Source: Paenibacillus guangzhouensis (GTDB taxonomy: Bacteria; Bacillota; Bacilli; Paenibacillales; Paenibacillaceae). Taken from it: DNA of 64,000 nucleotides. Shown piece after piece: positions 1 to 64,000 of this stretch (positions within the stretch are counted from its first letter, which is position 1; each line of letters opens with the position of its first letter). The stretch is taken from positions 3,348,001-3,412,000 of the forward strand of contig NZ_CP045293.1 of assembly GCF_009363075.1 (NCBI RefSeq), given 5' to 3'. Under the pieces are notes generated by a model that had not been told where the DNA came from, ran no database searches, and saw only the letters and a program-made list of their open reading frames with translations. The position numbers and the translations under genes were made by a program.

Positions 1-24
1 TTAGGAAGAGAATATACAACCCAA

Positions 25-300
25 TTATTTCGGGATTATGTCTTTCTTTATTGAACCGACCCACACATCTCCAACTTGAACACTATACGTTTTATCTTTT
101 TCTCCAGAAAGATGAATTGATTCGACTTTGTAAGCCGTCCTTTTAATAGCTTCAAATTCACCTTCACTCATCCAGCCTTTCCCAATATTATCAATAAGGT
201 CGCTCTCTGTGTAACATCACAATCAATATGTTGTTGCCAATCGAACATTTCTAATTTCTCTTTCAGGTACGTGTACTTATGAAAAGGAAACTGTTTTTCC
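25..300 (-). pseudogene. Frameshifted remnant of an unknown gene
   Basis: Reading the minus strand gives about 60 coherent codons ending in VGSIKKDIIPK and a stop at 25-27. The upstream part (FPFHKYTYLKEKLEMFDWQQ) continues in a different frame, so a frameshift near 205-215 splits the gene. No start codon with a ribosome site is visible and a dispersed repeat lies just upstream at 321. I do not recognise the family. The composition (charged, soluble, no membrane segment) resembles the other small orphan genes in this window. Confidence 0.5.
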
Positions 301-320
301 CTCCTTGAAGACTGCCTAAT

Positions 321-369
321 TATTTCTACCCGTTAGCAAAACGCGGCTGCCGATCATGCCAGCAACCGC
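321..369 (+). repeat. Dispersed CCCGTTAG element, left box plus type A hairpin
   Basis: The left box CCCGTTAG is at 329-336, followed by a GCGGCTGCCGAT...GCAACCGC hairpin at 343-369. No recognisable right box follows, so this copy is decayed on that side. Confidence 0.75.
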
Positions 370-491
370 AATTTAATGATTGGCGATGTGTTAAAACAAA
401 GTTGAAATTAAATAACTTTTACGGGAAGCCATTTTGACTTCCCTTAATTCGCTTTTAAAGAAATTTATACATCAATCATTTTTTATTTTCA

Positions 492-1199
492 TTAAACGTA
501 AATATGTTTTTTCAGCCATTGTCTGAAATACTGCAACTGTTCCTCAGAATGGAAATAGTGTTCTCCATTCTCCATTACTTGCAAATTACAGTTAAAACGT
601 TTTTGAAATTCAGATACAACGTCAAACTCACATAAGTTATCTTCTGAACCATAGAGAATTGAAGTTGGATTATTCCAAGCAACAATGGGATGTTCTTTCA
701 CATAACAGTAGTAATCCCAATAGAGAGTTTGTCCAATAGGTGTAGAAATTTCTTTCTCTATTTTTAGTCTACTCTCACTTACGTTAAACCATGTCATCAT
801 ATTATTTATGATACGTTCCATATTTACCACAGGAGAGAGAAACAAGCACTGCTTCAACGGCTCATGGCTATATTCTAATAGGCTAAAATATGCTCCCATG
901 CTACAAGCAAAAATGCTTATATGATTTGATAACGATTTTGCATAGGTCATAATTGTATTAAGGTCTTGAACACAGTTTTGAACTTTGCAAGGATAAGTAT
1001 CATCCTTACGGTCGCCATGTTGAGGCAAATCAAAACTAAGCACTTGATATCCTACTGCTGTTGCTTCTTCTGCAAATACAATAATCGAGTCATCTGCCTT
1101 ATTTGACATGTTACCATGCACCACCACAAATAACTTATCTGATTTGTCACCCCACAAAATTGCTGGAATGTTTTCTATTTTAATATTATTTTTTATCAT
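492..1199 (-). CDS. Alpha/beta hydrolase, esterase-like
   Basis: A 235-residue soluble protein with the alpha/beta-hydrolase pattern: an oxyanion HGN motif at residues 28-30, the nucleophile elbow ACSMG with Ser100, an acid in GSEDN (Asp187) and a late catalytic His in GEHYF (His214). There is no signal peptide, so it should be cytosolic. The start is supported by GGAGG ten bases upstream of ATG. Length is usual for small monomeric carboxylesterase-like or serine-aminopeptidase-like members. The elbow starts with Ala rather than Gly (A-x-S-x-G), a known variant. It stands alone between a decayed repeat and the methyltransferase gene, so the substrate cannot be inferred. Confidence 0.8.
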   Translation of the reverse strand: MIKNNIKIENIPAILWGDKSDKLFVVVHGNMSNKADDSIIVFAEEATAVGYQVLSFDLPQHGDRKDDTYPCKVQNCVQDLNTIMTYAKSLSNHISIFACSMGAYFSLLEYSHEPLKQCLFLSPVVNMERIINNMMTWFNVSESRLKIEKEISTPIGQTLYWDYYCYVKEHPIVAWNNPTSILYGSEDNLCEFDVVSEFQKRFNCNLQVMENGEHYFHSEEQLQYFRQWLKKHIYV

Positions 1200-1359
1200 T
1201 ACGATTTATCCTCCATGAAATGTATATATGGCTTTATTATAGTATATCTTCTATTTTCAACATCTATTTAAAACAATAGCCTGGTTGTGTCGAAATAATC
1301 TCTATACTCATCTCCAACGATCTTGTTTAACGAGAACAAGACGAGTACCTTCAAAGTCA

Positions 1360-2736
1360 TTATTCTCTTGGTTCCCGTAAGCTTAATAAAGATTTGTATG
1401 TAAACTTGTACAATTGAATCGCGTCTCTCCCATGGACTCTAACTAATTTAGGCGGCTTAGCATAAACAATACCGATTTTTTCATCAACTTCGTTCAGGTT
1501 CAATCCTTTTCTCATCATAGCATTCTTCAAATGAGTCTCTCTACTGCTAGGGAATATTACGTAAGCAACACTTTTATTATCTGTCTTCAAGAGTTCGTCA
1601 ATATCACTTGCCAGAATATCAAGGCTAATATCAAACGGCGGATCGCATACCACAATATCGAATTTCTTCATATATTTATTTTTCAACAGCTTCGTCAAAC
1701 CTTTTTTTAAATCATACTTCACAAACTTTAGACCTCCATTTTCTCTAAAACGGCTATCCCGTTCGAAAAGTACTATGTTTTTGTTCAAGTTATGTGCGTA
1801 CCGTGCTACGGATGGAGTCACCAAGCATGCAGTATAACTTTCACATAATTCAGCTAATCTTGCAGTTGTCTCGACCGAGAAAAAATACTGCATAAACTCG
1901 GAATGTTGGTTTAATAGAACATAAGATTCCGTATTGTTATAGGATAGCTCTACATATGGAAATCTTAAGTTATTTCTATGTGCATAAAGTCTGTCTATGT
2001 TGTTTGTATTCATTAATGATATAATATTTTTCTTATGAAATTCCAAGTCCATATCTTCATTTCTCTTCACGAATCTTAGCCATACGAAGCTGTTAGGAAA
2101 CCTGGTGCTGCCAATATAGTAATGGTAATAATCATACTCCATCTGCAATCCTAAGTCTTGAATAAGGTTCCATAGCTTCAGGACCCAGCCTGGTTTTGAA
2201 AGAATCACTAATCTCCCGTCTTTTTTTAACAATTTGCTTGATTTCAATAATATTAGCTCGAAGTAATTAAACTCTTCTCCAACTTCAAGTATGAAACGAT
2301 CGTCTGGTGCTTCCCATGAGCAATTAATCAGTTTTGCAGCATAACCTACTATTGCAGCATCAAAAGACTCTTCCCCATATTCTATAGGATCAGCATCAAA
2401 ATCAGAGTAAATAGGCTGGGTAGATCGATAACCCGACAGTAGTTGATTTATGTTTCCCCATACCGAATGATAGACGTCGTTGTAGGGTCCTGTTGCTTCT
2501 ATCACTAGCTTTTTCGGTGTGTAAAGATATGATACTAACAATGCTGCGACGCCCAAATGTGAGCCTATAGCAATCACATGGTCCGTATCCTTAATACAAC
2601 CAAAGTTAACGAAAGATAAGGCTGCTTTTAATCCAAAAACATCTGAAGCGATTACATGTAAAGATTCGTGTTCATACATGATTTCCAATGCACTGATTAC
2701 TTCTTCTTCATACGCATTTCTCCATACTTTATCCAT
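1360..2736 (-). CDS. Two-domain SAM-dependent methyltransferase
   Basis: 458 residues, apparently two Rossmann methyltransferase-like domains. The C-terminal half carries CLVTPSVARYA, a VLFERDSRF segment and KFDIVVCDPPF at about residues 360-375. This order is that of the N6-adenine-methyltransferase-like/EFM5-type family (PF10237), whose studied eukaryotic members methylate lysine. The N-terminal half has a degenerate SAM-binding region (VIAIGSHLGVAALLVSYLY at about 54-72) and a KKDGRLVILSK strand typical of the fold. I see no membrane segment. It starts at an ATG at 2736, preceded by AAGGAGG. It is a single gene without operon partners. The target (protein, nucleic acid or small molecule) is unknown. 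Confidence 0.7.
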   Translation of the reverse strand: MDKVWRNAYEEEVISALEIMYEHESLHVIASDVFGLKAALSFVNFGCIKDTDHVIAIGSHLGVAALLVSYLYTPKKLVIEATGPYNDVYHSVWGNINQLLSGYRSTQPIYSDFDADPIEYGEESFDAAIVGYAAKLINCSWEAPDDRFILEVGEEFNYFELILLKSSKLLKKDGRLVILSKPGWVLKLWNLIQDLGLQMEYDYYHYYIGSTRFPNSFVWLRFVKRNEDMDLEFHKKNIISLMNTNNIDRLYAHRNNLRFPYVELSYNNTESYVLLNQHSEFMQYFFSVETTARLAELCESYTACLVTPSVARYAHNLNKNIVLFERDSRFRENGGLKFVKYDLKKGLTKLLKNKYMKKFDIVVCDPPFDISLDILASDIDELLKTDNKSVAYVIFPSSRETHLKNAMMRKGLNLNEVDEKIGIVYAKPPKLVRVHGRDAIQLYKFTYKSLLSLREPRE

Positions 2737-3090
2737 TTGTTTAGGCCTCCTTTAAGTACAAGGCCTAACCATCGGTTTATTCATTTTTAAGAACAAAAAG
2801 GACTTCAAGCAATATCGCTCTTGTAGTCTCCCTAAAAATTCAGATATTAAATCATGAATCATTACGTTCTAAAGAGGTATGTCTTTTCATTGCTACCCTA
2901 AAAAGAAGTACACAAATAAACCTAATGGCTAGGCGTGTTTTCTTTGTCATTTTCAAATAAGAAAATGGGTTAGCAATGATATAAGATCATCGTGTACCTC
3001 CCTAGAAAAATAAATTCAAGATAATTCAAGTATAATAAGGGAAACGATAAATAATATTCCCAATACAATTTAGAGTCTTTCTTTACATAA
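2737..3090 (-). other. Intergenic region with a possible short leader ORF
   Basis: This is the 5' side of the methyltransferase gene. The only suggestive feature is a strong ribosome site (GGGAGG) at about 3002-2997 on the minus strand, followed by ATG at 2990 and a six-codon ORF (MILYHC), roughly 250 bases before the methyltransferase start. It could be a leader peptide or chance. No other gene was seen. Confidence 0.25.
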
Positions 3091-3129
3091 AAAGAAAGCC
3101 ACATCAGAATTTAGTCTAATGTGGCTTCT
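3091..3129 (-). terminator. Hairpin terminator downstream of the GNAT remnant
   Basis: AAGCCACAT and ATGTGGCTT arms are separated by about 14 bases. On the minus strand the stem is followed by CTTTCTTTTT, as in an intrinsic terminator. It sits on the hairpin side of the right box at 3150. Confidence 0.65.
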
Positions 3130-3149
3130 ATCAATACCCAACGTATCTT

Positions 3150-3182
3150 TATTAAGCTATTGTGTCCCGTTAGCTTAACCGA
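3150..3182 (+). repeat. Dispersed CCCGTTAG element, right box
   Basis: TTAAGCTATTGTGTCCCGTTAG matches the right-box consensus. The hairpin beside it at 3091-3129 has an unrelated stem sequence, so this may be a copy in which the hairpin was replaced. Confidence 0.75.
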
Positions 3183-3294
3183 TATTACGCGCCAGGTCCG
3201 ACTTACTTAGATTGTAATGGGGCTTGAACCCCGAAGCGTAGATACGATGTTATCTGATTACCTCTTCCTTGAATATCTTTTAATGTATCTTTTT

Positions 3295-3768
3295 TCACAA
3301 TTCTTCTTTCAAGATAGCGTATTGATACGTATCCTGCCAGACAGGCTGTCCGTTTCCTGTTGTTTTAAAAAATACTTCCTTCATGAAAGTTCCTTCACGG
3401 CGCATCGATAGGCGTTCTAATAGTCTCCAGGAAGCAATGTTTTCAGGGTTACATAAAGCGATCACCCTACGTGCCCCTAATTCTTCAAAGCCGTACTTTA
3501 ATATCCTTTGGCAAGCTTCTGTCGCATATCCTTGTCCATAATAATCAGGATTAAAAATATATCCAATCATCCATGTAAGGAATTCTCTGGGATCTTTCTG
3601 ACTAAAATATACATGTCCAATCATTTTATTAGTATCTTTCAAACATACAGCCCAAAAAAGGTTATCCTTTGATCGTTCCTTCGCTATACTTTTGTAAATA
3701 CATATGTAGGGTATTCGCGAAACTTTTGAACTATCCTGCCCGTAAGCGCAACGCTGCTGCCGATTCAT
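3295..3768 (-). pseudogene. GNAT acetyltransferase, 5'-truncated by a repeat
   Basis: The downstream 130 residues are a good GNAT domain: beta strands around MIGHVYFS, the acetyl-CoA loop in YYGQGYATEACQ, and the NPENIASWRLLERLSM segment typical of RimJ-like acetyltransferases. The first 15-20 codons (NRQQRCAYGQDSSK) are not family sequence. They are the antisense of the repeat unit at 3728-3820. The usual N-terminal 50-60 residues (beta 1, alpha 1-2) are missing, and no ribosome site precedes the apparent start. I infer a dead gene whose 5' end was replaced by the element, although a shortened product cannot be excluded. Confidence 0.7.
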
Positions 3769-3820
3769 ACAGGCAGCCGCGTTTTATTATTAAGCTATCG
3801 TGTCCCGTTAGTTCAGCGAC
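3728..3820 (+). repeat. Dispersed CCCGTTAG element, full unit, type A hairpin
   Basis: Left box CTATCCTGCCCGTAAG at 3730-3746, hairpin with GCTGCTGCC...GGCAGCCGC arms at 3752-3781, right box AGCTATCGTGTCCCGTTAG at 3793-3811. It overlaps both the apparent 5' end of the GNAT remnant and the 3' end of the next pseudogene. Confidence 0.9.
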
Positions 3821-4346
3821 TGGTATCAATAAACACATTATATACAGTGCCATCGATGACATCTTGTGCTATCTCATTTAGTTCCTTTAAAGTAGTGTCA
3901 TAAAAAAATTGATTATTTGATGGAGAAGTTTCCATTTTATTCAATAAAAACAAAGAGCGTTCTAATGATTCGATATCCCCCATCCTCTTTAGACGTTCTA
4001 TTAATTTATCTTTATCTGCTCGTAATATTATATATCTTAATTCTACATTCAAATCGGAAATATGTTTACAAAACCAATCAAGTTCATCTTCAACTACAAA
4101 ATCAATAACTACATTTAAGTCATTAATGATAAAATTCCTTGTTAATGCAAGGATGTTTTCCCATGTTTAATTCAATCGTTCTTCCCATGAAGGTTGTGAT
4201 TCCCCCATAAACATATTAAGTAAATTATCGCCCTCAATAAGAACACATTGCTTGATATTTCTTGCAAGTTCTTTCGATGTCGTTGTTTTCCCAACTCATA
4301 ATGGACCCGATATGAGATAAATGAGTTTTTTGTTTTTCTCTTGCAA
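3813..4346 (-). pseudogene. P-loop kinase/AAA-type ATPase with two nonsense mutations
   Basis: Reading from TTG at 4346 (GGGAGG eight bases upstream) gives one continuous frame: KKLIYLISGPL-stop-VGKTTTSKELA, then IEGDNLLNMF, SWEERLN-stop-TWENILAL, and on to a stop at 3813. The layout is that of a small P-loop kinase with a Walker A near the N terminus and a late RAD/LIERL region. The first stop (TGA at 4298-4296) replaces the Walker A glycine (GGA to TGA) and the second (TAA at 4169-4167) interrupts the middle. The last residues, SR-stop, come from the right box of the repeat at 3728-3820. Without readthrough it cannot make an ATPase. Confidence 0.8.
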
Positions 4347-4492
4347 TCAAGTATCCTCCCAAGCAAAAAATTAATTCTTCTCTCTTTCAAAAAACATATT
4401 TCTGTTCCAAATTCTAGTGATGATTACACAATATTGTTTACGTTATCAATTACTGATAGGTTTCGAATATATCCATCCATATCCAACCCATA

Positions 4493-4517
4493 GAATCCTG
4501 CCCGTTAGCTCAATGAC
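4493..4517 (+). repeat. Dispersed CCCGTTAG element, solo left box
   Basis: AATCCTGCCCGTTAGCTCAA with no hairpin or right box following. It resembles a product of recombination between the two boxes of a full unit. Confidence 0.7.
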
Positions 4518-4653
4518 TACAAATATCAAAAGAACGACAATCGGATCATATTCTTGGCACTTATCGACAATCGTTACACTTTCTTGTCACTCGACATTAA
4601 TTATGTCTTGAACCCGACGACTACAACTTATTTCGCAATTCTTTATAATTTCT

Positions 4654-4693
4654 AAGAAAAAAAGCCGAATGGAACGTTCTCATCCACTCAGCT
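4654..4693 (-). terminator. Intrinsic terminator of the giant secreted protein gene
   Basis: On the minus strand an 11-bp stem (AGCTGAGTGGA / TTCCATTCGGCT) is followed by TTTTTTT, 10-40 bases beyond the stop codon at 4701. Confidence 0.8.
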
Positions 4694-4700
4694 CACAGGG

Positions 4701-10307
<5,607 letters not shown>

Positions 10308-10449
10308 TCAACTCACAGCCTCCCTTAGATTGATAACGCTTTCAAAAAATATTGCCCTCCTTTGTTCGAAGATCGTGAAGAAGCACTTAGCCTGATCCTT
10401 CTGGCAAATCCCGCTCCGTCGTATTTATCATACATGTCACATCTCCGTG

Positions 10450-10490
10450 AAATTTCTTTCATTTCAAGAATTTCTTATAAGATTATAAGT
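10450..10490 (-). promoter_or_regulatory. Conserved upstream block shared with the permease operon
   Basis: About 41 bases here match 21111-21152 almost base for base, including the identical core TTCAAGAATTTCTTATAAG. The core contains the inverted repeat AAGAA-T-TTCTT. Both copies lie upstream of minus-strand genes of the same locus (143 and 53 bases from the start codons). The likely reader is the AraC-type response regulator encoded at 14119-15744; that is inference. Confidence 0.65.
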
Positions 10491-10549
10491 AAAAAAAGAA
10501 ACCTACATCATAACTAACCGCTCAACTGCAGTCAGATATGATGTAGGTC
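10491..10549 (-). terminator. Intrinsic terminator of the SGNH hydrolase gene
   Basis: ACCTACATCAT and ATGATGTAGGT form an 11-bp perfect stem; the minus strand continues into TTTCTTTTTTT. Confidence 0.85.
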
Positions 10550-10577
10550 TTCCAAGTGGACAAAGCTTAATCATCCA

Positions 10578-11786
10578 TTATAATGGCGGCTGCACCAATA
10601 ACAACTTCCCTAGCTGGACCACCGTTTGATCATACCAATCTGGATGCTGCCGAACATGCTCTTTACTTCGTTCATTGCCGCATGCCTCAAACACGGCCGC
10701 TTTGTCTGTCTTCTCGGTATCGATTTCGAAACGAACCGTATGTTTCCCATTCGGGAGCTCCGGCAAGAATACATACTGATTTCGATTATGATCGTTGTAA
10801 AGTGTGAATCGATCGACAACAAAGGGTTCCCCGCCATCCACCGACACCTTCAATCTGCCAGAATCAGGCCCCCCGATATCGAATAGCCCGATATGGGTGC
10901 CCTCGAACTCCACCGTGATAGCCTCCCCAGGATCGACTGCTCGCCATAGGCCGGGGAACAACCAATTGTACTCGCGCACTAAAGCAAAATCATCGGGAGT
11001 CATGTAAGACCATCCTGCGGAAAAATGAGTAAGACGATCCAGTGACAGCATGGTCGCGTACTCCCAAGGATTAGCCGGGACCAACGGATTCTGAGGCAAG
11101 TGATGTTCCAACCTTCCCAGATGATCTCGAAGTTCGCTCATTTTCTCAAATGACCGGGTGATCGTATCCGTGTAAATCTGGTGTCCTTCGGGAATAGTCG
11201 GATGGATCGAATCATGCGTAAAAATAATGGCTCCTGGATTGGTCTGGTCTGCACTAGAGGTGAAAATGAGCTTTCCCTCGGACACCAATTGACTGACCGC
11301 TACGCCTAGATGAATCGAAGGAATACCGTAATAATCGGCCACTTCATCTTGCATGAGAGCCCCCTTCTGGTATTCCCCAGACTGAAATAGGGGCACATCC
11401 CGCTCCTTCAGCGTATAAACGAACAGGATATCGGTATGCCGGCTCTGCTTGCGGATCTGTCGGACAATTCCTTCGATCCGTGCCTTGGATTCGGGATCTC
11501 CGCCATCGTTACCAACAAATTCAACAAATACTAGATCAGGCTGATGACGCAGTACATCTGTCTCCAAACGGGCACAGCCGAGGTCCGATCCTGTCCCAGA
11601 AATGCCTGCATTCACAGAGCGGATATCCGCATTGGGATATTGCCTTCGAAGCCAATCCGCCGTCATGACCCTGTATCCTTCAGAACGCGTATTACTGCCG
11701 CCAAAATAGACGATTGTTACTGTATCCCCATTTTCCAACTTAGGAATGACATTAGGCAGCCCTCTTCGAGGGAATAATTCCTTCAT
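10578..11786 (-). CDS. SGNH/GDSL hydrolase, probable carbohydrate esterase
   Basis: About 402 residues. SGNH blocks are visible: VYFGGSNT (block I, nucleophile Ser), GISGTGS (block II, Gly), FVEFVGND (block III, Asn) and HDSIHPTIPEGH (block V Asp and His). A C-terminal beta-rich domain (GEAITVEFEGTHIGLFDIGGPDSGRLKVSVDG) looks like an accessory jelly-roll of the type seen on acetylxylan and rhamnogalacturonan esterases. No signal peptide is seen, so it probably acts on imported oligosaccharides. I take ATG at 11786 (AGGTGA eight bases upstream, 7-base gap from the previous stop). A GTG at 11807 would overlap the upstream gene by 14 bases. It is tightly coupled to the FAD oxidoreductase gene. 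Confidence 0.8.
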   Translation of the reverse strand: MKELFPRRGLPNVIPKLENGDTVTIVYFGGSNTRSEGYRVMTADWLRRQYPNADIRSVNAGISGTGSDLGCARLETDVLRHQPDLVFVEFVGNDGGDPESKARIEGIVRQIRKQSRHTDILFVYTLKERDVPLFQSGEYQKGALMQDEVADYYGIPSIHLGVAVSQLVSEGKLIFTSSADQTNPGAIIFTHDSIHPTIPEGHQIYTDTITRSFEKMSELRDHLGRLEHHLPQNPLVPANPWEYATMLSLDRLTHFSAGWSYMTPDDFALVREYNWLFPGLWRAVDPGEAITVEFEGTHIGLFDIGGPDSGRLKVSVDGGEPFVVDRFTLYNDHNRNQYVFLPELPNGKHTVRFEIDTEKTDKAAVFEACGNERSKEHVRQHPDWYDQTVVQLGKLLLVQPPL

Positions 11787-11793
11787 CGCGACT

Positions 11794-14019
11794 TCACCTG
11801 ACCTCACTTATCGTTTTAGGAGCAAACCATTTTACAGCAAACACTTCATAATAAGGAGAACCATAAGTTGCGCAGAAATTTATCCGGATTCGGGTTACAC
11901 GTTTTGCATCCAACTTATGTTTATTCAACGTGAGATAATTTCCACGGATAATGATTTCACTCTCGGTTCCGTCTTCTAAAGTCAAGGTCACATCATAATC
12001 TTGGATAAGTGGCTCGATAGGATCGTCGAAATGCTCCAAATCCAACTGTGAATTGAAAACAAGATGAATTTCGTCTACATTTTTGGGGCTTGCAAAACAG
12101 AATTCCAACCATTCCTGTCCTTCCGTACGTTCAGAAATCCAGCCGTTCGGCAGACCATATGGTCTAGAGAAGCCGTTGACGACATTCTCAGGATTATACA
12201 TATTCTGGGATGGTAACAGATCCTTGAAGCAAATGCTCTTATTGAATTTCTTTAGCCTGGACGGCTCTTCCGGCCTATAATGGAAGCTGACCGCTCCTGT
12301 CAATTTCTCTTCATTGCCGTATACGGCAAGGCTCGCTGTACCTTCCAATACGATGTAGATTTTGTCGTCAGCCGGCTTCTTGCAGCCCAAGTCTAGCATA
12401 ATCCAGTCGTCATGACCGGCTGCAATAACCAAGCGGTAATCTTTCAACGCACTGGTGGGAATGTAGTTTTCCTTCCGTTCCCCGCCAAACAGCTTCACAT
12501 GCAGCGTTTCCGAATGCTCGGACATATTTTTAATTTTGATCCGTACGCTTTCAGCCACGGATGTCTGAATCGGCAAGACCAAACATAACCCTTTCTCCAA
12601 GGAAATCTCTTCGGTTGGATGAAGATTGTCATAGCTGCGCTGAGACGAAGCACGAATAGTTAATCCGTCAGCGAAGTAAGGATCCAATTCCTCTTGAAGC
12701 CCTACAATCGTTTGCCCGTCTCGAAGCAGCATCGCCTGCAGCTCCCCCATATGAGCTTCGACGATGGCCGCGGGGTCTACCTCATATTTCAAGCATAACG
12801 AAGCAGCCGTGCCAACCGCCTGCCCCATACAACCGCAGGTTGCCATGACCCTTGTAGATCCGAAAGCCACATGGGTAGCACTGATGTTGCGACCAGCGAA
12901 CATGAGATTAGGAATATTTCGTGAATATAAACTGCGGAAAGGGATATTGTACAATCCAGGCACGAAATTCCATGCTGTAGCCGGCCCCTCATCGTAGATG
13001 CCCTTATTCGCATGTAAATCCATATACCATCCTCCGACGGATACAGCATCTTCGAAATGCGGCTTTGCTGTAAGATCGTTCTGTGACAACATGTGTTCCC
13101 CTATAAACCGCCTCGACTCTCGCTTTCCCGGAATCGGACATACATAATCCAAGATGAGATTGTCTACATCATCAAATTCGCCGCTATTTTTGATATAATC
13201 CCAAATCCCATACACCAATTTCCGCAGTTCCAATGCGATGTCTTCATTATTCTTGATAATATCCAGATGTCCGCCGTATTCCAGCCACCACAATCCGCCA
13301 AGCCCGTTGATTTTTCTTGGAAAAACACGATGGTTTAAGCCTTTTCTAATACTATCGAAAAAGGGCAACTTCGTAATATCATACGCAAAGCCAGGCCTTT
13401 TGTATGGAACGGAATAGTCTACGTCACGGGCTTGAAACAAGATCGTATCGCCCATGGTGTAATGGTCCGCCACTTCAGGAGCCAATTCTTCGTTGTATTC
13501 ATGCTTCGCTTCTCTCCCCCATCGGAAGTGAGCACCAGCTTGATATCCGACAATTCCATCTCCGGAGCAATCGATGTAGGTTCGGCTTTCAAAACGAAAT
13601 TTTCTTTCGGAAGCCAATTGAAGGCCCTCCACCCATTTAATTCTACCGTTCTCCATGCCCGTTTCATGCACGCATGTATTCAGGAATAGAGAAATGTTAG
13701 TCTCATCATAGACCATATCCAACAAGACCGTATCCGAGAGTGAAAGCATAAGCTTCTTGTTGTATAACGGATTATAGTGAAAAATCTTCAACTTGAGTTC
13801 TTCCACTAACCCGCCCTCGCGTGCATAATAGGATGGACTGTTTCCAAGATATGCCGACCCGTTGATGTGAACCCTGACCTCGCTGCTCGCATTTCCTCCA
13901 AGAACCGGTCGATCATTAATAAGTGAAACCTGCAGCCCTTGGCGTGCGGCAGCAATGGCAGCGCATATCCCAGCAATACCTCCGCCTACGACGGTTACAT
14001 CTGCTTTAATAAGCTCCAT
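11794..14019 (-). CDS. FAD-dependent oxidoreductase (PF12831 type) with C-terminal beta domain
   Basis: About 741 residues. The N terminus is a dinucleotide-binding fold, ADVTVVGGGIAGICAAIAAA, with a following ARQGLQVSLINDRPVLGGN segment that fits FAD_oxidored (PF12831). An internal IDCSGDGIVGYQAGA and FAGRNISATHVAFGS complete the FAD-binding core by about residue 430; the remaining 300 residues look like beta-sandwich accessory domains. Genes of this family recur in polysaccharide loci and are sometimes mislabelled xanthan lyase; the reaction is usually unknown. ATG at 14019 is preferred to one five codons upstream because GGAGG stands eight bases before it. Cytosolic, co-transcribed with the SGNH hydrolase. 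Confidence 0.8.
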   Translation of the reverse strand: MELIKADVTVVGGGIAGICAAIAAARQGLQVSLINDRPVLGGNASSEVRVHINGSAYLGNSPSYYAREGGLVEELKLKIFHYNPLYNKKLMLSLSDTVLLDMVYDETNISLFLNTCVHETGMENGRIKWVEGLQLASERKFRFESRTYIDCSGDGIVGYQAGAHFRWGREAKHEYNEELAPEVADHYTMGDTILFQARDVDYSVPYKRPGFAYDITKLPFFDSIRKGLNHRVFPRKINGLGGLWWLEYGGHLDIIKNNEDIALELRKLVYGIWDYIKNSGEFDDVDNLILDYVCPIPGKRESRRFIGEHMLSQNDLTAKPHFEDAVSVGGWYMDLHANKGIYDEGPATAWNFVPGLYNIPFRSLYSRNIPNLMFAGRNISATHVAFGSTRVMATCGCMGQAVGTAASLCLKYEVDPAAIVEAHMGELQAMLLRDGQTIVGLQEELDPYFADGLTIRASSQRSYDNLHPTEEISLEKGLCLVLPIQTSVAESVRIKIKNMSEHSETLHVKLFGGERKENYIPTSALKDYRLVIAAGHDDWIMLDLGCKKPADDKIYIVLEGTASLAVYGNEEKLTGAVSFHYRPEEPSRLKKFNKSICFKDLLPSQNMYNPENVVNGFSRPYGLPNGWISERTEGQEWLEFCFASPKNVDEIHLVFNSQLDLEHFDDPIEPLIQDYDVTLTLEDGTESEIIIRGNYLTLNKHKLDAKRVTRIRINFCATYGSPYYEVFAVKWFAPKTISEVR

Positions 14020-14118
14020 TTTGATAACCTCCATGATTAGATCCTTCTATCATGGTAATCTTTTTGATCCCCTATTTTTTACATGATTTAGCGAAAAATT
14101 CATACATTTTTTGCAACT

Positions 14119-15744
14119 TTATTTGGATGCATACCGTGTCATTTTTATCCGATATTGCTTAGGCGTATCACCCGTATATTCTTTAAATAATTTACAAAAA
14201 TAACCTTCATTGACGATTCCCACTTCCTCGCACAATTCCAATAAAGAATAATCCTGAACATTTAACAGTTCGAGAGCTAATTGAATTTTTTTACGGTTGA
14301 TGTAGCTGATCACGCCTTCGTTCATTGTTTTTTTGAATAAGCTGCTAAAATACGATGGTGCTAAATTCACTTCCTCGGCAATCGCCTCGAGCGTTAATCG
14401 CTGTTTGACGTTCTTTTCTATAAACTGCATGGCACTCATGATTTCTGCACGATGTACAAGTTGGCCAGCGTGTACATATTCGAATGTGAAGTCACCAATA
14501 TAGGCAAGCTGCTCCCGAAAAGCCATAAAATCGATCGGAAACTCTGCTACTTCCGTAGTCAACTTGTTCCCCGATTTAAACTTCACTGTAATGTCTCTGT
14601 ACAAGTCTCGCAGCATGGGTGCCATGATGGACTTATGGATTTTATGGTCCGTAACAAATTGGTTCCAATCAGCAAATTCTTTCTCCAGCTCTTCTTTGGA
14701 AACCTTTCTTTTCACCCAAGCAAGAAAATCAGCCAGTTTCTTCTGAAAGTCCTCTTTTCTGTCATTATGGTATTGGAACCGATGCACGGGCGTTTTGACT
14801 ACTTTCTCGGTATGATAATAGAAATCGTCACTCACATTTTTAGCTTCCGTGTACGCCTGTTTGATAGATTCCCAGCCTCGGTGCGGACCTCCAAAAGCGA
14901 CGGATACCTTTTGATTCAAATATTGATGCAAATGAGAGATGATCTGCCCCCCCAATGACTGGCAAGCATATTCTGTTTCCATATCACTGCGATTATTTTC
15001 CCAGGAAAGAAAGCCAATAAAACGATTATCGGATAGCTCCGCAGCTACACCCATGCCATCATTCATCACCGTTTCTTCGATGATATTCGTTATCGCATAT
15101 TTCAAGATGTTTTGATCAGCGGCTGCATATTCGTTACGGAAACTTTCATACAGATTCATTTCAACAATGAAGCAGCAATAGTTGGCTTGAAAGAAATGGA
15201 ACTGCATGCGATTGGCAAAATCCGATGCCCGATGAGAAGGAATTTCGCCTCTGATCAGCTCGTTAAAAAATTGCTTACGGACTCTATATTTATTTTCAAG
15301 CACGGATACGTTTAATGATTGAAATTCCGCTTCTTTTTTCTTAACCTCATTTAAAATCCCGGCTGCCTTATCTAAAGCTCGATTCAAATCCGCTTCCCTG
15401 AGCGGAACCTTTACAATGTACTCCAATACGTTGGCTTGAATAGCTCTCTGCGCGTATTCAAAGGATGAATAGGCGGTCAAAAGAATGTATTGGGTATGGG
15501 GAAGCTCTGGCTTTAGCTGCTCAATCATAGAAATTCCATCCATTCGCGGCATAACGATATCAGATATCACGATATCCGGCTTAAGCTTTACGATCTCCTC
15601 GATCCCATTCAGCCCATTATTCGCCTTTCCCACTAAAAGAAATCGCCTATCCCTAAGGGAGAGCTCGTTAAAAAACAATTCCAATCTCTGAATGATTAGA
15701 TCTTCATCGTCCACAATGAAGCAGGTATAGTTTCTCACCATCAT
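14119..15744 (-). CDS. YesN-type response regulator, receiver plus AraC HTH
   Basis: 541 residues. The receiver domain starts CFIVDDEDLI, with the phosphoacceptor Asp62 in SDIVMPRMDG and conserved Thr and Lys in LLTAYSSFEYA and IVKVPL. A middle region of about 250 residues has no clear enzyme motif. The C-terminal 100 residues are two helix-turn-helix motifs of the AraC family (LTLEAIAEEVNLAPSYFSSLFK; LLELCEEVGIVNEGYFCKLFK). It overlaps the kinase gene by four bases (ATGA), so the two are translationally coupled. It probably activates the importer and degradation genes; the shared block at 10450 and 21111 is the best candidate site. ATG at 15744 has GAGGAG six bases upstream. Confidence 0.9.
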   Translation of the reverse strand: MMVRNYTCFIVDDEDLIIQRLELFFNELSLRDRRFLLVGKANNGLNGIEEIVKLKPDIVISDIVMPRMDGISMIEQLKPELPHTQYILLTAYSSFEYAQRAIQANVLEYIVKVPLREADLNRALDKAAGILNEVKKKEAEFQSLNVSVLENKYRVRKQFFNELIRGEIPSHRASDFANRMQFHFFQANYCCFIVEMNLYESFRNEYAAADQNILKYAITNIIEETVMNDGMGVAAELSDNRFIGFLSWENNRSDMETEYACQSLGGQIISHLHQYLNQKVSVAFGGPHRGWESIKQAYTEAKNVSDDFYYHTEKVVKTPVHRFQYHNDRKEDFQKKLADFLAWVKRKVSKEELEKEFADWNQFVTDHKIHKSIMAPMLRDLYRDITVKFKSGNKLTTEVAEFPIDFMAFREQLAYIGDFTFEYVHAGQLVHRAEIMSAMQFIEKNVKQRLTLEAIAEEVNLAPSYFSSLFKKTMNEGVISYINRKKIQLALELLNVQDYSLLELCEEVGIVNEGYFCKLFKEYTGDTPKQYRIKMTRYASK

Positions 15745-17480
15745 GCATCTCCTCTATACAAGTCTGCTGGGAATAAAGCGCGAACACGGGTTATTTCCTT
15801 AGGTATGCTTATGATTTGGAGCCCGAACTGTTCTCCGTAGTGAAGTCTTATTCGGCCATGAATATTATTTAATCCGATTCTTTTCCTTTTCACTTCCACA
15901 TTACTCGGTTCTGATTTTAAAATATGTTTTATTTTATCCGTTGGAATTCCCTCGCCTTGATCTACGACTTCTATGATGACGATGCCGCCCTCTCTGTACG
16001 CATGAATCGTGATAGGGCCTTCGATCCCCCCTCCGTTATAACCATGGAAGATACTATTCTCCACAAGGGGCTGCAGCAGCATTCGAAAAACCGGAAAATC
16101 TAGTAACCCTGCTTCGATATTCTCAATCAATTGGAAGTTTCGGTTATAGCGGATGTTCTGGATCTCGATATAGTCCGATACATTTCGCAATTCCTGATGA
16201 AGTGATACCTTCTCCGAAGCGTCATCAATCCCGTATTCCAATAATGAAATGAGCGACCCAATCACCACATCTACTTTCTCTATTTGTCCGAGGCGTATAA
16301 CATTGCTGATCGAACCAAGCGTGTTATACAGAAAATGAGGATTAATTTGAGACTGCAGTACTTGGATTTCCAGCTTTCGCTCAAGTTCATTATGAAGCTC
16401 CCCTCGCCGAATCAGTTCTACAATTTGCTGCAGCATACGATCGAAGGCTCGGGAAAGATCACCAAACTCATCGTTTCGGTTAATCGTTATTGTAGTTGTG
16501 AGAAAGCCTTGCTCCACCCGCTTCATTTTTGTTTTGAGCGCATAGAGTGGGGTCCTTATATATTTGGCAATAAAAAAGGAAATGAACAAACTTAAGAGAA
16601 GACCTCCAGCTAGAAGCTCGAAATAATAGGTTTCCAATCTGGACAAAGCAGCTATCAAGCGTGATTCATCATTGATCGAGATGATGGTCCAGTTGAATCT
16701 CTCCATCGGTTTTTTCAGCAGGGTGACCGGAATGCCATCCTTGGTATGCAGTTGAACGCTTGTTTCTGTCGTATCCAGAATTTGTTCCGCTGACGTTTCC
16801 CCGATTGAAAAAGTACGATCTTGATTATTCAGTGGTCCTTTATTTTCAGAAAATCCGGCAATGATTTTACCAGATGCGGTGATCATAGCCAGATTCATTT
16901 GTTCTTGTTTATTAATCTTAAACAAGGTTTCTTCCATGGCATTTAGATCCAAATCTACCGCAATGGCCATAGGAAACGGAGTGCCGTTCAGATATCGAAC
17001 CATCGTAACTGTCCAGCCGGAGTACTTAGACTTGTAAGGATCACTGACAAATGTAGTCCTTCTGTTCTTGTCAGCCGCATCAAACAAAGGTTCTCTTTCC
17101 GATAAAGGTTCATCGAATATTCGGGTAGGTGTACTTCCGCCTAGAATGGATAAATCGCTTTTGATCAAATAAATATTACTGACGTAATTACTGTTGAGTT
17201 CATACAGCTCTCTTAATTGCTTTTTAATCACTTCCGGATTGTCAATATTGGCTTTCACCGATGTTTCGACCGAGAACAGGATCGTCTGGAAGGAAGAGAA
17301 ATTAACCGTGAAATACTGATCAACCTTGTCAAGTATTTGATTGGTGTAATAAATATCATTAGTTCTTATTTCCTTTTGAACATAGCGATATGACAATTGG
17401 CTTATCAAGACGATGCAGCTTAACACAAACGCAAACACGATAAAAAATAATTTTAAAGGCAAGCTGATTCTTCTTCGCAT
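15741..17480 (-). CDS. YesM-type membrane sensor histidine kinase
   Basis: 579 residues: TM1 at about 10-30, an extracellular Cache-like sensor region (about 33-280), TM2 at about 287-305, HAMP (about 306-360), and a His_kinase domain with QSQINPHFLYNTLGSI (phosphoacceptor His382). The HATPase part follows with LQPLVENSIFHG (N box) and DQGEGIP (G box). It is partner of the adjacent AraC-type regulator and is expected to sense an extracellular sugar, possibly with the solute-binding lipoprotein encoded next upstream. Start ATG at 17480 is preceded by GGAAGATGATGG. Confidence 0.9.
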   Translation of the reverse strand: MRRRISLPLKLFFIVFAFVLSCIVLISQLSYRYVQKEIRTNDIYYTNQILDKVDQYFTVNFSSFQTILFSVETSVKANIDNPEVIKKQLRELYELNSNYVSNIYLIKSDLSILGGSTPTRIFDEPLSEREPLFDAADKNRRTTFVSDPYKSKYSGWTVTMVRYLNGTPFPMAIAVDLDLNAMEETLFKINKQEQMNLAMITASGKIIAGFSENKGPLNNQDRTFSIGETSAEQILDTTETSVQLHTKDGIPVTLLKKPMERFNWTIISINDESRLIAALSRLETYYFELLAGGLLLSLFISFFIAKYIRTPLYALKTKMKRVEQGFLTTTITINRNDEFGDLSRAFDRMLQQIVELIRRGELHNELERKLEIQVLQSQINPHFLYNTLGSISNVIRLGQIEKVDVVIGSLISLLEYGIDDASEKVSLHQELRNVSDYIEIQNIRYNRNFQLIENIEAGLLDFPVFRMLLQPLVENSIFHGYNGGGIEGPITIHAYREGGIVIIEVVDQGEGIPTDKIKHILKSEPSNVEVKRKRIGLNNIHGRIRLHYGEQFGLQIISIPKEITRVRALFPADLYRGDA

Positions 17481-17530
17481 CCATCATCTTCCTTTTAATT
17501 CCGTATTAAACTAAGAATAGCATATGACAA

Positions 17531-17563
17531 TAAAGAGAGGGGCTACGAATAGCCACTCTCTTC
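17531..17563 (-). terminator. Hairpin terminator after the solute-binding protein gene
   Basis: Stem AGAGAG-GGCTA / TAGCC-CTCTCT with a CGAA loop, followed on the minus strand by a short TTTATT. It separates the importer genes from the kinase gene. Confidence 0.7.
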
Positions 17564-17570
17564 GTTTATT

Positions 17571-19157
17571 TTACTTGATGATGCCGGCTTCTTTAAATTG
17601 CTTGATTGCTGTTTCCTTATATTTCTGCATGTCAAACTTAGTATCCAACGTTTGGAGGAAATTGTCCCAGTTGGAAAGCGGCTCTTTGCCCGTCATAAAT
17701 TTGACTAAGCTTTCATTAATGAAACGTGTGCGGTCAGCTGCCAATGTATCGTTCGGGTCTTCAGTCAATAAATTCCCGGGCAAAGTAGGCGCCACGTATT
17801 TCTGATTGTTCTTAAAAGCTTCTGTCGTCTTAGGATTCTGGAAGCTGAAGTACTCCGCATCATCACCACGGCGCGGCATTCTATAATGATCGACCCACAG
17901 GTACTTTTCTTTCATTTCCTTCGATAATTCGGAGGTTTTATTTTTGATCTTGCCGTCTACCACATCCCAATGAATCCCTTTAATTCCGTATGCAAAATTC
18001 GGATAGGCTTCTTTGTCCGTAAAGAGATAATTCAGCATGGACAAGATCCGAATGATTTTGTCCTTATCCGCTTTCGCGGATATGGCCCATGAATTGCCTT
18101 GGAACGATTTTCTCTCTACAATTTGATCACCGTAAGGACCTTTCATTGGAGGAATGACGATCCATTCCGGCACTTCTCCACTAATTTCTTTCATTTTCTG
18201 CTGATAGTCCGGTTCCAGCCTACGGGCATCTCTTATCATGAAGCCAACTTTACCCTTAAATAACTTTTGGTCCAACAAATCAGGCGTATTCATCGTCACC
18301 CAGTCGGGGTCTACCACATTGGCTGCCATCATTTTATGAATGTATGCAAGCGCCTCTTTCATTTTAGGATCGATAAATAGGAATATCGGTTGATTATCTT
18401 TCACCTCAATGGCCGAGGGAGGATTGACGCCAAACATCCACATCAAGCTATCGAACCCATAGGTTTGCAGATTGCCTTCTTTATTCATACCGCCGATGAA
18501 TCCGTACGTATCGTTCTTGCCATTACCGTCCGGGTCTTTCTCTGTAAAGGCTTTCATAACTTCAAAGAGTTCGTCAGGTGTCGTTGGCACTTCCATATTC
18601 AGCTTTTTCAGCCAATCATTGCGGATGAAGAAGCTTCGACTAATACCGTTTACATTATCATAACCTGGAACTCCAATCGTTTTTCCTTGGTAGGACATCG
18701 CCTCCCAGGAGTCACTACTAAAACGTTTCTGCAATTCAGGAAATTGATCCAGATACGGTGTCAAATCCGCAAGTACGCCTTGGTCATAATATTGCGCGAG
18801 ATCAGCCCGACTCTTCAAAAAGATCAAATCTGGAATATCCCCGCCTGCAATGAGCGTATTCAGTTTGGTTGTTGATTGCCCAGCTTGAGGAATCATCATA
18901 TCCAAGTCGATGTCCAATGCTTTTTCTAACTTTTGCCGTTGAATATCTTCTTCGCGTGGAGGTATCGGAGCAGCAGCATTGAAAGTACCTTGGTTAAACA
19001 TCGTGATTTTCATTTTGTTCGTAGACTTACTAGCCTCGGATTGAGGACTGTTCGAAGCTGTCGGTTTAACTTCTTCTTGGTCCCCACATCCTGACAATAG
19101 CGTTCCCAGCCCAACAATAGCAGTCAGAACAAGTAATGAAATCTTTTTACGTTGCAT
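17571..19157 (-). CDS. Extracellular sugar-binding lipoprotein, LplA type
   Basis: 528 residues. The signal sequence ends in the lipobox LLSGC with Cys24, so the protein is lipid-anchored on the outer face of the membrane. The body resembles family 1 solute-binding proteins of the LplA/YtcQ group (about 500-550 residues): LNTLIAGGDIPDLIFL, LTPYLDQFPEL, an MIRDARR segment and KFMTGKEPLSNWDNFLQTL near the C terminus. ATG at 19157 is chosen because GGAGAGG precedes it; the frame is open a further 17 codons upstream without a ribosome site or signal-sequence logic. It supplies substrate to the two permeases encoded just upstream. Confidence 0.9.
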   Translation of the reverse strand: MQRKKISLLVLTAIVGLGTLLSGCGDQEEVKPTASNSPQSEASKSTNKMKITMFNQGTFNAAAPIPPREEDIQRQKLEKALDIDLDMMIPQAGQSTTKLNTLIAGGDIPDLIFLKSRADLAQYYDQGVLADLTPYLDQFPELQKRFSSDSWEAMSYQGKTIGVPGYDNVNGISRSFFIRNDWLKKLNMEVPTTPDELFEVMKAFTEKDPDGNGKNDTYGFIGGMNKEGNLQTYGFDSLMWMFGVNPPSAIEVKDNQPIFLFIDPKMKEALAYIHKMMAANVVDPDWVTMNTPDLLDQKLFKGKVGFMIRDARRLEPDYQQKMKEISGEVPEWIVIPPMKGPYGDQIVERKSFQGNSWAISAKADKDKIIRILSMLNYLFTDKEAYPNFAYGIKGIHWDVVDGKIKNKTSELSKEMKEKYLWVDHYRMPRRGDDAEYFSFQNPKTTEAFKNNQKYVAPTLPGNLLTEDPNDTLAADRTRFINESLVKFMTGKEPLSNWDNFLQTLDTKFDMQKYKETAIKQFKEAGIIK

Positions 19158-19227
19158 ATTGACCTCTCCTTTAGCTTGTATATATATTATCACGGTGTCC
19201 CGTAACAACCTAGATAAGAATAGCCTT

Positions 19228-20097
19228 TTAACCTTTAATCGAGCCTAGGAGCACACCCTTCGTAAAATGCTTCTGCATGAAGGGATAAACGATCAAAATC
19301 GGAACCGTCGTCATGACGACAGCGGCCATTTGCACAGCGAACTGGCTAACCGCACCGGAATTGGCCATCGAATCCGCGCTTTGTGTTGCGACGTTAAGCA
19401 GAATGTTGCGCAAGACAACTTGAAGCGGCATTAAGCTCGAATCATTTAAGTACACAATCGCATCGAAATAACTGTTCCAATGGCCCACGGCGTAAAATAA
19501 GGAAATGGTGGCAAGGACGGGCAAGGAAAGGGGTAAAATGATCCTCCAGAGCGACTGAAGTTCACTTGCGCCGTCTACCCTCGACGATTCCTCGATTTCA
19601 GCAGGCAATTGCTCGAAAAAGCCTTTGATGATCACCAGATTAAATGCGCTAATCAGATGCGGAATAATCAATACCCAAGGACTATTTAGAAGTCCCATCG
19701 AGCGGACTAACAAATATGTCGGAATTAACCCCCCACTGAACATCATGGTAAACACAATGAATATTAGAAACGGACTGCGTCCCGGCAAATATTTTTTGGA
19801 TAACGGGTACGCCGCGAGTACCGTAAATAGCACATTTAACGCAGTACCTACAATCGTTCGAAACAACGTAATTTTATACGCCTGCCCTATGCCATGAGAA
19901 ATGAATACTTCTTTATAGGCTGCAAAGGTAAAGGATTCTGGTAGAATAACAATCCCTCTTCTTAACACTTCTGATTCTGGTGTTACCGAAACAGCAACCA
20001 CATATAAAAAGGGAAGTAAGCAGAGCAGTGATAGTAGAATAAGAATCGTATAAACGGCTGCTTGCCATACCTTTTCCCCGATCGTCAGCTTAATCAT
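19228..20097 (-). CDS. Carbohydrate ABC transporter permease, LplC/YtcP type
   Basis: 289 residues with six predicted membrane helices. The conserved cytoplasmic EAA loop, EIEESSRVDGASELQSLWRIILPLSLP, lies at about residue 165-190 and contacts the shared ATPase. Tight spacing (13 bases) after the first permease and the following lipoprotein gene indicate one operon. No ATPase gene is in the window, as usual for this family, which shares MsmX-type ATPases encoded elsewhere. ATG at 20097 follows GAGGTGG. Confidence 0.9.
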   Translation of the reverse strand: MIKLTIGEKVWQAAVYTILILLSLLCLLPFLYVVAVSVTPESEVLRRGIVILPESFTFAAYKEVFISHGIGQAYKITLFRTIVGTALNVLFTVLAAYPLSKKYLPGRSPFLIFIVFTMMFSGGLIPTYLLVRSMGLLNSPWVLIIPHLISAFNLVIIKGFFEQLPAEIEESSRVDGASELQSLWRIILPLSLPVLATISLFYAVGHWNSYFDAIVYLNDSSLMPLQVVLRNILLNVATQSADSMANSGAVSQFAVQMAAVVMTTVPILIVYPFMQKHFTKGVLLGSIKG

Positions 20098-20110
20098 AGC
20101 TCATACCACC

Positions 20111-21058
20111 TCACCAAATTTGCCCATCGAATTTTTTGGCGATCTTATTCGCAGCCAACACTAAAATAAATCCGATGACAGCTTTAAACAACCCCACAGC
20201 AGTAGCCAAGCCAATCTTAAGACGCTCCAGCCCTTCACGGTATACCCAAGTGTCGATAATATCGATCTTCTCCTGGTTAAAACTGTTGGCAAACATGAAG
20301 ATTTGGTCAAAACCAGCGTCCAGGATGTGGCTCAATTTAAGAATCAGCATCAGAATAATGACGCCTCGAATGCCGGGTAATGTGACATGCCAGAGCTGTC
20401 TCCATTTGGAAGCGCCATCCATTCTAGCCGCTTCATATAAGCTTGGATCAATCCCTGCTAATGCAGCGAGGTACAGTATCGCTCCCCATCCAATGTCCTT
20501 CCATATTTCAGATGAGATGACCAGCAGTCTTCCCCAAGCAGGTTCCGTTAAGAAGGAGATAGGTTGAACACCATTTTCCTTCAAAATCATATTAATAAGG
20601 CCATCTCCTGGGGCTAATAATGCCACCATCAATCCATAAACGATAACCCACGACAGAAAATGAGGCAAATAAGTAATCGTTTGTACGATTTTCTTGAACC
20701 ATTGGGTATAAACTTCATTGAGAAGCAAAGCGAGTACGATGGGAGCGGAGAAACCGAACAATAACTTATACAGCGATATAATAATCGTATTTCTCATGAT
20801 GTCCCAGAAATAAACGCCGTTAATAAAATCTGTAAAGTTTTTGAATCCCACCCATGGGCTATCCCATAGTCCCAAAGCCAGGTTATAGTTCTTAAAAGCA
20901 ATAATGATTCCCGCCATAGGAATGTATTTGAATACGGCAAAGTAAACTAATGCCGGGAACAAAAGAATATACATCACTTTATACTTTTGTATCGTTCTTA
21001 TCCATGAATTCCGCTTTTGGGAGCGGGGAATGGCGTCCGCTGCCAATTTCGCTTGCAT
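20111..21058 (-). CDS. Carbohydrate ABC transporter permease, LplB type
   Basis: 315 residues, six or seven membrane helices, first permease of the operon. The EAA loop is LYEAARMDGASKWRQLWHVTLPGIRG at about 205-230. The N-terminal extension (about 25 residues, KRNSWIRTIQKYK) is typical of LplB-like proteins. ATG at 21058 follows GAGGTGAGG. The upstream region holds an extended -10 and the block at 21111-21152. Confidence 0.9.
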   Translation of the reverse strand: MQAKLAADAIPRSQKRNSWIRTIQKYKVMYILLFPALVYFAVFKYIPMAGIIIAFKNYNLALGLWDSPWVGFKNFTDFINGVYFWDIMRNTIIISLYKLLFGFSAPIVLALLLNEVYTQWFKKIVQTITYLPHFLSWVIVYGLMVALLAPGDGLINMILKENGVQPISFLTEPAWGRLLVISSEIWKDIGWGAILYLAALAGIDPSLYEAARMDGASKWRQLWHVTLPGIRGVIILMLILKLSHILDAGFDQIFMFANSFNQEKIDIIDTWVYREGLERLKIGLATAVGLFKAVIGFILVLAANKIAKKFDGQIW

Positions 21059-21087
21059 ATCCTCACCTCTTCTCTATTTATAGTTGT

Positions 21088-21096
21088 ATAATAGCA
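21088..21096 (-). promoter_or_regulatory. Extended -10 of the importer operon
   Basis: On the minus strand TGC-TATTAT lies 30 bases before the start codon. No good -35 is seen at 17 bases, which fits an activator-dependent promoter using the block just upstream. Confidence 0.45.
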
Positions 21097-21110
21097 CCCC
21101 CCTATTGGAT

Positions 21111-21152
21111 AAATTTCTGTAATTTCAAGAATTTCTTATAAGATATTAAGTA
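21111..21152 (-). promoter_or_regulatory. Conserved upstream block, second copy
   Basis: Near-identical to 10450-10490 (same TTCAAGAATTTCTTATAAG core, same AAATTTCT flank and TAAGTA end). It sits about 15 bases upstream of the extended -10, where AraC-type activators bind. Confidence 0.65.
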
Positions 21153-21186
21153 AGTACAGCCTTGGAAAATTCCAATACAATAGGCA

Positions 21187-21242
21187 TGAAAAAACGGACG
21201 AGCGTGTCGTCACCGTTACTAGGCGATATCACTTGTCCGTTA
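21187..21242 (-). terminator. Terminator upstream of the importer operon
   Basis: AACGGACAAG...CTCGTCCGTT stem followed on the minus strand by TTTTTTC. It would stop transcripts coming from the membrane-protein gene at 21408-22025. Confidence 0.75.
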
Positions 21243-21321
21243 ATTATGTTTCATATTCACAGCAATCCAGGTAGGTTTGACACGTAACAATCAAGCCTAC
21301 AGGCAAGATAAAGTCATTGTT

Positions 21322-21419
21322 CTATCTAACTGCCTGTTACATCAATGAAATCGGCAGCTGATCGTTTGACCAGCTGCCTCTATATCGTAATTCAACTATT
21401 GTACCCGTTAGCGTGACCT
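21322..21419 (+). repeat. Dispersed CCCGTTAG element, full unit, type C hairpin
   Basis: Left box AACTGCCTGTTACATCAATGA, hairpin GGCAGCTGATCG..CCAGCTGCC (21352-21378), right box TTCAACTATTGTACCCGTTAG. The right box supplies the stop codon of the next gene (21408). Confidence 0.9.
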
Positions 21420-22025
21420 GACAAGATCTCCCCAAGGCGCATCATCGACTAAATATCGTACATCCGCATATGTTTGCCATGTTTGCCACGTTCCTTCAAT
21501 CTGACTTGTAACAGGCGGGCCGATTGTAAAAAGGCTTGGCAGCTTCTTTTGTTTGCCTTGACTTATAGATGCAATCAGCATGATCTTTTTAATGCGCGGT
21601 CCGATCAATCCGTCGATCATGGCGACCAAGAGCAGCGATAAAAGGACCGATATATTAAGCCACATTTGAGACAACCCCATCTGGGTTATGATCATTAGCC
21701 AAACCCCAGTAATAATAAGTATGGCTCCACCAATTTTAGGCAGGATGGCCCCTGTAAATTCGACAATTGAACATTTCTCATCTAGTTCAATAACTTGCTG
21801 TTTTTTGTTGCGTAAATCCTCAAATGACGTAATTTGAACATGTAATGAATCAACAATCTTACTTAATGTCCACACAGTTCCACCGGGTTCCTCATTCCAT
21901 TCAAACTGAGTCTTTGAAACAGGGTATGAGCTGAGTTCAGGAATAAGTGCATTCAGTGCCTTTAACATGTCATCAAGTGCATCGGTAATATAGCTTGTTG
22001 CGAAATATACGGTACTAGAGTTCAT
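21408..22025 (-). CDS. Hypothetical two-helix membrane protein
   Basis: 205 residues of unknown family. Two hydrophobic segments (about 92-112 and 122-142) split a soluble N-terminal half rich in acidic residues from a C-terminal tail containing GTWQTWQTYADVRYLVDDAPWGDL. The last codons and stop (RSR-stop) lie in the right box of the repeat, so the natural C terminus may have been longer. Ribosome site is weak (GGAT). It is isolated between two element copies and has no operon partner. Confidence 0.6.
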   Translation of the reverse strand: MNSSTVYFATSYITDALDDMLKALNALIPELSSYPVSKTQFEWNEEPGGTVWTLSKIVDSLHVQITSFEDLRNKKQQVIELDEKCSIVEFTGAILPKIGGAILIITGVWLMIITQMGLSQMWLNISVLLSLLLVAMIDGLIGPRIKKIMLIASISQGKQKKLPSLFTIGPPVTSQIEGTWQTWQTYADVRYLVDDAPWGDLVRSR

Positions 22026-22234
22026 TTCAATACATCCATTAGCCCAACCAATTCCGGTTAGTTCATTTATTTATTATCCCTTTACACTGCAGTCTCTTCC
22101 GTAACTTCCCTTATTTTGAGCTGTTACTAGAGATTCAAACTGCTCAATTCTGCCACTAGGAATTTCAATTCGCTCTTGTTTATAATTTAAGTCTTGATAA
22201 TTTCCTTGCTGTTTTTTCTGTTTCGATATTCAGC

Positions 22235-22329
22235 AATACTGCCCGTTAGTTGAGAAAAGGCAACCGATCACAAGAAGCCGGCTGCCTTCAAATGTCTTTA
22301 TTGAGTTATAGTGTCCCGTTAGCGCAATC
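22235..22329 (+). repeat. Dispersed CCCGTTAG element, full unit, type B hairpin
   Basis: Left box ATACTGCCCGTTAG, hairpin GGCAACCGATC..CCGGCTGCC, right box GTTATAGTGTCCCGTTAG. Confidence 0.9.
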
Positions 22330-22369
22330 AATACCTCCAATTTAACTTACGTTCTGAGATAAATAACCA

Positions 22370-22732
22370 TTACTTATTATCCACATCGTGAAGATATTGA
22401 TTAAGCTCATTCAAATTATCTGTTCGAAATATTTCTTTTTCTGTATCGAATATAATATACGTGGGTAATTCATGAATATTTAAAGTTTGTAGCTCAACAT
22501 CATTTGGTGTTCCGTTTTGATAGTAACCAGATATATTTTTGATATTCTTATCAAACACTTGTTGGAATTCACTTTCTTGTTCTTCATTGGTTCCTAATAC
22601 AGCAAGATAATACTTACCTTCTTCAACAGAATGCATGGACGAAAGGTTTAAAGAAGGTGAAGGTTCGTTGCTTGCTTTACAACCCGATAGAACAATTATT
22701 GATAATAAACACAATAAATAAATTTTTTTCAT
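22370..22732 (-). CDS. Small lipoprotein with thioredoxin-like C-terminal half
   Basis: About 120 residues. The signal sequence KIYLLCLLSIIVLSGC ends in a lipobox, so it should be membrane anchored outside the cell. The later sequence YYLAVLGTNEEQE...NIHELPTYIIFDTEKEIFR has the strand, cis-proline (LPT) and strand order of a thioredoxin fold, but no CxxC pair is present, so redox activity is unlikely. ATG at 22732 is chosen because GGAGG lies eight bases upstream; a GTG three codons earlier would overlap that site. It stands alone beside an element copy. Confidence 0.65.
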   Translation of the reverse strand: MKKIYLLCLLSIIVLSGCKASNEPSPSLNLSSMHSVEEGKYYLAVLGTNEEQESEFQQVFDKNIKNISGYYQNGTPNDVELQTLNIHELPTYIIFDTEKEIFRTDNLNELNQYLHDVDNK

Positions 22733-22811
22733 ACGGTACACCTCCTAGCCTAATTGGGACTCACACTTAATTCACCCAATATTTAGGACGTTACTATCTA
22801 ACAAAGGTTGC

Positions 22812-22836
22812 GTTAAACTGCCCGTTAGCTTAACGC
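22812..22836 (+). repeat. Dispersed CCCGTTAG element, solo left box
   Basis: AAACTGCCCGTTAGCTTAACG with no hairpin. Here the box itself is palindromic (CGTTA-GCT-TAACG). Confidence 0.75.
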
Positions 22837-22890
22837 CTCTGATCAATCTGCATCATTTTATTATTGATAATCGTCCTCATTTACATAATA

Positions 22891-23024
22891 CAATATATGT
22901 TCTTGTCTTCAATCGGCAACCGATATATGTTCTTGTCATTCGTTTTTGACAAGAACATATATCGTTAAAACAAAAAAAGCCGTTAATACGCGGCTTTTAA
23001 GCATACATGTTCTTGTCACCCGAC
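22891..23024. mobile_element. Possible remnant end of an insertion sequence with repeated TATGTTCTTGTC motifs
   Basis: TATGTTCTTGTC occurs at about 22895 and 22925, a variant ACATGTTCTTGTC at about 23006, and one inverted copy at 22947-22964. The last forms an 18-bp perfect inverted repeat with 22921-22938. Multiple short terminal repeats of this kind are known from IS21-family ends, but no istA/istB fragment is visible, so assignment is tentative. The block abuts the broken end of an S-layer-homology gene. A small CGGCTTTT hairpin lies inside it at 22973-22999. Confidence 0.35.
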
Positions 23025-23032
23025 AAATGCCC

Positions 23033-23188
23033 TTACAGGCCGCTGTCATACATGGCAATGATCTTGTCTTTGTCTTGCACGCTATTAATATCTTTAAAAT
23101 CAGCGGCAGAAGTAAAGTCTTGTCCGGCCAAGCTGAGAGGCAGGGCAACGGCAGCGGACAGGGTAATGATTTTGGACGGCTTTCTCAT
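23033..23188 (-). pseudogene. 5' fragment of an S-layer-homology (SLH) protein
   Basis: ATG at 23188 follows AAGGGTGA. It opens a 51-codon frame: a signal peptide (about 1-24) and then FTSAADFKDINSVQDKDKIIAMYDSGL, the start of an SLH domain (F.D....W....I..L...GI). The stop follows directly and the IS-like motif block starts within ten bases. The rest of the surface protein is gone. Clearly a relic of a larger gene. Confidence 0.8.
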
Positions 23189-23372
23189 AAATATCACCCT
23201 TTTGAAATAGTGTGTTTGTCAAACTTGCCATCATTGACGTACCTCCACTCAAAAAGGTTTATCCAAATGAAAATATCCATTTCATCTCCATTTGTTGTGA
23301 TTCTTCAACCTAACCTAAAAGAGATTGATGGTGCCATAAATAATTGGCCCCATATTCTTACCTAAATTTAAA

Positions 23373-24800
23373 TTAAATTATTCCATGCCCTGTTATGGTT
23401 TTGATTTCTAAACATTCTTCAATTCCATACTCGCCATATTCCCGGCCAATTCCTGATTGCTTATACCCACCGAAAGGTGCTTTCATTTCATGAACGGCTC
23501 CATTAATTAGGATGGTACCAGCATCAATTTTGGAAGCAAGTTCGTTTGCTTTATCCAAATCTCCGGAGTGTATATAGGCTGCGAGACCGTAAGCTGTATG
23601 ATTAGCCATCTCAATGGCTTCTTCTTCAGTTTTATAAGTGAGAATCGCTTGAACAGGTCCAAAGATCTCTTCTTTCGCTATGGTCATATCTTCCGTTACA
23701 TTCGCGAACAGCGTCGGTTTTACGAAATATCCACTTTCCAAACCATCGGGATGACCAAGTCCTCCAGTGACCAATTCGGCACCTTCGTCAAGTCCGATTT
23801 GAATATACCGCTGGACATTCTGGTATTGTTTTTCAGTAATAATTGGACCTAGTGTAGTCTCCTCTTGTGAAGGCATGCCCACTTTCACGGCCTCAAGTGC
23901 GGCTTTTGCCAACTGCTTGACCTCTTCCAAACGATGCTCTGGAACAAGAAGACGAGAACCGGAAATGCAAGCCTGCCCGTTGTTCGTAAGGGCTTGGCTA
24001 ACTGCAATCGGAATAGCTTTGGCAAAGTCAGCATCATCCAGTACAACGATCGGGGACTTGCCCCCAAGCTCAAGAGTGACCCGTTTCATCGTATCTACCG
24101 CACCCCGTCGTATCTCCTTCCCAACACGAGTTGAACCTGTAAAGTTGATCATGGCGATGTCCTCATTACGGGTTAACTCAGCTCCGACCGTGTTTCCATA
24201 ACCATTTACTACGTTTATAACACCTTTTGGGAGACCTGCTTGATGGAATGCTTCGACGATCTCATCAGTCTGTATAGCACTTAGTTCACTTGGTTTAATG
24301 ACAACCGTACATCCGGCAGCAATAGCGGCAGATAATTTAGCTGTAATTTGAGAGTAGCTTGCGTTCCACGGGGTGATAATACCGATGACACCTATTGGCT
24401 CCGAAACGATTTTTGCTGAAGCGATATAGCGCGTGAACTCGAATTTCTCCAATGCTTGTTTGGTATCTAGGAAGTTATTAGCTGCAAGCTTTACGCGGCC
24501 AACAGCCATTTTTCGGGGTGCGCCATACTCATTGATGTTGGCCTCTACCATGCTGTCTATGTTGGCAAGGATAGCAGCATGTAATCTCTGAAGGATCTCA
24601 AGTCGTTCCTGAATGGATGAGAGTCTGAATGTCTTAAATGCTTCTTTCGCAGCGGCAATGGCTTTCTTTGCATCCTCTTCATTGCCAAGGATAACTCTGC
24701 CGATGACTTCTTTGCTCGACGGATTAATTAACACTTGCTCATCTGTCCCTAGGGGCTGAACAAAATCTCCGTTTATATAAATTCGATTAATATTTCGCAT
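23373..24800 (-). CDS. Aldehyde dehydrogenase family protein
   Basis: 475 residues, full family length, NAD(P)-dependent oxidation of an aldehyde to the acid in the cytosol. Visible residues: TPWNAS (Asn146), LELGGKSP (general base Glu244), GQACISGSR (nucleophile Cys278), and the late EEIFGPV and PFGGYKQSGIGREYG motifs. It resembles broad-specificity members of the betaine/4-hydroxybutyraldehyde type; the substrate is not readable. ATG at 24800 has GGAGG upstream. It follows the MFS gene by 21 bases, so they form an operon. Confidence 0.9.
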   Translation of the reverse strand: MRNINRIYINGDFVQPLGTDEQVLINPSSKEVIGRVILGNEEDAKKAIAAAKEAFKTFRLSSIQERLEILQRLHAAILANIDSMVEANINEYGAPRKMAVGRVKLAANNFLDTKQALEKFEFTRYIASAKIVSEPIGVIGIITPWNASYSQITAKLSAAIAAGCTVVIKPSELSAIQTDEIVEAFHQAGLPKGVINVVNGYGNTVGAELTRNEDIAMINFTGSTRVGKEIRRGAVDTMKRVTLELGGKSPIVVLDDADFAKAIPIAVSQALTNNGQACISGSRLLVPEHRLEEVKQLAKAALEAVKVGMPSQEETTLGPIITEKQYQNVQRYIQIGLDEGAELVTGGLGHPDGLESGYFVKPTLFANVTEDMTIAKEEIFGPVQAILTYKTEEEAIEMANHTAYGLAAYIHSGDLDKANELASKIDAGTILINGAVHEMKAPFGGYKQSGIGREYGEYGIEECLEIKTITGHGII

Positions 24801-24821
24801 AATCGTATTCCTCCTGGTTAA

Positions 24822-25997
24822 TTATTTTGACTCCGCAACTCGTGCTACTTGTGGTTGAACTCTTTTGGATACTAGAATCGATACAATTACAGATACTCCT
24901 AACAGGATGGAGATAATTAGAAACGTATCTCTTGTAGAAGAAAATCCAAAGAACGACGGCACTGCATTCATGAAGATTGGACAGATGAACTGGAAGGTAT
25001 AAATACATGCCAACAAGATTGAAATTGCTGTTGTTAACCGCTCTTTAGGTACCAATTGAGCTGTTTTCGTAAAAGATATTGGGAAAAAGAACCCTTGAGC
25101 AAATCCTATTAAAAGTACAGCAATTGCAATCATCCATACATTTGTTGCATAACTTTCAACTAAAAATCCTAAACCATAGAGAACGATTCCGAACGTTACA
25201 ATAAAACGACCGAATATTCGAGTTAACATTGGAAAGGCAAGTCCTGCAAGAAAAATGCTAAACAAGGATATTGCGGAAAAATAACCTACACTTGAAGCTG
25301 TACCAACACCAATTTCAGCTAAGTATAAAGACATGCTCGTTGGAATTGTAAAATAAAGTAGTATGTGCAGCCCACTTAATAAAGCAACTAGATAAAAAAC
25401 AGCAGGAATCTTAGCTGTTGACGTGTTTTTCGTACCTTGAACTTGAACTGGAGGGAATTTCGGGAGAAATAAGACGACAAAGATCAGCAAGATAATTGCA
25501 TAAGCGTAGCTTAAGAAAACACTTCTCCATCCAAATGAGGCTACAAATCCTCCAATCGATAGAAAAATAGCTCCACCAATTCCATTAATCGCAGTGACCC
25601 AACCATTCATTTTAGTCCGCTCATCGCCATGAAAATTCTCAGCTATGAGAGCATTAAATGTTGGAGAAATTATACCTATACTTAATCCAAGAATGGCTCT
25701 AAAAACCAATATGACAGGAATGGAGTTCACAATTGATGGTCCAATTCCTCCGATAATGTAAAGCACTAAACCTACAATAAGGATACTTTTTCTTGAAAAT
25801 TTTTTGGCCAAAGTACTTGCGAAAAGTAACGTCGGCATAATAAATAATGAAGATAAGGTAACTACCCATTGAATGAGCAAGGAACTCGTATCTGGGAAGA
25901 CGACTTTTAATAAATTGATTGCTGGAGCTGCTAGCATTGGTGCAAATGAGGCCGTAACTGCCAAGAAAAGTAAAGCAATTCTCGCACTTCGTTTCAA
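24822..25997 (-). CDS. MFS transporter, drug-efflux-like
   Basis: 391 residues with 12 predicted membrane helices. The loop 2-3 motif is degenerate (STLAKKFSRKSILIVGL) and the motif in helix 4-5 (ILGLSIGIISPTFNALIAE) is typical of DHA1-type exporters. It begins at TTG (25997), preceded by GGAAGAG. Together with the aldehyde dehydrogenase and the divergent TetR gene it forms a classic regulator/efflux pair; substrate unknown. Confidence 0.85.
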   Translation of the reverse strand: MKRSARIALLFLAVTASFAPMLAAPAINLLKVVFPDTSSLLIQWVVTLSSLFIMPTLLFASTLAKKFSRKSILIVGLVLYIIGGIGPSIVNSIPVILVFRAILGLSIGIISPTFNALIAENFHGDERTKMNGWVTAINGIGGAIFLSIGGFVASFGWRSVFLSYAYAIILLIFVVLFLPKFPPVQVQGTKNTSTAKIPAVFYLVALLSGLHILLYFTIPTSMSLYLAEIGVGTASSVGYFSAISLFSIFLAGLAFPMLTRIFGRFIVTFGIVLYGLGFLVESYATNVWMIAIAVLLIGFAQGFFFPISFTKTAQLVPKERLTTAISILLACIYTFQFICPIFMNAVPSFFGFSSTRDTFLIISILLGVSVIVSILVSKRVQPQVARVAESK

Positions 25998-26109
25998 TGT
26001 TACTCTTCCTTTCTCCTTGAAGTATGATTCCTATCCAAGACCTATAAATTTTTGATGTGTCATCCTCCTTCTGAACCTTTGGACTTGAAATGCACTGCCA
26101 ACATGATTC

Positions 26110-26139
26110 ATTATATACAAAAAACATCTATTTTGTCTA
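26110..26139 (-). promoter_or_regulatory. Sigma-A-like promoter of the MFS/aldehyde dehydrogenase operon
   Basis: Minus strand -35 TAGACA and -10 TATAAT are spaced 18 bases, about 113 bases upstream of the TTG start. The A/T-rich half-repeats around it (TTTTGTCTATT, TTTTGTATAAA) could be part of a regulator site. Confidence 0.5.
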
Positions 26140-26274
26140 TTATTAATATTTTGTATAAAATGTCTCGTTTAGCTTGAACCCATTTTCAGCTATCTATACT
26201 TCTTGTTTAATTTTAAGGGAATGATTTCGAAGGTGATAAGCGGTAATTGATCCAGTTATTCGTAACGGTGAGTT

Positions 26275-26310
26275 TGAAATCAGCGGTCAACAATCACTGT
26301 TGACGATTTC
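26275..26310. promoter_or_regulatory. Candidate operator or hairpin in the TetR/MFS divergent region
   Basis: GTCAACA-ATCAC-TGTTGAC is a perfect 7-bp inverted repeat, extended by outer GAAATC and GATTTC arms. It lies between the two divergent promoters. TetR-family proteins bind such palindromes. Confidence 0.45.
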
Positions 26311-26424
26311 AAGTATCTTTATGGATTTAACAAAATGGGCGAATAATGTCTTTTTTATATTCAATGTTTATTGTATGGCTTCTGTCGTATATAATATAAA
26401 GAGAGCTTCAAAGGAGGAAGAACC

Positions 26425-27093
26425 GTGACCAAACCACTCTTGAGTCAGCAAGATAAATCGAAGATAAAATTACTTAAAAAGCTAATCTCCTCTGTCATGA
26501 AAGATGGTTTTCAAAATTTAAGGATGGATGATATTGCAAAGCATATGGATGTTAGCAGAGCAACGATGTACAAGCATTTTTCATCAAAAGAAGAAGTGAT
26601 CGAAGGCGTTGTTGGGGTTTTTGTTGATTATATTAACGAACTTGAAGATCCCCAATTAGAGAATGACGAGAAATCTTTCGGAATCTGGTTTCAACAATTG
26701 TTTGAACAATCCATATCACTTGTTGGAAAGATTTCGGATGTGTTTCTAAAAGACCTTCAATCAGCTTATCCGGATTTATATGATTTGTTGAAAGGCACTC
26801 TAAATAAGCGCGAACAGCAAACTCTGAAGTTTTACCAATTTGGGAAAGACAAAGGAATTTTCAACCAAATTAATGAAAAATTCATTTTACTTCAAGATGA
26901 TGTATTGCTTCGTGAGATCATAAATATTAAATATTTACTTTATAATCAAATATCCATTCAACAAGTTTTGCAGGATTATTACCAATTCAAGAAGGTTCAA
27001 TTATTCAAACCAGAAAAGATGTCCATCATAGATGACTCTAACATACATCCAATCATCGACCACATTGTTGAAAAGTTTAATCGGACATTATGA
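26425..27093 (+). CDS. TetR/AcrR-family transcriptional regulator
   Basis: 222 residues starting at GTG with AAAGGAGG upstream. The N-terminal HTH is MDDIAKHMDVSRATMYKHFSSKEEVIEGV at about residues 33-61, the pattern shared by TetR-family repressors. The C-terminal ligand-binding part is poorly conserved, as expected. It is transcribed away from the MFS/aldehyde dehydrogenase operon, which it most likely represses. Confidence 0.9.
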   Translation: MTKPLLSQQDKSKIKLLKKLISSVMKDGFQNLRMDDIAKHMDVSRATMYKHFSSKEEVIEGVVGVFVDYINELEDPQLENDEKSFGIWFQQLFEQSISLVGKISDVFLKDLQSAYPDLYDLLKGTLNKREQQTLKFYQFGKDKGIFNQINEKFILLQDDVLLREIINIKYLLYNQISIQQVLQDYYQFKKVQLFKPEKMSIIDDSNIHPIIDHIVEKFNRTL

Positions 27094-27159
27094 CAGGAGT
27101 ACTTGTTATTTGATTGAAGTTTAATTATTTTCCGCAAATCATTTCATTTATGTATGTCT

Positions 27160-27189
27160 AAAAAGAGACTTGATTCAAGGTCTCTTTTT
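27160..27189 (+). terminator. Intrinsic terminator of the TetR gene
   Basis: AAAAAGAGAC and GTCTCTTTTT arms around a short loop, 65 bases past the stop. Confidence 0.85.
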
Positions 27190-27252
27190 GATTTATAGAT
27201 TGATATAATATGGATCCATTTCATTTAGAGCTATCCACGTTCAGCGAGTGTT

Positions 27253-27459
27253 TTATCTATGATAAAAAACAAAGCGCCCCGTAATAATACGGAACGCCAT
27301 TATCCCTTCATCGCTTCGCCTTATAAACTCATGATACAGCTTCATGAGAGCCCGCTTCTCAATCCGTGACACATAACTCCGTGAGATCCCCAATTCCTTC
27401 GCAATCTCTCGCTGCGTGCGCTCCTCACCACCGGCTTCCCGTTTATTGGATATGTATTT
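27253..27459 (-). pseudogene. sigK: 3' fragment of sporulation sigma factor sigK
   Basis: The frame reads [24 protein letters not shown], then [21 protein letters not shown]. The region 4.2 helix-turn-helix is almost identical to the SigK C terminus of Bacillus. Only about the last 45 codons are present, with a stop codon directly upstream and no promoter-proximal part. The break is well downstream of the codon where B. subtilis skin interrupts sigK, so this is not a skin half-gene but a copy fragment. The frame runs on through what looks like the original terminator (27263-27298). Confidence 0.75.
27263..27298 (-). terminator. Hairpin terminator at the end of the sigK fragment
   Basis: GGCGTTCCGTA/TACGGGGCGC stem followed on the minus strand by TTTGTTTTTT; retained from the parent gene. 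Confidence 0.7.
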
Positions 27460-27497
27460 CTATTCTACGACTTAGACTTTTTACCTTTCTCGATTGT

Positions 27498-27521
27498 ATT
27501 AAACTGCCCGTTAGCTCAATA
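27498..27521 (+). repeat. Dispersed CCCGTTAG element, solo left box
   Basis: TTAAACTGCCCGTTAGCTCA without a hairpin, about 40 bases from the broken 5' edge of the sigK fragment. Confidence 0.75.
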
Positions 27522-27576
27522 AAATGAGGATAAAAGATACAATAAAAAACCTGTTTTTTTAATCACTGGTAAATGA

Positions 27577-27839
27577 CTATAAATTGTCTTTTACTGAAGG
27601 AGTGTTAAGAAATTTAGTTCCATCATATCTGATGTAAAACCTTATCCACTCCAGCTTAGTGCTATTGAACAGAGCAAGAGTGATCTTTGTGTTCTCCGTT
27701 TCCCACTTATAGTCATAAACGACGTTACGATTTTCGATAGCTTTAGCCTGACGGATATATCCGATGTTTCAGATGTGACCCATGTATTATTATTGCTACA
27801 ACCAGAAAAAACCGTACCAACTAGCAATAGAAACAGCAA
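27577..27839 (-). pseudogene. Frameshifted small lipoprotein
   Basis: The 5' part encodes FLLLVGTVFSGCSNNNTWVTSE, a lipoprotein signal with lipobox. After a frameshift near the GATATATCCGTCAGG region the gene continues as AIENRNVVYDYKWETENTK and ends LNTPSVKDNL at 27577. The start region is also damaged: GTG-TAA-AAG replaces the expected ATG-AAA-AAG after GAGGTG. Family unknown; a short secreted beta-rich lipoprotein. Confidence 0.6.
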
Positions 27840-27993
27840 AAATTTCTTTTACACAGCGCACCTCATTAACTTGATTAGTAATATGAACATTTCACCATTA
27901 ATGGTGAGTTTGGACATGTAGCATATATCATCGTGTATTTTCATTCTTGTCAGATATAATTCAATAAAATCTGTGCTCACACGGGGGAATCTT

Positions 27994-28683
27994 ATGATTA
28001 AAAAAAGGGCTGTAGTCATCTCGTTCATAATCGGGAGTATCCTTTTATTTGTACTATTAATCCAGATAAATCAAGCCCAGGAATCAACCAAACTTGCTAG
28101 ATTGCCGAATTATACAGAAATTCGTGGCCAGATCAATATTAAAGAGGGTATCAACTATGATAAGCAGCCATACATGGGGGCAAACGACGCTAAGGTAAAG
28201 GTAGTAATGTTTGCAGACTATAAATGTCCTGCCTGTAAGAACTGGGAACTAAATTTCCTAGATCAATTTAAAAGGGATTTTGTCAATACGGGAAAAGTAA
28301 AGTTGTACTTTATGAATTTTGCTTTTATTGATCGCGACTCAATTATGGCAGCCAGTGCCGGTGAAGCAGTTGCCAAGCAGAACATGGATCTATTTTGGCA
28401 ATACCATCGAAAAATCTTTGAACATCAAGGGGATGAAAGCAAAATTTGGGCAACACCTGAGTATTTGCTTCAGTTAGCGGAGGGTATTAAAGGTATTGAT
28501 ATTAAGCAGCTCGAGCAAGATTTAAACGAACGTACATATATGCTTGACGTAAAAGAAGACTTTAAGATCGCCGGTTCACTCGGGGTAAATGGGACTCCTA
28601 AATTTATTATAAATGATGTATTGTTACCTACCTCGGATTATAATTACTTGTCTGAAGCAATCGAGTTGGAAATTGCAAAATAA
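27994..28683 (+). CDS. DsbA-family thiol-disulfide oxidoreductase
   Basis: 229 residues. An N-terminal membrane anchor (about 8-25) places the catalytic domain outside the membrane. ADYKCPACKNWE holds the active site Cys78-Pro-Ala-Cys81, and VNGTPKFIIN gives the cis-proline loop. It resembles the BdbD/DsbA-like thioredoxins (DsbA-type with helical insert). ATG at 27994 has GGGGG just upstream; an earlier GTG would lie before that site. Single gene with its own terminator; likely forms or repairs disulfides in exported proteins. Confidence 0.85.
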   Translation: MIKKRAVVISFIIGSILLFVLLIQINQAQESTKLARLPNYTEIRGQINIKEGINYDKQPYMGANDAKVKVVMFADYKCPACKNWELNFLDQFKRDFVNTGKVKLYFMNFAFIDRDSIMAASAGEAVAKQNMDLFWQYHRKIFEHQGDESKIWATPEYLLQLAEGIKGIDIKQLEQDLNERTYMLDVKEDFKIAGSLGVNGTPKFIINDVLLPTSDYNYLSEAIELEIAK

Positions 28684-28692
28684 TAAACAACA

Positions 28693-28737
28693 AAAGAAGA
28701 GATAGCTGCCCACTAGCAATCTCTTCTTCTTTTTTTG
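28693..28737 (+). terminator. Intrinsic terminator of the DsbA-like gene
   Basis: AGAAGAGAT / ATCTCTTCT stem followed by TTCTTTTTTTG, a few bases beyond the stop. Confidence 0.85.
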
Positions 28738-28861
28738 TTATGAAGTTTTCTACATGGATTTTATTTGTTAAGCTTTTTGTTAGTGCTGCTTCCAGTCACC
28801 TTTATTTGACCCCTAATGTTAGCAATTAATCGACCACTCTAGCCCACTTTTTGGACAGACC

Positions 28862-29773
28862 TTAAGCCAAGCATTTGGCAAAACGCTCCGTAATTTGGAT
28901 GCCTTTCTGCCAATCCGTTCCTCCATCTTCTAACGTCCAGCATGCCTCAAGCACGCCGCGTGCCACGCCCCACATTGCGATTCGCCGAGGGTCCAGGCTG
29001 AGGCGATCGGCCATAATCGCAATTCGCCTCCGTAGAACCTGCTCACAGTCTCCGCCTCGATCCTCATAATTAAGTAGATACTGAATAGTATCAAAATGGA
29101 TGTCACCGATGATGCCTTTGGGGTCAATGACAACCCATTGATCTTCGAATTGACGAAGGATGTTTTCATGATGCAAATCGCCATGTAATAAGAAGCTCTC
29201 ACTCGTGGTCGAAATGAGATATGCAAGGCATTCTTCCGCATTTTCCACCCAGCTTGCAGGCAGTGGCGCGGCAATGTTCACTTCGGAGAATCGCTCGCGG
29301 TATCGTTCAATTGCCACAAAGTGCTGCTTCAAGGATGGGTATTGACTCCCGATTGGTGCAGGAACGTGAAGGCGACTGAATACTTCGCAAAATATCTCCG
29401 TCGCACGCGTATCATCCTCAATTGTCGACAGTGGTGTACCAGGGACGGCAGCCTCCAGCAGGGCCACACCCAATATCTCGTCTTGATCTAATACATTGAT
29501 CGCCCCCCTGCCCTTATAGGCTCGGAGCACACTAACTTCCCTAAAAAGTTCGTCCTTCATGAAGGATGATTTTAGGACTACTTGCTTCCCGTCACTGCGT
29601 TTTGCGCGGAGCACGAAGTTATAGGATAAATTAGAAAATGGATCCTCCGGGGTAAAACCGAAGCGGTTTGCACAGTCGGTAATCAATGCAGGCAGTGCCT
29701 TCGACCATGCAACGCCCTGCTTACCATGGAGTTCTTTCATTCTTTCAATAAAAGCATCAGGAATGACATTCAC
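28862..29773 (-). CDS. APH(6)/hydroxyurea-type antibiotic kinase
   Basis: 303 residues with a protein-kinase-like fold of the aminoglycoside/hydroxyurea resistance kinase family (PF04655). HGDLHHEN (197-204) is the catalytic loop and VIDPKGIIGD (around Asp217) is the metal-binding DPKG signature of streptomycin 6-kinases, in place of the usual DWGD. An N-terminal lysine-containing strand is QVVLKSSF. It would phosphorylate a small molecule with ATP in the cytosol; actual resistance is not shown. GTG start at 29773 follows AAGGAG. Monocistronic. Confidence 0.8.
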   Translation of the reverse strand: MNVIPDAFIERMKELHGKQGVAWSKALPALITDCANRFGFTPEDPFSNLSYNFVLRAKRSDGKQVVLKSSFMKDELFREVSVLRAYKGRGAINVLDQDEILGVALLEAAVPGTPLSTIEDDTRATEIFCEVFSRLHVPAPIGSQYPSLKQHFVAIERYRERFSEVNIAAPLPASWVENAEECLAYLISTTSESFLLHGDLHHENILRQFEDQWVVIDPKGIIGDIHFDTIQYLLNYEDRGGDCEQVLRRRIAIMADRLSLDPRRIAMWGVARGVLEACWTLEDGGTDWQKGIQITERFAKCLA

Positions 29774-29845
29774 GCCGCATTGGCTCCTTTCAGCAAGTAG
29801 TCTACATCTTCACTTCTTTCGATATGAGAGATACAAAATCCTGTT

Positions 29846-30280
29846 TCAGCTCCTGCATTCCCCTACGTAATTGTAGCCACCTTTTCTAGGGAGTAACTCT
29901 TCAAAGTCACAAGCTGCAACAGCATTTAAACCGCTTGACCATAGACTCTCAAGAAACAAAGAAATAGACATAATGTATCTTTGAAATTCAACATTTCTAT
30001 TTGGTTCAACTTCAAAATAATACCTTGAATGTAAAAATCCATCAGGGAAATCTAATCTTTGGATAGCGTCAAAATCATCGTTTTTTATTAAAGATAAATC
30101 CAATGTTTCATTCTTAATGTCGCGCCTCGTTTCGTCATTTCCATTAACCAATTTTTTGATTAAATGATACAAATACTCGTATTGCTCATCAGTATCAATA
30201 AAGATTTTACAGAAGGTGTCGTTCTCGATCATTGTATTGGCGAATCCTCTTTTATATATTTGATTATTAAATAATTCCAT
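29846..30280 (-). CDS. Hypothetical protein, immunity-protein-like
   Basis: 144 residues, acidic, soluble, aromatic-rich, no signal. It contains FYF-type patches (DGFLHSRYYFEVEPNRNVEFQRYIMSIS) and a C-terminal YNYVGEC tail. I do not recognise a family; size, acidity and isolation resemble immunity proteins of polymorphic toxins. The repeat unit at 30294 ends 14 bases before the ATG, and the only purine-rich stretch upstream (GGGGAGG) is partly made by the repeat, so its expression may depend on the element. Confidence 0.5.
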   Translation of the reverse strand: MELFNNQIYKRGFANTMIENDTFCKIFIDTDEQYEYLYHLIKKLVNGNDETRRDIKNETLDLSLIKNDDFDAIQRLDFPDGFLHSRYYFEVEPNRNVEFQRYIMSISLFLESLWSSGLNAVAACDFEELLPRKGGYNYVGECRS

Positions 30281-30293
30281 CAACTTCCGGAGT

Positions 30294-30377
30294 ATCCTCC
30301 CCGTTAGTACAACGCGGCTGCCGATTCATGCCAGCAGCCGCGTTTATTTAACTATAGTGTCCCGTTAGCGTAATGAC
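30294..30377 (+). repeat. Dispersed CCCGTTAG element, full unit, type A hairpin
   Basis: Left box CTCCCCGTTAGTACAACG, hairpin GCGGCTGCCGATTCATGCCAG..CCGC, right box TTAACTATAGTGTCCCGTTAG, with only a 21-base hairpin-to-right-box distance. The right box is 24 bases before the stop of the GH38-like gene. Confidence 0.9.
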
Positions 30378-30400
30378 CTAGCCTGGTTCGTAGGAAATTT

Positions 30401-32407
30401 TTAGCCCAACACTAACTCAAAACGAGCGAAAATATCTTCTTCATACCACATCGTGAAATTAGTTCCCCATGTTGTGTTCAATAGTGTAAACGTAAATTTA
30501 TTGTTGTCTTGATGGTATTTGTTGTTATAACTTAGATTGTTATTTGTTCCGATTCCCAAAAGAGGGGCATCAATAGGTTTAATATTGATTTTTTTATCGC
30601 TACCATCGTAAATTAACTCTTCAATCATGTGTTGCAACTTATTTCCGTGACCTACCACTTCAAAAGGTGAAATAACGGTTTCAATTTTACGAATCTTAGT
30701 TAAGTACGGCGAATTCAAACGTGGTGTAATGTCAAAAGAATAAATTTCTGGATAACGAATTGCATCTTTATCCTTTAATAAAAGTGCAATTTCAACTTTA
30801 TCTCCAAATTGATATTTAACCTTTACAACTCTTGGAGCACCATACTCCTCCACAGCTCTTTGGCTATACTTTAAAGTTGCAATAATCGAATCATCTTCCT
30901 TAACTAATTTCACAACATGTGGTGTGAAATTTTCATTCAATTGAATACGTTTTTGAATTTCCATTCCTGGCTTTAAGAAGTCAATTGCCCACCAATTATG
31001 TTGTAATTCACGCAAATAGTTGTAACGTAGATTATCATAGTCATTTTGCCCAGCAATTGTATAGCTCAGAACCCCGAGTTTGTTGTCCTGATCAAAGTAA
31101 AGTGTTCCATCCTTTTCTAAGTGATTAATAGAACCATCGCTAGCAAACATAACTTGATACCCGTTTACCGAAATCAATTCTTCCAAACCACATTCAATAC
31201 CTTGGTTTTCAAAGATATGATATGGAACTTCGATTAGTTTTTTAATGTTATTTTGATCTTTAGGCTCCAAACAAGCTATTGCACGATCAACGTTCTTGCG
31301 TTGTTCTTTCCATGAAGACTCATAAAATTTGTACGAACGATCCGTCCACTCATTATAAGTGAATTGCATTTCGCCAAGAGTTGCCTCTTTCACAATACTA
31401 TAAGCGTAGGTTAAATCAAGATCGGTAATTTGGTCTGCACGACGTGCTCGCTCAAAGTCTTTCTTTTCATAATTCATATAGTCACTGAAATAGCGTTTGA
31501 TATCCATTCCCCACGTATGCTCTGGCACTAACATCGCATAGAAATTCGCATCATCATTTTCTATTTTGTTATCACACATGTAATTCGTTAAAATCCGATA
31601 ATCACGAATGATTTTCGGATCAGACATCAATCCGTGAATCCATGTGTCCCCAATCTCCTCTGTAATCACTGGGAGTTGGTCACGTACTTCCCAAATTTCA
31701 TTTGCAAACTGATCCATTGAAGTCATTTCTAGCTCATAGTCTGGATACGTATCCGCCATTTTTGACAAGAAAGCGTTAATTTTCTCTTTGGTTCCAGGAC
31801 CACTATTATCATGCGTATGCATAAACGCCAGCTTGTTATCCATGCAATCAATTCCGATTATGCCACCATAGTCGTCTGAATAAGAGACAATGATCTCACT
31901 TTCGCCATTCTTCCATAGAAATGTATCTGGCACTTCTGGAATGGAGCTCGAACCATTTACACCAATGTGTAGGAATTTAATTCCTTGACGATATAACGCA
32001 TCAACAATCCCGATCGTATGTCCTGGAACGTCAGTCATCTTTGCGCTTGTTGTTTTGTATCCATAACGAGCATCTAACTTTTTGGAGATGGAAGTCATGT
32101 AATGTAAAGTTTGAGGTGTCATCGCTTCAGATTCAAACGTACACGGGATAGCATGCCAGCGAATGTAACCTTTCTTGATGGCGTCGTCTAGCTTTTTACA
32201 AGCTTCTTCATCCATGGTTTTGAAGTAATATTCTATAAGAAAGCTGCCTGTTGTCCAAACAAAGTCTTTGCCCTCTTTTCGTAAATCTTCAGCTAAAGTG
32301 ATTGCGTTCTGAATGTACTCATGGCAATACTTGTGTAATACATTTTCCGCCAAATCAGTAAAACCAATGTCAAAATGAGTTTTGTTTACCACATAGATTT
32401 TTTTCAT
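30401..32407 (-). CDS. GH38-like glycoside hydrolase (DUF5054)
   Basis: 668 residues, cytosolic. The N terminus KIYVVNKTHFDIGFTDLAENV has the THxDxG motif of GH38/GH57 alpha-mannosidase-like catalytic domains, whose His-x-Asp binds zinc. MTDVPGHTIGIVDALYRQG and LYHIG-like (FLHIGVNGSS) strands follow and a C-terminal beta-sandwich domain (about 420-668) completes the DUF5054 layout. It probably hydrolyses an alpha-linked sugar, substrate unknown. ATG at 32407 is preferred over one nine codons upstream because a purine-rich AAAGG precedes it. The gene stands alone near a LacI relic that may once have controlled it. Confidence 0.75.
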   Translation of the reverse strand: MKKIYVVNKTHFDIGFTDLAENVLHKYCHEYIQNAITLAEDLRKEGKDFVWTTGSFLIEYYFKTMDEEACKKLDDAIKKGYIRWHAIPCTFESEAMTPQTLHYMTSISKKLDARYGYKTTSAKMTDVPGHTIGIVDALYRQGIKFLHIGVNGSSSIPEVPDTFLWKNGESEIIVSYSDDYGGIIGIDCMDNKLAFMHTHDNSGPGTKEKINAFLSKMADTYPDYELEMTSMDQFANEIWEVRDQLPVITEEIGDTWIHGLMSDPKIIRDYRILTNYMCDNKIENDDANFYAMLVPEHTWGMDIKRYFSDYMNYEKKDFERARRADQITDLDLTYAYSIVKEATLGEMQFTYNEWTDRSYKFYESSWKEQRKNVDRAIACLEPKDQNNIKKLIEVPYHIFENQGIECGLEELISVNGYQVMFASDGSINHLEKDGTLYFDQDNKLGVLSYTIAGQNDYDNLRYNYLRELQHNWWAIDFLKPGMEIQKRIQLNENFTPHVVKLVKEDDSIIATLKYSQRAVEEYGAPRVVKVKYQFGDKVEIALLLKDKDAIRYPEIYSFDITPRLNSPYLTKIRKIETVISPFEVVGHGNKLQHMIEELIYDGSDKKINIKPIDAPLLGIGTNNNLSYNNKYHQDNNKFTFTLLNTTWGTNFTMWYEEDIFARFELVLG

Positions 32408-32686
32408 TTCTATAATCACGCCTTTCTTAGTCATAATACGTCGTGTAATAATTGCTTTCAGGCTTTTACTCCACTTTTGTTTTTACAAGGTTCGGCCATC
32501 TCCGCATATTGTGGGGTATTCTAAGTAATAATAGGTCATTCCATAAGTCTAGTATTTATTTTATAAGGACACATCTTTATAAAATCCTGACATTTTAATG
32601 TGTCTACCACCTGTTTCATACGATAAAATCTGATAAAACCAAATCAAACGCGAAAAAGTCATTCATACTCTAATTGAATTGTTTAA

Positions 32687-32710
32687 TTAAACTGTCCGTT
32701 AGCTTAATCA
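32687..32710 (+). repeat. Dispersed CCCGTTAG element, solo left box
   Basis: TTAAACTGTCCGTTAGCTTAA without hairpin; a LacI gene fragment begins within about 60 bases. Confidence 0.7.
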
Positions 32711-32766
32711 GCGCCGAAAAGGAGGATCCGCGCCGTCTCCTTCTTCCGCATCCATCGTACCACGGG

Positions 32767-33063
32767 TGACTTTATAGATCATTCGGCACGAATACTGTCA
32801 TTCAATTCGGAGTCCTTCAACGATTGCAAAGTACAGGCGTTTCTGTTCCGCAAGATGTTAGCTTAATCGGTTCGGGATTAACCGATCTGGTGAAGGTAAG
32901 CGTTCCTCAATTAACGACTTATTACGTGGAGGATAGCGCGAAGACAAGGATCGTTACGATGTTGATCGACCTCATCAATCACCCAGGTTCGGGAAAAAGA
33001 ACTTACAACTTTACGGAATTCTCCCGATATGAAGGCGGAACTGCGTCGGCTAGAAAATCGTAA
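32767..33063 (+). pseudogene. C-terminal fragment of a LacI-family repressor
   Basis: In one frame: FGTNTVIQFGVLQRL, GVSVPQDVSLIGSGL, VPQLTTYYV and MLIDLINHPG. These are successive elements of the LacI/PurR effector domain (GVSVPQDVSLIG and the PPLTT loop). The DNA-binding N terminus and most of the first subdomain are absent, and a stop codon lies at 32767. Codons are more GC-rich than the neighbours. A relic whose 5' side ends near a solo repeat box. Confidence 0.75.
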
Positions 33064-33253
33064 GTCTTATATCCCCTAGTTCGGAGGATCGCGAATACCT
33101 TTACAGTTGCCGCGTTGTGAGAAATCGGGGAAACCGACTATGTCGCCTATGAAATCCGGAGATATTGGGTTCCAATGCTCGATATCGGGGCAACCTCGTT
33201 CTAGGGAAACGTTCGATCCATCCCAAAGCGGCACCGATAGAAAATAGACAGAT

Positions 33254-33317
33254 GACGTATTATAAATAAGGCCTCCATTCCCACTGCGTTTAAGTGGCAA
33301 TGGAGGCCTTATACGTC
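33254..33317. other. Long inverted repeat / hairpin
   Basis: ATAAGGCCTCCATT and AATGGAGGCCTTAT flank CCACT...AGTGG, giving about 19 paired bases with one mismatch; outer GACGTAT and ATACGTC arms extend it. No T-run follows on the plus strand, so it is not an ordinary terminator. Could be the tip of a small inverted-repeat element. Confidence 0.6.
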
Positions 33318-33507
33318 AAGTCAGTTTTGAGATTCTGTACTGCCAGCACTGATTTTCTATACCAAATGAAAAATTCCTGTCATATCATTGATCCACCTGA
33401 TTACCATGCCCTGTAACATATGTATCTCGGCTGTGCTTTTCTTGTCTTCTCTCTTCGTGCTGTCTCTTTTAGACTATCCTAGTACTATCACATTTACCAT
33501 TTTTCAT

Positions 33508-33603
33508 TAAACTATCCTGCCCGTTACTTCAATGAATAGAGGGACAGCTACTACAGTAACTGCTCTCTGGGTATTCAACAAATGTAACTCCGTTGGCTCA
33601 GTT
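33508..33603 (+). repeat. Dispersed CCCGTTAG element, full unit, type D hairpin, decayed right box
   Basis: Left box CTATCCTGCCCGTTACTTCAATGA, hairpin GGGACAGCTACT..AACTGCTCTCT, right side AATGTAACTCCGTTGGCTCA. Confidence 0.7.
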
Positions 33604-33635
33604 TCTTAGTAGTGTGATTTTAAGTGACTTCAGCA

Positions 33636-33867
33636 TTAGTATTCCATGTAAAGAACCTGGCACGACCAATTTGAATATTTTCTATTTAAATCCTCAAGAA
33701 GCTTTTTCATAATTACTGAATCCCTTGGCAGTACTTTCTTTACATTAGACCAACCAATTATTCATAAAGCTTTAGGCACCAAGAGTCTCTTTTAGGATTG
33801 TATGTAGTTCTTTACTTGTCTGAATTACACTTAAATCCATTTCAATTAATGCTGTTCGTTCCTCCAT
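33636..33867 (-). pseudogene. Barstar-family remnant with internal deletion
   Basis: ATG at 33867 (GAGGTG upstream) begins ERTALIEMDLSVIQTSKEL, then HTILKETLG, the N-terminal barstar pattern (IELD...I.t..ELH..L...LG), then a stop. The barstar C terminus continues in another frame as GWSNVKKVLPRDSVIMKKLLEDLN and ends at 33636. The central FP..YG.N.DA.WD region is missing. Barstar-like proteins inhibit ribonucleases, so this is probably a dead immunity gene. Confidence 0.65.
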
Positions 33868-33910
33868 ATTAAAACACCTCACTTTGAGTTCACTCAAAAG
33901 TCCTCGTTTC

Positions 33911-33934
33911 CACTATTTAATCCGTTAGCTCAAA
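33911..33934 (+). repeat. Dispersed CCCGTTAG element, degenerate solo box
   Basis: CACTATTTAATCCGTTAGCTCAAA keeps CCGTTAGCTCAA but has lost the CTGCC part. Confidence 0.5.
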
Positions 33935-34008
33935 CCTTTTAGAAGCTATGTTCCATTTCATAAATAGATTGATATCATTGATTTGAATCCACTATTTTCC
34001 AGTTATAT

Positions 34009-34289
34009 TCATGATTCACTAAGTACGATTGGTTTAACTATGTGTTTTTCCAACTGTCCTTTTGTTCTTGCAATATACGCAAGTCCTAAAACAGCATTGG
34101 CTCTAACAGCAGAGGATTCATGGCCCGCGAGTCGAGCGCAAACGTCTTGGGCAAATTTCCAATTAGAATGATTCTGTCCTACTGCAAGGGGAGGTTCTGT
34201 AGCTCTTCAAGCTGATTTCTATTTAGAATGTCCATCACTTCTTCAGTTGAGAGGTCATCGAGTGGTTTATATGTTCGTTTTTCGTCCAT
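34009..34289 (-). pseudogene. Frameshifted small HEAT-like protein
   Basis: ATG at 34289 begins DEKRTYKPLDDLSTEEV; a frameshift in the CCTTGCAGTAGG region interrupts it. The second frame continues QNHSNWKFAQDVCARLAGHE, then AVRANAVLGLAYIARTKGQLE, ending at 34009. The W..A...C..L..H....VR..A..GL pattern is a helical-repeat signature also seen in some immunity proteins. The C-terminal end looks shortened. Confidence 0.55.
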
Positions 34290-34340
34290 ATATCTCATCC
34301 TATCCTTGAAGCTGAATAAATTCTCCTTTACAGTTCACTT

Positions 34341-34440
34341 CAACTCCTGTCCGTTAGAATAACGAAAAAAGCAACCGATCAATAATAGGCTGCCTTCTTT
34401 CTTTGATGCTATTAAACTATCGTCTCCCGTTAGTTGAACT
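34341..34440 (+). repeat. Dispersed CCCGTTAG element, full unit, type B hairpin
   Basis: Left box ACTCCTGTCCGTTAG, hairpin AAGCAACCGATC..AGGCTGCCTT, right box TTAAACTATCGTCTCCCGTTAG. Confidence 0.85.
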
Positions 34441-34651
34441 AGCCTCACCAATGTTTTAACACTTAAATATATATAGCAGTTCTTATCTTACTAAGTAGCT
34501 ATGCGAGCCACGGTCTCGAATTCAAAAAACAACATTTAATTTTCCATGTAGCATAAAGAGTACATTTCATAATTAATAAACAATAGCTTATCCCCTACCA
34601 ATCCATAATTTCATATTTTGAATAATCAAAGGGAAAGGAGACGACTCAAAT

Positions 34652-35035
34652 ATGAAAATCCCAATGTCACTCTGTAGCCGATTAGCAACAATTTTAGGTG
34701 GTAAAGGAATGTCTGACGGTAAAAGTTGTTCAATTACGATCGATAGAAAACTGAACGCCAAAGTTCTTGGAAGAAATTATCAAACCGAACACGAAGTCAC
34801 CATTCAATCGCTTAAAAATGGTAAAACACTAAACACGGCGGAAATCACCTTATTACAATCTGAAGTTCAACGTTTTAATGATGCCGCTAGAAAACGTAAT
34901 TTTAAAGTAACTGCAATTCACAACCATTGGTTATTTGATAAGCCTAGACTGATGTATCTTCATCTTGAAATCATTGAAAATCCTATTGTATTCGCTCGAA
35001 AATTAAGATCAGCTTTAAATGTTCTGAAAAAGTAA
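34652..35035 (+). CDS. DUF1259 (LppY/LpqO-like) protein
   Basis: 127 residues, cytosolic. The second half, AEITLLQSEVQRFNDAARKR, then NFKVTAIHNHWLFDKPRLMYLHLE and RKLRSAL, matches the DUF1259 pattern (HNH and PRLMYLH are the hallmark residues). Members are often paired or doubled; this one is a single-domain, short form. ATG at 34652 follows AAAGGAG. It carries its own terminator and has no operon partner. Molecular function is not known. Confidence 0.8.
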   Translation: MKIPMSLCSRLATILGGKGMSDGKSCSITIDRKLNAKVLGRNYQTEHEVTIQSLKNGKTLNTAEITLLQSEVQRFNDAARKRNFKVTAIHNHWLFDKPRLMYLHLEIIENPIVFARKLRSALNVLKK

Positions 35036-35043
35036 ACAAGTTG

Positions 35044-35081
35044 CTAGGCGTTCGGATTTAGTCTGAACGCCTCTTTTTTTT
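35044..35081 (+). terminator. Intrinsic terminator of the DUF1259 gene
   Basis: AGGCGTTC..GAACGCCT stem followed by CTTTTTTTT. Confidence 0.9.
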
Positions 35082-35155
35082 CGATCAGATAAATTAACCT
35101 TAACCTCTGCGCGATATACATTTCATTTAACTTTGCATTTCAGAATGCGAAACTG

Positions 35156-35512
35156 TTATACCGGAGACTTTTGGGTTCTTCCGCTATTGATTAACCAAAG
35201 ATGAACAAAATACTCGATCACGGCTAAAAGTGCACCAATCAAAACAGCGCCTAAAAAGGTTACATATGCAGTAGTGAACCAGTTTGAAATAAAATACACA
35301 ATAAGCACGGTAGCTGCAAAATCCATTAAGGTGCTAACCCACAATGTTCCCTTTTTTAGAAGAATGTACTCCATGAGTACTCCCACGATTGCTAAGATCA
35401 ACCCTACGGTAACGGGCTGATAATAACCACTATATTCTATACCTGGAATTAACCAGGCAGACAAAATCATACCAATGGGACATATAAAAATTTTCAGTAA
35501 TAAACTGGACAT
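35156..35512 (-). CDS. DUF2512-type four-helix membrane protein
   Basis: 118 residues with four hydrophobic helices (about 5-25, 30-50, 60-80, 87-107). The pattern GMILSAWLIPGIEYSGYYQP and DFAATVLIVYFISNW agrees with DUF2512 (YndM-like) proteins of Bacillales. ATG at 35512 follows AGGAGAG. Function unknown. Confidence 0.75.
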   Translation of the reverse strand: MSSLLLKIFICPIGMILSAWLIPGIEYSGYYQPVTVGLILAIVGVLMEYILLKKGTLWVSTLMDFAATVLIVYFISNWFTTAYVTFLGAVLIGALLAVIEYFVHLWLINSGRTQKSPV

Positions 35513-35642
35513 TTAACTCTCTCCTAATTCGTTATGGTATAAGTTTCCGTTTTTGACCTCATCATTATGATTGTGCTGGGGTAGTAATTGATAGTCATTA
35601 TTTGACTAATAAATTGTTTTAATGCATTATTGACAAATTACG

Positions 35643-35890
35643 AAGCCTTATCAGGTTGTATTTTTAAAAAAACTAACAATCCTGCTAGGGCGTCAACTAC
35701 GCTCATGACACCAAAATACCCATAAATCCTATCCATTTCATTCGTTGTTTACTTTTTCCAATTATTTTACCTCCGATAAAGGAAGCGGTACACAATACCG
35801 CAAGTGGAATCGCAAGCACTAATCCTTTGGTGACCCCGTTTACGTGATATTTACTTTCTAATTCTTCCGACAAGTAAAAAAGTATTTAGG
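35643..35890 (-). pseudogene. MFS transporter remnant
   Basis: One frame reads ILFYLSEELESKYHVNGVTK, GLVLAIPLAVLCTASFIGGK and RMKWIGFMGIL, the loop 6-7 and helix 7 region of DHA1 drug exporters. It is closed on both sides by stops (VILFTVS-stop; ILVS-stop), with a frameshifted continuation into LAGLLVFLKIQPD. No intact start. Dead efflux gene. Confidence 0.6.
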
Positions 35891-36029
35891 AAACCGTGAA
35901 TAGAATTACTTTTTTAGTATTTCTACCTTAGGGCCTTAAATTCAGGAAGGAATTTATATTCTTGATGTACTGAACCTTCGTATAGAACAGCCTCTATCAC
36001 GATCTTTTACTTTAAACTGTTCAACAAAA

Positions 36030-37163
36030 CTAGGGCTTCAAAACGACTTTAATACAATTGTCTTCTCGATTATTAAAGATCTTATAAGCATGATCCGCTT
36101 GATCTAGTGGCAAACGGTGCGTAATTATATCTTTTGGATCAAAGACGCCTGATGTAATTTTATTGAGTAGCTCTGGCATGTAATGTATCACGGGGGCTTG
36201 TCCCATCTTTAAAGTAATATTTCTTGCGAAAAAAGCCCCGAGCGGGAACAAGTTGTAGTTTCCTCCATAGACTCCGGTAATCTGTACCGTTCCGCATTTA
36301 CGAACTGCTTTCGTAGAGATTTGAATGGGACCAAGTGTTCCGCCCTGCAACTTCAATTTTTGCTCTATATATTCGAGTGGTGATTTTTTGCCGTCCATAC
36401 CAACACAGTCAATGATAACGTCGGCTCCTCCGCTCGTTATTTCCTTTAAATATTCCCCCATATCATCGTGTTGTGTAAAATCAAAGGTTTCAACATGATT
36501 TAATCGTTTTGCATGATGAAGCCTATATTGTAAATAATCTACTGCTATGACTCTTTTTGCTCCCTTCATCCACGCGAATTTCTGTGCCATCAGTCCAACA
36601 GGCCCGCATCCCAATACGATCACGGTGTCCCCTGATTTTACACCTGCATGATCAACGCTCCAATATGCTGTTGGAAGTACATCCGACAAGAAGAGTAAAG
36701 ATTCATCTTCGAGTTCACAGGAAGGCGGAATCACGAAAGGTGTAAAATTCCCATAAGGCACTCGCAAAAATTGTGCTTGTCCCCCTGGATAATTACCGAA
36801 CTTCTCTGAGTATCCGAAGTAACCTCCTGAATCATAATGTGGATTGCTATGATCGCATTGGCTCTCCATATTATGTTTGCAATAGTGGCATTCACCGCAC
36901 GATACGTTGAAAGGGAGAACAACTCTATCCCCTTTTTGGACCTTAGTAACCTCAGGACCAACTTCTTCTACAATTCCCATCGGCTCATGTCCAATGATAT
37001 AATCTTTTGGTAACGGGAAGTTCCCTTGATATAAGTGTAAATCCGAACCACATATCGCTGTCGATGTAATTCGCACTAAGATGTCGTCTCTTTTCTCTAT
37101 GGTTGGATCCGGAACTTCTTTGACAACAATTTCTTTAGGACCCTGGTATGTAACAGCTTTCAT
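36030..37163 (-). CDS. Zinc-dependent alcohol dehydrogenase, formaldehyde-dehydrogenase-like
   Basis: 377 residues, full length for the medium-chain dehydrogenase family. Catalytic zinc ligands Cys38 (ICGSDLHLY), His59-Glu60 (GHEP) and a later Cys; structural zinc Cys89, Cys92, Cys95, Cys103. The Rossmann motif VIVLGCGPVGLMAQKF is at about 183-198. It has the insertion (YFGYSEKFGNYPGGQAQFLRV) seen in the glutathione-independent formaldehyde dehydrogenase/threonine dehydrogenase-like subgroup. NAD-dependent oxidation of an alcohol or aldehyde is expected. Monocistronic; start ATG at 37163. Confidence 0.9.
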   Translation of the reverse strand: MKAVTYQGPKEIVVKEVPDPTIEKRDDILVRITSTAICGSDLHLYQGNFPLPKDYIIGHEPMGIVEEVGPEVTKVQKGDRVVLPFNVSCGECHYCKHNMESQCDHSNPHYDSGGYFGYSEKFGNYPGGQAQFLRVPYGNFTPFVIPPSCELEDESLLFLSDVLPTAYWSVDHAGVKSGDTVIVLGCGPVGLMAQKFAWMKGAKRVIAVDYLQYRLHHAKRLNHVETFDFTQHDDMGEYLKEITSGGADVIIDCVGMDGKKSPLEYIEQKLKLQGGTLGPIQISTKAVRKCGTVQITGVYGGNYNLFPLGAFFARNITLKMGQAPVIHYMPELLNKITSGVFDPKDIITHRLPLDQADHAYKIFNNREDNCIKVVLKP

Positions 37164-37316
37164 AAATAATGCACCCCATTGTATTGGTATTTATCTTACT
37201 TTGTAAGAAACAACGTAATAATATACTCTCCTTTTATTGCATTATTTAACATGTGTATTTTCACTTTGCTTCAACCACTCTAATTATGGATTTAAAATTA
37301 AGAGGAGGTAACAAAA

Positions 37317-37670
37317 ATGCCGTATCAATCTACTCAACAAATTAAAAACACAATTCAACAGCTAATTCATCAAACGGAGCAGGCAAGTCAGAATTACCAA
37401 CGCTTGCTGCAACAGGAACAGCAAAATGCTCAGCAGTTAGAACAATTGGCTCAACGCGAAAGACAAGCAGCCAATACGATTCAAACGGCCCTTCAAGGAC
37501 ATCAGGTTGCTATCCAGCAACTACAATCAATGATCCAAGTCTGTAACCAACTCGAGAGTAACTCTAATAATTTCATGAATAACAACACACATATCGGATA
37601 TAACCAGAACTATGCAGCTCAAACACATACAGGTTTCGGTTTCAATAACCAATTTTCTGATCATCGTTAA
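37317..37670 (+). CDS. Gln/Asn-rich coiled-coil small protein
   Basis: 117 residues. Residues 5-80 form a heptad-rich helix (IKNTIQQLIHQTEQASQNYQ, LLQQEQQNAQQLEQLAQRER), very rich in Gln; the tail (NNFMNNNTHIGYNQNY) is Asn-rich. No signal or membrane segment. It resembles small spore- or coat-associated coiled-coil proteins of Bacillales, but that is only compositional. AGGAGG seven to nine bases upstream of ATG. Own terminator follows directly. Confidence 0.7.
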   Translation: MPYQSTQQIKNTIQQLIHQTEQASQNYQRLLQQEQQNAQQLEQLAQRERQAANTIQTALQGHQVAIQQLQSMIQVCNQLESNSNNFMNNNTHIGYNQNYAAQTHTGFGFNNQFSDHR

Positions 37671-37677
37671 ATCAAAC

Positions 37678-37709
37678 AAAAAGAAGCCCTGTTGTTTCAG
37701 GGCTTTTTA
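37678..37709 (+). terminator. Intrinsic terminator of the coiled-coil protein gene
   Basis: AAGCCCTG..CAGGGCTT stem followed by TTTAT. Confidence 0.85.
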
Positions 37710-38087
37710 TCTGTACTTTGACTTACATTGATAAAGCTCGATGTGCATTTTGTACATCAGTTGCAAGCAATTCTATGCCGAAATCATCCATATTAGAAAA
37801 AAGCCTCGGATCACTCCAAAGTCATAATTTAGTACAATATTTAACATTTATTTTTTTTATTCTTCATGTTATTTTATTTAAGAAGATAGTTTCTTTCTTC
37901 ATAACCTTTTATTCTTCTCCAGATGTTAATTCATCTGGAGTTTTTTAATCTAAATTTTGATTAATCTAATCAACGTTGTGTTGATTCACTTTACCTCGTC
38001 GCTGTCACATTGAACCAGAACAGAATTACCATTGTTAATATAATTATTACTTAGCTCTAATCTGTTATCGGCTTACAACTAATCCAT
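37710..38087. other. Gene-poor stretch
   Basis: It holds a terminator hairpin at 37916-37947. On the minus strand at about 37720-37830 there is a short reading stretch (FSNMDDFGIELLATDVQNAH) that looks like a gene tail of unknown origin. No complete gene. Confidence 0.35.
37916..37947 (+). terminator. Orphan intrinsic terminator
   Basis: CTCCAGATG..CATCTGGAG stem followed by TTTTTT. No intact gene precedes it on the plus strand. Confidence 0.75.
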
Positions 38088-38383
38088 TTAACTCCGTATC
38101 CTAACCACACCAAACTGAATAGGTTGAATGACCTCAGTTGAAGGATCAAATGTGATTAATATATACACCCCAAACTCCTTACCTTCTTTGCTTCTCAGCC
38201 ATAGCTTGAATTTCTCTACTTTTTTGGCGTGAGTTCAGTACGACCAATGTGCTTATAATCAATTATGTCTGCTTTATATCGTTTTTGTGTTTCTTTTACT
38301 ACCACTGTACCCCATTTTGCGTATTCAGGCGCCGCTTCCAACGAAACAGTAGAAGTAATAAACAGTGCTATTAGGCATTTCAT
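38088..38383 (-). pseudogene. DUF3889 protein, frameshifted
   Basis: ATG at 38383 opens a short secreted protein: a weak signal, then PEYAKWGTVVVKETQKRYKA and IIDYKHIGRTEL. After a one-base change in an A/T run near 38220 it continues in another frame as VEKFKLWLRSKEGKEFGVYI and ITFDPSTEVIQP, ending at 38088. The AKWG...YP.A.I.DY.H.GR and EKFKLWLR..EFGV.V patterns are those of DUF3889. Recent-looking single frameshift. Confidence 0.75.
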
Positions 38384-38412
38384 CAATCTTTTTATAAGAC
38401 AAACCTCGTTTT

Positions 38413-38473
38413 TAAACTATTCTGCCGGTTACCTTCAATGAAAACAGCAGCTGATCGTTTGACCAGCTGCTGC
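38413..38473 (+). repeat. Dispersed CCCGTTAG element, left box plus type C hairpin
   Basis: CTATTCTGCCGGTTACCTTCAATGA followed by CAGCAGCTGATCG..CCAGCTGCTG. The right box is lost. Confidence 0.75.
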
Positions 38474-38534
38474 CTATCCCTTCTCTTAAAGCACACGAAC
38501 AGCACACTTGAGGATTATTCAGTGGTAGTAAGGT

Positions 38535-39047
38535 TTATTGTTCTTCTGGTCTTTTGATTTGTAAAGGGGGAGGAATAAGCCAACCTTTTTCTTTATTCAT
38601 TTGTAGAATACGACCACCTAATGCAGTTTTGGTGAGATGATATTTGGCAAATAAAGCGCCAATGTCTTCTCTAATGGATTGCCCCATGACTGTACTACAA
38701 GCAACAATACCCATAGATGTATCAGCAGCGATTTTTGCTGCGATTTCTGGGTCAGTGAATCTTGCGCCAATAGGAATATCTTCAAGGTTGGCTGGGGGTC
38801 TAACAGGTAATACAGGTGCAGGCGCAATTCCGTTATCAGTCAGTAATTTATCGCATTCTTTGATTTCCAACTCTGCTTGATTGATAAGATCTTCCAAGAT
38901 TTTTTTAAGATCTTTATCACCAGCATGATAAGAGAATGCTTGGTAGCAAGATACAGAGCCGCGCGCTGCTACAGAAGCCATCCATACATTATAGATTTCA
39001 CCAAAGTGCATTGGTTCATCTTTTGGATTTCCACTTAGAATACCCAT
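38535..39047 (-). CDS. DUF3231 protein
   Basis: 170 residues, a single copy of the ferritin-like helical unit seen twice in longer DUF3231 proteins of Bacillales: MHFGEIYNVWMASVAARGSV, CYQAFSYHAGDKDLKKILED, then a Pro-rich loop (PAPVLPVRPPANLEDIP) and EIAAKIAADTSMGIVACSTV. Soluble, no signal. It is common in spore formers with no proven function. ATG at 39047 follows AAAGGAG. Confidence 0.8.
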   Translation of the reverse strand: MGILSGNPKDEPMHFGEIYNVWMASVAARGSVSCYQAFSYHAGDKDLKKILEDLINQAELEIKECDKLLTDNGIAPAPVLPVRPPANLEDIPIGARFTDPEIAAKIAADTSMGIVACSTVMGQSIREDIGALFAKYHLTKTALGGRILQMNKEKGWLIPPPLQIKRPEEQ

Positions 39048-39724
39048 TTATCTAACTCCTTTTTTTGTAATATACATTCTGACTAGGGGTGAGGAGATAC
39101 ACAACGATATTATCGACAACCACGAAACGTTATGTACCACAATATAATAACCTAAAAAAATTTAAGTATTCATATGTTGAATAAGCTAGGGAGGGGAAAG
39201 CCAGATGGGATTAAAGCAAAAAACCGGATTATGTGAGAATATAATCCGGGTACAATTTAAGATAATAGAACGTACAACAACTCACGAAATCACTTGTTAA
39301 TTTTGCTCACCGAACAATACCATTGGGAATATTGTTCGGTGTTATAAACACAAAACAAATATCTAGAACATGACATCATTTATTGTTTTGTGACAACTAT
39401 ATGATACCCAATTTCAATTGAAATTATCATGATAGCAGGAAGTAGTGGGTTGGCTAGTGACAGAAAGACGGCTTTATATAAGATGGCTAATTCATGCTTC
39501 TTCGAAAGAAATATGGAATTTCTACACTTCTTCGAATCAAAACCAGCATTTTAGTTGAACCACAAAAAAAATGCGTGGAGACATTTAAGTTCCATGCATT
39601 TTTTATGAAAATCAGCATTGTAGATGGAGGACCCGCATCTTTTATATGCAAAAAGGAGGACTATGTTAAAACACAAGCCTCGCAATCTTTTCAGGAGGCA
39701 ATCCTAAATTATTTTATCACGTTT
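39048..39724. other. Intergenic region with two hairpins
   Basis: Perfect hairpin CACCGAACAATA..TATTGTTCGGTG at 39308-39342 (no T-run) and a bidirectional terminator-like hairpin at 39563-39605. No gene seen. Confidence 0.5.
39563..39605. terminator. Bidirectional hairpin, possibly part of a second repeated motif
   Basis: AAAAAAATGCGTGGA..TTCCATGCATTTTTT. A closely similar hairpin with similar downstream bases occurs at 41634-41666. Confidence 0.55.
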
Positions 39725-39913
39725 TTACTTCTCAAAGTGGTTAATTGCTCGAATTGCTCTGGCAATGTCTGGAAGACTGTTAGCCAACGCATCTTCAGCA
39801 CGTTCAAGATTCCCACGGGCAACAAATCGCTTCGCTGCTTTCAAATCCCGAATTGCTCCGTTGATCGCTAAAGTGCAGCTATTGCACGATGGGGCGGGGG
39901 CCGTCGCTCTCAT
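39725..39913 (-). CDS. Small AINGAIKDL-family protein A
   Basis: 62 residues. N terminus MRATAPAPSCNSCT is unique; from residue 16 on it carries the core LAINGAIRDLKAAKRFVARG, NLERAEDALANSLPDIARAI, RAINHFEK, shared with the genes at 39980-40219 and 40449-40700. The core looks like a two-helix TPR-like hairpin. The CxxC near the N terminus recurs as Cys pairs in the other two. Strong AAGGAGG precedes ATG. Family not recognised; role unknown. Confidence 0.75.
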   Translation of the reverse strand: MRATAPAPSCNSCTLAINGAIRDLKAAKRFVARGNLERAEDALANSLPDIARAIRAINHFEK

Positions 39914-39979
39914 TTAGAGTCCTCCTTTTGATTTGATTCTTCCTTTTCTTATATGACCTACCCTCGTTTTCCGCTCCGA

Positions 39980-40219
39980 TCACCGCTTACTCAGTTTGCG
40001 CTCAGCGCGATTAATTCCACGAATTGCCTTGGCGATGTCAGGAAGGCTATTTGCAATCGCATTTTCAGCACGTTCAAATCGCTTTTGTGAAAGAAAGCGC
40101 TTTGCTGCTTGCAAATCCTTAATTGCACCATTGATTGCTGTGACTTCGGGAGTGGGGGGAGGGGGAAAGATATCCTTTACGGATACTGCCCTCTTGTTCT
40201 TTTTACATGAACACGCCAT
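39980..40219 (-). CDS. Small AINGAIKDL-family protein B
   Basis: 79 residues: MACSCKKNKRAV, a Pro-rich linker (PPPPTPEVT), then TAINGAIKDLQAAKRFLSQK and FERAENAIANSLPDIAKAIR. GGAGG nine bases before ATG. Same strand as protein A, 66 bases apart, so probably co-transcribed. Confidence 0.75.
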   Translation of the reverse strand: MACSCKKNKRAVSVKDIFPPPPTPEVTAINGAIKDLQAAKRFLSQKRFERAENAIANSLPDIAKAIRGINRAERKLSKR

Positions 40220-40448
40220 GAAATCTGCACCTCCTTCTTTTCGTTAACAGTAGATGCAGATTACAGGAATTTGGAATGGACGAAGTACATGTAGACAGCT
40301 TAAATTCGGTACATCTTTTTTCCTTTTGCCATCCTCCATTTCTTTTCATCTTATACTCGATATCAAAAGCGTTTTTTCACTTACGTGATACGAACCTTGG
40401 CAAGTGAAGTTAGACTAGCATATATTGCTTGACAAAGGAGGTGATACT

Positions 40449-40700
40449 ATGCATTCTAAAAACAGTAAAAAAGTTAAAACACGCAAAGATAGTGTGATCA
40501 TTTCGCAGCCAAGACCACCGTTTTGCTTCGAGTGTTCACAGTATGCCCAGACTGCAATCAATGGCGCTATAAAGGATTTACGAGCAGCAAAGCGATTTCT
40601 TTCCCTTGGGAGATTTGAGCGGGCTGAAACTGCTCTAGCTAATAGTCTCCCTGACATTGCCAAAGCAATTCGTAACATTAACCGTATAGAACGCCATTAG
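40449..40700 (+). CDS. Small AINGAIKDL-family protein C
   Basis: 83 residues, divergent from A and B. The N terminus is Lys/Ser-rich (HSKNSKKVKTRKDSVI), then PPFCFECSQYAQ (CxxC), then TAINGAIKDLRAAKRFLSLG and FERAETALANSLPDIAKAIR. ATG at 40449 is preferred because AAGGAGGTGATACT precedes it. It ends in its own terminator. Confidence 0.75.
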   Translation: MHSKNSKKVKTRKDSVIISQPRPPFCFECSQYAQTAINGAIKDLRAAKRFLSLGRFERAETALANSLPDIAKAIRNINRIERH

Positions 40701-40740
40701 AAAAAGACGGTTTGCTTACTTATGGTAAACTGTCTTTTAA
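40701..40740 (+). terminator. Intrinsic terminator of protein C gene
   Basis: AAAGACGGTTTGC..GTAAACTGTCTTTT stem with T-run. Confidence 0.8.
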
Positions 40741-40929
40741 AAGGAGGTTTTTGACAATCATACCTCCATTAAGAATAATCCTCCCATTAGTATAGCTCCT
40801 CCCCCTAGGGACGTCTTTCGACGCCCCACAAGCAGTTTAGATCAAAAATTTCGCCTCACTTGTAGTGATGCAGATATAACTTTCTTATAAAAATTAGCGG
40901 GCTTCCGAAGCCTACTCGAAAATTGAAAT
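40741..40929. other. Intergenic, nothing supported
   Basis: A lone AAGGAGG at 40740-40746 has no open frame behind it. No gene, RNA or clear site was recognised here or at 41006-41242. Confidence 0.3.
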
Positions 40930-41005
40930 TCAACTATCCTACCCGTTAGCGCAACGCGGCTGCCGATCGATGCCGGAAGCCGCGTTTTTGTATATTTATT
41001 AAGAG
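40930..41005 (+). repeat. Dispersed CCCGTTAG element, left box plus type A hairpin with T-run
   Basis: TCAACTATCCTACCCGTTAG, then GCGGCTGCCGATCGATGCCG..CCGC followed by GTTTTTG. The right box is reduced to TTTATTAAG. Confidence 0.85.
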
Positions 41006-41242
41006 CCTAGCACCGTCACTCCACCTCTTCAGACGAGCACGAAGTACAGCAATTACTCTAGTTGCCGAACGAGAAAATGCACCCGCAAATCCTTTAATCT
41101 TTTTGGACTACTCGTTCGTTCTTCTTTTATCTAATATCTCATTTACCGGCTATATACGTTCTTATTTTAACTTAAGCTTAAATCGTTTGAATTATGAGAA
41201 AGGTACCATCGATATTATCTTTTACAAAATCTTCAAGACGCC

Positions 41243-41278
41243 GTAAAGGGTGCAGATTTCCCCTGCACCCTGGTTTAC
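41243..41278 (-). terminator. Terminator of the glycine-zipper gene
   Basis: AGGGTGCAG..CTGCACCCT stem on the minus strand followed by TTTA. Confidence 0.7.
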
Positions 41279-41295
41279 TACACTAAATAGTGGAA

Positions 41296-41511
41296 CTAGT
41301 CCTGTTTATCTTGTTCATTTCCATTATTATCAACGGTATCGCCTACTTTATTACCCAGCGAAGCACCTACAATACCACCTACAACGGTTCCCACAGGACC
41401 CAAAGCTGAACCGACTACAGCCCCCATGGCACCACCACCCACTGCTCCTACTGCCTCCCCGGCACCTACATCAGAATCATCGTTTCGGTTACGGTCGTTG
41501 TTTTTAGCCAT
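41296..41511 (-). CDS. Small glycine-zipper protein
   Basis: 71 residues. After a charged N terminus (AKNNDRNRNDDSDVG) it has AVGAVGGGAMGAVVGSALGP, VGTVVGGIVGASLG, a glycine-zipper helix pair that can insert in membranes, then an acidic tail. No signal peptide. ATG at 41511 is chosen because GAGGAG precedes it by ten bases. Glycine-zipper proteins of this size are common near the forespore or cell envelope; no function is known. Confidence 0.7.
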   Translation of the reverse strand: MAKNNDRNRNDDSDVGAGEAVGAVGGGAMGAVVGSALGPVGTVVGGIVGASLGNKVGDTVDNNGNEQDKQD

Positions 41512-41633
41512 TTCTTTCACTCCTCATTTTGTGATATGCAACGCTGCTTAGCCTGCGTAACATCCCAAAACAAAGCTTTCCCTAACCTATATAAAACGAT
41601 TCACCTTGATTCTAATTACTATTTCAACAGATC

Positions 41634-41666
41634 AAAAATGCATGGGCGCGGAGTTCATGCATTTTT
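41634..41666. terminator. Bidirectional hairpin, second copy of the 39563 motif
   Basis: AAAAATGCATG..CATGCATTTTT. Downstream GGGGAGACCCATTTTTAATA parallels GGAGGACCCGCATCTTTTAT after the first copy. Confidence 0.5.
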
Positions 41667-41808
41667 GATGGCTACATATACGGTTTTCTATGCTTCGAAG
41701 GGGAGACCCATTTTTAATATATGCGATCAATAGATGATTGCTACAAAAGAATATATTCCTCTAAAAAGGATAAATTAGTGTGGTATGTGCAATAAGGAGG
41801 TGGATGTA

Positions 41809-42015
41809 GTGACAGTCGGTTCACAAGTAAAGACAACATTAGCAAGCCTGAAAAGCGCACAAGCCTGTCTAGAATCATTTGCGCTTGAGACCCAAAACCA
41901 AGAAGCTAAAACCATGTTCGAGAATGCGGCAAAAACAACACAAAGCATTGTAGATCAAGTATCATCTCGCGTACAGCAATTAGAGAATGAAGAACCGCAA
42001 TTTAAAGGGTTTTAA
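41809..42015 (+). CDS. DUF1657 protein
   Basis: 68 residues starting at GTG (41809), with AAGGAGG upstream. TVGSQVKTTLASLKSAQACL, QNQEAKTMFENAAKTTQSIV and EEPQFKGF match DUF1657, a small helical family of spore-forming Bacillales often encoded with spoVA-type genes. Here it is solitary. Confidence 0.85.
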   Translation: MTVGSQVKTTLASLKSAQACLESFALETQNQEAKTMFENAAKTTQSIVDQVSSRVQQLENEEPQFKGF

Positions 42016-42036
42016 TTGTAAGCGTGATACAAATCA

Positions 42037-42097
42037 AAACACCTTCAAGTGGAATCTACTATGTCGTAAGATATAAGGACAATCTTGGAGGTGTTTT
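42037..42097 (+). terminator. Long hairpin terminator after DUF1657
   Basis: AAACACCTTCAAG and CTTGGAGGTGTTT pair across a loop of about 35 bases and end in TTTTT. Confidence 0.65.
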
Positions 42098-42210
42098 TGC
42101 CGTTGCAGCAAGAGTGAGTTATTCAAAAGAAATAAAGATGAAAACTATTGAGATGAAATTGGCTAGTGTTCCAGTGAAAGAGGTAATAGAGCGGTTCACT
42201 GCGTATGATA

Positions 42211-42368
42211 TTAAACTATCCTGCCCGTTAGTTGAGAAAAAGCAACCTATCACATAGCAATGGATTGCCTGATTATTAATATCGAACACATTAGTTTTAT
42301 TTTTTTTAATGAGCAAATAAAGTGCCGCGTTAGAGCAGCTCCTATGCACATGTTACCCGTTAGCATAC
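42211..42368 (+). repeat. Dispersed CCCGTTAG element, expanded unit
   Basis: Left box TTAAACTATCCTGCCCGTTAG, hairpin AAGCAACCTATCACATAGCA..GGATTGCC, then about 70 extra bases before the right box ATGTTACCCGTTAG. Confidence 0.75.
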
Positions 42369-42536
42369 CTTCTTGAAACAATTCGACAAAGTTGCACACT
42401 AATTTCTATAACAAAGGGAACCAAACAAACTACAAATACATATAGATGCCTATCGAGTTTTTATGACTATGTACTTGTTCGGTGCAGCTGTCGAGTCAAT
42501 GCTGAACTTTTTTAGAAAACAACTTCTCTATCTTCC

Positions 42537-43220
42537 ATGAACAGGATGCAAACATTTCCGCAAGCTTATGCTGCGAGGGAGGTAAGTAATTTGCCGTTTA
42601 AACCACATCCCAATAATACTGCTATTGTAATCACAGACCCACAAAATGACTTTATGAGTCCTGGGGGAAGAGGCTATCATCTGACTAAAGGAACTATTGA
42701 ACGAAACAATACTATACAAAACCTTGAACTATTAATGAGAACTGCCATGAATAAGGGATATAAACTTTTCATATCGCCCCATTATTTATACCCTCATGAT
42801 TATGGCTGGCAATTTACAGGAAATGAACAAAAGATGCTATTAGGTCTTAAAATGTATCAAGTGGCAAATGCGTACACACCACCGTCATTTGGAGCTGATT
42901 TTGTTCATTCTTTCAAACCTTATATTTTTGATAGAAGAACCGTCATTGCAACGCCTCACAAGGTTGCCAGCCCACAAACAAATGACTTGGAATATCAGTT
43001 ACGACAACATAGAAAAGAGAAGATAATTATTGCAGGGGTGCTTTCCAACGTTTGTGTAGAGTCACATATGAGGCATCTAATCGAAACTGGTTTTGAAACA
43101 GCTGTTGTATACGATGCCACGGCAACAATTAGTGAAGAGGATTTTCAAGCTGCCGTTACCAATTATAAAGCATTTGCCAGTGCTACTTGGACGACACAGG
43201 AGGCTATTTCAAACTTATAA
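42537..43220 (+). CDS. Isochorismatase-family cysteine hydrolase
   Basis: 227 residues. The catalytic triad is Asp34 (VITDPQNDFM), Lys142 (TPHKVASP) and Cys173 (AGVLSNVCVESHMRHLIETG), the canonical isochorismatase order; VYDATATISEEDF follows. Cytosolic hydrolysis of an amide or enol-ether type substrate is expected; the substrate cannot be read. There is no convincing ribosome site before ATG at 42537, so the true start is uncertain. Confidence 0.85.
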   Translation: MNRMQTFPQAYAAREVSNLPFKPHPNNTAIVITDPQNDFMSPGGRGYHLTKGTIERNNTIQNLELLMRTAMNKGYKLFISPHYLYPHDYGWQFTGNEQKMLLGLKMYQVANAYTPPSFGADFVHSFKPYIFDRRTVIATPHKVASPQTNDLEYQLRQHRKEKIIIAGVLSNVCVESHMRHLIETGFETAVVYDATATISEEDFQAAVTNYKAFASATWTTQEAISNL

Positions 43221-43498
43221 ATCAGTATCCCCAATGGTAATTTCCTATACAACTTGTCCGAACTGTCACCAAGTGGTTGCTTGGTCAGAATAAGGGCTTG
43301 AAATAACGGATGAATTTAGATAGCACAACCCCCTCTAATCTGTTCGGAGGCTTATTCTTGCTTTGCACAAACATAAAGGAGCCATTTCCATTTCTTAAAC
43401 TATACTCTGCATTAGTCATCAATCCTATCTCTCTAATGTGGATTATATATTTTTAGAATATCCATCAACACAGAAAGTGTTAAAAAGTCCAATAAGTA
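43221..43498. other. Intergenic; possible relic ORF
   Basis: On the minus strand ATG at 43419 opens 44 codons (TNAEYSLRNGNGSFMFVQSK) to a stop at 43285 with a weak ribosome site. No family recognised; possibly a truncated gene. Confidence 0.25.
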
Positions 43499-43570
43499 TT
43501 GAACTACCCTACCTATACTTCAATGAAAACGGCGACTGATCATCTTGTCGGCTGCTGACAAGATGATCAT
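43499..43570 (+). repeat. Diverged dispersed element with a long perfect hairpin
   Basis: TTGAACTACCCTACCTATAC..TTCAATGAAAAC resembles the left box. It is followed by TGATCATCTTGTC and GACAAGATGATCA arms (13 bp, perfect). Confidence 0.5.
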
Positions 43571-43628
43571 ATCGAGAATGTAATAAAGTTCTTATCATTA
43601 ATGGTCCAGTTCTATGGAGTCTATATGC

Positions 43629-44018
43629 TTAAAATGGCTTCCTTACAACTTTGATGATGCGAGCACCACCGCGAATAAGTCTATTTGCTTGTTCACGGTT
43701 GATTCTTACTAGTACAGAAACATCAGTCGCATTTTCAACGTCAAATACCGAAAAAATTCGACCATTAGCGAACAGTACGCCTTTTAACTCTACTTTCTTA
43801 GTACGACTCGGTTTTGGAGGAGTTTTTTTAAATATCGTACGCATGACACCTGCTTTTATGAGACTTGCTGCTTGTTTTGCAGTCGTTCGAACACCGAATA
43901 CCGGATCAATTTCAACTCCAGGTGCTTTTGCCTCCACCTCAACAATTAGAAAAAAACGATTCCCAATCTTTGCAATACTATTCGCTCCAATGGTTATCGG
44001 CGGTGTTTTTTTCGCCAA
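43629..44018 (-). CDS. Hypothetical protein with an internal duplication
   Basis: 129 residues, basic, no signal. Two similar halves: RFFLIVEVEAKAPGVEIDP with AKQAASLIKAGVMRTIFKK, and RIFSVFDVENATDVSVLVRI with REQANRLIRGGARIIKVVRK. The halves are joined by a Lys/Pro-rich linker (TPPKPSRTKK). Each half reads as strand-strand-helix-strand. Unrecognised family. GAGGGAG lies upstream of ATG at 44018. It is divergent from a second small unknown gene at 44268. Confidence 0.6.
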   Translation of the reverse strand: MAKKTPPITIGANSIAKIGNRFFLIVEVEAKAPGVEIDPVFGVRTTAKQAASLIKAGVMRTIFKKTPPKPSRTKKVELKGVLFANGRIFSVFDVENATDVSVLVRINREQANRLIRGGARIIKVVRKPF

Positions 44019-44267
44019 ATTATATCACTCCCTCGAACTATCATATGGAGGGCATAATGTATTGGACCTAGACAATCGCCCAAGTATCATAAATTCTCGA
44101 TCAGACCGTATTGCTGCATTAACCTGCACGTTTCTTCAGTTATTTCTTCTCTTTTTTCCAATCGAGCAAATCAATAATAATTTCCATTCAACATCCACAT
44201 TTGTCCCCTTCATCCCCACGTCGTCCAACGTATTATGGTTACAAATATCAGAAGGAGGAACGATGAT

Positions 44268-44507
44268 ATGGCAGTAGTTCAAAATCACACCGTATCTAAT
44301 CGCATTTCACTGGCAACTTTTGATAAAAATTGGAAAAGACTAGGTGTGTCGGATGGGCATGTAGTTTACCTTTCAACTGCGAACAAAGCAACTATTGAAC
44401 TCCTTGTGAGTGGTATGAAACAAACAATAAAAAGAACGTTCACGAAAGGTTCAAGGATAATTGTTGTAAATGGGACATTCCACTTTCCACCCCATACACG
44501 AATGTAG
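44268..44507 (+). CDS. Hypothetical 79-residue protein
   Basis: The N-terminal half (QNHTVSNRISLATFDKNWKR) and a beta-rich second half (HVVYLSTANKATIELLVSGM; RIIVVNGTFHFPPHT) have no family I recognise. ATG at 44268 has GGAGG nine bases upstream. It ends 44 bases before a strong terminator, so it is likely expressed. Confidence 0.6.
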   Translation: MAVVQNHTVSNRISLATFDKNWKRLGVSDGHVVYLSTANKATIELLVSGMKQTIKRTFTKGSRIIVVNGTFHFPPHTRM

Positions 44508-44550
44508 AGAACGGCTTCCTTAAAAGTAATCATCAAGTTCACGGTAATCG

Positions 44551-44596
44551 AAAGCCAGGTACCATTCACTAAGAATGGAGTACTGGCTTTTGTTTG
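44551..44596 (+). terminator. Intrinsic terminator
   Basis: AAAGCCAG.TAC.CATTC / GAATG.GTACTGGCTTT stem followed by TGTTTG. Confidence 0.8.
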
Positions 44597-44598
44597 TT

Positions 44599-44645
44599 CC
44601 ACTATTCTGCCCGTTAGCGTAGCGAGGCTGCCAAACGTTGCAGTA
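44599..44645 (+). repeat. Dispersed CCCGTTAG element, left box plus decayed hairpin
   Basis: CCACTATTCTGCCCGTTAGCG, then GAGGCTGCCAAACGTTGCAG. Confidence 0.7.
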
Positions 44646-44723
44646 TAGAACTAGTTCTTTATTGTTGCTTGGCCGAAGTCATGAAAGAAACACCCGACTA
44701 CAATAGAGTGGGTGTTCCTATCC

Positions 44724-46142
44724 TCACTTGCCCTTCAACCACTGAAACGGTGTCGTATTGAAAAAAAGGTTCGGATTGACCTGCACATTATGCGCCCAAA
44801 AGGTGAAGTGCAGATGCGGACCTGTCGAGAAGCCTGTGGTGCCTACGAGACCGATGATATCACCCTGCTTCACCCGATCGCCCGCTTTTACGCGTAGTTC
44901 GGAGAGATGGGCATACTGCGAGAAAAGCCCCATTCCATGGTCGATGTAAACAGAATTTCCGGTTAGATACATGCTTTCGGCCAGTACGACTATACCGTCG
45001 TTGGTCGCTTTGATCGGGGTGCCTTCCTTCGCAGCCAGATCAATAGCCATATGGGCTCTGTCGTACTTCCCGTTCACATAACGGGTGTATCCATAAGGTG
45101 TCGTCAAGATCCCTTCAACCGGCTGGACGAAAGGGCTGTTAAAAAGAAACTCCGGCTCCGACTTGCTGCGTGCAAGATCGATTTTCTTATGATCTGCCTG
45201 AATCCGCTGCGTATCCTGACGCATGCTCTCCATTTGCTGTGTTACTTTCAGGTATTGTGTCTCGAACTTCTTCGCGTGAATCGTCAGCGTTTGATCGCCG
45301 ATCGAATACTTCCCAGGCTTAGCCTCAATGGTTAAGGGAAGATAGGTGAAGTAACCGTCTCCAAAAGGCTCCAGGGTATACGTTTTACCCAACCACTCAA
45401 CCTTCCCCGGCTTGTTATGGCGAACAAGGACGACATCTCCTGGTGCAGATGTTTCCGGCAGGAGTGTCCACTCCGAGTGGATTACGGATTTGGCGATATC
45501 GGCTGAAGCGTACATAGCCGCCTCCTTTTTCATACGAAGAAGCCGATCTTTCTCTTCGATCATGCTTGCACGAATGCCCGGTGTGACCTCATTGCTCCAG
45601 GTTTGTCCTCCATCTGCCGTCACCAATAATGGAGTCTGCAGCTCCTTTATATCCTCAACGAGTGCCCACCCGATCCGGTCCGTCAGAAATTGTGATTGTT
45701 TGACAAGAAATGCTTTAGATCCAACCGTTAGTGTGTCAGGCTGTGGATGCTTGCGCAAGTCAAGTAGTCCGAGCGTCACTGCATCTGCGACCACATTACC
45801 CTCAGTCGGATCGTTCGTCATACTTGCTTCCGCCTCCTGCCAATGCCCGCCTCCATCATCCGTCTTCACCACGCCGTCTTTATATCTCACCCAGCCATGT
45901 TCGAAGTCAAACATATGAAAATCAAGTACATTTTGATGGATAAGCTCCGCTGATTTCTGGTACATGGCATCCGCAGGATGTCCCTCTTTCTGATTAAGCG
46001 TTGGTGTCAATCCCGACAGATGTCTTCCGTTGTACACGACGATACCAACCGCCAATGAGCAGAAGCTCATTAGTAGCAGCCAATACTTCGGCGAGTAAAG
46101 CAGTGAAGATCGGCGCTCGTGACGAATCTTTTGCGGTTTCAT
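44724..46142 (-). CDS. M23 metallopeptidase with Ycf48-like N-terminal repeats
   Basis: 472 residues: an N-terminal membrane anchor (about 18-38), then two beta-propeller-like turns (VKTDDGGGHWQEAEA; LLVTADGGQTWSNEV) of the BNR/Ycf48 type, a middle beta domain, and a C-terminal LytM/M23 domain. The zinc motif is AHMAIDLA (His and Asp), with IDHGMGLFSQYAHL and GPHLHF providing the remaining His. It should cut peptidoglycan cross-bridges or act as an activator outside the cell. ATG at 46142 follows AGGGAAG; a frame opens 14 codons earlier without a site. Confidence 0.85.
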   Translation of the reverse strand: MKPQKIRHERRSSLLYSPKYWLLLMSFCSLAVGIVVYNGRHLSGLTPTLNQKEGHPADAMYQKSAELIHQNVLDFHMFDFEHGWVRYKDGVVKTDDGGGHWQEAEASMTNDPTEGNVVADAVTLGLLDLRKHPQPDTLTVGSKAFLVKQSQFLTDRIGWALVEDIKELQTPLLVTADGGQTWSNEVTPGIRASMIEEKDRLLRMKKEAAMYASADIAKSVIHSEWTLLPETSAPGDVVLVRHNKPGKVEWLGKTYTLEPFGDGYFTYLPLTIEAKPGKYSIGDQTLTIHAKKFETQYLKVTQQMESMRQDTQRIQADHKKIDLARSKSEPEFLFNSPFVQPVEGILTTPYGYTRYVNGKYDRAHMAIDLAAKEGTPIKATNDGIVVLAESMYLTGNSVYIDHGMGLFSQYAHLSELRVKAGDRVKQGDIIGLVGTTGFSTGPHLHFTFWAHNVQVNPNLFFNTTPFQWLKGK

Positions 46143-46249
46143 ACAGACATACTTCCCTTCACATGAGAGTATTAATGGTATCATCTTCTCCTAATCCAAT
46201 TTTTAAGAGTCATGCTCCAATTCTATCATATAAGTAAATTCATGGTAAT

Positions 46250-46347
46250 TTAACTATGCTGCCCCTTTAGCGGAACGAGGCTACCGATTCATGCTGGTAG
46301 CCTCGTCCTTTTTGTTTATTGTATTATCGTGTCCCTTTAGTTCAACA
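46250..46347 (+). repeat. Dispersed CCCGTTAG element, full unit with matched variant boxes
   Basis: Both boxes carry the same change (CCCTTTAG for CCCGTTAG), and the hairpin keeps pairing through compensated bases (GGCTACC..GGTAGCC for GGCTGCC..GGCAGCC). Confidence 0.9.
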
Positions 46348-46383
46348 CCCAAACTACATATTCAGCCCCGTGCCAAAGGGATA

Positions 46384-46438
46384 AAAAAACGAAGATATCT
46401 GCTCGATATTTCAATGGCAGATGTCTTTTTGGTTTTTT
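46384..46438 (+). terminator. Orphan intrinsic terminator
   Basis: GATATCTGC..GCAGATGTC arms followed by TTTTTGGTTTTTT; no plus-strand gene precedes it. Confidence 0.6.
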
Positions 46439-46679
46439 AAGGTTCGGCTTGGATGAGAAGCGTTAGTTCTTCAGTGGCCCTATTACCGAACAGCGCATTG
46501 TCACCGTTTTGTTAAAATTATAGCCCTATTGAGTCATGCTAAAAAAAGAATACAGACTAGGGTCCAGTGGCCGCCCCAACGATAGGCGAGTCTCTCTACC
46601 GAACCACAGACAGATGATTTGTTCATCTTAATTAGTTAAATTTATGGGTAAGCAATCTATCTTGAAGGAGTGAAGCAAG

Positions 46680-48024
46680 TGAAAACTGTATTACGCATTA
46701 TTATCTATCTCATCGTTTTTGTCGTCGTCGTAGGGGGGATAGGCGCGGTCGGGTCCGTCAATACGATGAATGCCGGAATGTCGGTTTACGATAAAGCCCC
46801 CCTGCATTGACGGATTTGCAGGTACCGAAATATGACTCTAACAAACCGACGGTAGCCGTGCTTCTGGCGAACGAAGTGACAGAAGTGTTCGATTTTCTCG
46901 TCCCATACGAGATGTTTGCGATGACTGAAGCTTACAATGTATATGGCGTTGCCCCCGATCGCGAAATTAAATCACTAACCGGTGGACTCGATGTCGTCCC
47001 ACATTATTCGTTTGACGAAATGGATGCGATGCTCGGCAAAAGCCCGGACATTATCGTCATTCCGTTTATGCCGATTTTGGATGAGAATAAATATGTGCCT
47101 GTCCGTGAATGGATTCGGAAGCACTCGGATGCCAAGACGACATTGATCTCCATTTGTAACGGGGCTGAAAACCTAGCGGATACCGGCTTGCTGAATGGTA
47201 AATCGGCCGCGACGCACTGGGGAGACATTAACAGGCTCATTAAAAAATATCCGAATATCCAGTGGGTGAATGACCGGCGCTACGTCCCACAAGGCAATAT
47301 CGTATCTTCTGCCGGTCTGACATCGGGGATCGACGCTACACTATACGTCATCTCCAAGCAACTGGGCGAGGCGGCAGCGAAGAAAGTGGCGAAAGAGATG
47401 AACTATCCCTCTTTCGAGTACGTGACAAACCCGCAAATGAAACCGTTCGTTGCCGGGTTGAGCGATATAACGTACGTACTGAACAACGCTTATCAATGGA
47501 ACAAAGTAAAGGCGGGCGTGCTGCTATATAACGGCGCCGATGAACTGGATTTGTCCGCCGCATTCGATACGTACGCCGCTTCCGGTACGACGACGACGTT
47601 AACAGTTTCTAGCGCGAACCAACCAATCGTAACGAAGCACGGCCTAAACCTAGTCGCGCGTTATCAGATAAAAAACGTGCCGAAGCTAGAGAAAATGATT
47701 GTCGTCGGTGCCGATGCCGAATCTGCAGCCGACGAAGACATCAACCAATGGAAGAACAGCGGCTACAGCACGAAACTGCTGTTCCTACACCGCGACGCGG
47801 CGGATCGGTTTGCAATGGATCCCGCATTCGAGGACTTGGCCGAGCAAGAGGATATCCAGACGGCGAAATTTGCCGCCAAGCGGCTCGAATATCGCGCCAC
47901 CGACCACCTGAAGTTGGAAGGTAGCTCCTTCTCTTTTGAAGCGTTTGGCGTACCGGTTTTACTCGGCGTCTTGTCCTTAATCATCGCTTTTTTCATCAAT
48001 CGTCGCTTCATCCGTAGGAAATAG
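46680..48024 (+). CDS. DJ-1/PfpI-family membrane protein, frameshifted near the 5' end
   Basis: GTG at 46680 (GGAGTGAAGCAA upstream) encodes a TM segment VLRIIIYLIVFVVVVGGIGA and then a stop at about 46808. The rest follows in another frame from TTG at 46807: VAVLLANEVTEVFDFLVPYE, ISICNGAENLADTGLLNGKS (class I amidotransferase-like nucleophile elbow with Cys), and a C-terminal TM (about 380-398) ending in RRFIRRK. One base lost in the run CCCCCCTGCATTGACG would restore a protein of about 447 residues. Overall a GlxA/DJ-1-type sensor-like domain between two membrane helices. Either a recent pseudogene, an assembly error or a slippage site. Confidence 0.75.
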
Positions 48025-48137
48025 AAATCGTCTGCAGATGATGAGCGTCTCGAGGGATGATTGAGTTTGTAAGACTCTGCTATATCGGGATAATCGACAA
48101 TAATTCACTAATAACTAGACACGATAGAACAACGACA

Positions 48138-48168
48138 ACAGGCTACCGGCTGAACGGTAGCCTGTTCC
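48138..48168 (+). terminator. Hairpin downstream of the DJ-1-like gene
   Basis: ACAGGCTACC..GGTAGCCTGT with an 8-base loop; it looks like a bare type A hairpin and lies immediately before a full unit. Confidence 0.6.
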
Positions 48169-48170
48169 GC

Positions 48171-48265
48171 AACTATCCTGCCCGTTAGTTTAACGAGAAA
48201 AGCAACCGATCGATAATCGGCTGCCTTCTTGTTGCTTTTAAACTATAGTACCCGTTAGTACAAAA
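48171..48265 (+). repeat. Dispersed CCCGTTAG element, full unit, type B hairpin
   Basis: CAACTATCCTGCCCGTTAG, hairpin AAGCAACCGATCGATAATCG..CTGCCTT, right box AAACTATAGTACCCGTTAG, ending three bases before the stop of the SDR gene. Confidence 0.9.
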
Positions 48266-48267
48266 AA

Positions 48268-49062
48268 TTAAAATATTGTCGGTACCAATCCACCGTCCAT
48301 GCGGATCGGAGAACCTTTGAAGGCGGAGGCCATCGGGCTGCAGACGAAAGCAGTCAATCGGCCGATCTCCGCAGGTCTTATAAACCTTTGGATTTCGGAT
48401 TGAGGCAGGTTCTTCGTCATAAAGTCTTTTTCTTTAGCCTCAAATGTCATCTCTTCGTTCAAATAAATGCTCTCGATGATCTGCTGCACGTTCTCAGAGA
48501 GGGTTGGTCCCGGCAGGATCGTGTTCACGGTAACCTCCGCTCCGCGGGTCAGCTTGGACAAGCTCTTAGACAACGACAACAGCATGGATTTGGTCACGCC
48601 GTATTGAGGCATCTGTCCAGAAGGCATGACGGCTTCCTCGCTCGCAATAAAGATAATGCGGCCGTATTCGCGGTTTAGCATAGAAGGCAAATAAAACTTG
48701 GTTAAGCCGTTAGCCGCGAGAACGTTCGTGCGGAAGTACTTCTCCCATACGGCATCGTCTACGTCGTTGTAGGACATGATCTCATAGATGCCCATGCTAT
48801 TGACGAGAATATCGACGTGGGGGAACTTCGCGATTAGAGCTTCTCTTTGCCTCGCATCGACGAGATCGGCCGTTGCATTCCGAGGTTCCGTCTCCGGGAA
48901 CATCGCTTGGATCTCCGCGACCGTGTGCTCTACGTCATCGTTGTTCCGACCATTTATGAGAACGTGAACGCCTTCTCTGGCAAGTTCAAGGGCAATCGCT
49001 TTTCCTATGCCTCTGGATGATCCCGTTACTAGAGCAGTCTTATTCTTCAATCCCATATCCAT
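48268..49062 (-). CDS. Short-chain dehydrogenase/reductase
   Basis: 264 residues, classical SDR. NAD(P)-binding TGSSRGIGKAIA at 14-25, the N-S-M-G motif (VNSMGIYE, in place of NNAG), the catalytic YGVTK pair and PGPT after the active site. ATG at 49062 follows AAGGAGTG by seven bases. It lies 50 bases downstream of the AraC-type regulator gene on the same strand, which probably shares its transcript or controls it. Substrate unknown. Confidence 0.9.
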   Translation of the reverse strand: MDMGLKNKTALVTGSSRGIGKAIALELAREGVHVLINGRNNDDVEHTVAEIQAMFPETEPRNATADLVDARQREALIAKFPHVDILVNSMGIYEIMSYNDVDDAVWEKYFRTNVLAANGLTKFYLPSMLNREYGRIIFIASEEAVMPSGQMPQYGVTKSMLLSLSKSLSKLTRGAEVTVNTILPGPTLSENVQQIIESIYLNEEMTFEAKEKDFMTKNLPQSEIQRFIRPAEIGRLTAFVCSPMASAFKGSPIRMDGGLVPTIF

Positions 49063-49112
49063 CTGTCTGCACTCCTTATGTCTAGGATAGAGATAATGAT
49101 ACTTAATTTCGC

Positions 49113-50141
49113 CTACTCGGTAACTAGCGAGGAGCGCCAATTCTCTTGCGCGACGCGCCAATTAGCGGGAGTCTCCCCTTCCCATGAGCGGAACGCGCGA
49201 TAGAACGAATTCTGGTCCTCGTAGCCGACGAGAAAAGCGACCTCTTTGATCTCCAACGACGGGTCTGCCAAGTAAGCGAGGGCCTGCTCGTGCCTGGTTT
49301 GCGTCAGCAACTGCTTGAAGCTTGCGCCTTCGTCCGTCAGCCTGCGCTGTAAGGTACGATCGCTCATCCCCAGCTCGGAGGCTACGGTTTGAATGTCGAT
49401 TCGCCCTCTCGTTAGGCATCGAGACAAGATCCACTTCACTTTATCGCTCATGGTGAGCTGGCTCTGTCGTTCATCCAGCGTACGTTCCAAAGCGGGAGTT
49501 AGAATCTCGAGAAGTTCTTCGTTGTACGACACGAAAGGACGGTCCAGATCGTCGCGATTCAACGTTAGCCGATTGCGGTCCGCCCTCGTCCGAACGCGGC
49601 AACCGAAATAACCTTCAAGGGCTTGAACGTCGCCCATGGGGTGTATGAATTCAACAGAGCGAGCTGTCAGATGACGGCCGGTACCCCGGCGCCCTAGCTC
49701 AAGCAGGTAGGCGAGCGTGATGCCGATAAGCACCGGCGGTCCGGGTTTCTCGCTATGCTGACACTCCAATTCAATTGAGCATTGCTCGCCTTCTTCCCGA
49801 ATTTGCAAGTTTTCCGGAGGGCACATTTGCTTATAGCGCGCCATTCGGTTCAGCGCGTCCCGGTAGTCGCGAGCGTGGAAGGTCGCCAGGGCGGCCGGCG
49901 GATACTGAGCCGTCTTGTACGCGGTCGCAAGCTTGACAATTCCCGTAGCGGTGTCTCCGACTTGTTCAGAAAAGGCTTGCCAGATCGAGTAATATTGGGC
50001 AGTCGTGACGAACGGTTCGTTGATGACGGTTAGCGGTAGACGGGCTTGGCGCGCTACGTCAAGTGGTTCTACCCCTATTCCTCTCAGGCTTGTCCAGAAG
50101 CCTGACGCGATCTTGATACGGTCTGCGGAAGGAGCGTTCAT
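49113..50141 (-). CDS. AraC-family transcriptional regulator (PF12625 type)
   Basis: 342 residues. The long N-terminal part (SGFWTSLRGIGVEPLDVARQ, LRDxxxx-like ARDYRDALNRMARY) fits the Arabinose_bd/PF12625 domain of OruR-like regulators. The C-terminal HTH pair is RIDIQTVASELGMSDRTLQR and EIKEVAFLVGYEDQNSFYRA. ATG at 50141 follows GGAGG nine bases upstream. Higher GC than most neighbours. Its promoter region contains the palindrome at 50175-50201. Confidence 0.9.
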   Translation of the reverse strand: MNAPSADRIKIASGFWTSLRGIGVEPLDVARQARLPLTVINEPFVTTAQYYSIWQAFSEQVGDTATGIVKLATAYKTAQYPPAALATFHARDYRDALNRMARYKQMCPPENLQIREEGEQCSIELECQHSEKPGPPVLIGITLAYLLELGRRGTGRHLTARSVEFIHPMGDVQALEGYFGCRVRTRADRNRLTLNRDDLDRPFVSYNEELLEILTPALERTLDERQSQLTMSDKVKWILSRCLTRGRIDIQTVASELGMSDRTLQRRLTDEGASFKQLLTQTRHEQALAYLADPSLEIKEVAFLVGYEDQNSFYRAFRSWEGETPANWRVAQENWRSSLVTE

Positions 50142-50174
50142 GGCTGTCAACCTCCAAGGATAATGTCCATTGCA

Positions 50175-50201
50175 AATGGTCCACGGAGCCCGTGGACCAT
50201 T
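50175..50201. promoter_or_regulatory. Perfect 12-bp inverted repeat upstream of the AraC-type gene
   Basis: AATGGTCCACGG-agc-CCGTGGACCATT, 34 bases from the ATG. A possible operator for the regulator or a terminator hairpin for opposite-strand reads. Confidence 0.55.
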
Positions 50202-50252
50202 GTTTCTTCTGATTATAGCTTAACCGTCAAGCAGCGTCATCTGTTCAATCAT

Positions 50253-50398
50253 TTAACGCGTGCCATGAACAACATTCTTGGGGCTGACCTGATCGATTCG
50301 TTCAAGGGCCTCCTTCGTAAGAAGGACATCCGCCGCGGCTGCGTTTTCCTCTAGATACTTGATGCATTTCGTTCCCAGGATCGGCAGCACCCCATTCC
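50253..50398 (-). pseudogene. C-terminal fragment of an aldo/keto reductase
   Basis: The frame reads NGVLPILGTKCIKYLEENAA, ADVLLTKEALERIDQVSPKN, VVHGTR-stop, the final 48 residues of the AKR family (the P.PGTKR..YLEEN loop binds the NADP phosphate). The rest is missing and the break coincides with a repeat box at 50391-50412. A dead fragment. Confidence 0.75.
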
Positions 50399-50412
50399 CG
50401 TAAGTTTAATCG
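50391..50412 (+). repeat. Dispersed element, degenerate box
   Basis: CCCATTCCCGTAAGTTTAATCG retains the CCCGTAAG...TTAA pattern (compare 3728). Confidence 0.45.
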
Positions 50413-50518
50413 ACATTTCGCGCTTGGGATTTATCCTTGTTTTCCAACTCCATAAGAAAGGATCTAGATAGACTAATTATTTGTTCTTTATAAATATCTA
50501 GCTTTTTCAACTTCTCCT

Positions 50519-50947
50519 TCAATGCATCTTGATTCCAAACTTATATTCAATCGGGAGTGGAATATCTAGCATTTCAGATAAATACCCATCAAAATCATAG
50601 GGAATAAAATCATATCCCGAAAAGTATAAACCTGATAATTCACGACATCCTTGATTGACTGGAATTGCTTCGTTTATGATGTCTCTTAATACTCTTCTAA
50701 TTCTTTCATATGTTATTTCCTCAGAATATGTTTTTAACCATACTTCTTTTAATAAACTTTTCAAATTGTTCTTCGCATCTTTTTGTCTAAAATTAAAAGT
50801 TATTAGTTCATTAAAAAATGGGCTGGTTTTATCAGAGTCATAATTAGAGATTATATTGTAAAACCACGTTTCGATCTCAAAGAAAGAAATATCATCGTAT
50901 ATGAATCGATATACTTGCTCTGAAATATCGCGACCAGTATTCTGCAA
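50519..50947 (-). CDS. Hypothetical protein, immunity-protein-like
   Basis: 142 residues from a TTG start with GGGGGAG six bases upstream. Acidic and aromatic-rich: FIYDDISFFEIETWFYNIIS, CRELSGLYFSGYDFIPYDFD. No signal, no membrane segment. Not recognised, but length, acidity and isolation next to element copies resemble toxin-immunity proteins. Confidence 0.5.
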   Translation of the reverse strand: MQNTGRDISEQVYRFIYDDISFFEIETWFYNIISNYDSDKTSPFFNELITFNFRQKDAKNNLKSLLKEVWLKTYSEEITYERIRRVLRDIINEAIPVNQGCRELSGLYFSGYDFIPYDFDGYLSEMLDIPLPIEYKFGIKMH

Positions 50948-51007
50948 AATGTTCTCCCCCAGAATGAAAATTATTGAGGATTAACTAATTTAGGAAAGAA
51001 CTATTCG

Positions 51008-51035
51008 TTAAGCTATAGTGCCCCGTCAGTTGAAG
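51008..51035 (+). repeat. Dispersed CCCGTTAG element, right box, decayed
   Basis: TTAAGCTATAGTGCCCCGTCAG keeps the right-box layout with two changes. Confidence 0.65.
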
Positions 51036-51069
51036 AAATTAGGCACTTCGACTCGCTGCTGCTGTCACG

Positions 51070-51513
51070 TTATGATCTACCGATGGGGTACCCAACTACA
51101 ACTTTTTTGCCCACTTTGTCATAAATAAAGTTCCCTCCTAGGTTCTCAGACAAAAAACGCAACGGCACAAAGATACGACCATCTTTTAAGGTTACTTGCG
51201 CATCCAGGTTCACTTTCTTTCCGTTAATAGTTGCTTCCTGCGCCCCGACACTTATCTGTATGCTCACTTGGTTGACCTTGTTAATAATATTGACTGTCTT
51301 CGATATGTAATCGAAGGTATAAATAAACTGAGTTGGATCATCAAATGCACGCAATGGCACTAGTGTGCGGCCCTTCACCACTAGCACATTTTCCTGTTGT
51401 TCCCCATTCACATAAACGTTAAGCGGTGTTACCGGCACTGCGGCGAATAACAGTATGTGCGCAGCTACAATAACCGTCATTATAAATGCGGAAATAAGAA
51501 ACAATTTTCTCAC
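51070..51513 (-). CDS. Copper amine oxidase N-terminal-like secreted protein
   Basis: 147 residues from GTG (GAGG seven bases upstream). The TM/signal VRKLFLISAFIMTVIVAAHI is followed by two Cu_amine_oxidN1-type repeats: VLVVKGRTLVPLRAFDDPTQ and VTLKDGRIFVPLRFLSENLG. Such stalk domains are very common on Paenibacillus surface proteins; here the domain stands alone. No copper centre is expected. It probably has a cell-wall or adhesive role. Confidence 0.8.
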   Translation of the reverse strand: MRKLFLISAFIMTVIVAAHILLFAAVPVTPLNVYVNGEQQENVLVVKGRTLVPLRAFDDPTQFIYTFDYISKTVNIINKVNQVSIQISVGAQEATINGKKVNLDAQVTLKDGRIFVPLRFLSENLGGNFIYDKVGKKVVVGYPIGRS

Positions 51514-51588
51514 TATAATTCCTCGATTCATATCTAATCTTCATACAACCAAGTCGGATTCATAATTAAAAAATGAATTGTACGTAAA

Positions 51589-51717
51589 TCAACTTTTTCT
51601 AGGAGGACCTCCTCCTTCAATTCTTTGTGCTTCTTCCATCATTTCATTTACAACTGTACGACTATTGTTTGTGATTAGATGACTATCTGGTTGTGTTTCA
51701 TGTATTTTCTTATCCAT
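51589..51717 (-). CDS. Small hypothetical protein
   Basis: 42 codons: DKKIHETQPDSHLITNNSRT, VVNEMMEEAQRIEGGG. GGCGGTG lies seven bases before ATG at 51717. Compositionally a real small protein, hydrophilic, with a short amphipathic helix near its end. Family unknown. Confidence 0.45.
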   Translation of the reverse strand: MDKKIHETQPDSHLITNNSRTVVNEMMEEAQRIEGGGPPRKS

Positions 51718-51834
51718 GGAATAACACCGCCACTATAAAAGATTCAGCAACTTCATTATACCATATATTGGAGCCCATATTCGTTGAATCGCTTCTACGC
51801 GAAGTCGGTCTATTGAAGTAACTACACGATTTTG

Positions 51835-51928
51835 AACTATCCTGCCCGTTGCTTCAACGAAGAAGGGAGCAGTTGCCACGGCGATCTGCTCCCTGTCTAA
51901 TTCAACTATCGTTTCCCTGTTAACTAAA
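51835..51928 (+). repeat. Dispersed CCCGTTAG element, full unit, type D hairpin
   Basis: TGAACTATCCTGCCCGTTGC, hairpin GGGAGCAGTTGCC..GATCTGCTCCC, right box TTCAACTATCGTTTCCCTGTTAAC. Confidence 0.8.
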
Positions 51929-51929
51929 T

Positions 51930-52050
51930 TTAATAGTCTGAATACACATATACCAAGTTCCCGTCTGTATCATAATATTCAAACCATCTCCCACATCCAT
52001 CATCAGACTGTTCATTAGTTCTCACCCAATTGTTCCTAAACACAGAATAA
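51930..52050 (-). pseudogene. Tail of an unknown secreted-type protein
   Basis: An isolated frame FRNNWVRTNEQSDDGCGRWF, EYYDTDGNLVYVYSDY-stop, coherent for about 38 codons with no start. It abuts the right box of the element at 51928. Confidence 0.4.
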
Positions 52051-52141
52051 GGCAACTAACTTGCGATGTTTAGTTTACACTTCTCCCAACATCCGAGTTT
52101 AAACACTTTTTTAAATTTGTAATTTTGTTGATATTTACTTT

Positions 52142-52633
52142 CTACGTGCTGATAGGGATCGTAATGTTTTGGCTTATCCGGACTGGGGAAGCATCCCGAT
52201 ACATTTCAATTTCATATGTTTCCTGCTTGGGAGCGAAAACCCGTACTTCATAGTAATCGTCCTGTTCGCTTCTCACTCGTGCTTCCCCGGAATCTATCCC
52301 AATGCCTTTATCGAAACGCTCCTGCATTTCGTGATTTGAAATTCCGTTGCTTCCGGCTTGCATTGCAAACAAAATGCCCAAACGCTTGTTATGATTGGAA
52401 CTTTCCTTTTTAATTTTCAATCTCAAATAGCCTTTTTTGTAACCCGCCCCGGTTATCGTTAACTCTTGGTCTTTAAAGCGGACTTTCTTCGGATAAGATT
52501 CGTCTAACGTAAGGGTAAACGATCCGCCTGGGCTCTTTTCCGTTAACAACACTTGATCCAAGTGTAGCGTAAGAGATTTCACTGACTCGTCGAAGTAAGG
52601 GGACCCGGTAAACGTAAGCTTATTGCCATTCAT
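52142..52633 (-). pseudogene. C-terminal fragment of a DUF4179/DUF5643-like anti-sigma factor
   Basis: 163 codons with the C-terminal beta domain of Paenibacillus anti-sigma factors: NGNKLTFTGSPYFDESVKSL, GSFTLTLDESYPKKVRFKDQ and YEIEMYRDASPVRISQNITI. The expected membrane helix and N-terminal sigma-binding part are missing; a deletion fused it to the sigma relic (ATGA overlap at 52630-52633). Confidence 0.65.
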
Positions 52634-53060
52634 CCGTTAAATACGGGGCTGTCCCGGAAAAGATGGTGAATATCCAGCGACATGACGCATTTCAGTAGTT
52701 CGGCCCCCCTCTCTTTTTTCAATACTGCTTCCAGCGGTGTTTTGTGTACGTCAGGAAGCTCTAGCTCGTCGATATTTCCCGAAACATTGGCGTGCCGGGA
52801 CCTTTGTCTGACCAGATCCAATGCACGACAGGCCGCCAAATGATTGAACCAGGATTTGAAATTTCTTATTTTTTTCCTTTGATAATGGCTTGATAAGCTT
52901 CGTTCAGCGTGTTCTGTACTGCATCCTCAGCCAAGTGATTTGAGCGTAAAATAGCAGCGGATGTGCTATAAACTCGGCTCAGTAGAGGTTCCACCAGCTT
53001 GAAAAAAGCATCTTTATCGCCTTTCCGGCACAACTCAAACAATCGTTCTTCACTTTCCAT
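52630..53060 (-). pseudogene. Broken ECF sigma factor
   Basis: ATG at 53060 follows GGGAG. ESEERLFELCRKGDKDAFFK, LVEPLLSRVYSTSAAILRSN, HLAEDAVQNTLNEAYQAI is sigma region 2. A frameshift at about 52866 (KGKK-stop) moves into IRNFKSWFNHLAACRALDLV, after which EAVLKKERGAELLKCV diverges, so region 4 is absent. Promoter 53085-53118 is upstream. Confidence 0.7.
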
Positions 53061-53084
53061 TCTTTCAACTCCCAATAGTACTAT

Positions 53085-53118
53085 ACTATATAGGCGAACA
53101 GAGTGGAGGTTCGGTTCA
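53085..53118 (-). promoter_or_regulatory. ECF-type promoter of the sigma relic
   Basis: Minus strand TGAACC, 16 bases, CGCCTATATAGT, about 25 bases upstream of ATG 53060. Identical layout at 54098-54131 and 55152-55183. Confidence 0.75.
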
Positions 53119-53128
53119 GTGTTTGCGC

Positions 53129-53164
53129 AAAAAAACAGAAACGGCTCTTATGACCGTTCCTGCT
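53129..53164 (-). terminator. Terminator of the first secreted paralogue gene
   Basis: GGAACGG..CCGTTTC stem followed by TTTTTTT on the minus strand. Confidence 0.8.
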
Positions 53165-53182
53165 TCCTGCACATGGTGGTTA

Positions 53183-54004
53183 TTACTGGAGCTTAACCTT
53201 CATCTCCAGCTCGTTCAAAAACGTAACGGGCGTCATTCGCTTGGTCATCACCTGAAGCGGCACTTTGCGGTCAACCGCCGGGAATTCAAGCTCGTAGTGG
53301 TAAACGCCGTTTTTCACGCTGATCAATTCCTTGCGGCTGTAATCCATGGCCTTCCCATTTTCCAGAAGCCATGTTCCGACGTTTTGAATTGAGGCCGTCT
53401 TCCCTTCGATCGACAACGTAAGAACGGTCCGTTTCTTTTCGAATTTAACGTCCGTTACAGTCATGGTGCCGATCTTGCCTTGATCCAACTTAACCGGATA
53501 ATTGTCCGATAGTTTCGCCGTTACGCTGGCTTTGTCCGAATACTTTGTACTTTTATCATCATAATTGCCTCCTACATAGGGCAAGATGATAAGTTCCTTC
53601 GGTTTGCCTTTTAAGGCGCCCAGTTTCTCTTTATAATAACGGTCAAACGTGCCGTCCGGCTTTTCTCGTCCTTTGTCTTCCGCCTGAATCCGATCGTAAA
53701 TCCATCCGTTGCTGTCCATGACGAGATAGTTCATGATCATCAAATTGCGGTCAATTTCTGGATCCAGAGTCTCGGGCATGATCCGTGAAATGAGATATTC
53801 CGTCGACTGCGGCGTGGTCGTTAAAGATTCCAGTTCAAATACGGCTCCCCCGTATTCTTTTGTTATTGCCGGATTCAGCTTGAAGCCGGAGCTCACGGCA
53901 CTTTGCCCGGCTTCCACTTGGGAAGCCGCTTGAACGGCATGCGACGACCAAGTTCCTCCGATTAATAACGCTGCACTTAATAATGCGATGGTTGTTTTTT
54001 TCAT
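53183..54004 (-). CDS. Secreted paralogue 1 (DUF5643-like)
   Basis: 273 residues with signal peptide TTIALLSAALLIGGTWSSHA (cleavage near VQA). The mature part resembles the extracellular beta domain of anti-sigma factors: AVFELESLTTTPQSTEYLIS, YLVMDSNGWIYDRIQAEDKG, VLTLSIEGKTASIQNVGTWL. It has no membrane anchor or sigma-binding part. ATG at 54004 follows AAAGGAGG; the frame is open further upstream but a promoter falls there (54098). About 80 percent identical by eye to the gene at 54249. Under an ECF promoter, possibly a soluble decoy or envelope-stress protein. Confidence 0.75.
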   Translation of the reverse strand: MKKTTIALLSAALLIGGTWSSHAVQAASQVEAGQSAVSSGFKLNPAITKEYGGAVFELESLTTTPQSTEYLISRIMPETLDPEIDRNLMIMNYLVMDSNGWIYDRIQAEDKGREKPDGTFDRYYKEKLGALKGKPKELIILPYVGGNYDDKSTKYSDKASVTAKLSDNYPVKLDQGKIGTMTVTDVKFEKKRTVLTLSIEGKTASIQNVGTWLLENGKAMDYSRKELISVKNGVYHYELEFPAVDRKVPLQVMTKRMTPVTFLNELEMKVKLQ

Positions 54005-54097
54005 GATCATTTCCTCCTTTATCTGATGAGACGAAATACACATCTTGCTGCGCTTAGGAAGCGGACCGGGCCCGGAAAAGATGCGCTTGTTTCTTAC

Positions 54098-54131
54098 ACT
54101 ATATAGGCGAAACAAAATGATATGAGGTTCA
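54098..54131 (-). promoter_or_regulatory. ECF-type promoter of paralogue 1
   Basis: TGAACC-N16-CGCCTATATAGT, about 95 bases upstream of ATG 54004. Confidence 0.75.
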
Positions 54132-54192
54132 TTTGTGAGGGATTAGTACCTGGTATGTGGAAGAATAAAACGGGTATTTCACTTGATATGCA

Positions 54193-54224
54193 TAAAAAGA
54201 AACGGCCCTTGGGACCGTTTCTTC
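54193..54224 (-). terminator. Terminator of the second secreted paralogue gene
   Basis: GAAACGGTCC..GGGCCGTTTC stem, TTTTTA on the minus strand. Confidence 0.85.
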
Positions 54225-54248
54225 TTCCTCCGATATTTCAAATGATGC

Positions 54249-55061
54249 CTATAGCGGTAGCTTAACCCTCATCTCCAGTTCGTTCAAAAACGTAACGGGT
54301 GTCATACGCTTGGTCATCACTTTCAGCGGCAATTTACGGTCAACCGCTGAGAATTCAAGCTCGTAATGGTATACGCCGTTTTTCACGCTGATCAATTCCT
54401 TACGGCTGTAATCCATGGCCTTTCCATTTGCTACAAGCCATGTTACAACACTCTGAATCGAAGCCGTCTCCCCTTTGATCGACAACGTAAGAATAGTCCG
54501 CTTCTTCTCAAATTTTACGCCCGTTACGGTCATGGTGCCGATCTTCCCTTGATCCAGGGTCACCGGAAATTTATTCGTCAGCTTGGCCGTCACGTCATCT
54601 TTTCCCGCCGACTTTATGCTTGTACCTCCCACATAGGGCTTAAGAATGAGTTCCTTCGGTTTGCCCTTTAATGGCCACAGTTTCTCTTTATAATAACGGT
54701 CGAACGTGCCATCCGGCTTTTCGCGCATTTTGTCTTCCGCCTGAATACGGTCGTAAATCCATCCGTTGCTGTCCATGACGAGATAGTTCATTTCCATTAT
54801 ATTGCGGTCAATTTCTGGATCCAGAGTCTCGGGCATGTTCCGTGAAATGAGATATTCCGTCGACTGCGGCGTGGTCGTTAAAGATTCCAGTTCAAATACG
54901 GCTCCCCCGTATTCTTTTGTTATTGCCGGATTCATCTTGAAGCCGGAGCTCACGGCGCTTTGGTCAGCTTCCGATTTGGAAGCCGCCTGAATAGCTGGTG
55001 ACGATAAGGCTCCTCCCAACAATAACGCTGCGCTTAATATCGCAATGGTCGTTTTTTTCAT
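54249..55061 (-). CDS. Secreted paralogue 2 (DUF5643-like)
   Basis: 270 residues, signal peptide TTIAILSAALLLGGALSSPA, same body as paralogue 1 with differences concentrated after KGKPKELIL and in the lysine-rich middle. ATG at 55061 (third of three) follows GGGGG. Promoter at 55152-55183. The pair is a recent tandem duplication that kept its promoter. Confidence 0.75.
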   Translation of the reverse strand: MKKTTIAILSAALLLGGALSSPAIQAASKSEADQSAVSSGFKMNPAITKEYGGAVFELESLTTTPQSTEYLISRNMPETLDPEIDRNIMEMNYLVMDSNGWIYDRIQAEDKMREKPDGTFDRYYKEKLWPLKGKPKELILKPYVGGTSIKSAGKDDVTAKLTNKFPVTLDQGKIGTMTVTGVKFEKKRTILTLSIKGETASIQSVVTWLVANGKAMDYSRKELISVKNGVYHYELEFSAVDRKLPLKVMTKRMTPVTFLNELEMRVKLPL

Positions 55062-55151
55062 CATCATTTCCCCCTTATTTGATGAAACAGATACACATCT
55101 AGGCCCCGTTATATATTCGCACACCGGGATGATGTATTTTTTTGTTTCTAC

Positions 55152-55183
55152 ACTATAGGCGAAGAAAATAATTAGAAGGTTCA
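55152..55183 (-). promoter_or_regulatory. ECF-type promoter of paralogue 2
   Basis: TGAACC-N16-CGCCTATAGTGT, about 90 bases upstream of ATG 55061. Confidence 0.75.
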
Positions 55184-55254
55184 TATATGCAACCAACGAC
55201 ATGGTAAAAAATGAAATCGTATTGACGACTTTACCATTGAACTTGCCAAAAAAG

Positions 55255-55355
55255 TTAAGCTATCCTGCCCGTTAAATCAATGAAAATGGCAGCTGATCGT
55301 TTGGCCAGCTGCCTCTATATCGTAATTCAACTATCGTGTCCCGTTAGCGCAACGA
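55255..55355 (+). repeat. Dispersed CCCGTTAG element, full unit, type C hairpin
   Basis: TAAGCTATCCTGCCCGTTAA, hairpin GGCAGCTGATCG..GGCCAGCTGCC, right box TTCAACTATCGTGTCCCGTTAG. Close in sequence to the unit at 57128. Confidence 0.9.
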
Positions 55356-55487
55356 CTTACTCTGTTGAATTTCGTGTTCCCCAACATAAAGTGGCATCAG
55401 AGAAGGCGGATCGTACCTTATCGCGGCCTTTAAACGACAAAATGGTGCCGATAGCCATAGCCCCATAGCCGCAACGAAATAATGAGC

Positions 55488-56402
55488 CTAATCCGACAGT
55501 GCCCGCATGATGTTGGATTTCGCCTCTGCCACAATCGCTTCATTCCCGTCATCGACCGCTTGCATTAAGATCAGTATGGGGATGTATACCGCGATCAGCC
55601 GCGCCAGCAGCTTCGTTTCCTCGTCCGCTCCTCCGTACGTTTCGAAAAACACGCCGCGAGCGTAAGGTGGTAAAAAGCTATAAGCAACGCTCAAATCGCA
55701 AGCCGGATGGCCTACGCTCAGATCGCCCCAATCAATGATGCCGGAAACGATCCCGTTCTCATTCACAAGCATATTTTTGAAATGAAGATCGCCATGTAGC
55801 AGTGCATTCACCGCCTCGACACGGTCCTTTTGCAGCCTGCTAATATACGCTTCGATCACACCGGACTCCTCCGGCGACAAGTGTTCAACCACCTTCGATA
55901 GAAAGCCCTCCAATTTCACTTTGCGCGATGCTATGTCCGTCAAGTTTCGATGATCTTGCTGAACTCCGCACTTCAGCGCCGCCTGCACCGGAAACTCATG
56001 CAATCTCCGCAAAAATTTCGCCAGCGTCTCTGCCGATAAAGCCCGGCGTTCTTCCGTCAAACCGATTGGGAAATCTCCTGGCACGTAGGCATAGCCAAGA
56101 AATGGTGCCGGGTATTCGTCACTTGCTTCGCCATAAAACAACGGTTTCGGATAGGGGATGGTCATATATGCCTCCAGCTTCGGCAGCAGCTTCCCTTCCA
56201 TACGAATCGAGCCAACTGCAATCGTTCTTCTTGGAAACCGGAACACGTACTCGTCACCGATGAGAAAAACCGTATTGTCCCAGCCCCAGCCCAATCGCTT
56301 CACTTGCTTCGATGACAGCTGAGGGAATTGTCTGCCGATCAGCGTCCGCGCCTGCTCTTCGTTAACCTCCCACTCCGCATCCCATACATTCGTTCCTCCC
56401 AT
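55488..56402 (-). CDS. Aminoglycoside-phosphotransferase-family kinase
   Basis: 304 residues of the APH/choline-kinase fold. Catalytic loop LLHGDLHFKNMLV and metal-binding IIDWGDLSVGHP are canonical; FLIGDEYVFRFPRR holds the ATP-lysine/arginine strand. Resembles macrolide 2'-phosphotransferase-like members, but resistance is not shown. ATG at 56402 follows GGAGGCAG. Monocistronic, higher GC than its surroundings. Confidence 0.8.
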   Translation of the reverse strand: MGGTNVWDAEWEVNEEQARTLIGRQFPQLSSKQVKRLGWGWDNTVFLIGDEYVFRFPRRTIAVGSIRMEGKLLPKLEAYMTIPYPKPLFYGEASDEYPAPFLGYAYVPGDFPIGLTEERRALSAETLAKFLRRLHEFPVQAALKCGVQQDHRNLTDIASRKVKLEGFLSKVVEHLSPEESGVIEAYISRLQKDRVEAVNALLHGDLHFKNMLVNENGIVSGIIDWGDLSVGHPACDLSVAYSFLPPYARGVFFETYGGADEETKLLARLIAVYIPILILMQAVDDGNEAIVAEAKSNIMRALSD

Positions 56403-56462
56403 GAATTGTCTGCCTCCTCGTTCCTTACGTTATTTAGATGTTTACATTCCCTGGAAGTTACG

Positions 56463-56556
56463 CATAACTGACCGTTAGTTAAACAGGCTGCCGATCCATG
56501 CCAGCAGCCGCGTTTGAGTTATTTATTAAGCTATAGTGTCCCGTTAGCGTAATGAA
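56463..56556 (+). repeat. Dispersed CCCGTTAG element, full unit, type A hairpin
   Basis: CATAACTGACCGTTAG, hairpin GGCTGCCGATCCATGCCAG..CCGC, right box AGCTATAGTGTCCCGTTAG. Ends nine bases before the Nudix stop. Confidence 0.9.
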
Positions 56557-56564
56557 CACTACAA

Positions 56565-57035
56565 TTAGTTTATATCGCCAACATAGCAAAGACTTGGTTT
56601 ATTTCCGCTGGCGATTCTAAGTAATTGAGGGGCTAACTGCTTTGGATAAAACCGTAATTTTTCTAATTGATCAACCACAACCCATTCTATCCCGATCTGG
56701 TCTGGATCTGGATTTGGGGGAGTTAGAGGTATATCATTCTCGGACTGTATACTGCATAGAAAAATAGGGCTGACTATGTGTATATTTTTATTAGCTTCTG
56801 CATTCTCATGATTGGCTCCAATAAACTCTCTAAGGAATAATAACTCGTCAACGTTGACTGTTATACCAACCTCTTCGAATACTTCTCGGCACACAGCTTG
56901 CTCTATTGTTTCTCCAAACTCTTGTTTGCCACCTGGAAGGATGTAAGATACATCCCCGTCATCATCCTTTTTTTTGATAGTTAAAATCTTATTATTTTTT
57001 ATAATGACAGCTTGAACACCCACGCTAACCTTCAT
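56565..57035 (-). CDS. Nudix hydrolase
   Basis: 156 residues. The Nudix box G36-x5-E42-x7-R50-E51-x2-E54-E55-x-G57 is complete (GGKQEFGETIEQAVCREVFE). It hydrolyses nucleoside-diphosphate-linked substrates in the cytosol with Mg. IGIEWVVVDQLEKLRFYPKQ near the C terminus is the usual cap. ATG at 57035 follows AGGAGGAGAG. Substrate not readable. Confidence 0.9.
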   Translation of the reverse strand: MKVSVGVQAVIIKNNKILTIKKKDDDGDVSYILPGGKQEFGETIEQAVCREVFEEVGITVNVDELLFLREFIGANHENAEANKNIHIVSPIFLCSIQSENDIPLTPPNPDPDQIGIEWVVVDQLEKLRFYPKQLAPQLLRIASGNKPSLCYVGDIN

Positions 57036-57127
57036 CGCTCTCCTCCTAATTTCTTCTTAGTTGTAAACACTTCGTGGCAAATACATAAATTCCTTCGTAA
57101 GTCCTTATCCCCCTGTTTGTTGAGCAT

Positions 57128-57222
57128 GTCAGCCTGTTATTTATATGAAAACTGCAGCTGATCATTTGACCAACTGCCTCAATATCGTAATTCAACTATC
57201 GTGTCCCGTTAGCTTAATGACT
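57128..57222 (+). repeat. Dispersed CCCGTTAG element, full unit, type C hairpin
   Basis: Decayed left box (AGCCTGTTATTTATATGAAA), hairpin GCAGCTGATCATTTGACCAACTGC, right box TTCAACTATCGTGTCCCGTTAG. Confidence 0.85.
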
Positions 57223-57392
57223 TGTGGCAACGGATCCCTGTATCATTTGATGAGTCTATGCCAACAAAATAGGACGAATAAGAGATCCGGATCCATTTTT
57301 GATTTTCAATGGAAGTGCTATAAAAATCCCCTAGAACACAATTTCAATCCATGCAAGATTTCTCAGCAGCCGATATTTCCGCTATTTGCTTC

Positions 57393-57640
57393 TTATTTTC
57401 TTTTAGGTTTTAATGATATACCTGTACTAAAAGCGGGATGGTTACCATCTCTATCAGATGTAATAATTTCCACTCCATCACGTCCGATACAGATAGCTAT
57501 TCCCGCCATTGGGAAACTCAACTTTGTGGATGGTATTTTCAGTTCATTAATGCATCGAAAGTTTTACTTTCAGATTTCTGACACGCGCTTACAAGAACGG
57601 TGAACAATAACAAAATCAAAGCTTTTCCGATCCGTACCAT
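57393..57640 (-). pseudogene. Frameshifted small lipoprotein
   Basis: ATG at 57640 after AAGGGGGCAAG encodes VRIGKALILLLFTVLVSACQ, a lipoprotein signal with lipobox, then a stop after DALMN. In the next frame it continues ELKIPSTKLSFPMAGIAICI, GRDGVEIITSDRDGNHPAFS and ends at 57393. A one-base loss explains the break. Family unknown. Confidence 0.6.
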
Positions 57641-57861
57641 AAGTGCTTGCCCCCTTAGACCATATCCTTTTGAATTTGACTTTTATTCGAGTTCACCTGT
57701 GAGTTTGTTTTTTTAATGATTGATGAAAACCCGCGTAGAAGAAATGCTGTATTGCTTTTCCGGAATCGCTCTGACGGAGAGCTTTCTTTTATTAATATGA
57801 CAATAGATGACATAATTGAGATCTATAATGGGTGGTAGATTAACGAAAGGAGCAACAAATC

Positions 57862-58416
57862 ATGAAGCGAAAAATAATTTTAGATTTAGCTGTTACTTTA
57901 GATGGGTTTATTGAAGGAAAACATGGTGAAGTTGATTGGTGCATTATGGACTCTGAGATGGGGTTTAATCATTTTCTAAATCAAATTGATACCATTTTGT
58001 ATGGAAGAAAAAGCTATGATTTATGGGGACAATTTACTCCGGAACTTGAACATGCTGATTCTGAAAGAGAATTCTGGGAATTGGTTCATAGTAAAGAGAA
58101 ATTTGTGTTTTCCAGGACGAAAAAGGGGACGGATAATAAAGCAATATTCATAAATGATAGTATTCTTGAAAAAGTAAATGAATTAAAGAATAAGCCTGGT
58201 AAAGACATCTGGCTATATGGTGGAGCAAGTCTTATTACAACTTTTATCAATTTAGGACTTGTTGATGAATTTAGATTATCTGTTCACCCTGTTGTTTTGG
58301 GAGAAGGAAAACCGCTGTTTGTGGATATAAAACAGAGATTGAATTTAAAAATCGTTAATACAAAAACGTTCTCCTCAGGTGTGGTACAACTAATTTATCA
58401 TTTAGATGGGAACTAA
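57862..58416 (+). CDS. Dihydrofolate-reductase-family protein (RibD C-terminal type)
   Basis: 184 residues. DLAVTLDGFIEG at the N terminus, DTILYGRKSYDLWG and KDIWLYGGASLITTFINLGL are the NADPH-binding and substrate strands of the RibD_C/YyaP-like branch. Likely an NADPH-dependent reductase in the cytosol; substrate unknown. AAAGGAGC precedes ATG. Confidence 0.85.
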   Translation: MKRKIILDLAVTLDGFIEGKHGEVDWCIMDSEMGFNHFLNQIDTILYGRKSYDLWGQFTPELEHADSEREFWELVHSKEKFVFSRTKKGTDNKAIFINDSILEKVNELKNKPGKDIWLYGGASLITTFINLGLVDEFRLSVHPVVLGEGKPLFVDIKQRLNLKIVNTKTFSSGVVQLIYHLDGN

Positions 58417-58460
58417 TCATATTGCACATTCCTATTATAAAATCGTTAGTTTCAGACTAC

Positions 58461-58509
58461 AGCGGCGGCAAGTCTAAGACTTTTTTCCGATCTTCGATCG
58501 CCGCTTTTT
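58461..58509 (+). terminator. Terminator after the DHFR-like gene
   Basis: AGCGGCG..CGCCGCT stem followed by TTTTTC. Confidence 0.7.
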
Positions 58510-58555
58510 CATTACACCGAAAGCTTAAAAAATAGAAATCCGAGGTGGCGAGGCT

Positions 58556-60832
58556 ATGAAAGCCAATGATATCGTAATTGAAGGAGCACGCGAGAATAAC
58601 CTTAAGAACGTGAATGTCCGCATCCCGAAGCAAAAAATCACGATCTTCACCGGCGTCTCGGGCTCGGGCAAATCTTCCCTGGTTTTCGACACCATAAGCG
58701 CCGAAGCTCAGCGTCAGCTTAACGAGACGTTTTCCGCATTCATCCGCAATCGGCTGCCCCGGTTTAGTCAGCCGGATACCGATCGCATCGAGAACTTGTC
58801 AACGGCGGTTGTGATCGATCAGAAAAAGCTCGGCGGCAACTCACGTTCGACTGTCGGCACGATCACAGATATTTATGCGATGCTCCGGTTGCTGTTCTCC
58901 AGAATCGGTAAACCTTTTGCCGGCAATTCACATGTTTTCTCGTTTAACGACCCGGCCGGCATGTGCCCGGAATGTTCCGGAGTTGGACAGGTGGTGCAGT
59001 TCGATGTGGATAAGCTGCTTGACAGGTCCAAGTCGCTGAATGAAGGCGCAATCCTGTTCCCCGTATTTAAGGTGGGGAGCTGGTACTTGAATACGTATAT
59101 CCATTCCGGCTTGTTCGACAACGACAAGCGGCTCGCCGATTTTGCGCCAACAGAATGGGATACCCTCCTCCACGGCAAAGAAAGCAAGATCGTCTACCGA
59201 ACCAAAGGCGGCGATATCAAATCGGATTATGAAGGTCTGCTGCCCAAGCTCACCCGCCTATATTTGAAGCGAGACAGCAGCGAGATGTCAGATGCCAAAC
59301 GCGAAACCCTTAATCACTTTCTAACCTATAGCGAGTGCGACCTTTGTGGGGGAAGCCGGCTTAATCAAGCGGCCTTGGGCTGCCGGATTAACGGATACAA
59401 CATTGCCCAATGCGCGGCGATGGAGATTGGCGAGCTCATACCTATGATTGAAGCCATTCAGGATCCCGTTGCCGGCCCGATGATTGACGGGATTCTGACA
59501 CGGCTGAATCATTTGGTCTCCACCGGGCTGGAGTATTTGAGTCTGGACCGACAGACTGCAACCTTGTCGGGCGGAGAGTCGCAGCGCATCAAGATGGTCC
59601 GTCATCTGAGCAGCAGTCTTACCGACATGATCTACATTTTCGATGAACCGAGTGTTGGGCTGCATCCGCGAGATGTCCATCGTCTGAACGGCATGCTGGG
59701 CCAACTCCGGGACAAAGGGAATACTGTCCTCGTCGTCGAACACGACCGCGAAGTCATGGAGATCGCCGATTACATCATCGATGTCGGACCTCATGCGGGA
59801 TCCAGCGGCGGAGAAATCGTCTACGAAGGCGACTTTGCGGGCTTACTCCGCGCGGATACCTTGACAGGACAATACTTGAAGCAAAGTCTACCCTTGAAAA
59901 CTTCATCTAGGGTGCCCAAAGGTTGGATGACTGTAGCCGGAGCCAGCCTGCATAATCTGAAGGATGTGACAGTCGATATACCCGTAGGAGTGCTGACCGT
60001 GGTAACGGGGGTAGCTGGCTCAGGCAAAAGTACGTTGATTAACGGAGCATTCCTGCCGTCGCATCCGGAAGCAATTGTCATCAACCAGTCGGCCGTGGGC
60101 ATATCCATCCGCTCCAATCCGGCCACTTATACGGGGATGATGGACGAGATCCGGCGGTTATTCGCAACCGCCAACAAGGTGAGCACATCGTTGTTCAGCT
60201 TCAACTCCAAAGGAGCCTGTTCCAACTGTCAGGGTCTCGGGGTGATATACACGGATTTGGCCTTTCTCGAGCCAATAAGGACGACTTGTGAAATTTGCGC
60301 GGGCAGGCGGTTCAGCGATGAAGTGCTAGAGTATAGGCTGAACGGGAAATCCATCAGCGACGTCCTCGCCATGACGGTACGGGAAGCTTCAGAGTTCTTC
60401 AGCGGGAAGGAGCTGCTCCGTCAATTGCAGACGCTGGGGGATGTGGGACTCGGATACGTGACGCTGGGTCAGCCTCTGAGCACCTTGTCGGGCGGAGAAT
60501 GCCAACGCATCAAATTGGCCGGGGAACTTCACAAGGAAGGCAGTCTCTATGTAATGGACGAGCCGACAACTGGACTGCATATGTCTGATATCTCTCGTCT
60601 GATGGACATTACAAACCGCTTGGTCGACAGGGGCAACACGGTGGTGGTCATTGAACACAACCTGGATGTGATAAAGAGCGCAGACTGGATCATTGACATG
60701 GGTCCCGAGGGCGGTCATCAGGGTGGTCGAATTGTATTTGAAGGCACCCCTGTCCAACTCGTCGCTGCCGAGCATTCGATAACGGGGGTGTATTTACGCA
60801 AGGCAGAAATCGGCAAAGGAGCCTCTTTCTGA
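58556..60832 (+). CDS. Short UvrA-like ABC ATPase
   Basis: 758 residues against about 940 for UvrA. Two ABC modules: Walker A GVSGSGKSS (33-41) and GVAGSGKST (about 488), signatures LSGGESQRI and LSGGECQRI, and DEP-type Walker B (FDEPSVGLHP; MDEPTTGLHM). Zinc-type Cys pairs CPEC, CDLC, CSNC, CEIC remain, but the UvrB-binding insert is missing. This is the layout of UvrA paralogues often linked to drug resistance or DNA-damage tolerance. ATG at 58556 follows CCGAGGTGG. GC-rich relative to its neighbours, suggesting transfer. Confidence 0.85.
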   Translation: MKANDIVIEGARENNLKNVNVRIPKQKITIFTGVSGSGKSSLVFDTISAEAQRQLNETFSAFIRNRLPRFSQPDTDRIENLSTAVVIDQKKLGGNSRSTVGTITDIYAMLRLLFSRIGKPFAGNSHVFSFNDPAGMCPECSGVGQVVQFDVDKLLDRSKSLNEGAILFPVFKVGSWYLNTYIHSGLFDNDKRLADFAPTEWDTLLHGKESKIVYRTKGGDIKSDYEGLLPKLTRLYLKRDSSEMSDAKRETLNHFLTYSECDLCGGSRLNQAALGCRINGYNIAQCAAMEIGELIPMIEAIQDPVAGPMIDGILTRLNHLVSTGLEYLSLDRQTATLSGGESQRIKMVRHLSSSLTDMIYIFDEPSVGLHPRDVHRLNGMLGQLRDKGNTVLVVEHDREVMEIADYIIDVGPHAGSSGGEIVYEGDFAGLLRADTLTGQYLKQSLPLKTSSRVPKGWMTVAGASLHNLKDVTVDIPVGVLTVVTGVAGSGKSTLINGAFLPSHPEAIVINQSAVGISIRSNPATYTGMMDEIRRLFATANKVSTSLFSFNSKGACSNCQGLGVIYTDLAFLEPIRTTCEICAGRRFSDEVLEYRLNGKSISDVLAMTVREASEFFSGKELLRQLQTLGDVGLGYVTLGQPLSTLSGGECQRIKLAGELHKEGSLYVMDEPTTGLHMSDISRLMDITNRLVDRGNTVVVIEHNLDVIKSADWIIDMGPEGGHQGGRIVFEGTPVQLVAAEHSITGVYLRKAEIGKGASF

Positions 60833-61060
60833 CGGGGTACGTTGTAACGGACCCGATCAAGGATCGATTAAGCTCGGATAGATAGTATAATCATAAGATT
60901 AGAAGTAGGTACCGCGGCGACCTGCTCCTGATCTTTGAACTGGCAGGATAACGCAATGACAAGGATCTTGGGCTAGATGGCGATGCAAGCTTTTTTCAGT
61001 ATGTCATATCAATTATCTAATATATTGATAAAATATGGTATAACGAAAACATTTATAATT
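60833..61060. other. Intergenic, weak hairpin only
   Basis: AGTAGGT..ACCTGCT at about 60904-60926 is a weak stem; no T-run terminator and no gene were recognised. Confidence 0.3.
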
Positions 61061-61139
61061 AAATTATCCTGCCCGTTAGCTTAACAAGCAAAAAAGAGCC
61101 GACTCCAAGCAAGCTCCTCAATTCACGCGTCCCATTATA
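61061..61139 (+). repeat. Dispersed CCCGTTAG element, left box, changed hairpin, decayed right box
   Basis: AAATTATCCTGCCCGTTAGC, hairpin AGAGCC..AAGCTCCT, then GCGTCCCATTA. Confidence 0.7.
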
Positions 61140-61146
61140 AACTAAT

Positions 61147-61443
61147 CTATACCCTAGCCGCGCTTTTTTCTCTCTTTCTAACAATTGAGATGATGATAAA
61201 GTTAATCCAAGTAATTACGGGGATTGACATTACTAATATATATCGATCATGAAAATCAATTCCAAACAATCCTGATTCCTCGTCTAAGTGGTAGAGAAAC
61301 CAGGAGACCATTCCCAATATTATCGCGTTAATAACAAAAGCAGAAAGCATACCTAACCATTTGTATTTTTTATTCCTCATTATCATGATAGATAAAGCGG
61401 TTGACATGATAAAAGAAAAAACAATAACAATGAAGTTCAACAT
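61147..61443 (-). CDS. Small three-helix membrane protein
   Basis: 98 residues with hydrophobic segments at about 3-23, 32-50 and 68-88. Charged C terminus SIVRKREKSAARV faces the cytosol by the positive-inside rule. ATG at 61443 follows GGAGG by eleven bases; a GTG lies closer but inside the site. Family unknown. Confidence 0.6.
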   Translation of the reverse strand: MLNFIVIVFSFIMSTALSIMIMRNKKYKWLGMLSAFVINAIILGMVSWFLYHLDEESGLFGIDFHDRYILVMSIPVITWINFIIISIVRKREKSAARV

Positions 61444-61533
61444 TTTATTGTACACCTCCTACTACGATATTGGGTCGCCTATATAACATTCACGTGGTCG
61501 GCCAATCTCACAATCCAATAATACCATGTTTTG

Positions 61534-61601
61534 GAACTATCCTGCCCGTTAGCGCAACGCGGCTGCCGATCCATGCCGGCGGCCATGAGTTGTTTATTAA
61601 C
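61534..61601 (+). repeat. Dispersed CCCGTTAG element, left box plus type A hairpin
   Basis: GGAACTATCCTGCCCGTTAG then GCGGCTGCCGATCCATGCCG; the right box is lost. Confidence 0.85.
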
Positions 61602-61681
61602 AGATGTATTTTTTGAATCACGCCCTGCTTATATAACCTTAAATCAAAAAGCCCGCTAATTATGCGGACTTTTATGCTACT

Positions 61682-63736
61682 CTATTTATTCTTCATATTA
61701 ATTTTAAAACGATCCCCCTTATTACCACCAAAAACGATCATCCCACCTTCAGGTAGGACTACCGAATGATTGTTCGTTACCTTTGAAAAGTTCACAACCA
61801 TTCCATTCGCGTCATAAACGGCAAATCCCCCACTTACCGGAGTCTCAACGTTCATGACTCGATTGGCTGATTTTCCATCAATTTTATACCATACAGCCTG
61901 ACCACTTACTGGTATGCTGCAGAATGAATCATTCCCTTCATAAATGGGTTGAATCGCATCTTCTCTGATATAGGATTGTCCATCGATCACTAAATGCTCT
62001 GCATGGTTCACGTTATAGAAATTCAAATCAAAAGTATCTCTTCCCTTCATAATAGGAATACTCATTACGTTTATTGCTTTATTCTTATCAACAATTTTAG
62101 TACCGGATGCGTATCCATGGTTGATATCAACGGATATATTTTTGGCCACCAGTGCTTTAGTAAGATACATGCCTGAAGTTATCTTTTCATCCAAGGCGTA
62201 GTAACTTTTTCCATTTCTATCTTCCCATACCGTTTTAGTTGACTGATTTAGAGAATTAGAATCTAACTTTTGATATTCATACATCACCATAACCGTCTGA
62301 CCGAGTCCTGGAATATTGATGTAAGCGTTAAGCTTTAAATAGGTTTTTCCATTCTTCGGTTGGTCAAAGCTTAGAGTTACATTCCCATCGTTGTTTTTGA
62401 ATTGTCCATTGCCCGTATATATATATATTTGAGGCGGCAGCAATCCATTTCCTAGAGCTGGTAGATCAATCTCTCCGTTCTTTATCTCTAGATTTACCGT
62501 TTTACCTACGGCACCGTATAGTCCAGAGTAAGCAATCAAATCCGTTGGCATATCCACTTTCAATGGAGCTTCAAATGTTTTTTCAGGTAGGATCTCTTTA
62601 ATGATGCCCTTGGCTCTTGCATATTCCAATAGAACATTCGATGCAAGCATACTATTGTACAAAGAACTCCCGCCCGATGACAGCACAGCTATAGAAATAT
62701 CATGTTCGGGTAGGGTAGTCAAAGCCGCGTGATACATCAACGTATCTCCACCTTTATATAATGCGGTTATTCCGTAATCACTAAACGGTGCTAAACGGAC
62801 GGCATCCCAACCAAGACCATAATTAACGGTGTTTGTCTCTTCAGAAACCCACACCCCTTTTCTATACTCATGACTTTGCATGGCCTTTGCTGACTTCTCA
62901 GATAAAATATCTGTTCGATTCCCGATTAATACTTCTGCGAACTTACTTAATTCCTCAGCTGTGGAGTAGATGCCCCCTGTCCCAAGGAGATTGGCATTCT
63001 CAACAGGTAAAGACTGGTCGATCCCTGAAAAATAAGTTTTTGTGAGCCTGTCTCTATCAAATGAATCACGTTGTGTTTTGGTTGAGGTTAATTGAAGAGG
63101 TTTGCTAATATAAGTTGCAAGAAATTCGCTATAACTTAGACCGCTCACTCGTTCAATCAAGAGTTCAAGCAGCTGAAAACCATTATTACAATATACCGAA
63201 AACTCGCCGGGGTTTGACTTTAAGTGTTCTGATTGTAATTTGATCAATAATTCATCATGATTTTTCGCATCTTGATCATCAAACAATACACTATTCGCAT
63301 AGTGACTACCGTAAATTCCTGAAGAATGATTCATCAACATGCGTGGCGTAATCTCTTTATATCGTTCATCTGCCATTTTAAAGTCCTTGATATACGTGGT
63401 TAGCGGTTTATCAATATCAATTTTTTTAGAATCAGCTAGTATCATCGTTGCAACAGACACATACGTTTTACTTACCGAGCCAATTCCAAACATCGTGTCT
63501 TTGGTGATCGGACTTTTGGTCGCTTTATCGTATACACCAGCGCTATCGGATAGAACAATGGATCCATTATCCATAATTGCATATTGCAATCCACTTACAC
63601 CATAATCAGACATGATCTTCGAAGCCAGCTCCTGTGCCTTTTCCTTTACAGTATCATGGTTCGTTTGAGCAAAAGCAGGGGTGACCGGTATTGCAATAAG
63701 TATAGCGGTCATGAATACAGAAACCATCTTCTTCAT
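61682..63736 (-). CDS. Serine beta-lactamase-like secreted hydrolase
   Basis: 684 residues. Signal peptide (about 1-23, VTPAFA). The beta-lactamase/transpeptidase-like domain has Ser87-x-x-Lys90 in FGIGSVSKTYVSVA and Tyr182-x-Asn184 in SVYCNNGFQ, typical of class C/esterase-like penicillin-binding proteins (EstB, FmtA-like). A C-terminal region of about 300 residues (from APLKVDMPTDLIAYSGLYGA) looks beta-rich and may bind wall or substrate. ATG at 63736; GGAGG upstream. Monocistronic. Confidence 0.85.
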   Translation of the reverse strand: MKKMVSVFMTAILIAIPVTPAFAQTNHDTVKEKAQELASKIMSDYGVSGLQYAIMDNGSIVLSDSAGVYDKATKSPITKDTMFGIGSVSKTYVSVATMILADSKKIDIDKPLTTYIKDFKMADERYKEITPRMLMNHSSGIYGSHYANSVLFDDQDAKNHDELLIKLQSEHLKSNPGEFSVYCNNGFQLLELLIERVSGLSYSEFLATYISKPLQLTSTKTQRDSFDRDRLTKTYFSGIDQSLPVENANLLGTGGIYSTAEELSKFAEVLIGNRTDILSEKSAKAMQSHEYRKGVWVSEETNTVNYGLGWDAVRLAPFSDYGITALYKGGDTLMYHAALTTLPEHDISIAVLSSGGSSLYNSMLASNVLLEYARAKGIIKEILPEKTFEAPLKVDMPTDLIAYSGLYGAVGKTVNLEIKNGEIDLPALGNGLLPPQIYIYTGNGQFKNNDGNVTLSFDQPKNGKTYLKLNAYINIPGLGQTVMVMYEYQKLDSNSLNQSTKTVWEDRNGKSYYALDEKITSGMYLTKALVAKNISVDINHGYASGTKIVDKNKAINVMSIPIMKGRDTFDLNFYNVNHAEHLVIDGQSYIREDAIQPIYEGNDSFCSIPVSGQAVWYKIDGKSANRVMNVETPVSGGFAVYDANGMVVNFSKVTNNHSVVLPEGGMIVFGGNKGDRFKINMKNK

Positions 63737-63828
63737 TAATAATTCCTCCTCGAATTCTTTCTAGATGTGACTTGCTGAATTCATCATACAAGGAAGAAGG
63801 CTGTTATATGAAAAATCACCCTGAAACG

Positions 63829-63870
63829 AAAAAAACAATCCCTAAACAACATGTTGTCTAAGGATTGTTC
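63829..63870 (-). terminator. Terminator of the histidine kinase gene
   Basis: AACAATCCTTAGACAACA and TGTTGTTTAGGGATTGTT form an 18-bp stem with one G-T pair and one mismatch, ending in TTTTTTT on the minus strand. Confidence 0.9.
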
Positions 63871-63872
63871 GT

Positions 63873-64000
63873 TTAAAATGGCAGTAGGACCATATTATGA
63901 AATACGTTATGTTTCGTCTCAATGGTCATATGACCACCGTACTTGTCGCAGATTCTAGCTATGTTTGTTAATCCAATACCATGAAATTCCGGGTTTGGTT
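63873..64000 (-). CDS. Sensor histidine kinase, C-terminal end (partial)
   Basis: The last 42 codons run off the window: NPEFHGIGLTNIARICDKYG, GHMTIETKHNVFHNMVLLPF. This is the HATPase G2 box and final strands of a GHKL-type kinase (AgrC-like or LytS-like). The rest lies beyond the window edge. Confidence 0.75.
   Translation of the reverse strand, partial: PNPEFHGIGLTNIARICDKYGGHMTIETKHNVFHNMVLLPF

Follow-up and report, generated by a model that had tools for sequence, protein, structure and literature searches.

The repeats that punctuate the window (the whole stretch of 64,000 nucleotides of Paenibacillus guangzhouensis DNA analysed here) are, on comparison of sequences, most likely the recombination sites of an integron-like cassette system and not copies of a dispersed element. 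With a probability of roughly 0.87, their boxes would be the cores at which a site-specific recombination system assembles and rearranges gene cassette arrays, as integrons do.

Two boxes make up the repeats. At up to three mismatches, the 64-kb window holds 18 matches to the left (L) box and 10 to the right (R) box, against chance means of 0.27 and 0.09, respectively. All 28 lie on the + strand, a count that agrees with the roughly 28 copies claimed in the initial annotation, and a position-weight scan places 35 boxes on the same strand at a score of at least 12.4. The L and R boxes are direct repeats of one another with a hairpin between them, as had been claimed; overlooked at that stage were the outer arms of each box, which form an inverted 8-bp sequence, TTNARCTA / TAGCTTAA. 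No covariation of the outer arms was detected within the boxes (p 0.38 for L, 0.82 for R). That the layout matches no named family also held up, with no Rfam match in the window at the gathering score and no description of such a system found in open-access papers.

Units are seen close to where the initial annotation had put them, for example at 3731-3811, 22234-22322, 30292-30368, 46254-46340, 48173-48258, 55260-55347 and 56463-56547. All features of this kind lie on the + strand. Complete units occupy 3726..3816 (L core 3731-3746, hairpin, R core 3795-3811), 22229..22327 (cores 22234-22249 and 22306-22322), 30287..30373 (30292-30307 and 30352-30368), 55255..55352 (55260-55275 and 55331-55347) and 56458..56552 (56463-56478 and 56531-56547). 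At least one box is degraded in the units at 21325, 34341 and 57128, namely 21320..21416 (degraded L core 21325-21340, hairpin, R-position box 21396-21411 one base short), 34341..34438 (degraded L at about 34341-34357, link sequence, R core 34417-34433) and 57128..57217 (degraded L at about 57128, link sequence, R core 57196-57212). Two further units lie at 46249..46345 (L-position box 46254-46270, link sequence, R core 46324-46340) and 48168..48263 (L core 48173-48188, link sequence, R-position box 48243-48258 one base short).

Many boxes are solo or degraded. Outside the units just named stand R boxes at 3152..3178 (core 3157-3173) and 51008..51034 (51013-51029), a solo L box at 4488..4513 (core 4493-4508), L boxes with no R box found adjoining at 22808..22833 and 27494..27519, and L boxes at 32682..32707, 33507..33532, 44597..44622 (44602-44617) and 61059..61084 (61064-61079). 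Link sequence follows the L box at 38412..38470 (L box 38417-38432, R box not recognised), 40929..40992 (40934-40949), 42211..42254 (42216-42231, start of the link sequence), 51832..51857 (51837-51852) and 61532..61595 (61537-61552).

The cargo genes of the window lie on the - strand. Between boxes are found a 123-aa protein without Pfam match (22370..22741, between R 22306 and L 22813), a DUF5054 protein of 677 aa (30401..32434, between R 30352 and L 32687), a Cu_amine_oxidN1-domain protein of 153 aa (51070..51531, between R 51013 and L 51837) and a possible cargo protein of 102 aa without Pfam match (61147..61455, between L boxes 61064 and 61537). Others encode a 205-aa protein with a DUF2269 match just below cut-off (21408..22025, its 3' end at the box of the preceding unit), a DUF3231 protein (38535..39047, 170 aa), an M23 peptidase (44724..46184, 486 aa), a short-chain dehydrogenase (48268..49161, 297 aa) and a NUDIX protein (56565..57035, 156 aa). 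Several box-to-box intervals contain more than one gene.

The pattern also occurs outside the window and in other Paenibacillus genomes. Genome-wide, all 90 matches to the search pattern fall in three one-way blocks (a reversed control gave 4), array A at 1.47-1.82 Mb, array B at 2.11-2.25 Mb and array C, which contains the window, at 3.28-3.43 Mb. The single orientation continues outside the window, a point that the initial annotation overlooked: across the three fetched blocks, 223 of 229 pattern matches follow the block direction (one box can match both patterns). Of 59 complete units, 54 have the following gene directed towards them. Array A holds 13.5 sites per 10 kb over the 20 kb nearest the integrase, 9-10 as far as 80 kb and 0.2-2.8 further out; the fall is uneven, with 2.0 per 10 kb at 250-300 kb, and box score correlates negatively with distance from the integrase (rho -0.32, n=130). 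In array B, as in many loci, the integrase is flanked by sites on either side. The clustering in three blocks, the single orientation and the box-to-box homology described below speak against the free-standing dispersed intergenic element originally proposed. A REP/MITE-type repeat, which would have inverted ends and insert in both orientations, does not fit, as the boxes are direct repeats and 223/229 matches run one way.

Homologous segments in unlike contexts frequently end at boxes. We counted 113 segments after dropping overlaps with integrase genes, tandem repeats less than 10 kb apart, and segments below 200 bp or with below 80% or above 99.9% identity. Both copies end at boxes at 45 of 216 segment ends, while ten shifted controls gave 0 nine times and 4 once; a box lies at the end in at least one copy at 81/216 (controls 4-17), and 51 of the 113 segments have neither end at a box. 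In 35 L junctions (25 distinct flanks) and 32 R junctions (23 distinct flanks), the point at which identity switches could be placed, to within a few bases, in the CCC-GTTAG core; at junctions the stretch common to the copies is no longer than the box and identity is lost on one side. The recombination junction lies inside the boxes, and the boxes border genes that recur in different contexts; what moves would be a gene with its box halves, sometimes together with a hairpin. The mobility suggested by the initial annotation is thus retained, whereas its view of the unit itself as the mobile entity is not.

Many similar repeats of some other origin could also serve as substrates for RecA, whose homologous recombination between them would then shuffle the arrays. 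We consider this extremely unlikely: the common stretch at the junctions is no longer than a box, which is short for homologous recombination, the position of the switch does not vary among 25 distinct L or among 23 distinct R flanks, and boxes of this kind also enclose a recombinase gene.

Site-specific recombination at the boxes is also consistent with individual modules. The R-box-to-L-box cargo module at 55331..56478, identified by segment comparison, carries a phosphotransferase-family (APH, PF01636) protein of 304 aa (55488..56402, - strand) and recurs in P. pabuli and P. radicibacter, in each of which 906 of 915 columns of the gene are identical and the module adjoins other link hairpins. 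Sharing of this cassette from R box to R box was considered and rejected, as two such matches run from R to L and their hairpins are unlike. A search of plasmids for distant matches to 55331-56547 gave none. In a pair from arrays A and B, cargo and link have moved together, the link being identical at 44 of 45 positions. Additionally, the arrays of three genomes, two of them covered in part, yielded six candidates for empty sites and among them one clean L-to-L event, in which a site is empty in one species of a pair and occupied in the other, a difference of 3.6 kb with both ends inside L boxes; a second candidate was ambiguous, and some of the other four lie at a distance from boxes. The checks proposed in the initial annotation did not refute mobility: the pattern extends beyond the window, and an empty/occupied pair with a core junction exists.

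Each array contains a 280-aa tyrosine recombinase or its remnant, with integrase copies in arrays A and B and a 28-aa remnant at the end of array C; the recombinase gene sits outside the window. Because array C ends at a truncated integrase, cassettes there would need the intact copies of A and B in trans. Among 59 full-length integrases with enough flank, an L box lies within 160 bp 3' of the gene in 35, an R box within 160 bp 5' in 32, and both in 23 (shifted controls 0/197); with a box model built from this genome alone, no adjoining L box was recognised in 24 and no R box in 27. The sequence beyond the integrase-proximal R box differs among the compared rows. An integron would have its primary recombination site (attI) beside the integrase, and this R box is a candidate for it, although the L box on the other side in 35 of 59 leaves more than one possible entry point. 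In 80 integrase loci, part of which overlap, the strand opposite to the integrase carries 573 boxes and its own strand 13.

The short hairpin unit and the integrase element fill the same L-to-R slot, like the non-autonomous and autonomous forms of a transposable element, both are present in several copies, and one cargo can have different links as its neighbours. This would suit a MITE-like element in which L-hairpin-R is a cut-down L-integrase-R that inserts itself beside genes, a reading that is nevertheless decidedly unlikely given the clustering of the sites, their one orientation in 223/229 matches, the homology that continues through genes from one box to the next although the surroundings differ, and the clean empty/occupied pair, whose 3.6-kb difference ends in L boxes and is not unit-sized.

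Units also lie mostly past the 3' ends of genes, each with a hairpin, and in 38 of 59 units the gene strand gives the more stable RNA fold, by a mean of 1.7 kcal/mol, as would be expected of intrinsic terminators or other RNA elements in which the boxes are part of the function. However, an intrinsic terminator has a G+C-rich hairpin with a T-run after it on the gene strand, and TTTT occurs in 16/59 units on the gene side and 15/59 on the other, T-runs thus being no commoner there; Rfam returned nothing, and the box-bounded segments, the core identity switch and the linked integrase would be left unexplained, making this account very unlikely. In the cassette system, the link module may additionally serve in termination.

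In the cassette system that we propose, a dedicated XerA/XerD-like recombinase would attach to the inverted arms of every box (26-27 bp) and carry out strand exchange within its CCC-GTTAG core. Arrays would consist of two alternating module types: cargo modules, running from R box to L box, with one or a few genes mostly pointing at the next unit, and link modules, running from L box to R box, with either a hairpin of about 55 bp or the integrase gene itself. Exchange of L with L or R with R would release or take up a circle made of one cargo and one link module, and such like-with-like exchange would preserve orientation as well as the alternation of cargo and link. Comparison of sequences shows the boxes and arrays, where segments begin and end, the junction to within a few bases, the surroundings of the integrase and its patchy occurrence. 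We infer the activity of the system from recombination footprints, and with it the integrase as agent, the circular intermediate and the like-with-like rule.

Integrase matches were found in 65 of 394 genomes of the family, broken copies included, and in 26 of 398 of the class. Their distribution is patchy and often multi-copy, and relatives are present on some plasmids. Ten or more exact sites occur in 12/65 genomes with the integrase versus 4/329 without; at least one site is found in 76 of the 329 genomes without an integrase match, and three genomes have 52, 80 and 98 sites. A second integrase clade has other box sequences in the same layout. A search of plasmids with part of its CP053689 array gave, besides itself, three records with 2-7% covered at 65-80%, a result that did not show cassette sharing for this clade. 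Viral contigs contained no relative of one window protein or of the integrase, and a phage search alongside gave 9 records with relatives at 29-37%.

Integrons are the known platform for collecting and shuffling single genes. They are reported to be extremely rare in the Bacilli, and only one complete integron of the Firmicutes is named in the IntegronFinder 2.0 paper (PMC9024848). If active, the present system would be a separate, widespread machine of the integron kind in Bacilli, and a test case for cassette capture without the IntI domain and without a single-stranded attC. It would explain a class of puzzling intergenic repeats and provide markers by which the cassette genes of soil bacteria could be located. 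It seems fairly probable that Bacilli own an integron-equivalent with a XerA-like recombinase, built independently of IntI, whose double-stranded two-core sites alternate L and R cores that recombine only with their own kind, so that cargo genes go on alternating with hairpin or integrase link modules. It would exist on chromosomes as well as plasmids, in two or more clades whose integrases and boxes have coevolved, and may be one of the chief ways in which single genes are exchanged in this group.

Among known systems, REP/BIME and MITE repeats are likewise short, numerous, intergenic and hairpin-bearing, but differ from the direct-repeat boxes, one-way arrays and segment borders at boxes seen here. 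The pdif (XerC/XerD) modules of Acinetobacter plasmids are also gene modules bounded by short tyrosine-recombinase sites; they alternate in site orientation and use the host Xer proteins, whereas sites here run one way and are linked to a separate recombinase. By sequence, this recombinase is XerA/XerD-like, its nearest solved relatives being the Pyrococcus abyssi XerA-like protein (4a8e) and E. coli XerD (1a0p), and the 26-27 bp cores with inverted arms are comparable in length to dif. Yet its profile scores all fall below cut-off (XerC 195.4 of 335.15 bits, XerD 194.1 of 329.6, XerA 194.8 of 220), its occurrence is patchy, often multi-copy and with relatives on plasmids, and 90 matches to one box pattern stand in place of a single site.

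Integrons, especially large chromosomal (super)integrons with IntI and attC, share with the present system a tyrosine recombinase gene with a long cassette array, sites in one direction, the thinning of sites away from the integrase seen in array A, cargo common to species in different contexts and a junction beside GTT; arrays without a full integrase, like CALIN, also occur. Published descriptions define the integron integrase as an IntI-family enzyme with an IntI-specific additional domain (PMC2426708, PMC4792948, PMC8138268), and attC as a site recognised as a folded single strand with R and L boxes pairing (PMC4792948). The recombinase here scores 90.8 bits with the IntI profile TIGR02249 (cut-off 265), and all 17 matches in the genome stay below that threshold; in the genome search its match skips model positions 183-239, indicating a recombinase without the IntI insertion, and the best stretch shared with IntI4 (2a3v) covers residues 203-267 only. 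Its kinship to IntI is judged from these scores, the recombinase tree (59 loci asked, of which 54 gave a matching reading frame 230 aa or longer, with 50 distinct rows in the tree) being without an IntI row and carrying a long-branch warning for four Xer-like rows. Sites also differ, with two direct-repeat cores round a hairpin instead of one palindrome folding single-stranded. An attC reading was rejected because the boxes are direct repeats and DNA folding pairs L with R in few units (at least five L-R pairs in 9/59 on the site strand and 14/59 on the gene strand). Further differences from integrons are that junctions occur at both cores, that the genes of array A are directed toward the integrase, and that the integrase lies between an L and an R box, with sites on both its sides in many loci. 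The cassette system is thus integron-like in its working, yet by two integron tests it stands apart, its recombinase lying outside the IntI family and its sites departing from attC folding.

The left (L) and right (R) repeat boxes reported in the initial annotation are indeed present in the window, with 18 L-type and 10 R-type matches at up to three mismatches (0.27 and 0.09 expected, respectively), all on the plus strand. Weight matrices from three box arrays of the genome give an L box of 26 bp, TTNAACTA-TCCTGCCCGT-TAGCTNAA, and an R box of 27 bp, TTNARCTA-TCGTGTCCCGT-TAGCTTAA, and every box is therefore a core flanked by inverted 8-bp arms. An L box is followed by an R box at 45–80 bp in 59 cases, 36 of them at 70–73 bp, forming units joined by a hairpin link, while no R box followed by an L box at less than 110 bp was found among the boxes of the three arrays. 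GGCAGC or GCTGCC is present in 51 of the 59 units, despite unlike link sequences. An Rfam search of the window returned no match; the initial annotation likewise knew of no named family with this layout.

The repeat had also been described as dispersed, which does not hold: all 90 matches to the pattern CTATNNTGNCCCGTTAG (one mismatch) in the whole 6.95-Mb genome, compared with 4 for the reversed control, are confined to three blocks, namely array A (1.47–1.82 Mb, minus strand, one match excepted), array B (2.11–2.25 Mb, plus) and array C (from 3.28 Mb, plus, with its last L box at 3,428,717), and 223 of 229 matches in the fetched blocks keep the block direction. The window (3,348,001–3,412,000) is part of array C. 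Nor is the repeat limited to the window, a possibility raised earlier as speaking against mobility: besides these blocks, at least one exact site occurs in 116 of 394 family genomes. No box was scored between window positions 4513 and 21320, and the block at 4701–10307 therefore resembles ordinary chromosome enclosed by the array; it encodes a protein of 1868 aa containing four Golvesin_C stretches and has an internal repeat spaced at 474 bp.

Genes are arranged around the units in the manner of cassettes. The gene to the right of a unit points at it in 54 of 59 cases, and 14 of 26 intervals shorter than 3 kb between adjacent complete units hold a single minus-strand gene and no other, counted as open frames 70 aa or longer rather than curated genes. 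Cargo in the window includes an APH-family phosphotransferase, a NUDIX protein, a short-chain dehydrogenase, an M23 peptidase and DUF proteins, among others; PADLOC matched one of ten window proteins, the NUDIX protein (candidate family PDC-S07). A tandem gene pair at 53183–54115 and 54249–55202 shares stretches of 86–91% identity, the first gene with a DUF5643 match.

We compared 113 homologous segments that lie in different surroundings. Of their 216 testable ends, 45 fall within 20 bp of a box in both copies (shifted controls: 0 in nine of ten, 4 in one) and 81 in one copy or both (shifted controls 4–17); 51 of the 113 have no box at either end. The window cargo module at 55331–56478, running from R box to L box, is found again in P. 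pabuli and P. radicibacter, in each of which its phosphotransferase gene (55488–56402) is identical in 906 of 915 columns (99%); in the link hairpin behind it identity drops to 62.5% and 71.7%, respectively, and past the R box to about half in both. Arrays A and B share one gene and also the link that goes with it, identical in 44 of 45 columns, and diverge at the R box. At L junctions (n = 35), identity is ~0.9 up to CCC, 0.66 at the next G and at background after a conserved TTA; at R junctions (n = 32), it climbs between the G/T preceding CCC and CCC, and the same switch is seen with one junction per distinct flank (25 L flanks, 23 R flanks). Junction pairs were selected so that one side was similar and the other dissimilar, with no selection on where inside the box the switch falls; the switch thus locates the junction in CCC-G, with an uncertainty of a few bases. 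The proposed comparison of empty and occupied sites yielded one genome pair, in which G002 lacks and the same-genus genome G001 carries a 3.6-kb stretch, with the left (...CTGCCC) and right (TTTAGTTGA...) halves of the G002 box at its two ends.

Just past the last minus-strand site of array A lies a gene for a 280-aa tyrosine recombinase (1,813,156–1,813,998, plus strand), and a broken partial copy follows it in tandem (14014–14564 of this locus, L026; pieces 82% and 92% identical). A 99% copy is found in array B (2,157,546–2,158,385, minus strand), and a 28-aa C-terminal remnant adjoins the last L box of array C. Site density in array A declines unevenly from the integrase, with 13.5 sites per 10 kb over the nearest 20 kb, 9–10 up to 80 kb and 0.2–2.8 beyond, and box score drops with distance (rho −0.32, p 2e-4, n = 130). 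The protein has Phage_integrase and SAM-like domains, falls under the curated cut-offs for XerC, XerD, XerA and IntI, and has its top sequence matches among solved structures in P. abyssi XerA-like 4a8e and E. coli XerD; its IntI profile match leaves out the IntI-specific region. H229, R232, H255, Y264, K162 and K165 are invariant in 29 aligned sequences and R138 nearly so; we take these to be the catalytic residues. Many Paenibacillus-type integrases have a conserved, possibly regulatory 5' leader between R box and start codon (e.g. L026:13070–13155), with an inverted repeat of the AAACCTCC...GAGGTTTT type.

At 80 integrase loci, the best 80 of 179 and some overlapping, the strand opposite the integrase carries 573 boxes and the integrase strand 13. 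Among 59 full-length integrases with enough flank, an L box sits just 3' of the stop in 35, an R box just 5' of the start in 32, and both in 23 (shifted controls 0/197); the integrase therefore often takes the L-to-R position that the short hairpin fills elsewhere. Integrase matches at E 1e-60, many partial or interrupted, occur in 65 of the 394 family genomes; at least one site is present in 40/65 genomes with a match versus 76/329 without, and at least ten in 12/65 versus 4/329. Site clusters without a full integrase also occur, as in G001, which has no match at E 1e-50 or better.

On these sequence comparisons, the best reading of the system is that the integrase recombines like boxes through circles of cargo and link modules. 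Recombination by the linked integrase would be conservative and double-stranded, the moving form being a circle in which one cargo module is joined to one link module (L box to R box, with hairpin or integrase gene). We infer the like-with-like rule because L and R cores differ; solo L boxes could arise from L × R events. Transcriptional insulation of cassettes may be a role of the hairpin: in 38 of 59 units its RNA folds more stably on the gene strand, but T-runs are not enriched on that strand across the 59.

In class Bacilli, a plasmid relative of the integrase used as query found relatives in 26 of 398 genomes and 18 of 146 genera. A relative at E 1e-40 is also carried by 14 plasmids (eight at 42–53% identity, the rest ~34%). 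The integrase tree has two main clades and one outlier; Paenibacillus-type and Bacillaceae/plasmid-type integrases group together and are separated from four Xer-like proteins encoded by the window genome (100/99; a long-branch warning applies). Cores of the second, Bacillaceae/plasmid-type clade differ (e.g. R = AACTAAAGCACCCGTTAGTT, L = AACTAACCTGCCCCGTTAG). Plasmid CP053689 (250 kb; Arthrobacter citreus in the record) has such an integrase with boxes: of the 16 minus-strand genes to its right, 13 have an R box no more than ~100 bp from their 3' end, and eight R boxes are preceded by an L box at 57–72 bp. G647, a genome of another family, has 98 second-clade R sites, compared with 0 in the control, arranged in several blocks that mostly run one way, and its contig C1 is a good model for a large array. 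Second-clade sites matched in seven of eight genomes tested, some with only one or two. At three loci (L173, L175, L179) the integrase again lies between L and R box, but in inverted orientation; several other loci from the same search showed no clear boxes beside the integrase within the 1.5-kb flanks fetched.

We found no such system described in the open-access literature searched; an earlier description in a preprint or subscription paper is possible. Among the closest known systems is the integron, whose attC is a folded site. An attC-like site was rejected for the units of arrays A–C, in which only 9/59 and 14/59 folded units (two strands) show pairing between the L and R boxes, and the recombinase, tested for the IntI domain, lacks it. 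Because of these two results the system is not classed as an integron, but on the reading above it works like one.
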